Assembly (NCBI GenBank): GCA_012515595.1
Contig: JAAYYA010000410.1
Location: 1 to 36,408, forward strand
Direction: 5' to 3'
Source: Actinomycetales bacterium
GTDB lineage: Bacteria > Actinomycetota > Actinomycetes > Actinomycetales > Dermatophilaceae
Length of the DNA: 36,408 nucleotides
Below the pieces are notes generated by a model. That model had not been told where the DNA came from. It saw nothing but the letters and a program-made list of their open reading frames with translations, and did not search any database. Both the position numbers and the translations under genes were made by a program. Below, piece after piece: positions 1 to 36,408 of this stretch (within the stretch, counting starts at the first letter, position 1; each line of letters opens with the position of its first letter).

Positions 1-417
1 CCCTCGGTGACGGCGTGCTGGAGCGTGGACGTCGGAGAACAGAACCTCGGTGCCTTCATCACCTGTGACGGGCTCGGGATGGAGCTGGTGATGGAGCAGC
101 GGGAGGAGGGCGGCAACAACAGCTTCGTGTGGCAGCTGCCGACCCGGATCAAGTACTCCAACATCAAGCTGTCCCGGCCGATCTGCCAAGACACCGACAA
201 GGTCGTCGCCTGGATCAACAGCATCCTCCAGCAGACCCGGCCGGTGACCGCCACCATCCGCGCCCTCACCGCCGAGAAAACGCCGGTCGCCGTGTGGACC
301 CTGCAGGGGGTCATCCCCATCCGGTGGACCGGACCGAGCCTGTCCACGGACTCGCCCAAGGTGGCCACCGAGACCATCGAGCTGGCCCACCACGGGTTCA
401 CCGTCGGGAGGACGTGA
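1..417 (+). CDS. Phage tail tube-like protein of a contractile injection system (Afp1/Afp5/gp19-like), 5' end outside the window
   Basis: Frame open from base 1 to stop at 417. Contains GLGMELVMEQREEGGNNSFVWQLPTRIKYSNIKLSRPICQDTDKV, typical of T4-like/eCIS tail tube proteins. The ORF start at 7 may not be the true start. Confidence 0.88.
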   Translation, partial: PSVTACWSVDVGEQNLGAFITCDGLGMELVMEQREEGGNNSFVWQLPTRIKYSNIKLSRPICQDTDKVVAWINSILQQTRPVTATIRALTAEKTPVAVWTLQGVIPIRWTGPSLSTDSPKVATETIELAHHGFTVGRT

Positions 418-422
418 GCACC

Positions 423-1223
423 ATGTCCTCATCGATGGCCCTGGCGGTCACCAAGTCCGCGAAGGCACCACCACTCCCGCCCGTGCCTGCGGACGCCAAG
501 GGAGCGGTCACGGAGGGAACCCGGGCCCAGCTGGAACGCGCCAACCTGGTCATCTACGAGTTGCAGCCCTCCCCCGACGGGACCACCGCCAAGGTCGGCT
601 CCGAGCAGGCCCGGATCACCTTCCAGTTCAACCCCAAGGAGCTGACCGTCCAGAAGGCCGCCAAGTGGGAGCGCAAGCCGAGCACCGGCGCGGAGAAGGC
701 CGGGCCCCCGCAGTTCACCGGTGCCGACCCCTGCAAGATGACCCTGGAGATGTTCCTGGACGCGACCGCGACCCACGACACCAGCGTGGTCACCACGGTC
801 GAGACCCTCTTCGCCTGCTGCACCCCGACCGAGACGAGCGCCAAGAAGGAGAAGCCGTCTCCACCGCTGGTCGCCCTGCAGTGGGGGAAGGTCACCAGCT
901 TCGCCGCGTTCATCGTCTCGGTGAACGCGAAGTACACCCTGTTCAGCGCCGACGGCACCCCCATCCGGGCGCTGTGCCAGGTCTCCCTGGAGGAGATGCC
1001 GGTCGCGCCGTGGCGGCAGAACCCCACCTCCGGCGGCCGGTCGGTCCGCCGGGCCCACCAGCTCATCGACGGTGACAGCCTCGCGTCGGTGGCGTACGCC
1101 GAGTACGGCGACCCGGCGATGTGGCGGTCGATCGCGGCCTTCAACGGGATCGACGACCCGCTGCGGGTGCCCCGCGGCACCCGGCTGCTGCTGCCCACCC
1201 CCGCCGAGCTGGGGGTGGGCTGA
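423..1223 (+). CDS. LysM domain eCIS/phage-tail protein (Afp7-like, tube/baseplate adaptor)
   Basis: ATG at 423 (MSSSMALAVTKS...). FQFNPKELTVQKAAKWERKPS motif and C-terminal LysM (HQLIDGDSLASVAYAEYGDPAMWRSIAAFNGIDDPLRVPRGTRLLLP). Confidence 0.88.
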   Translation: MSSSMALAVTKSAKAPPLPPVPADAKGAVTEGTRAQLERANLVIYELQPSPDGTTAKVGSEQARITFQFNPKELTVQKAAKWERKPSTGAEKAGPPQFTGADPCKMTLEMFLDATATHDTSVVTTVETLFACCTPTETSAKKEKPSPPLVALQWGKVTSFAAFIVSVNAKYTLFSADGTPIRALCQVSLEEMPVAPWRQNPTSGGRSVRRAHQLIDGDSLASVAYAEYGDPAMWRSIAAFNGIDDPLRVPRGTRLLLPTPAELGVG

Positions 1224-3034
1224 TGCCGATCAGCAGCACCTGCCAGATCACGGTCGACGGCAGCCCCCTGCCCCTGGACATCGCCGGGCTGCTCACCGAC
1301 GCCTGCGTCGAGGACAGCCAGCGACTGCCCGACCTGTTCACCCTCCGCTTCCGCGACGTGGGTCGCACCGTCGTGAAGAAGAGCGGCGCCAAGATCGGGG
1401 CCAAGGTCGAGATCTCGGTGCAGACGGTCGACGCCGCCTCCCCCGTGCTGCTCATGGCCGGCGAGGTGACCGCGATCGAGGCGGAGTTCGACTCGGCCGG
1501 CACGTTCACCGTCATTCGCGGCTACGACCCGGCCCACCGGCTGTTCCACGGCCGGCGCACCGCCGCCTACACCCAGGTCACCGCCTCCGACATCGTCAGC
1601 AAGGTGGTCAAGGAAGCCGGGCTCCGCGTCGGGAAGATCCAGTCCACCACGACCGTGTACGAGCAGGTCTCGCAGTGCGCACAGACCGACTGGGAGTTCC
1701 TGGAGGCGCTGGCCCGGGAGGAGGGCATGGACTTGTGGGTCCGGGAGGGCAAGGTGAACCTGGGGCCGCCCGAGGGCGCCTCGTCGGCGCCTGCGGCGGG
1801 AGGTCCTGGCCAGCGGGTGCCGCTCGCGCTGCGGCTGGGCATTGACCTGCTGCGCGTCCGGACCGTCGTCACCTCGGCCCAGCAGGTCAAGGAGGTCGAG
1901 GTCCGCGGCTGGGACGTGAAGAGCAAGAAGGCCCTCACCGCCACCGAACCTGCCAAGACCGAGACGGTGGACCTGCCGGAGGTGAGTGCCCAGAAGCTCG
2001 CCGGGATCTTCGGCAACAAGAAGTACGTCTCCACGGACGTGCCCTTCGGGGTGCAGGCCGAGGTGGCCAGCGCGGCCAAGTCGCTCGCCCGCGAGGTCGC
2101 CGGCAGCTTCGCCGCGGTCGAGGGCGTGGTCCGCGGCAACCCGGAGCTGAGCGCCAACAGCGCCATCACCCTCACGGGCCTGGGCGAACCCTTCGACGGC
2201 AAGTACACCGTCACCTCGTCCCGGCACCGGTTCGACGCCCACTCCGGCTACCTGACGACCTTCACCGTGTCCGGACGCAACGACCGCACGATGCTCGGGC
2301 TCGCGGCCAACGGCGCCGGTCCGGGCGGCCCCCGTGGCCCGGTCATCGGGCAGGTCACCGACGTCAAGGACCCCGAGAAGATGGGGCGCGTCAAGGTGAA
2401 GCTGCCGTGGCTCGACGACGCCTACGTCTCACCGTGGGCACGCACCGTCCATGCCGGTGCGGGCAACGAGCGGGGATGGCTGGTCATGCCCGAGGTGGGC
2501 GACGAGGTGCTGGTCGACTTCGAGCTGGGCGACGTGCGCAGACCCTACGTCCTCGGCGGTCTCTACAACGGCGTCGACAAGCTGGCCAAGGGCCCGGAAC
2601 TGGTCGACGGGGGCAGCGGCGCCATCAACCGGCGCTCCATGGTCTCGCGGCTGGGGCACCACATCGACCTGCTCGACCAGAAGGGGAAGTCCGACGGCGT
2701 CACCGTCGCGACCAGCGACGACAAGCTGATGCTCACGCTCGACGCCGCCGGCACGAAGATCACCCTGCACAGCGACGGCACCGTGCTGATCGAAGGCAGC
2801 AAGGGGATCGTGGTCGACGCGGCCACCAGCGACCTGGAGCTCAAGGGCGGCAAGGTCACCATCGCCGGCCAGAACGGGGTCGACCTCAGCAGCAGCGGGG
2901 GCAGCGTCTCCGTCAAGGCCCAGACCCAGCTCAACCTCACCGGCCTGACCGCCAAGCTCGAGGGCAGCACCCAGACCGAGGTGAAGGGAGGCGCGGCCTG
3001 CACCATCAAGGCGGCCTTGGTCCAGATCAACTAA
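1223..3034 (+). CDS. VgrG-like spike protein (gp27/gp5-like, Afp8-like)
   Basis: ATG at 1223 overlaps the preceding stop (TGATG). GPVIGQVTDVKDPEKMGRVKVKLPWLDD...WARTVHAGAGNERGWLVMPEVGDEVLVDFELGD is the VgrG/gp5 OB-fold signature; C-terminal beta-helix-like repeats. Confidence 0.92.
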   Translation: MPISSTCQITVDGSPLPLDIAGLLTDACVEDSQRLPDLFTLRFRDVGRTVVKKSGAKIGAKVEISVQTVDAASPVLLMAGEVTAIEAEFDSAGTFTVIRGYDPAHRLFHGRRTAAYTQVTASDIVSKVVKEAGLRVGKIQSTTTVYEQVSQCAQTDWEFLEALAREEGMDLWVREGKVNLGPPEGASSAPAAGGPGQRVPLALRLGIDLLRVRTVVTSAQQVKEVEVRGWDVKSKKALTATEPAKTETVDLPEVSAQKLAGIFGNKKYVSTDVPFGVQAEVASAAKSLAREVAGSFAAVEGVVRGNPELSANSAITLTGLGEPFDGKYTVTSSRHRFDAHSGYLTTFTVSGRNDRTMLGLAANGAGPGGPRGPVIGQVTDVKDPEKMGRVKVKLPWLDDAYVSPWARTVHAGAGNERGWLVMPEVGDEVLVDFELGDVRRPYVLGGLYNGVDKLAKGPELVDGGSGAINRRSMVSRLGHHIDLLDQKGKSDGVTVATSDDKLMLTLDAAGTKITLHSDGTVLIEGSKGIVVDAATSDLELKGGKVTIAGQNGVDLSSSGGSVSVKAQTQLNLTGLTAKLEGSTQTEVKGGAACTIKAALVQIN

Positions 3035-3102
3035 CCCGACCCACGCACCAGCCCACCAGCCCGGGAGACCCGGCTCACGGCATACGAAGGAGATGAACGG
3101 CG

Positions 3103-3384
3103 ATGCGCCCAGCAGCCAGGGTCGGCGATCCCACCGGACACCCCGGCACGATCGCCCCGCCCGGTGTGCCCACCGTCCTGATCGGCGGGATGCCCGCGGC
3201 CACCGTCGGCGCGCAGCACATCTGCTCCTTCCCCGGGGTGCCCCCGCACCCGCCCTCCGTGATCATCCCGCCCGGCAGCCTGACCGTGCTGATCGGCGGG
3301 AAGCCGGCCGCCCGCATGGGTGACATGTCCGCCTGCGGGGCGCCGATCGTCATGGGCTGCCCGACGGTGCTGATCGGAGGATGA
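3103..3384 (+). CDS. PAAR-domain spike tip protein
   Basis: MRPAARVGDPTGHPGTIAPPGVPTVLIGGMPAATVGAQHICSF... PAAR family repeats; RBS (gaaggag) upstream. Confidence 0.92.
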   Translation: MRPAARVGDPTGHPGTIAPPGVPTVLIGGMPAATVGAQHICSFPGVPPHPPSVIIPPGSLTVLIGGKPAARMGDMSACGAPIVMGCPTVLIGG

Positions 3385-3809
3385 CGACGATGACCAGCCA
3401 CCTCGACAACGGGCTCGACTTCGTCGGCGCCGGGTGGGCCTTCCCGCTGGGCGTGGACGCCACCGGCCGGGTCGCCCTGGTCTCCCGCGAGCGCGAGATC
3501 CAGGAGTCGCTGCGGCTGATCCTGGGCACCGCCCCGGGCGAGCGGCCGATGCGCCCGGAGTTCGGCTGCCGGATCCACGAGCACGTCTTCGGGCCGGCCA
3601 ACTCCACCACGGCGGGGCGGGTGGCGCACGACGTGCGGGAGGCGATCGAGCGGTGGGAGCCCCGCGTGGACCTGCTCGACGTCGGGGTCAGCTTCGACGC
3701 CCACGCCGAGGGCACCCTCTATGTCGACATCCGCTACACGCTGCGCGGTGACAACGACCCGCGCAACCTGGTCTTCCCGTTCTACGTGATCCCCGACGAG
3801 CAGGAATAG
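3381..3809 (+). CDS. GPW/gp25-like baseplate protein
   Basis: ATG overlaps the PAAR stop. Contains LRLILGTAPGERPMRPEFGCRIHEHVF, the gp25 signature. Confidence 0.93.
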   Translation: MTTMTSHLDNGLDFVGAGWAFPLGVDATGRVALVSREREIQESLRLILGTAPGERPMRPEFGCRIHEHVFGPANSTTAGRVAHDVREAIERWEPRVDLLDVGVSFDAHAEGTLYVDIRYTLRGDNDPRNLVFPFYVIPDEQE

Positions 3810-3819
3810 GTGGTGACCC

Positions 3820-5769
3820 GTGGCACTCCCCGCTCCCGACCTGGACGACCGCCGCTTCCAGCAGCTGGTCGACGACGCCAAGCGCCTGGTCCAGCAACGC
3901 TGCCCCGACTGGACCGACCACAACGTGTCCGACCCCGGCGTGACGCTCATCGAGGCGTTCGCGCAGATGGTCGACCAGTTGATCTACCGGCTCAACCGGG
4001 TGCCGGACCGCAACTACGTCAAGTTCCTGGAGATGATCGGCGTCGAGCTGCGCTCCTCGGCCGCCGCGCGGGGGGCGGTGACCTTCTGGCTGTCGGCGCC
4101 CCAACCCCAGACGGTGCTGGTGCGGGCCGGGTCCGAGGTGGCCACGCCCCGGACCGACCTGCAGGACCCGCTCGTCTTCACCACGCTGAAGGACCTGCAC
4201 GTCGTGCCGTGCTCCTTCGCGCATGCCGCCGTGCGGCCGCTGGACAAGCAGCCGGCCGAGACCACCCGGTCGCTGGACACCGAGCAGGGCTTCGCCTGTT
4301 TCTCCCGCACCCCGCAGGTCGGTGACGAGCTGCTCGTCGGACTCTCCGACCCCGTCCCCTCGTGCGCCGTCCTGCTCCGCCTGGACTGCACCGTCGCGGG
4401 TGTGGGCGTCGACCCCCGGCGCCCCCCGCTGGTGTGGGAGGCCTGGCAGGGCACCGACTGGGTGCCCTGCCAGGTGGACAGCGACGGCACCGGCGGGCTG
4501 AACCGGCCGGGCGACATCGTCCTGCACGTCCCCGACACCCACCAGGCCTCCGTGATCGCCCGGCACCGGGCGGGGTGGCTGCGCTGCCGCCTCGTGGAGG
4601 CGGAGCCCGAGCAGCCCACCTACACCGCCTCGCCGCGGATCATGGGGATCGAGGCGATGACCGTCGGCGGGACCACGGGCTACGTGCACGCCGAGATCAT
4701 CGGCCGGGAGGATGTCGGGCGCTCCGACGGCACCCCCGGGCAGCGGATGCGGCTGAGCCGCCACCCGGTGCTGCCGGCCGACGACCCCGTGGTCCTGGAG
4801 GTGGTCACCGACGCCGGGAGCGAGGCGTGGGAGCAGGTCGCCCACTTCGCCGCCTCGGGCCCGGAGGACCGGCACTTCCGGCTGGACGCGTATGCCGGGG
4901 AGGTCCAGTTCGGACCGGCGGTCCGGCAGGCCGACGGCGGGCTGCGCTACTACGGCGCGGTCCCGCCCCGCGGGGCGAGCGTGCAGATCCAGGGCTACCG
5001 GTGCGGCGGTGGCCGCCGGGGCAACGTGGCGGCCGGCCAGATCCGGGTGCTGAAGTCGAGCGTGCCCTATGTCGGCAGCGTCGAGAACCGGACCGCCGCC
5101 GTGGGCGGCGCGGACCCGGAGACCCTCGAGGACGCCAAGGTCCGCGGGCCGATGCTGCTGCGCTCCCGCGGCCGCGCGGTGACCGCGGAGGACTTCGTCG
5201 AGCTGACCCTGGAGGTCGCGCCCGACGTCGCGCGGGTCGAGTGCGTCACCAGCCACACCCCGGAGGACGCCGGCGGCGTCCGGCTGCTCGTCGTCCCGCA
5301 CGTGGCCAGCGACGACCTCGGCCGGGTCGAGCGGACCGAGCTCGACCCGCCGGAGGCGACGCTCGAGCGGATCAGCGAGAGCCTGGACCAGCGTCGGCTC
5401 ATCGGCACCCGGATCCTGGTCACCCCGCCGGACTACGTCTGGGTGACCGCGGTCGTCAGCGTCACGGCCCTGCCGCAGCACGACCCGCAGGAGGTGCGCG
5501 ACGCGGTCCTGCGGGCGCTCTACCGGCACTTCCACCCGCTGCAGGGCGGACCCGACGGCACCGGCTGGCCCTTCGGCCGGCACGTCCAGGCCCACGAGCT
5601 GCACGCCACCCTGGCCCATGTGCCCGGCGTGGACATGTCCGAGGAGATCAGCGTGTCGCTGTTCCCGGCGGAGGCGGGCAGCGGCCGACGGGACAAGGCG
5701 GTGCAACGGGTCGACCTCGGCCCCACCTCGCTGGTCTACTCCTACGAGCACCAGGTCCGGGTGCGCTGA
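3820..5769 (+). CDS. Putative baseplate assembly protein J-like (Afp11-like)
   Basis: GTG start at 3820 (VALPAPDLDDRRFQQLVDDAKRLVQQRCPDWTDHNVSDPGVTLIEAFAQMVDQLIYRLNRVPDRNYVKFLEMIG). Typical of actinobacterial putative baseplate assembly proteins. Confidence 0.9.
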   Translation: MALPAPDLDDRRFQQLVDDAKRLVQQRCPDWTDHNVSDPGVTLIEAFAQMVDQLIYRLNRVPDRNYVKFLEMIGVELRSSAAARGAVTFWLSAPQPQTVLVRAGSEVATPRTDLQDPLVFTTLKDLHVVPCSFAHAAVRPLDKQPAETTRSLDTEQGFACFSRTPQVGDELLVGLSDPVPSCAVLLRLDCTVAGVGVDPRRPPLVWEAWQGTDWVPCQVDSDGTGGLNRPGDIVLHVPDTHQASVIARHRAGWLRCRLVEAEPEQPTYTASPRIMGIEAMTVGGTTGYVHAEIIGREDVGRSDGTPGQRMRLSRHPVLPADDPVVLEVVTDAGSEAWEQVAHFAASGPEDRHFRLDAYAGEVQFGPAVRQADGGLRYYGAVPPRGASVQIQGYRCGGGRRGNVAAGQIRVLKSSVPYVGSVENRTAAVGGADPETLEDAKVRGPMLLRSRGRAVTAEDFVELTLEVAPDVARVECVTSHTPEDAGGVRLLVVPHVASDDLGRVERTELDPPEATLERISESLDQRRLIGTRILVTPPDYVWVTAVVSVTALPQHDPQEVRDAVLRALYRHFHPLQGGPDGTGWPFGRHVQAHELHATLAHVPGVDMSEEISVSLFPAEAGSGRRDKAVQRVDLGPTSLVYSYEHQVRVR

Positions 5770-6299
5770 TGCGGGGCACCATCGCCGGACTGGCCACGCC
5801 GCACCCCCTGGGCGCGACGCTGCCCGGGCTGTATGCCGACGACGAGTTCGCGCAGGCGCTCTGCTCGGGGCTCGACGAGGTCCTCGCCCCCGTGATCGGC
5901 ACGCTCGACAACCTCCCGGCCTATCTCGACCTGGCGACCGCCCCGGACGACCTGGTGCCGTGGCTGGCCCGCTGGGTCGGCATGGCGGTCCAGGCGAACC
6001 TGCCGGTGGAGCGGCAGCGCGAGCTCCTGCAGTCCGCGGTGGACCTGCAGGGCTGGCTCGGCACCCCCCTGGGCGTGCACCTGACCCTGGAGGCGCTCTT
6101 CGGCGCCACCGCCGAGCTCGAGGAGTCGGGGGGATCGTCGTGGTCCACGGACCCGCACGCCCCCCTGCCCGGCGACCCGGTGCCGTCGGTCCGGGTGCGG
6201 GTGTCCGGCGGAGGGCCCGCGCTGGACGGCGACCAGGTCGAGGCCGTGGTCGCCGCGGTCACGCCCGCGCACGTGCTGCGGCAGGTGGATCTGAGCTAG
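5769..6299 (+). CDS. Phage tail protein (tail protein I/Afp12-like, small form)
   Basis: ATG at 5769 overlaps the J stop (TGATG). LPGLYADDEFAQALCSGLDEVLAPVIGTLDNLPAYLDLATAPDDLVPWLARWVG motif. Confidence 0.87.
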   Translation: MRGTIAGLATPHPLGATLPGLYADDEFAQALCSGLDEVLAPVIGTLDNLPAYLDLATAPDDLVPWLARWVGMAVQANLPVERQRELLQSAVDLQGWLGTPLGVHLTLEALFGATAELEESGGSSWSTDPHAPLPGDPVPSVRVRVSGGGPALDGDQVEAVVAAVTPAHVLRQVDLS

Positions 6300-9138
6300 C
6301 CGGGTCCGGCACCCGCCCGTTGACCAGGTCGCGGACCCGGCTGTGCTCGGCGAGGGTCACCTGCGCCGCACTGTGGTCACCGAGCTCCTGCTGGATCCGG
6401 GCCAGGACGAGCCAAGCGGTGTCCCGCAGCGGGTCGAGCTGCACCACCCGCCTGGCCTGCCACAGCCCGAGGTCGGGCCGTCCCAGGTCCAGGCAGGCCG
6501 CGGCCGAGGACGCCAGGGCGGTGGCCACGCCGAGCCGCAGCCGGTCCCGCTCGTCCAGCACCCACTCGGCGGACCCGACCTCCGGCAGCAGGTCCCCCTG
6601 GTAGAGCTCCAGCACCTCGGCCGCCCGGTCCGCCAGCAGCACCGGGTCAGCGTCCCGCACCGCCCGGCCGACGGCGGTGATCGCCCGGTCGAGCAGGTGC
6701 ACGTCGACGCTGGCACCGGGCAGCGCCAGCCGGTAGGCGTCCCCGTGCCGCTGGACGACCCCCGCGGGGACGCCGTGGTCCTCCAGGAGCCGGCGGACGC
6801 TGGACACCGCGACCTGCAGCCGGTGGGTGCCCACGTCGAGCCGGGCGCCCGGCCAGAGGCTGTCGATGAGCCGCTCCCGGTGCACGTCGACGCCGTGCTG
6901 CATGGCCAGGAGCATGAGCAGCAGCCGCGCCCTGGGCCGCAGCGGCATCACGTCGATGTCCGTCCCGTGGTGCAGCCGGAACCCTCCCAGGCACTGCACC
7001 CAGGCGCCCCCGCCGGCCGCGGCCGCTGGCGCACCGTGACCCGGGCCGCGCTGCACCACGGCCCGGCACGTGGCCAGGACCGCGGCGACGTCCTCCAGGC
7101 CCACCTGGCGGGCCAGCCCGGTCAGCTCCCGGTCGGCCAGCGGGCCCGGTGCGGCCCCGGTCGCCGCCATGACGGCGAGGATCAGCGAGCGCACCCACAG
7201 CTCCAGCACCGGCGCCCCGAGGGTCGCGGCGGTCGCCGCCGCATGGTCCAGGTGGACCCGCGCCTCGGCATACTCCCCCTGGCGCGACAGCGCCACGCTG
7301 GTGAGGGCCCGCACCACGAGCTCGCCCCAGGCGTCCCCGTCCCGCTGGCAGGCGGCGACGGCGCTGCGGCAGGCGTCGATCCGCCAGGACTGGCCCGCGG
7401 TCTCCAGGACCAGGCAGGCCTGCAGCCCCTGGGCGACCCGCGCCAGCCAGGGATAACCCTCGACGTCCGCGGTCAGGCTCAGGTTCTCCAGGGTCGCGAC
7501 GCACTGGTCCCGCTGGCCCGGCGCGCCCACGTCGAGGAGGGCCCCGAGCATCCCGGCCGCGAGCCAGGGCCAGGTCGCGCCCACGAGCGCCGGATAGGCG
7601 CGGTCCAGCTCGGCGCGGGCCTCGGCCAGCCGGCCCGCGAACAGGTGGGCGACGGCGGACACCAGGCCCCACTCCGGACCGGTGTCGGCCGGGAGGCGGG
7701 GCGGCTGGACCGTGCGGGTCAGCGAGCGCACCGCGCTCAGCGGCGTGTGGGCGACCTCGACGCCGGTGGCGCGGCTGCCCAACCAGGCCGAGGCGTGCCG
7801 TCGCTCGGAGGCGCAGTGGGCGGCCAGGTCGGGGTCGTCGACCGCGGCCTCGACCAGGCGCAGGGAGAGCAGGGCGTCGTCGATCGACCCCTGGCGCAGC
7901 AGCCGACGGATCCGGGCCACGGCCAGCCACGGGTCGTTCTGCTCCGCCGGGTGCAGGTCGCCGGTGGTCAGGGCCCCGACGTCGGGGTCCGCGACCCCGG
8001 CCCGCTCGCGGACCAGCCGGGCCGCCGCGCCCCAGTCACCAGCCCGTTTGTAGGCCCGCAGCGCCTCGGTGTGGTGCCCCGCCTGCTCCAGGAGCCGCGC
8101 GGCCCGGACGTGCAGGGCCGTCACCTCCCCCACCGGCAGCTCGTCCTCGAGGGTGACCTCGAGGTGGTCCCGGAGCACCTGGTGGTAGCGGTAGGAGCGG
8201 CCCTCGTCCGGGGTGGTGGTGAACAGCTGCTCGGCCTCCAGTCCGCGCAGCACGGACCCGCTGTCGACCCGGTCCAGCAGCGCGTCGCACAGGGGTCCGT
8301 CCAGGATGCCCAGCGGGGAGGTCCGCAGCAGGAACTGGCGCCGCTCGGCGCTCAGCCCGTCGAGGACGGTGCGGGTCAGGTAGGACCGGATCAGCCGGGA
8401 CCGGCCGTTCAGGCGGACGACCTCGGCCTCCCGCTCCACGTGGGTGAGGTTGCGCACGGACAGGTGGAAGAGCTGTAGCGCCGCCGCCAGGCCGCCGACG
8501 CGACGGCACAGCAGCGCCGCGGTCTCGGGGCTGAGCGGTGCGCCGTAGACGCTGCGGAAGAGGTCCTCGACCTCCCAGGACCGGAACCGCAGGTCGTCCC
8601 CGGACAGCTCGACGAGGTCGCCGGAGGCCAGCATGCGGGTGGTGTTGAACGAGGGTGACCGCCGGGCCCCGAGCAGCACCCGGACCGTGGCGGGACGCAG
8701 CAGCAGGAAACGCTCCAGGGCGTCCTCGGCCGCCGAGCCGGCGATCTCGTGCACGTCGTCGAGGACCAGCAGCTGGGGACCTCCGGCCGTCCCGTCTCCG
8801 AGCGCCGCGAGCAGACCGTCGACGCCGGAGTCCGGGGCGAGGGCCGGGGCGCCCGGGGGCAGGAGCGCCAGGGCGAGGTACCGGACCAGGGCCGCCTCGT
8901 CGTGGTCCTCGACGCCGGCGGTGTACCAGGCAGCCAGGGTCCCCGACCTGGCCGCCACCCGGCCCAGCAGGGTGGTCTTGCCGGCGCCGGGCGGGGCGAC
9001 GACCAGCCCCGTCGCAGGGGTGTCGGGGCCGAGCAGGGCGTCCTCGAGCCGCGCTCTGGCGAGACCGACCGGCTTGGGGCACTGGGTCTTGAAGGGCACG
9101 GTCAGCCAGGCGTCCGCCCCCGCGGACGCCTGGCTCAT
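6259..9138 (-). CDS. MalT/STAND-like ATPase with C-terminal SARP-type winged helix + BTAD domain; transcriptional regulator
   Basis: Walker A ([12 protein letters not shown]), Walker B ([10 protein letters not shown]). C-terminal [70 protein letters not shown] is a trans_reg_C/BTAD signature. Confidence 0.85.
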
Positions 9139-11255
9139 GGCGCCCAGTCCGGATCGGTGATCTCGGCGGTCTGCTCGAACCCGTCGGTGAGACCGTCCCC
9201 GTCCGAGTCCGCGAGCAGCGGGTTGCTGCCGGTCGCGACCTCCCAGGCGTCGGAGAGCCCGTCGCCGTCGGTGTCGGCCGAGGTGGGGTCCAGCCCGGTG
9301 CGGATCTCGAAGCTGTCGGAGAGCCCGTCGCCGTCGGTGTCGACGAACCCGTCGCGGATGTTCTCGGCGAACTCGCCCCGGCCCACGACCCCGGCGACCC
9401 CCGGCAGGGCGCCCGGGTCGGTCCCGTCCATCAGCTCCTGGGCGTCGGAGACGCCGTCGCCGTCGGTGTCCGCGCTGAGCGGGTCGGTCCGGGAGACCAT
9501 CGCCTCGTAGCCGTCGCTCAGGCCGTCACCGTCGGTGTCCGCCGACATCGGGTCGGTCCCGGCCAGCGCCTCGAAGGCGTCGGTCAGGCCGTCGCCGTCA
9601 GAGTCGCGGGACTGGTCGGGAGGCAGCCCCGCGTCGATGAGGTCGTAGCCCGTGCCTACCGGCTCCACCGGCTGCGGGACGGGTGGGGGGAAGGTCGGTG
9701 CGGTCGGGAGCCCGGCCGTGCCGGCGAGTCCGGGCACGACCCCGGCGTGGGTGAAGCGGTCCCCGGCGTCCATGACCGCCACGCCCGTGCCCGGCGTGGT
9801 CTCCACCGTGCGCCCGTCACCCAGGCTGATGGCCACGTGGGCGCCGGGGGGCCGCGGTCCGCCGGTGGGCTCGTAGGGGAAGTAGAACAGCAGGGCGCCC
9901 TTGGTGTGCAGCGCCTCCTCGACCGAGATCGTCGCGGACTGCGCCTTCAGGTCGAGGTACTGCCCCTGGGAGGTCCGCGGGATGTCCACGCCCACCTGCT
10001 CGGCGGCCCACTGGGTGAGCTTGGAGCAGTCGAACTGCTCCGGGTCCGGCCCCTCCGCGTCGGTCCCGAAGACGTACGGGTCGCCATACTGGTCCATCGC
10101 GGCGTCCACGAACCCGTCCACGGCACTGGTCGGAGCCGCACTGATCGGGGCTGCGCCGGCCGGAGCCCCGCCGGCCGGAGCCGCCCAGGCCGCCCCGCCG
10201 TTGCCGGACGGGGCTGCGGCCCCTGCGGGCGCGCCGCCCGGGTAGTAGGTCACGTGGACCACGTCCGGGCCGGTGCCCGTCTGCGTGGGCGGGGACGGCA
10301 GGATGACGCCGCCGGGCGGAACCCCCGGGGTCGGTATGCCGGGGGTCGGTATGCCGGGGGTCGGGAACCCGGGTGGCTGGGACCCGGGTGGCTGGAAGCC
10401 GGGGGCCGGTATGCCGGGCGCTCCCGTTGCGGGCGTCGGCGGCGCCGGTGCGTGGATGCCCTCACCGGCGTCCTGCTGCAGGGGGTCGGTGCCGTAGCGG
10501 AGCTCGGCCGCGTCGGTGAGCCCGTCGCCGTCGGTGTCCGCGCGGGTCGGGTCGGTGCCGTGGAGGTACTCCATCGAGTCCGAGAGCCCGTCACCGTCGG
10601 TGTCCACCGAGGTCGGGTCGCTGCGCAGCACGCCGACCTCGACGGCGTCGCTCAGGCCGTCGCCGTCGGTGTCCGCGACGGTTGGGTCCGAGCCGGCCGC
10701 CAGCTCCAGGGCGTCGATGAGGCCGTCACCGTCGGTGTCGGTCTGCCGGGCACCGGTCATCCAGGCCGTCGCCGCGTCCTGCTGAGCGTGCTGCACAGGC
10801 TGGCCGCGCTGGGCGAAGTACCCCGAGGTCATCACCGGCTCCGGCGCGGGGCCGGTGGGCGCCGGGGCGTCGTAGCCGGACACCCCGGACCAGTCGCCGG
10901 GCACCCCGACAGCCGCCTCCACGTCGTCCAGGTAGGTGCGGTAGTCGCGGGCGGTCCCCCGGTTGATGTCGTGGGTGGTGGTCCACGGACGCAGGTCGAT
11001 CCCGCCACGGGAGATGTCATAGGCCGCCTGCGCGTTCACCCTGGGATCGGCGAGGTTGCCCCACTGGTTGGTGCGGACGTTGGGGTCGATGTTGACCTGC
11101 CACAGGCCCCGGGAGTCCTCACCCTGGTCGTTGACCGCGTCAACGCGACCCCCCGACTCGGCAAGCGCTATCGCCGTCCACGTCGCAGCCTGACTCGGTG
11201 TGAACCCTGCTTCCAACGCAACTTGGTAGATCTGTTCAATTGAATAGGTCGCCAT
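9135..11255 (-). CDS. Multidomain cell-wall hydrolase: N-terminal transglycosylase/lysozyme-like domain, 4 TSP3 repeats, Pro-rich linker, NlpC/P60 domain, 6 TSP3 repeats
   Basis: Start chosen at 11255 ([11 protein letters not shown]) because a good SD (AAGGAG) precedes it. [26 protein letters not shown] (SLT-like); [15 protein letters not shown]...PRTSQGQY and [12 protein letters not shown] (NlpC/P60); 10 x D[TS]DGDGxxD. Confidence 0.88.
9180..9610 (-). repeat. Six TSP3 (thrombospondin type 3-like) Ca-binding repeats in the C-terminal half of the hydrolase
   Basis: Reiterated gccgtcgccgtcggtgtc (encoding DTDGDG) and variants every ~65-75 bp. Confidence 0.85.
10505..10740 (-). repeat. Four TSP3 Ca-binding repeats in the N-terminal half of the hydrolase
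   Basis: [86 protein letters not shown]. Confidence 0.85.
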
Positions 11256-11376
11256 GGCATGCTCCTTGCCGCCCTTGGCCCCGGCGCTTACCTCCATCTT
11301 AGGGATTCCGCCTCCCCGCGGCTAGGGGGTCACGGCTCGCCCGCGCCTGACCGAGCTTGCGCGAGAACACGGCCCG

Positions 11377-12030
11377 TCACTGACGGCCGACGAAGCCGGA
11401 CTCGTAGGCCAGGACCACGACCTGCACGCGATCCCGGAGGGCGAGCTTGCCCAGGATGTGGCTGACGTGCGCCTTGACCGTGGTCTCCCCGAGGAACAGC
11501 TCGGCCCCGATCTCCGCGTTCGACAGACCCCGGGCGATGCCGGACACGACGTCCAGCTCGCGCTCGGTGAGGGACTCCAGCGCGGGTGGCACACCGTCGC
11601 TGGGGGGCGGGGTGCGCACATACGCCTCGACCAGCCGCCGCGTCACGGTCGGGGAGAACAGCAGCTCCCCCTCGTGGACGTCGCGGACGGCGCGGACGAT
11701 CTCCTCGGGCTGGGCCGACTTGAGCAGGAAGCCGGAGGCACCCGCCCGGAGCGCGCTGTAGAGGTACTCGTCGAGGTCGAACATCGTCAGCATCAGGGCC
11801 TTGGCCCGGACTCCCCCGGAGGCGATGCGGCGCACCCCCTCGATGCCGTCGACGGAGGGCATCTGGATGTCCATCAGCACGATGTCGGCATCCAGCACCT
11901 GCGCCATACGGGCCGCCTCCGCCCCGTCGGACGCCTCCCCGACGACGGTGAGGTCCTCCTCGGCCGACAGGACCGATCGCAGCCCGGCCCGCAACAGCGC
12001 CTGGTCGTCGGCGAGCACGATGCGGATCAC
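11377..12030 (-). CDS. NarL/LuxR-family response regulator
   Basis: Receiver domain (VLADDQALLRAGL...DIVLMDIQMPSVDG) plus C-terminal LuxR HTH (LTERELDVVSGIARGLSNAEIGAELFLGETTVKAHVSHIL). Confidence 0.96.
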   Translation of the reverse strand: MIRIVLADDQALLRAGLRSVLSAEEDLTVVGEASDGAEAARMAQVLDADIVLMDIQMPSVDGIEGVRRIASGGVRAKALMLTMFDLDEYLYSALRAGASGFLLKSAQPEEIVRAVRDVHEGELLFSPTVTRRLVEAYVRTPPPSDGVPPALESLTERELDVVSGIARGLSNAEIGAELFLGETTVKAHVSHILGKLALRDRVQVVVLAYESGFVGRQ

Positions 12031-13988
12031 GGCAGGACCACCGGTCGGGCCGTGGAGGAGGTGGGGTAGTCCGCCCGCAGCTCGTGGTGGTCGCCGTCCG
12101 AGCTGGTCGCGAGCTCCCCGCCGCGCTCGGTGATCAGCTCGCGCAGTCCGCGCAGCCCCAGGCCCAGTCCGACAGAGGTGGTCACGGGGACATCCTGCCC
12201 TGGGACACGACCGGCTGGCCCGTTGCCGACCGCCACCGTGACCCGTGTCGCGTCCACCACCACCTCCAGCGTCACCTCGCTCCCGGGTGCATGACGCATG
12301 GCATTGGCCAGGCCCTCCCGGACCACGCGCAGCAGCAGCGCGACGTCCTGCGGCGACGGGTCGGTGCGCACGTCGAGCATCGTGCTGACCTGCGCCCCTC
12401 CGCGGCGGGCGGTCGCCACGAGCGGCGCGACCGCCTCGGCCAGGTCGACCCGCCCGTCCGCCCCGGTCGCGGCCTCCGCGAGCATGCGGGGCGCCGGTGG
12501 CGCGGCCGACCTGATGCCCTGCAGTTCCGCGGCCGACTCACGCCCGATGTCGGCGATGGCGTCGAGGGCGGCGCGGGCCGCCCCTGGATCGCGGTCCCGG
12601 AGCACCCGGGCCGCGTTGGCCTGCATCATCATGGTGCCGACCGCGTGGCTCGCCGCGTCGTGCAGGTCGCGGGCCAGGCGCAGTCGCTCGCGGGCGACCG
12701 CGGCCTGCTCGGCTGCCTCGATCTCGGCCTGCCGGCTCAGGGCCCGGGTCCGGTGCTCGATCTCCACCGCGTGGTGACCAGCCCACACGGCCGCGGCACC
12801 GTAGGACAGGACGTGCACGCTGATCTGGATCCACAGGTAGTACTGCGTGTCGAGCCAGACGAGCGACCAGGTGGTGACGCTGAAGACGAGCCAGGCCAGC
12901 AGCGTCGACCGCGTCCCCGCCCGCCCGGCGGACCAGGACAGGGCGACCCCGACCACGTAGAGCCAGAACCCCTCCCGCCCCACGTCGGCGATGCCGGCGA
13001 GGGTGCCGACCAGCAGGATGACCGCAGCGGCCAGCAGAGCGCCCACGGTGAAGCGTGACCGCAGGAAGACGGTGACCGCCAGCGGCAGGATGACGACCAG
13101 GAGGAAGGGCATCGTGGGCAGGTCGGGCGGGTCGGCCATCCCCAGTGCCGACACCGCCCACGGGACGGTCACCACGTCGAGGAGGAGCAGTGCCACCGGC
13201 CAGCCGTCGCGGAGCACGCGGCGCCAGGACGGGACCCCGGCCTCCTCGGGCGAGCGGTCGGTCCCCGGCGTCGGGGATTCGTCCTCGTCACCGGTGTCCC
13301 GCTCCCGCAGCAGGACCAGGAGCTCACGCAGCCGCCGGGTCGCCCCCTCACCGAGGTCGTGGATCCTGGTGATGCCCTCCAGCCGCAGGGTCTCCCGGCT
13401 CACGGTCGCCGTCTCGGTCATCTCCTCGAGCGACCGACCGATCGCGCCGAACGCCGCAGCGGCCACCTCCTCGCGCTCGGTCGCCGCGGCGCGCTGCGCC
13501 CGCACCGACGGGTCCACCCGGGACAGTCGCTCGGCGTTGGCCACCGCCTGGCGACGGCGCCCGTCGCGCAGGCGCAGCTGCACCCCGAACCACCAGGGCA
13601 GGATCAGGAGCAGGCCCCCGAAGACGACGCTGTAGATCTCCCACTGAGCGGGCACCGCTGTCGTCACGAGCAGGAAGGGGATGGCCCAGACGCTCCATCG
13701 GGGCGAGCACAGGTACCCGACGACCACCAGGGTGATGAACACCGGGCCGAGGGGCACGGGGGTCTCCGGCCCGATCCCGAGCAGCCCCAGCAGGATGAGT
13801 CCGCCGGCCGTGAGCAGGACCCCGGGCAGCGGACGCTGGGTGGTGACCCAGGCGGCCAGCCCGAAGAGCAGAGCCAGCGCGAGGCAGTGCCACGGACGCG
13901 GCGGCCAGGCGACGGACAGCACGCCCCACACCCACACGTAGCTCGCGGCGGTCAACCACCACGAGGCACGGATCGGCAGGCTTTGCAT
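12027..13988 (-). CDS. Sensor histidine kinase (NarX/DesK-like, HisKA_3 + HATPase) with two N-terminal membrane segments
   Basis: RLRLARDLHDAASHAVGTMMMQAN (HisKA_3 H-box), VTVAVGNGPAG...GLGLGLRGLRELITERGG (HATPase). 4-bp overlap with the response regulator. Confidence 0.93.
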   Translation of the reverse strand: MQSLPIRASWWLTAASYVWVWGVLSVAWPPRPWHCLALALLFGLAAWVTTQRPLPGVLLTAGGLILLGLLGIGPETPVPLGPVFITLVVVGYLCSPRWSVWAIPFLLVTTAVPAQWEIYSVVFGGLLLILPWWFGVQLRLRDGRRRQAVANAERLSRVDPSVRAQRAAATEREEVAAAAFGAIGRSLEEMTETATVSRETLRLEGITRIHDLGEGATRRLRELLVLLRERDTGDEDESPTPGTDRSPEEAGVPSWRRVLRDGWPVALLLLDVVTVPWAVSALGMADPPDLPTMPFLLVVILPLAVTVFLRSRFTVGALLAAAVILLVGTLAGIADVGREGFWLYVVGVALSWSAGRAGTRSTLLAWLVFSVTTWSLVWLDTQYYLWIQISVHVLSYGAAAVWAGHHAVEIEHRTRALSRQAEIEAAEQAAVARERLRLARDLHDAASHAVGTMMMQANAARVLRDRDPGAARAALDAIADIGRESAAELQGIRSAAPPAPRMLAEAATGADGRVDLAEAVAPLVATARRGGAQVSTMLDVRTDPSPQDVALLLRVVREGLANAMRHAPGSEVTLEVVVDATRVTVAVGNGPAGRVPGQDVPVTTSVGLGLGLRGLRELITERGGELATSSDGDHHELRADYPTSSTARPVVLP

Positions 13989-14170
13989 ACAGGGGAGCGT
14001 AGGTGAGCCACGGGGCCGGGCGGCACCATCCTGGGTCGGTCCGGTGTCATCCCTGCGATGGTGACAGGACGTGCCCAGGGCGAGTCACGGCATACGAGAT
14101 GGTGGCCGTCGGGGACCCGGGGGTCCCTGCTTGACTACAGTGGCGACACCGAGCCCGGACGGGAGGGGAC

Positions 14171-15574
14171 ATGGAAGTCCAGTGGTGGAGCGTCCTGCCG
14201 TTCGTCGCCATGCTCTGCACGATCGCGCTGGCCCCGCTCATCCCGGCGACCGCGCACTGGTGGGAGAAGCAGCGGGTCCAGCTCCTGGTCGCCCTCGTCC
14301 TGGGTCTGCCGGTCGCGCTGTGGTTCATCCTCGGCGGTGACACCAGCGCCGTGGTGCACGCCCTGTTCGAGTACGCCCAGTTCATCACGCTGCTGCTCGG
14401 CCTCTTCGTCGTCTCCGGGGGCATCTTCCTCAAGGGGGACATCGAGGCGACCCCCCGCAACAACACCCTGTTCCTGGCCTTCGGTGGTCTCATCGCCTCC
14501 TTCATCGGCACCACCGGCGCCGCGATGCTGCTCATCCGGCCCCTGCTGAACACCAACGCGGAGCGCAAGTTCCGGGTCCACACGGTCGTGTTCACGATCT
14601 TCGTCGTGGCCAACTGCGGCGGCCTGCTGACCCCGCTGGGAGACCCACCGCTCTTCCTCGGGATGCTGCGGGGCGTCCCGTTCACCTGGACCTTCACGCT
14701 CTTCCCGATGTGGCTGTTCGTGAACCTGCTGCTGCTGGTCACCTACTACGCGCTGGACCACCGGTACTACGCCCGGGAGCGCCCAGAGGACCTGACCCGG
14801 GACCGGGGCACGGTCACCAGGCTGGGTGTCAAGGGCAAGGTCAACTTCCTCTTCCTGGCCGTCATCGTCGGCGCGGTCGCCCTGGCCCCGTCCCTGGACC
14901 TGCACGCCATCGAGACCGGCACCGCCGGGCTGCTGGACTGGATCCCCTGGCGTGAGGTCATCATCCTGGGGGCGGCCGCCGCCTCCTACCTCACCGGCGA
15001 CAAGGTGGCCCGCTTCGAGGACAACGCCTTCACCTGGGGACCGATCCTGGAGGTGGCGGCGATCTTCATCGGCATCTTCCTGACGATGATCCCGGCGCTG
15101 AAGTACCTCTCCCAGCTGGCCCCGAGCCTCCCGCTCAACGAGGTCACCTTCTTCATCTTCACCGGCGGGCTCTCCTCGGTGCTGGACAACGCCCCGACCT
15201 ACGTGACTTTCTTCGAGATGGCCGCCACCCTCGGCGGGGAGCCGTCGGTCGGGGACACCGGCATCTACGAGCCCTACCTCGTCGCGATCAGCCTGGGTGC
15301 CGTCTTCTGCGGGGCGATCACCTACATCGGCAACGGCCCCAACTTCATGGTCAAGGCCGTCGCCGACAGCGCCGGCGTGACGATGCCCAGCTTCGGCGGC
15401 TACGTCGTGCAGGCCTTCGTCTACCTGGTGCCGACCCTGGTCGCGATGGTCCTGATCTTCATCGCGACGTCCACGTGGACCACCGTCGTCGGGATCGCCC
15501 TCGCCGCGGCCCTGCTCGTCCGGGCCCTGCTCACGGCCCGGACCCACCGCGCCGCCGCCGCCACGCCGGGCTGA
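14171..15574 (+). CDS. Sodium:proton antiporter (NhaD/CitMHS-like)
   Basis: Polytopic membrane protein; NCGGLLTPLGDPPLFLGMLRGVPF and GGLSSVLDNAPTYVTFFEMA motifs of NhaD-type antiporters; good SD (gggaggggac). Confidence 0.88.
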   Translation: MEVQWWSVLPFVAMLCTIALAPLIPATAHWWEKQRVQLLVALVLGLPVALWFILGGDTSAVVHALFEYAQFITLLLGLFVVSGGIFLKGDIEATPRNNTLFLAFGGLIASFIGTTGAAMLLIRPLLNTNAERKFRVHTVVFTIFVVANCGGLLTPLGDPPLFLGMLRGVPFTWTFTLFPMWLFVNLLLLVTYYALDHRYYARERPEDLTRDRGTVTRLGVKGKVNFLFLAVIVGAVALAPSLDLHAIETGTAGLLDWIPWREVIILGAAAASYLTGDKVARFEDNAFTWGPILEVAAIFIGIFLTMIPALKYLSQLAPSLPLNEVTFFIFTGGLSSVLDNAPTYVTFFEMAATLGGEPSVGDTGIYEPYLVAISLGAVFCGAITYIGNGPNFMVKAVADSAGVTMPSFGGYVVQAFVYLVPTLVAMVLIFIATSTWTTVVGIALAAALLVRALLTARTHRAAAATPG

Positions 15575-15615
15575 CCGGGCGCACGGCAGGACGCCGTATG
15601 CCGTCAGTCGCCCGG
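15575..15615. terminator. Hairpin between convergent genes
   Basis: CCGGGCG ... ACGGC ... GCCGT ... CGCCCGG inverted repeat between convergent antiporter and epimerase genes; no obvious T-tract. Confidence 0.4.
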
Positions 15616-15629
15616 CCCTGCATCTCCCC

Positions 15630-16562
15630 TCAGCGCTGGGTGGCGGGGTCGGCCGTGGGGGCCAGGCCCTGCCGGGCCAGGTCGAAGGCCACCGAGTCGG
15701 CGACCGGGTGCGGGACGAGCCCGAACGTCTGCTGGGCCGCGGTGGAGTCCAGGATGAACGGTCGGGTGAACTGGTGCCGGGTCTCGCGCAGCTCGCGCAG
15801 GAAGGGGACGAAGACCCCCGCGACCCAGGCCACCGACCACGGGATCTCCCGCACCGCTGGCCGGGCCCCCAACTGTTCTGCGACCACGGTCGTCAGCTCA
15901 CGCAGCGTGAGCGGCTCGGCGCTGGGCACGTGCCAGGCACGGCCCCAGGCGCGCTCGTCCTGCGCACCGGTGGCCAGCAGGGCTGCCACGTCACGCACGT
16001 CGGTCCAGGTGTGCTTGACGTCCAGCGGCGCCGGCACCCACGCGGTCCGGCCCTTGGCCAGGGCCGGGGCCACCATCCCCACCAGCGAGTTGCCCCCGAG
16101 GTAGTCGCTGCCCCGCACCTCGAAGGCCCGCACCCGCTCCGCCTCGTGCGCCGCGAGGGCGTCGGCCCACATCGCGGCGCGCACCCGGCCCTTGTTCCCG
16201 GTGGCTGCCAGCGGCGTCGCCTCGGTCATCGGGGCGCTCACCTCGCCGTAGCCGTAGAGGTTGCCGGTCGTGGCCAGGACCGCGCCATGCCGCTCGGCCG
16301 CCCGCAGCAACGCGTCGGCCACCGGGGGCCAGTCAGTGGCCCAGCGGTGGTACGGCGGGTTGACGCAGTTGTAGATCGCCTCGGCGCCCACGGTGACGGC
16401 GAGCACGCGGTCGGCGTCCGACGCGTCAGCGACGACTGCCTCGGCTCCCTCGACCGCCGACCCGCTGCGGGTGACCACCCGGACGCTCTCGCCTCGGTCC
16501 AGCAGGGTCCGTGCGAGAGCGCTGCCCACCGGCCCGGCCCCGAAGATGACGTGCTTTCCCAT
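15630..16562 (-). CDS. NAD(P)-binding NAD-dependent epimerase/dehydratase family protein
   Basis: MGKHVIFGAGPVGSALARTLLDRGESVRVVTRSG Rossmann motif; SD GGAGGA upstream. Confidence 0.92.
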   Translation of the reverse strand: MGKHVIFGAGPVGSALARTLLDRGESVRVVTRSGSAVEGAEAVVADASDADRVLAVTVGAEAIYNCVNPPYHRWATDWPPVADALLRAAERHGAVLATTGNLYGYGEVSAPMTEATPLAATGNKGRVRAAMWADALAAHEAERVRAFEVRGSDYLGGNSLVGMVAPALAKGRTAWVPAPLDVKHTWTDVRDVAALLATGAQDERAWGRAWHVPSAEPLTLRELTTVVAEQLGARPAVREIPWSVAWVAGVFVPFLRELRETRHQFTRPFILDSTAAQQTFGLVPHPVADSVAFDLARQGLAPTADPATQR

Positions 16563-16582
16563 GTCTCATTCCTCCACTCTGT

Positions 16583-16643
16583 GAGCACTGCTCTCTCATT
16601 GAGTATGACGAAGGGTCGCCTGAAATGCAAGAGCACCGCTCTC
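16583..16643 (-). promoter_or_regulatory. Putative sigma-70 promoter of the epimerase gene flanked by two palindromic operators (GAGCACYGCTCTC)
   Basis: Minus strand: -35 TTGCAT (16625-16630), 17-bp spacer, -10 CATACT (16602-16607). Operators at 16583-16595 and 16631-16643. Confidence 0.55.
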
Positions 16644-16654
16644 GCTATCAATCG

Positions 16655-16775
16655 ACCGAGCGCGCCGGGTTGCGCCCCACAGCCCCACCGAGCGCGTCGA
16701 GTTGCGATCCTGATCAGTGCGCCCACCACGCCGTGCGCTCAGTCGCGGAAAATCCCGCAACACGGTGCGCTCGGT
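16655..16775. repeat. 32-bp-period repeat locus 1: two forward units then two inverted units
   Basis: ACCGAGCGC starts at 16655 and 16687 (32 bp apart). GCGCTC(A/G)GT ends at 16743 and 16775 (32 bp apart). Confidence 0.85.
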
Positions 16776-16816
16776 CGGGAGGGGAGGGCGGTCGGGTCAG
16801 GTCAGACGGGGTCGGA

Positions 16817-17407
16817 TCAGACCGGGTCGGGCTCCGCCTCGGCGTGGAGGGCCGCCATCTCCGCCTCCATGACCGTCTCCGCGTCAGCGTCGAGACGCAC
16901 GTGCGCCAGGAGGCTGTGCAGCACCCGGGTGGCGGCAGCGAGCCGCTCGCCCCAGGTCGACAGGTAGCTGAACTGCCACCACCAGAGGGCCTCCTGGCAC
17001 CGGCCGGCCTCGTAGTGGTGCAGCCCGTGGGCCAGGTCAGACGCGACCTGCGTCAGGTCGTCGGAGACCAGCCCCCGCACCACCTCGCCCGAGAGGACCG
17101 GGTCCTCCACCTCGACGTACTCGTCGACGCCGGCGAGCAGGTCGTGCAGGCCGTTGCGGACGCCCTCGAGGTTGGCGTCGGGACCCGTATCGGCCTCGAA
17201 CTGCTCATGGGGCACGACGTCGACCATGGCCCCCAGCCGGGCGCCGGCCGCGTGCAGCTGGGTGCTGGCCAGCAAGAGCAGCGGGAGCGCGGTGTCGGGC
17301 GCCCCGCCGGAGGCCAGCTCCCGGAGCGTGACGAGGTAGGTGCCGGCCTCGCGTGCCGTGTCCTCCGCGAGCTCGGTCAGCTGCCGGTCCATCGACTCAC
17401 CCATCAC
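16817..17407 (-). CDS. DUF5063-like conserved hypothetical protein
   Basis: Acidic protein next to recR; similar in composition and position to the DUF5063 proteins seen near recR in actinobacteria (recognition from memory). Confidence 0.65.
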   Translation of the reverse strand: MMGESMDRQLTELAEDTAREAGTYLVTLRELASGGAPDTALPLLLLASTQLHAAGARLGAMVDVVPHEQFEADTGPDANLEGVRNGLHDLLAGVDEYVEVEDPVLSGEVVRGLVSDDLTQVASDLAHGLHHYEAGRCQEALWWWQFSYLSTWGERLAAATRVLHSLLAHVRLDADAETVMEAEMAALHAEAEPDPV

Positions 17408-17432
17408 GCCTCCCCTGTGCGCTGTCAGCGGG

Positions 17433-18032
17433 TCACGCTTCGATCAGCCTACGCCCTTCGAACGCCCTCCCCAGGGTGACTTCGTCGGCATACTCCAGAT
17501 CCCCGCCCACCGGCAGACCGGATGCGAGGCGGCTGACGCGCAGCCCAAGGGTCACCAGCGTCCGGGCCAGGAAGGCCGCGGTCGCCTCCCCCTCGAGATT
17601 GGGGTCCGTGGCGATGATGACCTCGGTGACCGTGCCGTCGGTCAGGCGGGTCATCAGCTCGCGGATCCGCAGGTCGCCCGGACCGATGCCGTCCATCGGG
17701 CTCAGCGCGCCGCCGAGCACGTGGTAGAGCCCCCGGAACTCGCGGGTGCGCTCGATCGCGACCACGTCCTTGGGCTCCTCGACCACGCAGATCAGGGTCT
17801 GGTCGCGGCGGGGGTCGGCGCAGATGCGGCAGCGCTCGGACTCCGCGACGTTGCCGCACAGCTCGCAGAAGCGCACCTTCTCCTTCACCTCGGTCAGCGC
17901 CGCGACGAGCCGGGTGACGTCGTCGGGGTCGGCCGCCAGCAGGTGGAAGGCGATGCGTTGCGCGCTCTTGGGCCCGATGCCGGGCAGCCGGCCGAGCTCG
18001 TCGATCAGGTCCTGGACCACACCTTCATACAC
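17433..18032 (-). CDS. recR: Recombination mediator protein RecR
   Basis: [32 protein letters not shown]; Cys4 zinc finger ([16 protein letters not shown]); Toprim [12 protein letters not shown]. Confidence 0.98.
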
Positions 18033-18132
18033 AGTGACCTGACTCTAGGCGCTTCGGCTGACAATCACGTCAGGCGCACCCATGGCCGAGCCGGTAACGT
18101 CGGGGGCGGTCGTCCGTGGAATGGGGGTTGCG

Positions 18133-18936
18133 ATGGACCGCACGCACTCAGGCACCGGCACGAGGGTCCAGGGGACGGGAGGAGATCGGAGTCCGCCGCG
18201 CAGGCGCTCCCTGGCGGTCGCCAGTGCCGCGACCCTGGTCCTCCTGACGGCCTGCTCCGGGAGCACCCCGGCAGCCGACCCCTGCCAGGCGCTGCCTGAG
18301 GGTCAGGCCCCCGCCGTGGACACCGAACTGGTGGGACCGTTCACGAGCTTCGTCCGCCACGAGGGCACCCCGGAGGACGACGCGCGGACCGTGGACCTGT
18401 TCGCGTGCGCGGGCACAGAGCGGCCGCCGGCCGAGCTGCGGGCCCTGTATGCCGGGCTGTTCACCGACGCCGTCGCCGGTCAGGACGACGGAAGGTCGGC
18501 CGCCCTGGCCGGGCGGTACATCCTGCTCGTCGAGAGCATCGAGTCCTGGCCGGACGGACTGGACGCCACGACGGTCCTGCATGGCACGGCCGCAGATCTC
18601 CTGGCGGGGGCCGGCGGCCCCAGTGCCGCCGCCCTGGCTGCCGACTCGGGCGAACGGGCCGAGAACGACGTCGACCCGACCGTCGCCGAGGCCATCACAG
18701 ACGTCGTGGCGGACGCCCGACAGCAGCAGCTCCACACCCTGTTCGCCCTGACGTCCTTTCTCGGTGCGACGGAGTCGTCCCGGGCGCGCGAGGTGGTCGC
18801 GGTCATCACGGACGACTACGACGGGGACGTCGGCCACTTCGTGGCGGACGAGTCGCGCGCGGGGGCCGACCACCAGGCCGTCGCTGTGCGTCTGCTGGAG
18901 CTGCGGCAGGTGATCAACTGGGAGGCGACGCCGTGA
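18133..18936 (+). CDS. Putative lipoprotein of unknown function
   Basis: Lipobox LVLLTAC after a basic N-region and hydrophobic stretch. ORF opens at 18082; ATG at 18133 is the likely start. Confidence 0.65.
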   Translation: MDRTHSGTGTRVQGTGGDRSPPRRRSLAVASAATLVLLTACSGSTPAADPCQALPEGQAPAVDTELVGPFTSFVRHEGTPEDDARTVDLFACAGTERPPAELRALYAGLFTDAVAGQDDGRSAALAGRYILLVESIESWPDGLDATTVLHGTAADLLAGAGGPSAAALAADSGERAENDVDPTVAEAITDVVADARQQQLHTLFALTSFLGATESSRAREVVAVITDDYDGDVGHFVADESRAGADHQAVAVRLLELRQVINWEATP

Positions 18937-18959
18937 CACGGGCGTGACGCGTGCCCGGT

Positions 18960-19646
18960 CTAGGTGAGTATGCCGAGCAGGTCACCCGCCGCGTCGGCCA
19001 CGGCCGACGGGCCGGCAGCGGTGAGGTCACCGGGCGTCCCGGCCCCCCAGGTGACTCCCACGGGACGCATCCCGGCGGCCTGCGCGGCGCGGATGTCCAC
19101 GACGGCGTCCCCCACGTAGGCGCAGTCGGACGGCTCGACACCGAGCGTCTCCGCCGCATGCAACAGCGGGTCGGGGTGCGGCTTGTGCCGGGCGGTCGCC
19201 TCCAGGCCGATGACGGCCGCGAAGTCGTGGTCCAGCCGGACTGCGGCCAGCCCGCGGCGCACGGTGTCGCCGAACTTTGAGGAGACGACGGCGAGCCGGG
19301 ACCCGGCGGACAGGAGGCCGTCGAGGACCTCCGGAATGCCGTCGACCGCGCGGATCAGCTCGTCGTGGTGGGCGAGGTTCCAGTCGCGGTAGGTCTCGAC
19401 CATCGCATCGGCCCGACCGGGATAGCGCTCGCGGAAGGTGTCGATGAGCGTGCGGCCGATCCACGAGCGGGCCTCCTGCTCGCTGACGGATTCGCCGAGG
19501 TGGTGGCTGACGGTGTGCTGGAAGGAGGCCACGATCAGCGGGATGGTGTCTGCCAGGGTGCCGTCGAAGTCGAAGAACACCACGGGGTGCCGGGGAGCTG
19601 TCGGGGGCCGGGGCGCAGCGCGCTGTCCCGGGGTCGAGAAGGTCAT
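18960..19646 (-). CDS. HAD family hydrolase (phosphoglycolate phosphatase-like)
   Basis: [17 protein letters not shown] motif [20 protein letters not shown] motif IV. Confidence 0.93.
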
Positions 19647-20320
19647 GCGGTCGGCTGCTCGGGCGTGCGCTCGTTGTAGCGGCCGGCGAGCTCCTGCCCG
19701 GACATCGCGTGGATGGCCGCCATGATCTCGTCGGTGGCCTCACGTCGGGCGCGTCCGGCCGGGACGCCGTCGAACCGGCCGGTGAAGTCGATGGGGGTGC
19801 CGAACTCGACCCGGAACTTGACCACCTTGGGGATGCGCGAGCCCACGGGCTGCAGCTTGTCCGTGCCGGTCAGCGCCACCGGCACGACCGGGCACCCGGC
19901 GGTCAGCGCCAGCCAGGCCACGCCCGTGCGGCCGCGGTAGAGGAGCCCGTCCCGGGAGCGGGTGCCCTCGGGGTAGATCCCGAACGCGCCGCCCTCCCTC
20001 AGGTGCGCCAGCGCGAGGTCCAGCGACAGCTGCGCGGCGCGGGTGTCGTCACGGTCGACGGGGATGGAACCGATGGCGGTGAAGAAGTGCCGGCTGACGA
20101 ACCCCTTGACACCCGTGCCGGTCCAGTAGTCGTCCTTGGCCAGGAACGACACCTGCCGCGGGGAGGTGAGCGGGATGACCAGGCTGTCGGCGAACGACAG
20201 GTGGTTGCTCGCCAGGATCACCGCGCCCTCGGCGGGCACGTTGTCGGCGCCGATCACCTCGGGTCGGTAGATCGCGAACGCGGTCGGTCGGACCACGACG
20301 CGCAGCGCGCGATACAACAT
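19643..20320 (-). CDS. Lysophospholipid acyltransferase (1-acyl-sn-glycerol-3-phosphate acyltransferase-like)
   Basis: [12 protein letters not shown] (NHxxxxD) and [11 protein letters not shown] motifs of PlsC family; 4-bp overlap with the HAD gene. Confidence 0.94.
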
Positions 20321-20347
20321 GTGGCCTCCAGCAGGCGTGCGGACCGG

Positions 20348-22771
20348 TCAGTGGGTCGGGTCGTCCTCGACTGCAATCACGGTACCGCCGAGGACGCTCT
20401 CGATCACCGGCAGTCCCACCGCGCCGGAGCTCTCCAGGTCCTCGTCGTCGTCCCGGGGCACGTCACCGCCGGGCTGGGGTGCCGGAGGCGGGGCAGCCTG
20501 GGGCGTCGGCGTTCGGTCCGGTGCCGCTGCCTGCGGTGGCGTGGCGGTCGGTCCAGTTGACGGCGAGCCTGTATGACGAGGTGCTGGCCTGGGTGGATCC
20601 GTCGGCGTCTCTGCTGGTGCCGGAGTCGCGGCCGACCCCTGACGGGGCCCGGGTGCCGTCCGCTGCTCGTCCTCCGGGCCTGGGCCGCGGCTCGGGCCCG
20701 GCGCGGGGTTGTCTGCCGGCTGGGAGGGCTCAGGGGCATCCGGGGCCGGGTCGGTCGCCCAGGAGGGCGGTGCCTGGCGCGCCGTCTGGGACCACTCCTG
20801 CGCCGGCGGCGCACCCGCCGGCGGCGCTCCGCGACCGGACTGCGCGCCGTAACCCCGGCCACCGGCGGCGCCGAGCTGTTCCGCCGCGCTCGGCTCGTCC
20901 GGCGCCGTCGGGGATGGCGCCGTCGGGGGTGGCACCGCCCGGGCCGGGTCTGGTCCAGGACCAGGCGTGGGCGGCGGTGCACCGGCCGATCCTCCCCGCG
21001 GGCCTCCTCCCCCGGGTGCCACGCCCCCCTCGACGCGGGTGTCCAGACCGATGGCGTCGATGAGGGCCTGGCGCACGACCTCGGCGTGCGCACCCTGGTT
21101 GAAGGTCGAGGCCAGCCCCTCGCTGCTCAGCCCGAGCAGCACCCGGCGTCCGTCGAAGTCCAGGACGGTGCTGTTCACGGAGACCAGGGTCCAGGTGACC
21201 CGCCGGATCTCCTTGATCTTGTCGAGCACCTCTGGCCAGGCGCGGCGCACCGCGTCGGTGTCCAGGGAACCCGGCGCCCCGGTCGGGGGCGGAGCAGGAC
21301 TCGCCTGGGGGGCGGGCCCCGACAAGGCAGGACCCGGCTCCGGGGCGGGACCCCGCTCCGGGGCGGGACCCCGTTCCGGGGCGGCTGGCGCGGAGATCGG
21401 CTCGGAGGCGGCGGGCGCGGGTCGGGCGTGCAACGGTGCGGACGCTGCCGGCTGAGCCTCAGGTGCGGGCCGCTCGACCGGCGCTGCGGACGCGGCGGGG
21501 GCAGGGGCTGGGGGCCGGACCTCCCCGCCGGGCGCAGACTCCGGAACCTCCCGACGGGTCGCGGGCTGCGGCACCTCCCGACGGGCCGCGGCCTCGGGCT
21601 GCTGACCCGGCCCCGCGGCCAGGCGACGCTCGATGCGGTCCAGGCGCGCGGCATACCCCTCCTCGCCCGCGGCAGCGGGCAGCAGGAGACGCGCGCAGAT
21701 CAGCTCCAGGTGCAGGCGGTAGGAGACCGCCCCGGTCATCTCCGACAGCCCCCGGGAGACGACGTCGGCGCACCGGGTCAGGGTGCTCGGGCCGTAGACC
21801 GAGGCCTGCTGGCGCAGCCGCTCGACCTGGTCCTCCGGCATGCCCCGCAGCAGCCCGCCGGCGCGGTCGCCCACAGCGGAGACGACGATGAGGTCGCGGT
21901 AGCGCTCGAGGAGGTCCTCCACGAAGCGGCGCGGGTCGTGACCGGACTCCATGACGCGGTCGACCTGGCGGAAGACCGCGGCGGTGTCCTGGGCGCCGAC
22001 CGCGTCGACGACCGAGTCGAGCAGCTCGACGTCGGTGAAGCCCAGCAGCGCCGCGGCACCGTCGTAGGTCAGGCCACGGTCGTCCGCACCGGAGATCAGC
22101 TGGTCCAGGACCGACAGCGAGTCGCGGACCGAGCCGCCGCCCGCCCGCGTCACGAACGAGAGCACCCCCGGCTCCAGCGTGACGCCCTCGGCCGCGCAGA
22201 GCTCCTCCAGGTAGGAGGTGAGCCGCTGCGGCGGCACCAGGTGGAAGGGGTAGTGGTGGGTCCGCGACCGGATCGTGGAGAGCACCTTGTCGGGCTCGGT
22301 CGTGGCAAAGATGAACTTCACGTGCTCCGGCGGCTCCTCGACCACCTTGAGCAGGGCGTTGAAGCCGTGCGAGGTCACCATGTGCGCCTCGTCGATGATG
22401 TAGACCTTGTAGCGCGACTGGGCCGGGCCGAAGGCGGCCCGCTCGCGCAGGTCGCGGGCGTCGTCCACGCCGCCGTGGCTGGCCGCGTCGATCTCGATCA
22501 CGTCGACCGAGCCGGGACCGCCGCGCGCGAGCGCGACGCACGACTCGCACTCCCCGCACGGGTCCGGCGTGGGGCCCTGCTCGCAGTTGAGGCAGCGGGC
22601 CAGGATCCGCGCGCTGGTGGTCTTGCCGCAGCCCCGGGGGCCGCTGAACAGGTAGGCGTGGTTGACCCGGCCGGAGCGCAGCGCCTGCATCAGGGGATCG
22701 GTGACGTGCTCCTGCCCGATGACGTCGGCGAAGGTCTCGGGCCGGTAGCGGCGGTACAGCGCGGTGCTCAC
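20348..22771 (-). CDS. dnaX: DNA polymerase III subunit gamma/tau
   Basis: GTG start at 22771 (VSTALYRRYRPETFADVIGQEHVTDPL). Walker A SGPRGCGKTTSARILA; CxxC zinc module; long Pro/Ala-rich C-terminus. Confidence 0.97.
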   Translation of the reverse strand: MSTALYRRYRPETFADVIGQEHVTDPLMQALRSGRVNHAYLFSGPRGCGKTTSARILARCLNCEQGPTPDPCGECESCVALARGGPGSVDVIEIDAASHGGVDDARDLRERAAFGPAQSRYKVYIIDEAHMVTSHGFNALLKVVEEPPEHVKFIFATTEPDKVLSTIRSRTHHYPFHLVPPQRLTSYLEELCAAEGVTLEPGVLSFVTRAGGGSVRDSLSVLDQLISGADDRGLTYDGAAALLGFTDVELLDSVVDAVGAQDTAAVFRQVDRVMESGHDPRRFVEDLLERYRDLIVVSAVGDRAGGLLRGMPEDQVERLRQQASVYGPSTLTRCADVVSRGLSEMTGAVSYRLHLELICARLLLPAAAGEEGYAARLDRIERRLAAGPGQQPEAAARREVPQPATRREVPESAPGGEVRPPAPAPAASAAPVERPAPEAQPAASAPLHARPAPAASEPISAPAAPERGPAPERGPAPEPGPALSGPAPQASPAPPPTGAPGSLDTDAVRRAWPEVLDKIKEIRRVTWTLVSVNSTVLDFDGRRVLLGLSSEGLASTFNQGAHAEVVRQALIDAIGLDTRVEGGVAPGGGGPRGGSAGAPPPTPGPGPDPARAVPPPTAPSPTAPDEPSAAEQLGAAGGRGYGAQSGRGAPPAGAPPAQEWSQTARQAPPSWATDPAPDAPEPSQPADNPAPGPSRGPGPEDEQRTAPGPRQGSAATPAPAETPTDPPRPAPRHTGSPSTGPTATPPQAAAPDRTPTPQAAPPPAPQPGGDVPRDDDEDLESSGAVGLPVIESVLGGTVIAVEDDPTH

Positions 22772-22829
22772 GGGGAAGACCCTAGCCGCCGCCCCCGACG
22801 GCCACCGACCCTCGCCCACAGCCTGTGGA

Positions 22830-25079
22830 TCAGCCCACCTGCAGCACGGTCATCCGGTGCGCGGCCCGGGTCAGCACGACATACAGCACCCGGGGTCCGC
22901 CCGGTGACTCCTCGATGATCTCGTCCGGGTCGACCACCACCGTGGCGTCCCACTCCAGCCCCTTGGAGGACAGCGGGTCGATGAGCACCACCCGGCCGTC
23001 GTAGCGGCTCGTCACCCCGGTCAGGTCCGCCCACCAGCGCTGCGGCGCGATCACCGCGAGGGACCCGCCGATCTCGTCGGCCAGCTCCGCGACGGCCCGC
23101 TCGACCGCCGCGGACACCGCCGCACCGTCCGCGGGCACGGACAGCTCTACCGGCTCGACGCCGGTCTCCCGGACCGCCTGCGGGATGTCCGCGTCGGGGA
23201 CGTGCTGGCGGATCAGGCGCTCGGCATACTCGAAGATCTCCCGGGCGTTGCGGTAGTTGGTGTCCATGTGGAACCCGCGGCGCACCGAGCTGCCGAAGGC
23301 CTCCTCGCGGGCGGTGAGCGACTCCTCCGGGTCCGGCCAGGAGCTCTGCGCGGCGTCGCCGACCACGGTCCACGAGGCGAAGCGCCCGCGGCGCCCGAGC
23401 ATCCGCCACTGCATCGGGGACAGGTCCTGGGCCTCGTCGACGAGCACGTGGGCGTACTCGTCCGCGGCGGTCACCCGGCCGCTCATGAGCCGCTCACGGG
23501 GGTCGCTGGAGACCCGGGTCCCGGCCCCGCCGACCGACTCGCCCGGCGCCCCGGGGATGTCGCCGTCCACGCCGACGCGCAGGGCGGACATGCCGTATTG
23601 CGAGGCGTCGTCCAGCTCCTCGATCTCGTAGAAGCCGCGCTCCTCCGAGGGCAGGTCGACCATCGGGCCGAGGCGGGCGGCCAGCTCGTCGACCAGGGCC
23701 ACGTCGGCCACCGACCACGTGCCCGTCTCGAGGGCTGTCTGCAGGGAGTCGGACAGTATGCCGGCAGCCGCCTCTCCCAGGACACCGCCGGCGAGCCGGC
23801 GGGCCAGGTCGGGGTCGGCGAGCCAGAGCAGGACCTCCCGGGGGTCGACCGGGCGCCACCACTCGCGCAGGAAGGCCTCGACGTCGCCGGAGTCCGCGAA
23901 CTTGTCGAGGAACTGCTCCCGGTCGCCCTCCCGCACCTGCGCCCAGGCGGCCTCGGCGAGCTCCCGCTGCGCGACGTCGTAGGAGTTGTTGCGCTGGTGG
24001 TGCCGCAGCACCGCGCGGCGCACCCGCTCCAGAGCGGGCTTCTCCAACCGGACCGCGTGGCCGGCGACGAAGGACCGGAACAGGTTCGGCGACCCCGGGA
24101 TCGGCTCCCGCACCAGGGCGTTCAGCACCTGCCGGACCCGCAGGCTGCCCTTGAGCGCGGCCGCCTCGGGCGGGTCCATCCGGGTGGCGGTGATGCCGCC
24201 GACCAGGTCCCCGACCGAGCGCAGGACGACCGAGTCCTCGCCCAGCCCGGGCAGCACCCGCTCGATATAGGCGGTGTAGGCCGCAGAGGGCCCCACGACG
24301 AGCACCCCGCCGGACTCGAACTTACGTCGGTCGGAGTAGAGCAGGTAGGCGGCACGGTGCAACGCCACCACCGTCTTGCCGGTCCCGGGTCCCCCGGTGA
24401 TCTCGGTGACTCCGCGGGCGGCCGCGCGGATCGCCTCGTCCTGGTGTTGCTGGATGGTGGCCACGATGTCCCGCATCCGCTGACCGCGGGTGCGGGTCAG
24501 GGCCGCGAGGAGCGCACCGTCGCCGACCACCACGAGGTCGTCCGGCGGCTCGGCGACCATGAGGTCGTCCTCCACCCCGACGACCAACTCGCCCTGGCAG
24601 CGCAGCACCCGGCGCCGCAGCACGCCCTGGGGGTCCACCGGGGTGGCGCGGTAGAACGCGGAGGCCGCGGGCGCGCGCCAGTCGATGACCAGCGGCTCGT
24701 AGTCGTCGTCCCGCACGCCGAGCCGACCGATGTAGCGGACCTCCCGGCCCGAGGGGTGCCCGTCGTCCGCGTGGTCCAGGTCGAGCCGGCCGAAGACCAG
24801 CCCCTCGTGCTGGTTCTGCAGGGAGGCGGTGCGCCGCGAGGCCGAGAAGACCAGCGCGTCGCGCTCGAAGAGCCCGGCCAGCTCCTCCTCGCGGGGGTCG
24901 CCGGTGCCCCGGCGGTCGGTCTGTCCCCGAGCCATGCCCTCCGCGTGCACGAGCTGTGCCCGGTCCACGGCCTTGGCCAGCTCGGTGTACACCCGGTCGA
25001 CGTGCGCCTGCTCGATGGCAATCTCACGTGCGACGAGGTCCTCGGCGGCTTCGCTCACCTTCGGTTCCATCCCCTCCAC
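22830..25079 (-). CDS. UvrD/Rep-like superfamily 1 helicase of the HelD type (RNA polymerase recycling/HelR-like)
   Basis: MEGMEPKVSEAAEDLVAREIAIEQAHVDRVYTEL N-terminal coiled coil; EITGGPGTGKTVVALHRAAYLLY; DEAQDLSPMQWRML; VVVLTRA-type C-terminus. Confidence 0.88.
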   Translation of the reverse strand: MEGMEPKVSEAAEDLVAREIAIEQAHVDRVYTELAKAVDRAQLVHAEGMARGQTDRRGTGDPREEELAGLFERDALVFSASRRTASLQNQHEGLVFGRLDLDHADDGHPSGREVRYIGRLGVRDDDYEPLVIDWRAPAASAFYRATPVDPQGVLRRRVLRCQGELVVGVEDDLMVAEPPDDLVVVGDGALLAALTRTRGQRMRDIVATIQQHQDEAIRAAARGVTEITGGPGTGKTVVALHRAAYLLYSDRRKFESGGVLVVGPSAAYTAYIERVLPGLGEDSVVLRSVGDLVGGITATRMDPPEAAALKGSLRVRQVLNALVREPIPGSPNLFRSFVAGHAVRLEKPALERVRRAVLRHHQRNNSYDVAQRELAEAAWAQVREGDREQFLDKFADSGDVEAFLREWWRPVDPREVLLWLADPDLARRLAGGVLGEAAAGILSDSLQTALETGTWSVADVALVDELAARLGPMVDLPSEERGFYEIEELDDASQYGMSALRVGVDGDIPGAPGESVGGAGTRVSSDPRERLMSGRVTAADEYAHVLVDEAQDLSPMQWRMLGRRGRFASWTVVGDAAQSSWPDPEESLTAREEAFGSSVRRGFHMDTNYRNAREIFEYAERLIRQHVPDADIPQAVRETGVEPVELSVPADGAAVSAAVERAVAELADEIGGSLAVIAPQRWWADLTGVTSRYDGRVVLIDPLSSKGLEWDATVVVDPDEIIEESPGGPRVLYVVLTRAAHRMTVLQVG

Positions 25080-25219
25080 CCGACGGCCGGGTCACGGTCG
25101 TTGGTCCGTCAACGGGTCGGACTAGCCTACCCGCCCGGGTGCCGGATCACGGCCCCGCCACCTGCGGACCGGCGGTGGCCACCCGGACCCTGGCCCACGT
25201 CATACGGCGCCGGCGCCTC

Positions 25220-26215
25220 TCAGATCCACTCGCGGCGCGTCGCCTGCACACCGGCCTGGAAACGGGTGGCGGCCCCGAGGGTGTTCATCAGGACCGATAC
25301 CCGACGCTCCACGGTGCGGGTCGAGACGTTCAGGCTGCGCGCGATCTGCTGGTCCGTCGCGCCGGTCGCGAGCAGTCCCAGGATCCGGCGGTCCCGTTCG
25401 ACCAGGGGCGGCTGGTCGGACCCGCCGGTGAGCCGCGCGAGGGTGGGCGCCATGGGGGTGGACAGCTCGAAGGCCACCTCGAACAGCGCCTCGACCGCGG
25501 CGATCGGAGCCCGTCGTCGCACGACGAACGACCCGTCAGCCCGGGCGTCGTGACGCGACAGGTCGATCAGGGCCGCCCGGTCGTCCACGATCAGCCCGCT
25601 GAACGGGAGCCCGTCGGCCACCGCGATCCGCTGCCCTGCCGCGGCGCCCGCCTCGAGCGCAGCCAGCACACCGTCGTGCGCGAACAACCTGACGTCCACC
25701 ACGAGACCGACCTCCGACGGCCGCAGGCTCGCCCGGGAGAACAGGCCTCCCTCCTCCAGCACGAGGCGCCGGGAGACGGGCGAGTCGTCCAGGAAGGCTC
25801 GGAGTCGCTGGTCCGCCGTGGCCGCCATGGAGTAGGCGGCGAGCACCACCAGATCTACCGACCGGAGCATCTCCACCCCGACGAATCCCGGCGGCTCAGG
25901 CTCGTCCCGGGCCTTGCGCCACAACGCGCCGAGCTCCGTGGCGGTGTTGCGGGTTGACCGGGCCCGGGTCTCCAGCGCGGTGGCCAGCCTGGGGAGCGCC
26001 ACCTCGGGCGGGACGATGTCCCACACGCCGGGTCCGGCGTCGCTGATCAGCTGTCGCGCCGCCAGGAAGGCCGCGGCCCGGTCGACGTCCTCGGGGTGGT
26101 GCCCCGCCTCGACCAGGGCCTCCCGGGTCGGTCGACCGAGTCGCAGCATCGTGAGGTAGAGCGCCGACAGGAACTCCTCGAACTGGGGATCGGTGAGTTC
26201 GTCGAGCCGAGCCAT
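25220..26215 (-). CDS. LuxR-type HTH transcriptional regulator with TrmB-like N-terminal half
   Basis: C-terminal RDRRILGLLATGATDQQIARSLNVSTRTVERRVSVLMNTLGAATRFQAG. ORF opens at 26284; start placed at 26215 because a -10-like TATAGT (26255-26260) lies inside the longer ORF. Confidence 0.82.
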   Translation of the reverse strand: MARLDELTDPQFEEFLSALYLTMLRLGRPTREALVEAGHHPEDVDRAAAFLAARQLISDAGPGVWDIVPPEVALPRLATALETRARSTRNTATELGALWRKARDEPEPPGFVGVEMLRSVDLVVLAAYSMAATADQRLRAFLDDSPVSRRLVLEEGGLFSRASLRPSEVGLVVDVRLFAHDGVLAALEAGAAAGQRIAVADGLPFSGLIVDDRAALIDLSRHDARADGSFVVRRRAPIAAVEALFEVAFELSTPMAPTLARLTGGSDQPPLVERDRRILGLLATGATDQQIARSLNVSTRTVERRVSVLMNTLGAATRFQAGVQATRREWI

Positions 26216-26254
26216 CTGTCCGCCTGTCATCGCGATGTCGGATTGCCGCCATTG

Positions 26255-26288
26255 ACTATAAACCGACATCTGTGGGCGTGACATCTGT
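26255..26288 (-). promoter_or_regulatory. Putative promoter/operator of the LuxR-type regulator (TATAGT -10 and GACATCTGT direct repeats)
   Basis: TATAGT on the minus strand at 26255-26260; GACATCTGT at 26265-26273 and 26280-26288 (15-bp start-to-start). Confidence 0.4.
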
Positions 26289-26339
26289 CAGCGGACGTGT
26301 CACAGTGGTCGAACCGGCTTAGCCGGCGTGGGGATCGTG

Positions 26340-26445
26340 AGCGTCGGTTGTTATCCCCCCCGAAGCAACCAGACCCTGCCTCACAGCGTGGCCCACCTGG
26401 GAGATGACCCCCCCTGCCTCCCAGGTGGGCCCACGCATTTTCTGG
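26340..26445 (+). ncRNA. 6C RNA (actinobacterial small RNA with two C-rich-loop hairpins)
   Basis: Hairpin 1 GGTTGTT-atCCCCCCCga-AGCAACC (26346-26370), then agaccctgcctcacagcgtggccc. Hairpin 2 GCGTGGCCCACCTGGGAG-atgaCCCCCCCtgc-CTCCCAGGTGGGCCCACGC (26386-26436), followed by ATTTTCT. Both loops carry 7 consecutive C, matching the 6C RNA definition. Confidence 0.85.
26386..26443 (+). terminator. Intrinsic terminator (3' hairpin of the 6C RNA)
   Basis: 18-bp stem with one bulge followed by ATTTTCT. Confidence 0.8.
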
Positions 26446-26485
26446 CTCTGGAGCACGACGCCCCGCCCACCTGGCTCGACCCCAG

Positions 26486-26640
26486 TGGCTCGCGGGTCAA
26501 TGGGGCGCACTCTGACCACCCCCAGCCTCCCCACGAGAAGGCTGCCCGACTCACCTAAGTCGGCCCCGGTGGCTCGCGGGTCAACCCAGCGCACTCTGAC
26601 CACCCCCAGCCTCCCCACGAGAAGGCTGCCCGCTCCACCT
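26486..26640. repeat. Tandem direct repeat, two ~71-bp copies at 84-bp period
   Basis: TGGCTCGCGGGTCAA....GCGCACTCTGACCACCCCCAGCCTCCCCACGAGAAGGCTGCCCG at 26486 and 26570. Confidence 0.9.
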
Positions 26641-26712
26641 GCCGGCACCAGTCCCGCCTCGGGCCCGGGACCCGGCACCCCTCGGGCGCCCTTCCTGGCT
26701 TAGTGTCGTCTC

Positions 26713-28047
26713 GTGAGGGTTCTCGTCATAGGCTCCGGCGCGCGCGAGCACGCCATCGTCCGCGCGCTGGCCGCCGACCCGACCGTCGACGCCGTGCTCG
26801 CCGCGCCGGGCAACCCCGGCATCGACCTCATCGCGCAGTGCCTGCCCGACGCCGGCCCGGTCACCGACCCCGCCGCCATGTCGGCGCTGGCCGAGGAGGT
26901 AGGGGCCGACCTCGTCGTCGTCGGGCCCGAGGCGCCCCTGGTTGCCGGCGTCGCGGACGCGATCCGGGCCCGGGGCATCGCCTGCTTCGGCCCCAGCGGG
27001 GCCGCCGCCGCGCTGGAGGGCAGCAAGGCCTTCGCCAAGGAGGTCATGGCCGCCGCCGGTGTGCCAACCGCCCTCGCCCACGTCTGCGAGACGGAGGACG
27101 AGCTCGTCACGGCGCTCGACGCCACGGGCGCCCCGTATGTCGTCAAGGACGACGGCCTGGCCGCGGGCAAGGGTGTCGTGGTCACCGACGACCGCGACGA
27201 GGCGCTGGCCCACGGACTGGCCTGCCTGGCCAAGGGGGACGGACGGGTGGTGGTCGAGGAGTTCCTCGACGGCCCCGAGATCTCGGTGTTCTGCCTCAGC
27301 GACGGCACCGAGGTGCGGGCGCTGGTCCCGGCCCAGGACTTCAAGCGCATCGGGGACGGCGACACCGGCCCGAACACCGGCGGGATGGGGGCCTACAGCC
27401 CTCTGCCGTGGGCGCCGGACGACCTCGTGGAGCAGGTCCTCGACCGGGTCGCGCGCCCCACGATCGCCGAGATGCACCGCCGGGGCACCCCGTTCACCGG
27501 CGTCCTCTACGTCGGGCTCGCCCTCACCTCCCGCGGGCTGCGGGTGGTGGAGTTCAACGCCCGCTTCGGCGACCCCGAGACGCAGGTCGTGCTGGCCCGG
27601 CTGCGCACCCCGCTGGGGCAGCTGCTGGACGCCGCCGCCCACGGGCGACTGGCCGAGCAGCCCGAGCTGAGCTGGCACGACGACGCGGCCGTGGCCGTCG
27701 TCCTCGCCTGCCAGGGCTATCCGGCGGCGCCAGTGATCGGCGCCGCGATCGCCGGGCTCGAGGAGTGTGGCGCCCTGGAGCACGTGCAGGTCCTGCACGC
27801 CGGCACCAGGGACACCCCGGAGGGAGTGATCGCCTCCGGCGGTCGCGTCCTGTCGGTGGTCGGCACCGGCGACGACCTGGCCCAGGCCCGGGCCCGGGCC
27901 TACGCCGGGGTGCACGCGATCCACTGCGAGGGCTCCCAGTTCCGCGGTGACATCGCCCGCGCCGCCGAGCAGGGCGACATCCGCATCCCCGTGCCCATCG
28001 AGCTCGGGCCGACCGAGCTCGGTCCCGACGGGAAGGTCCTGGCGTGA
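26713..28047 (+). CDS. purD: Phosphoribosylamine--glycine ligase
   Basis: GTG start; VLVIGSGAREHAIVRALA...APGNPGI; GNTGGMGAY-type motif PNTGGMGAYSPLP; ATP-grasp. Confidence 0.98.
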   Translation: MRVLVIGSGAREHAIVRALAADPTVDAVLAAPGNPGIDLIAQCLPDAGPVTDPAAMSALAEEVGADLVVVGPEAPLVAGVADAIRARGIACFGPSGAAAALEGSKAFAKEVMAAAGVPTALAHVCETEDELVTALDATGAPYVVKDDGLAAGKGVVVTDDRDEALAHGLACLAKGDGRVVVEEFLDGPEISVFCLSDGTEVRALVPAQDFKRIGDGDTGPNTGGMGAYSPLPWAPDDLVEQVLDRVARPTIAEMHRRGTPFTGVLYVGLALTSRGLRVVEFNARFGDPETQVVLARLRTPLGQLLDAAAHGRLAEQPELSWHDDAAVAVVLACQGYPAAPVIGAAIAGLEECGALEHVQVLHAGTRDTPEGVIASGGRVLSVVGTGDDLAQARARAYAGVHAIHCEGSQFRGDIARAAEQGDIRIPVPIELGPTELGPDGKVLA

Positions 28048-29039
28048 CCGAGACCGCGGGGCTCCCGGGCGAGCTGCCCGGCTACATGCCGGTCTACTCC
28101 GGCAAGGTCCGCGAGCTGTTCGCACCGATCGACCCCGAGACCGGCCTGGTCGACGAGTCCCGCCTGCTGCTCGTCGCCTCCGACCGCATCTCGGCCTTCG
28201 ACCACGTCATCGACAGCCCGATCCCCGACAAGGGTGCGGTGCTGACCCAGCTGTCGCTGTGGTGGTTCGACCAGCTGGCCGACCTGATCCCCCACCACGT
28301 CCTCGACACCGCCGTGCCCCGTCGGGTCGCCGGGCGCGCCCTCACCGTGCGCCGCCTGCGGATGCTGCCCGTCGAGTGCATCGCCCGGGCCTACCTCACC
28401 GGCGGTGGCCTCACCGAGTACCGCGCCACCGGCGCCGTCTCCGGGGTCGCCCTCCCCGCGGGCCTGGAGGACGGGTCGCTCCTGCCCGAGCCGATCTTCA
28501 CGCCCACCACGAAGGCTCCCGCCGGCCAGCACGACGAGCCGATGACCTTCGAGGATGTCGAGGACGAGCTGGGCACCGCCCTGGCGACGCGCGTGCGGGA
28601 CCTGACCCTCGGCATACTGGCCCGCGGCAACGAGATCGCCGCGGACCGGGGCATCCTGATCGCCGACACCAAGGTGGAGTATGGCGTGGACCCGGTCTCC
28701 CTCGGCCTCACCTCCGTGGACGAGGAGATCGACTGGACGACGGTGGATCCCGACCGCGTGCAGGTCGTCCTCGCCGACGAGGTGCTCACCCCCGACAGCA
28801 GCCGGTTCTGGCGGGCCTCGGAGTGGGCTCCCGGCCGGGCGCAGACCTCCTACGACAAGCAGGTGCTGCGCGACTGGCTGCTCTCCGAGGCGAGCGGCTG
28901 GGACCGCGCCTCCGGGCAGGCGCCGCCGCCGCTGCCGCAGGACGTGATCGAGCTGACCCGGGCCCGCTACGTCGAGGCCTACGAGACCCTGACCGGGCAG
29001 GAGTTCGTGCCGACCTCCCCGCCCGACACCCCCGCCTGA
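28044..29039 (+). CDS. purC: Phosphoribosylaminoimidazolesuccinocarboxamide synthase
   Basis: [41 protein letters not shown]; overlaps purD by 4 bp. Confidence 0.97.
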
Positions 29040-29073
29040 CACCACCTGCCCCGCCCCGAGGAGACCGACGTCC

Positions 29074-32000
29074 ATGGCCCCGCACGACTACGTGTTGACC
29101 TCCGTGCCCGGGGGCTCGGCCCTCTCCGACTTCCGCGCCGCGGCCCTGCTGCGCCGGCTCCAGGCGGTCGCGCCGAAGGTCACCGGGGTCGGCGCCCGGT
29201 TCGAGCACTGGGTGGCGACCGACGCGCCCCTCGACGAGGCGGCCCACGGCCGGCTCGTGGCGCTGCTGACCTATGGCGAACCGGCGGTGGACGAGCCCGG
29301 TGACGACGAGGTCGGGGACGCGATGACCATCGTCATCGGGCCGCGCCTAGGGACCATCTCGCCGTGGGCCAGCAAGGCCACCGACATCCTGCGCAACTGC
29401 GGGCTGGACGTGCACCGGGTCGAGCGGGTCGTCGCCTACACCCTGCAGCTGGACGGGCCGGGTGGCCTGAGCCCCGAGGAGCGGGACGCCTGCGCCGCGC
29501 TGCTGCACGACCGGATGACCGAGTCGGTGCTGCCGGCCGGCGAGCGCCTCGACGTCCTGTTCGCCGAGCGGGACGCCGAGCCGATGGAACACGTCGACGT
29601 GCTCGGCCGGGGCCGCGAGGCCCTGGTCGAGGCCGACGCGACCTGGGGGCTTGCGCTGGCCGAGGACGAGATCGACTACCTGGTGGAGGCGTTCACCGGC
29701 CTCGGCCGCAACCCCACCGACGTCGAGCTGACGATGTTCGCCCAGGCCAACTCCGAGCACTGCCGGCACAAGATCTTCAACGCCGACTTCGTGATCGACG
29801 GCGACGCCCAGCCGCGGAGCCTGTTCGGGATGATCCGGCACACCGAGGAGGTCGCCGGTCACGGGACGGTCGTGGCCTACAAGGACAACGCCTCGGTGAT
29901 GGCGGGCGGCCCCGTGACCCGGTGGCTGCCCGAGAGCGGGGCCAACGGACCCAGCCGCTACGTGGCCCGCGAGGAGGACACGCACGTCCTCATGAAGGTC
30001 GAGACGCACAACCACCCGACCGCCATCTCCCCCTTCGCCGGTGCCGCGACCGGCGCCGGCGGCGAGATCCGGGACGAGGGCGCCACCGGGCGCGGGTCGG
30101 CCCCGAAAGCCGGGCTGACCGGCTTCGTCGTCTCCAACCTGCACCTGCCCGGGACCGACGAGCCGTGGGAGGCCGACCCCTACGGCGCCCCGGACCACCT
30201 GGCCAGCCCGCTGGACATCATGATCGAGGGCCCGATCGGGGCGGCCGCGTTCAACAACGAGTTCGGCCGGCCGGCGCTCGGCGGGTTCTTCCGCGTCTAC
30301 GAGCAGACGGTCGACGGGGTGCGCCGCGGCTACCACAAGCCGATCATGAGCGCTGGCGGCCTCGGCCAGATCAGCGCCGAGCAGACCGAGAAGGTCCGCT
30401 TCCCCGGCGGCACCCTCCTCGTGCAGATCGGCGGCCCGGGCATGCGGATCGGCATGGGCGGCGGCGCGGCCAGCTCGATGGCCTCCGGCGCCAACGCCGC
30501 CGAGCTCGACTTCGACTCCGTCCAGCGCGGGAACCCCGAGATGGAGCGGCGGGCCCAGGAGGTCATCAACCACTGCGCGGCGCTCGGCGCCGACAACCCG
30601 ATCCTGGCGATCCACGACGTGGGTGCCGGCGGGCTGAGCAACGCCTTCCCCGAGCTGGTCGACGACGCCGGGCTCGGCGCCCGGTTCGACCTCTCCTCGG
30701 TGCCGCTGGAGGAGTCCGGCCTGGCCCCCAAGGAGATCTGGTCCAACGAGAGCCAGGAGCGCTACGTCCTGGCGATCGCGCCCGAGTCGCTAGACGCGTT
30801 CGCCGCGCTCTGCGAGCGCGAGCGGTGCCCGTATGCCGTGGTGGGCGTCGCCGTGGACGACGGCCAGCTGACCCTGGGCGAGGAGGGCGACGGCGGCGAT
30901 CCCGATCCTGCGTCCCGGGCCGTGGACATGCCCATGGAGGTGCTCCTCGGCAAGCCCCCCAGGATGACCCGCGACGCTCAGCGCGTCACCTGGTCGGCTC
31001 CTGACCTGGACCGTGCGGGACTGGACGACCCTGCGGAACTGGCGCGCACGGCATACGACGTCCTGCGGCACCCCACCGTGGCGTCCAAGCGGTTCCTGAT
31101 CACCATCGGTGACCGGACCGTCGGCGGCCTGAGCCATCGGGACCAGATGGTCGGCCCGTGGCAGGTGCCGGTGGCCGACGTGGCCGTCACCCTCTCGGAC
31201 CTGGTCGGGCTCGCGGGGCAGGCGATGGCCAGCGGCGAGCGGACCCCGCTGGCGGCGGTCGACGGGCCGGCGTCCGGGCGGATGGCCGTCGGTGAGGCGC
31301 TGACCAACCTGCTGGCCGCGCCGGTGACGCTCGGCGGCGTGAAGCTGTCCTGCAACTGGATGGCCTCGGCCGGCACCCGCGGCGAGGACGCCGCGCTGTA
31401 TGACACGGTCCACGCCGTGGCGATGGAGCTGTGCCCGGCGCTGGGCATCTCGGTGCCGGTCGGCAAGGACTCGATGTCGATGCGCACCACCTGGACGGAC
31501 GAGGAGGGCACGGCGCGGGCGGTGATCTCGCCGGTGTCGCTGGTGGTCTCGGCCTTCGCGTCGCTGCCGGACGTGACCGGGACCCTGACGCCGCAGCTGC
31601 TGCCCGACTCGGCGCTGCTGCTGGTCGACCTGGGCGCCGGGCGCAACCGGCTCGGCGGGTCGATGCTGGCCCAGGTGCGGGGCGAGTTCGGCGGGACGGT
31701 GCCCGACCTGGACGACCCGCAGCGGCTGGTGGCCCTGGCCGACGCACTGACGGAACTGCGCGCGCGGGGGCTTGTCACGGCATACCACGACCGGTCCGAC
31801 GGAGGGTTGTGGGCGACGGTGTGCGAGATGGCCTTCGCGGGGGCCGTGGGCGTGGATGTCGAGGTGCCCGGCGAGGACGGTGTGGGGGCCCTCTTCGCCG
31901 AGGAGCTGGGTGCCGTCCTGGGCGTCCCGGCTGACCGGGTCGGGGAGGCCGAGGCGGTGCTCGCCGAGCACGGGCTGGGCGACCTGACCCACGTGCTGGG

Positions 32001-33006
32001 GCGGGCCACGGACGCGCGGCGGGTGCGCGTGCGCGGTGCGGGCGTGGAGCTGGACGAGCCGGTGCGCGACCTGGCGCAGGCGTGGGACGAGGTCTCCTGG
32101 CGGATCAGCGCGCTGCGGGACAACCCGGAGTGCGCCGACGAGGAGCACGCGGGCGTGGGCGCCGACGAGGACCCGGGGCTGCACCTGGAGACCACCTTCG
32201 ACCCGGCCGAGGACGTCACCGCGCCCTACCTGAACTTGGGGGCGCGGCCGGCGGTGGCGATCCTGCGGGAGCAGGGGGTCAACTCCCACGTCGAGACCGC
32301 CTTCGCCTTCGACCGGGCCGGGTTCGACGCCTATGACGTGCACATGACCGACCTGCAGTCCGGTCGCTTCGCGCTGTCCGACGTGGTGGGTCTGGTGGCG
32401 TGCGGCGGCTTCTCCTACGGCGACACGCTGGGGGCCGGTGAGGGCTGGGCGCGGTCGGTGCTCTTCAACGAGCGGCTCACCGAGGAGTTCGGGGCCTTCT
32501 TCGCGCGGCCGGACACCTTCGGGCTGGGCATCTGCAACGGCTGCCAGATGTTCGCGGCGCTGGCCGAGCTGATCCCCGGTGCCGAGGCGTGGCCCCGGTT
32601 CACCCGCAACCGCAGCGAGCAGTATGAGGCGCGGCTGAGTCTCGTGGAGGTCCTGGAGTCGCCCTCGGTCTTCTTCACCGGGATGGCCAGCTCGCGGATC
32701 CCGATCGCGGTGGCGCACGGCGAGGGCCGTGCCAACTTCTCCGCCCAGGGGGACGAGGCGTCGGTGCTCGCCGCGGCCCGGTATGTCGACAACCACGGTC
32801 GTCCGACCGAGCTCTACCCGGCCAACCCCAACGGGTCCCGCGGCGGCCTCACCGCTGTCACCACCCCCGATGGGCGGTTCACCGCGATGATGCCGCACCC
32901 CGAGCGGGTGCAGCGCAACGCCCAGCTGTCGTGGACCCCTGGCCCGATCGGCGAGGCAAGCCCATGGCTGCGGATGTTCCGCAACGCCCGCGTCTGGGTG
33001 GAATGA
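29074..33006 (+). CDS. purL: Phosphoribosylformylglycinamidine synthase, single-chain (large) form
   Basis: 1310 aa: N-terminal PurS-like region, [18 protein letters not shown], two AIRS-like halves, C-terminal class I glutaminase ([27 protein letters not shown]). Confidence 0.97.
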
Positions 33007-33019
33007 TTCTCGAGGACTG

Positions 33020-33309
33020 ACCGAGCGCGCGGTGTTGCGAGATTTCACCCCACCGAGCGCGCGGGGCGTTGCTCCTACACCCCACCGAGCGCATCGTGTT
33101 GCGGCTCTGGACCTCACCGAGCGCCCGGCGTTGCGGTTGGACTGAGCCGATGTCGTTGGCCCCAGGAAGGTGCGGATCAACCCAGGAAGCGTTCTTGGGT
33201 CGACCCGCACGTTCCTGGGTCAATGCGCGCGCGATGCGCTCGGTCGGGGTTGGGGGCCGCAACACGATGCGCTCGGTCGCCCCCAGGGCCGCAACACCGT
33301 GCGCTCGGT
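33020..33309. repeat. 32-bp-period repeat locus 2: four forward units, 59-bp palindrome, one partial and two full inverted units
   Basis: Forward ACCGAGCGC starts at 33020, 33052, 33084, 33116 (exact 32-bp steps). Inverted units end at 33244, 33277, 33309. Confidence 0.9.
33161..33219. repeat. Imperfect 59-bp palindrome (28-bp arms, 3-bp loop)
   Basis: CCCAGGAAGGTGCGGATCAACCCAGGAA-GCG-TTCTTGGGTCGACCCGCACGTTCCTGGG; 24 of 28 positions complementary. Confidence 0.9.
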
Positions 33310-33324
33310 CGAGGGGGGTGGGGG

Positions 33325-33762
33325 CTACGTGGCGCCAGCGTCGGCCCACTCGTCGAGTGCGGCCTGGATCTCCTCGTCGGTCTTGGTGAGCTCGGTGCCG
33401 GCGATCCACTGGTGCCCGAAGGGATCGCGGATCCGGCCCTGGCGCGCGCCGTAGGGCTGGTCGTCCACCGGGAAGACCACCTCGGCGCCACGCTCGACCG
33501 CCACTGCCACGACCGCGTCGGGGTCGTCGCACTGGATGTCCATCACCACGCCCACGCCACCGTCACCGGGGCTGCGGTCGACGTCATCGGGATCCTTGAG
33601 CTGCAGCACGTCGCCGCTCGGCAGCTCCAGCTGGGCGAAGACGACGGAGTCGCCCATCGCGTAGCGGCTGACCAGGGTCGCCCCCAGCACCTGGCTGTAG
33701 AACTCGATGGCGCGGTCGGCGCCGTCGACGACGAGCTTGGGTCGCACCCGCATCTGTCCCAT
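33325..33762 (-). CDS. VOC (glyoxalase/bleomycin resistance) family protein
   Basis: MRVRPKLVVDGADRAIEFYSQVLGATLVSRY...DPFGHQW, VOC fold motifs. Confidence 0.93.
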   Translation of the reverse strand: MGQMRVRPKLVVDGADRAIEFYSQVLGATLVSRYAMGDSVVFAQLELPSGDVLQLKDPDDVDRSPGDGGVGVVMDIQCDDPDAVVAVAVERGAEVVFPVDDQPYGARQGRIRDPFGHQWIAGTELTKTDEEIQAALDEWADAGAT

Positions 33763-33923
33763 CCACCCACGCTAACCAGGCCGCTCCCGCGCAGCATCCG
33801 GGACGGACGGCGTGCCTGTCGGACCGGATGGACCCCGGTGGATCTTCGGGGCCTGCTGCATCTTGTGCGGGGTCAGGGGCGGTGCGACGATTAAACGTTG
33901 GGCATTCGCAGGACCAGGCACCC

Positions 33924-35855
33924 GTGACACAGACCGCCGCAACTCCGGAAGCCGGCCGCCAAGCCGTCGGGCTTGGCCACTGGAAGGATGCCTACGGCCT
34001 GTTCCAGGCCGTCGACGCCGACACTCTCACCGGGGATGACCTGGCAGCCTACGCCGAGTCTGCCTTCTGGACCTGTCGCCAGGACGAGGCGATGGCGTTG
34101 CGCGAGCGGGCGTTTGCCGCCTACATCTCGGAGGGCAAACCCCTGCTCGCCGCCACCGTCGCTTCCTGGCTGTCCTGGGACCACTCGGGCCGCGGCGCCT
34201 TCGCCGTGGCCAGCGGATGGCTCGCCCGCGCGGACCGGTTGTTGGCTCCCCTCCCCGAGTCCGCGGAGCACGCACTGGTGGCGCTCAACCACACCATGCA
34301 GTCGATGGAGTCAGGCGACAGCGCGAACGCCCAGTCGAGTCTCGATCGCGCCCTCGACATCGCCGAACGCCTCGGCGTCACCGAGGTCCTCTCGCTCGGG
34401 AGGACGATCCGGGGGCGGATGCTCATCCACAGCGGCCAGGTCGACGCGGGCCTGGCGATGCTCGACGAGTCGGCCGCCGAGGCACTGAGCGGGGAGCTGG
34501 CTCCCCTCTCGGCCGGACTCATCTATTGCATGACCATCCAGGCCTGCCAGGAGGTGGGCGACTTCCGGCGGGCCGCCGAGTGGACGGACGTGGCAAACCG
34601 CTTCTGCGACCGGCTGGACGTGAGCGGATTCCCGGGCGCGTGCCGCATCCACCGCGCCCAAGCGCTGCGGCTGACCGGCAACTGGTCAGCCGCCGAGGAG
34701 CAGGCGATCACCGCGTGTGCGGAGCTGCGCGAGTTCAACTACTGGGCAACCGGCGACGGGCTCTACGAGGTGGCTGAGATCCGGCGCGTCCGCGGGGACT
34801 TCGCCGCCGCACTGGAGACCTACCGTGAGGTGCACGAGCTCGGCCGCGACCCGCAACCCGGGCTCGCGCTGCTCCGGCTCGCCGAGGGCAAGGTGGACGC
34901 AGCCGGCACCGCCGTGCGCCGCTCCCTGGATGCCACGCCCGAGCCGCTCAGGCGGCTGCAGCTGCTGCCCGCCCAGGTCCAGATCGCGATCGCCGCCGGC
35001 GACCTGCGCACCGCCCGGGCCGCCCGGGACGAGATCGAGGCGACGGTCACGTCATACCTGATCGCCCACCAGGTCGCCCCGGCCTTCGAGGCGACCCTGG
35101 CCATGGCGACGGCCCGGATCGCCCTCGCGGACGCGGACTGGCCGCAGGCCGTGCAGCAACTTCGCCTGGCCCGTGATCGCTGGCTCCGGGTCGGGGCGCC
35201 GTATGACGTGGCGCAGGCGCGCCTGTACCTGGGCATGGCCTACCGCCGGCAGGGCGACGAGGAGGGGGCGACCGCCGAGCTCGAGTCCGCCCAGGCCACC
35301 TTCGAACGGCTGGGAGCGCGCCTGGACGAGGAGCACGCCAGGGAGCTGCTGGGCCGGCTGGAGAAGCGGCGCACCTTCCTCTTCACCGACATCGTGGGCT
35401 CCACCCAGCTGCTGGAGAGCCTCGGTGACGACAAGTGGAGCAAGCTGCTCGCTCGCCACGACGAGCTGGTGCGGGGCCGGATCGCCGAGGGGGGCGGGGA
35501 GGTCATCAAGCACACCGGCGACGGGTTCTTCGCCGCCTTCGAGCAGCCGGGGGCGGCGGTCCAGGCCGCGATCGCGATCCAGCGGGCCCTCGACGGCGAG
35601 GTCGTCGCCCCCGACGTGCGGATCGGGATCCACACCGGCGGGGCCTTCCACACCGACCAGGACCAGTCCGACTACGGCGGCCTGGGCGTGCACGTGGCCG
35701 CGCGGGTCGGCGCGGCGGCCGGGGCGGGCGAGATCCTGGTCAGCAGCGAGTCGCTGGAGGGGGCGCAAGGCGCCTTCGCGCTCTCCGAGCCGCGCGAGGT
35801 CGCCCTCAAGGGGGTGGCCGACGCGGTGTCGATCGTGTCGGTCGACTGGCGCTGA
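33924..35855 (+). CDS. TPR-type protein with C-terminal class III adenylate/guanylate cyclase domain
   Basis: Start placed at GTG 33924 (ORF opens 33828). TPR-like helical repeats; RRTFLFTDIVGSTQLLESLGDDKW...GEVIKHTGDGFFAAFEQPGAAVQAAIAIQRAL...RIGIHTGGAF is a class III cyclase signature. Confidence 0.88.
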   Translation: MTQTAATPEAGRQAVGLGHWKDAYGLFQAVDADTLTGDDLAAYAESAFWTCRQDEAMALRERAFAAYISEGKPLLAATVASWLSWDHSGRGAFAVASGWLARADRLLAPLPESAEHALVALNHTMQSMESGDSANAQSSLDRALDIAERLGVTEVLSLGRTIRGRMLIHSGQVDAGLAMLDESAAEALSGELAPLSAGLIYCMTIQACQEVGDFRRAAEWTDVANRFCDRLDVSGFPGACRIHRAQALRLTGNWSAAEEQAITACAELREFNYWATGDGLYEVAEIRRVRGDFAAALETYREVHELGRDPQPGLALLRLAEGKVDAAGTAVRRSLDATPEPLRRLQLLPAQVQIAIAAGDLRTARAARDEIEATVTSYLIAHQVAPAFEATLAMATARIALADADWPQAVQQLRLARDRWLRVGAPYDVAQARLYLGMAYRRQGDEEGATAELESAQATFERLGARLDEEHARELLGRLEKRRTFLFTDIVGSTQLLESLGDDKWSKLLARHDELVRGRIAEGGGEVIKHTGDGFFAAFEQPGAAVQAAIAIQRALDGEVVAPDVRIGIHTGGAFHTDQDQSDYGGLGVHVAARVGAAAGAGEILVSSESLEGAQGAFALSEPREVALKGVADAVSIVSVDWR

Positions 35856-35861
35856 TCGGCG

Positions 35862-36009
35862 GTCGACGCGGTGCGCTCGGTGGGGTGGATCTTCGCAACC
35901 CCGTGCGCTCGGTGGGCTGGATTCTCGCAACCCCGTGCGCTCGGTGGGCTGGATTCTCGCAACCCCGTGCGCTCGGTAGGGTGGATTTTCGCAACCCCGT
36001 GCGCTCGGT
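35862..36009 (-). repeat. 32-bp-period repeat locus 3: five same-orientation units
   Basis: GCGCTCGGT ends at 35881, 35913, 35945, 35977, 36009 (exact 32-bp steps); unit CGCAACCCCGTGCGCTCGGT + GGGCTGGATTCT. Confidence 0.95.
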
Positions 36010-36025
36010 CGATTGGGGGGAGTTG

Positions 36026-36408
36026 CTACTGGGCGGTCCAGCCGCCGTCCATCGTGTAGGACGTGCCCGTCACCATGCCGGCGTCGTCGGACATCAGGAA
36101 CGAGGCCAGCGCCGCGACCTCGTCGGGCTCGCACATCCGCTTGATGGCCGACCGGGTGAGCATGATCTTCCCGATCACCTCGTCCTCCGGGATGCCATGG
36201 GTGGCCGCCTGGTCGGCGATCTGCTTCTCCACCAGCGGGGTCCGCACGTAGCCGGGGTTGATGCAGTTGGAGGTCACCCCCTGGGGCGCACCCTCCAGGG
36301 CGGTCACCTTCGAGAGCCCCTCCAGCCCGTGCTTGGCCGACACGTAGGCCACCTTGAAGGCCGAGGCCCGCAGCCCGTGGGCCGAGGAGATGTTGATGAT
36401 CCGGCCCC
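36026..36408 (-). CDS. SDR family oxidoreductase, probably 3-hydroxybutyrate dehydrogenase; N-terminal part outside the window
   Basis: Frame open to the window edge: GRIINISSAHGLRASAFKVAYVSAKHGLEGLSKVTALEGAPQGVTSNCINPGYVRTPLVEKQI; C-term GTSYTMDGGWTAQ. Confidence 0.92.
   Translation of the reverse strand, partial: GRIINISSAHGLRASAFKVAYVSAKHGLEGLSKVTALEGAPQGVTSNCINPGYVRTPLVEKQIADQAATHGIPEDEVIGKIMLTRSAIKRMCEPDEVAALASFLMSDDAGMVTGTSYTMDGGWTAQ

Follow-up and report, generated by a model that had tools for sequence, protein, structure and literature searches.

A genus-restricted family of tandem repeats with a 32-bp step at gene 3′ ends in an actinobacterium

The window analyzed here, i.e., a stretch of 36,408 nucleotides from a bacterium of the family Dermatophilaceae, contains at three intergenic loci a short sequence that recurs every 32 bp. 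This raises the question of what kind of element it is and why it is found behind genes. The initial annotation had described the three loci, a 32-bp register with a single 33-bp step in locus 2, and convergent genes around loci 2 and 3. All of this was reproduced by pattern search and gene calling. We found 17 matches to ACCGAGCGCNNNGNGTTGCG in the window with at most three mismatches, compared with 1.7 ± 1.2 in dinucleotide shuffles, and none of 100 shuffles attained this count.

Repeat loci of the window and anatomy of the unit

Locus 1 is the gap between two co-directional minus-strand genes. Its plus-strand array (16655–16706) has two units (16655–16674 and 16687–16706, step 32 bp) and is located 92 bp upstream of the minus-strand gene 15630–16562. 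Its minus-strand array (16724–16775), composed of a canonical unit (16756–16775) and a degraded one (16724–16743, 3 mismatches), is placed behind the stop of a DUF5063 gene (16817–17404, minus strand), the end of which carries a 5-unit array in the same-genus genome G021.

Locus 2 is flanked by the convergent genes of a purL-type FGAM synthase (29074–33006, plus strand) and a glyoxalase-like protein (33325–33753, minus strand). A leader (33007–33019, plus strand) lies between the purL stop and the first unit; in most other arrays, the leader is the C-rich CCCCNCCCG. The plus-strand array (33020–33135) has four units at 33020, 33052 (with altered tail), 33084 and 33116. It is followed by a strong central palindrome (33161–33220), a terminator-like hairpin readable from either side; the 122-nt centre of the locus folds with −65.8 kcal/mol. 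The minus-strand array (33225–33309) sits behind the stop of the glyoxalase-like gene and is separated from it by a C-rich leader (33310–33324, in the sense of the minus-strand gene). It has three units with boxes at 33236–33244, 33269–33277 and 33301–33309, and its sole 33-bp step separates the box at 33236 from that at 33269.

Locus 3, between convergent cyclase-like and SDR genes, consists of five minus-strand units (35862–36009), i.e., four with identical core at 35894, 35926, 35958 and 35990 and a degraded innermost one at 35862. All steps are exactly 32 bp and the linkers are near-identical. Here, the C-rich leader (36010–36025, minus strand) connects the first unit to the stop of the SDR gene (36026–36406, minus strand), which is partial and runs off the window.

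The statistics on units and array placement are based on about 60 stretches of genome (~0.6 Mb of contigs), mostly picked for having matches; genes on them were called with a codon model trained on the fetched stretches (88% coding), and starts and stops are hence our own calls. We defined the unit as ACCGRGCGCRYSGKGTTGCG plus a 12-bp linker. With a slightly looser pattern, these stretches yielded 302 units, grouped into 108 runs; at least two units were present in 86 runs, and arrays ranged from 2 to more than 10 unit repeats. Unit positions 1–9 (ACCGRGCGC) and G13 are nearly invariant. Positions 10–12 are R, Y and S with every combination present, and positions 14–20 mostly read KGTTGCG, with TGGCG, TGGTG and CGTCG as frequent variants. 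The dyad symmetry of the unit is best when centred on its GCGC, with 65% complementary positions, but the full ACCGnGCGCnCGGT is carried by just 39 of 256 units. The linker, loosely rich in C, has CC or CG as its last two positions, directly before the following box. Within an array, the first unit fits the consensus best and decay is strongest in the last one. The element is best described by a conserved head box, (CCCS)ACCGRGCGC, followed in the lineage of the window by RYSG and then by a lineage- or locus-specific tail. The initial annotation had missed that conservation is confined to the 5′ 9–13 bp of the unit, as well as the sense anchoring of arrays 10–19 nt behind stop codons and the genus-wide spread.

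Of 209 steps between units, 186 measured 32 bp and 17 measured 33 bp, the rest being 31, 34 or 39 bp; deviations from 32 bp are thus nearly all +1. Where neighboring linkers were at least 90% identical, 60 of 68 steps were exactly 32 bp, and where they were less than 50% identical, this was still true for 25 of 28 steps. Were the step inherited by duplication alone, the period should loosen as linkers diverge, and no such loosening was found. We therefore consider the 32-bp register to be probably constrained.

Distribution, turnover and comparison with known repeats

A genome-wide pattern count, as proposed in the initial annotation, established a genuine repeat family beyond the window: the source assembly (568 contigs, 3.97 Mb) contains 392 copies at up to two mismatches, compared with 14 for the reversed pattern. 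For the distribution across genera, which was also to be checked, we used the tandem-pair pattern ACCGRGCGC-N23-ACCGRGCGC. Pairs were present in 18 of 32 same-genus genomes (323 in the source genome, 197 in G010, 126 in G021 and 97 in G011) with a control of essentially zero. The family is thus spread across the genus and essentially absent in the other genera of the order, where nearly all genomes of a 396-genome survey gave 0–2 chance-like matches. With three mismatches allowed, the 14 array-free genomes of the genus still gave counts close to those of other genera. An exact tandem pair of the window-type unit was found in one named record of the GTDB r220 collection, from Ornithinimicrobium murale, so that the source genome probably belongs to Ornithinimicrobium or a closely related genus.

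As the initial annotation had stated, this is not a recognized named element: no match above gathering score was obtained in the window with Rfam 15, and we found no description of the repeat in the open-access literature. The family is apparently undescribed so far. A plasmid sequence search found no copies, and a search of viral contigs gave no convincing match; the one match, on contig L344, was apparently a coincidence within coding sequence. Contigs ended at repeats in 7 of 92 cases compared with 3.8 expected, a weak effect. CRISPR was rejected as an identity since the linkers are just 12 bp long and recurrent, in contrast to unique spacers of about 30 bp.

Linker identity was 0.69 within arrays and 0.46 between arrays, with 0.50 for the last linker. 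Linkers alike within an array and unlike between arrays indicate local tandem amplification. Adjacent units also shared the same RYS triplet at a frequency of 0.43 compared with 0.15 expected. Lineages have only the 9-bp head and the period in common, and the remaining unit sequence varies, e.g., CGCRRATGGTYGCC in G011, G012 and G029, RYSGTGACCCGAGAT in G008 and G021, or GTGRGCRCC and others in G010. At the purL 3′ end, the source genome and G021 have four sense units each and G010 has three, with different tails in each; G006 and G020 have decayed remnants, and nothing recognizable was found in the others. Likewise, the orthologous ends of purL, the DUF5063 gene and the SDR gene carry arrays of differing sequence among the source genome, G010 and G021, arrays being present at the SDR end of both the source genome and G010. 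When the syntenic 36 kb were compared, arrays were found in the window at two gene ends that carry them in G010 and at both that carry them in G021. The glyoxalase-like gene of G020 has one unit with nearly the window's own linker (GCCCTGGGGG), which points to vertical inheritance. The arrays are hence old at some sites, yet turn over fast, with positional conservation based on few gene ends that in other species also host unrelated repeats. A check for target-site duplications gave no clean empty site, the intergenic DNA being too divergent between the species compared.

Among known repeats, the staphylococcal STAR elements are the closest kind. They have a conserved 14-bp core, T(G/A/T)TGTTG(G/T)GGCCC(C/A), repeated in tandem with spacers of about 40 bp or more at many intergenic loci, they are unevenly distributed between species, and their dispersal route and function are unknown (PMC3532100). 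The present arrays share with STAR the short tandem core at many intergenic loci and the uneven species spread, as well as linkers that are similar within a locus and different between loci, a divergent last linker, and local expansion and contraction. They differ in that ACCGRGCGCRYSGKGTTGCG does not match the STAR core and the host is unrelated, and in their strict 32-bp step, sense anchoring behind stops and lineage-specific tail of the unit. In BrickBuilt of Porphyromonas gingivalis, units of 23 bp follow one another without spacers within a MITE bounded by terminal inverted repeats, present in about 19 copies (PMC4596501). Like the present family, it is a minisatellite of intergenic location whose short tandem units are scattered over one genome; the present arrays, however, showed no MITE-like frame around them. 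Mycobacterial MIRU/VNTR loci are actinobacterial intergenic tandem repeats with longer units and few loci, and they are not known to have a common 9-bp head in three-turn register. We are highly confident in the descriptive conclusion that the repeats form a genus-restricted, dispersed tandem-repeat family that is STAR-like in kind.

Placement at gene ends and relation to terminator-like hairpins

The convergent setting of loci 2 and 3 is also enriched in the family. In gaps of at least 150 bp, arrays were present in 22 of 37 convergent, 25 of 84 co-directional and 5 of 46 divergent cases (Fisher p = 4e-6 for convergent versus divergent). Within 25 nt of a stop codon, 43 arrays were head-first and 11 tail-first (p = 1e-5), with a mode of 10–19 nt for the stop-to-head distance and 60% C in the leader versus 43% in array-less gene ends. 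The head-near-stop pattern was repeated in two more species, G010 and G011. Sense and antisense arrays were about equal in co-directional gaps overall (17 versus 15), so that the polarity rule is limited to arrays abutting a stop.

Orientation relative to replication was also recorded. In G011, 32 of 43 arrays were directed towards the origin (p = 0.002); in G010, 26 of 33 were so in an A-type subset, but over all arrays the first 1.8 Mb were near even (~19 to 14 among the matches listed). Origin and terminus were placed by coarse GC skew, so that replication polarity stays a lead.

The initial annotation had also suggested a terminator or structural role, for which the RNA analysis gave no support. 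Array RNA folded no better than dinucleotide shuffles on both strands (z −0.28 and −0.41), and we found no covariation beyond neighboring columns, i.e., none over long range. At array-less convergent ends, hairpins in the first 110 nt were 6.2 kcal/mol more stable than in shuffles. In contrast, the first 110 nt of array-bearing ends showed no hairpin excess (−0.3 kcal/mol), and in array-bearing convergent gaps the 110 nt that follow the array had hairpins 5.7 kcal/mol below shuffles. Since the excess occurs only beyond it, the array is placed between stop codon and terminator-like hairpin and does not replace the latter. Locus 2 shows the same layout, with its palindrome between the plus and minus arrays.

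A long hairpin formed between plus and minus arrays was considered and rejected, same-locus similarity being random (mean 0.766 versus 0.766). The best same-locus pair reached 0.893 compared with 0.864 ± 0.017, and plus and minus arrays at one locus did not coevolve.

Possible roles of the arrays

The initial annotation had suggested cooperative protein binding in phase. Of this, the phasing stood, the rigid 32(+1)-bp step not loosening with linker divergence, and the binding itself is what such a step suggests. Fixed helical phasing as in a protein-binding array was found for 186 of 209 steps, and together with the absent RNA structure it favors double-stranded DNA as the recognized form, with the sites aligned along one side of the helix. 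We tentatively propose, with confidence just short of even, that the array unit is a putative phased docking site for a protein at gene 3′ ends. The head box with its dyad centre GCGC would be the DNA site of a probably dimeric protein; the 32 bp, as three turns, would set sites in a row on one face of the helix and allow cooperative binding. The bound array might then serve as a marker or insulator at the 3′ boundary of the transcription unit, and concerted evolution would keep sites alike within one genome. As 14 of 32 same-genus genomes are array-free, any function must be dispensable. Counted against docking were also the near equality of sense and antisense arrays in co-directional gaps overall and the lack of coevolution of plus and minus arrays at one locus, as well as the ability of tandem duplication by itself to propagate a period of 32 bp. 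Such duplication would not, on the other hand, keep this period through linker divergence.

A serious competitor, to which we assign a somewhat smaller but substantial chance, is a selfish or neutral minisatellite that was seeded by mobility or gene conversion and multiplied by slippage without host function, with units surviving mainly behind stops as the least harmful sites. The rapid turnover fits this well, i.e., an array in one species and decayed or absent repeats in its neighbors at the same gap, as do the species-level proliferation alongside 14 array-free genomes, the avoidance of divergent (promoter) gaps, and the unrelated tandem repeats found at these 3′ gaps in G008, G015 and G006. 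Such a minisatellite does not account as readily for a 32-bp step kept despite diverged linkers, a 9-bp head that stays constant among lineages with otherwise largely different units, or the head-first orientation at a narrow 10–19 nt from the stop, and its mobile origin found no counterpart in a RAYT or a plasmid or phage copy.

An effect on mRNA just behind the stop codon is attributed to some E. coli REPs. An RNA-level 3′-UTR element, i.e., an unstructured transcribed array that is the target of an RNA-binding protein or influences the release of ribosomes or the decay of mRNA, would agree with sense arrays 10–19 nt behind the stop and upstream of a terminator-like hairpin, where they are probably transcribed. 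We nevertheless regard it as improbable, given that the arrays have no secondary structure, that RNA binding does not demand three-turn spacing, and that antisense arrays are common too in co-directional gaps. Still less probable is that the arrays are transcription terminators themselves, either intrinsic or as a polar protein roadblock. Their gene-end position, polarity and strong enrichment in convergent gaps would suit this, and in some cases the array fills the whole gap and leaves little room for another hairpin; however, hairpin energy within arrays does not exceed that of shuffles, and where room remains, hairpins are kept beyond the array.

REP/BIME elements with RAYT are palindromic alternating repeats found in hundreds of copies in intergenic regions, at 3′ ends and in convergent gaps. 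The present arrays are alike in copy number and in these locations, and inverted array pairs surround hairpins, but an element moved by RAYT, a MITE or a transposon end is highly improbable because the repeats are direct, the unit is not a REP-type palindromic hairpin, and no RAYT was found, with Y1_Tnp in 0 of 39 genomes while positive controls worked. A transposon with arrays as its ends was likewise rejected, as the interiors of wide plus/minus pairs appear to be ordinary chromosomal genes, such as uppP and ndk (names read from protein sequences).

Families of the STAR type have no known function or mover. The features of the present arrays make function testable, namely the three-turn register, the constant 9-bp head, the polarity relative to stop codons, and close relatives with and without arrays. 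Moreover, hundreds of loci that may vary in length could serve for strain typing in the genus. If no protein binds, the arrays would be a clean case of concerted evolution in a bacterial minisatellite. If a protein binds, as in the docking proposal, they would be a boundary or organizing element at bacterial gene ends. In a more far-reaching version, which we consider rather unlikely, a genus-specific DNA-binding protein that coevolves with its sites would coat 3′ ends, and the polar three-turn arrays would fence transcription units; if the orientation bias of G011 holds, these fences would respect replication direction as well. Such fencing, if true, would be a bacterial boundary element of an undescribed kind.

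Array polarity and unusual arrays

Over the whole G011 chromosome, 32 of the 43 arrays of 32-bp-step units were oriented towards the replication origin, as inferred from coarse GC skew (p = 0.002). Array polarity relative to replication was ambiguous in G010. The latter genome holds the longest array seen (G010:C1:904993-905397), with 12 tandem pairs among the matches listed; its steps are 33 bp, and alternating unit variants form a higher-order repeat. At L075:2588-2718, a predicted coding region has an array within its 3' end, and this region overlaps the start of the following gene. Arrays may therefore extend into coding ends.

Other repeats near arrays and at array-less gaps

A long palindrome, about TTTTGGTCGCGCRGAAGACGTCG...CGACGTCTTCCGYGCGACCAA, recurs between arrays or past them (L032:3509-3611, L057:226-512, L053 near 5240 and L068 near 5540) and is probably a second, hairpin-type intergenic family of the window's own genome. 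Gaps without arrays in some species are occupied by other tandem or palindromic repeats, at the orthologous 3' ends of the SDR gene (window 36026-36406, minus strand) in G008 and G015 and behind purL in G008 (L146). In G008 these are GGCTGGACCACTCAGTGATCGC repeats and a repeated palindrome CTCGTGAGTGGCATCAGC...GCCACTCACGAG, and in G015 they are TGCCCCACCAGAGGGGGCAGAGTAG-type repeats. Between locus 1 (window 16655-16775) and the NAD(P)-binding gene (15630-16562, minus strand), two GAGAGCRSTGCTCT-type inverted repeats (16567-16640) are kept in G006, G008 and G020; they look like a regulator's operator.

Units at 33-bp step in another family

G333, a genome from another family of the order, carries units at 33-bp step (L122:6170-6520, L123:6170-6230) that likewise start with ACCGAGCGC, end with GGTCGAGTAGCG and terminate in a palindrome GGTCGAGTAGCGACCGAGCGCAGCGAGG...TATCGAGACC. 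These may be a distant relative, or the source of the head box (ACCGRGCGC).
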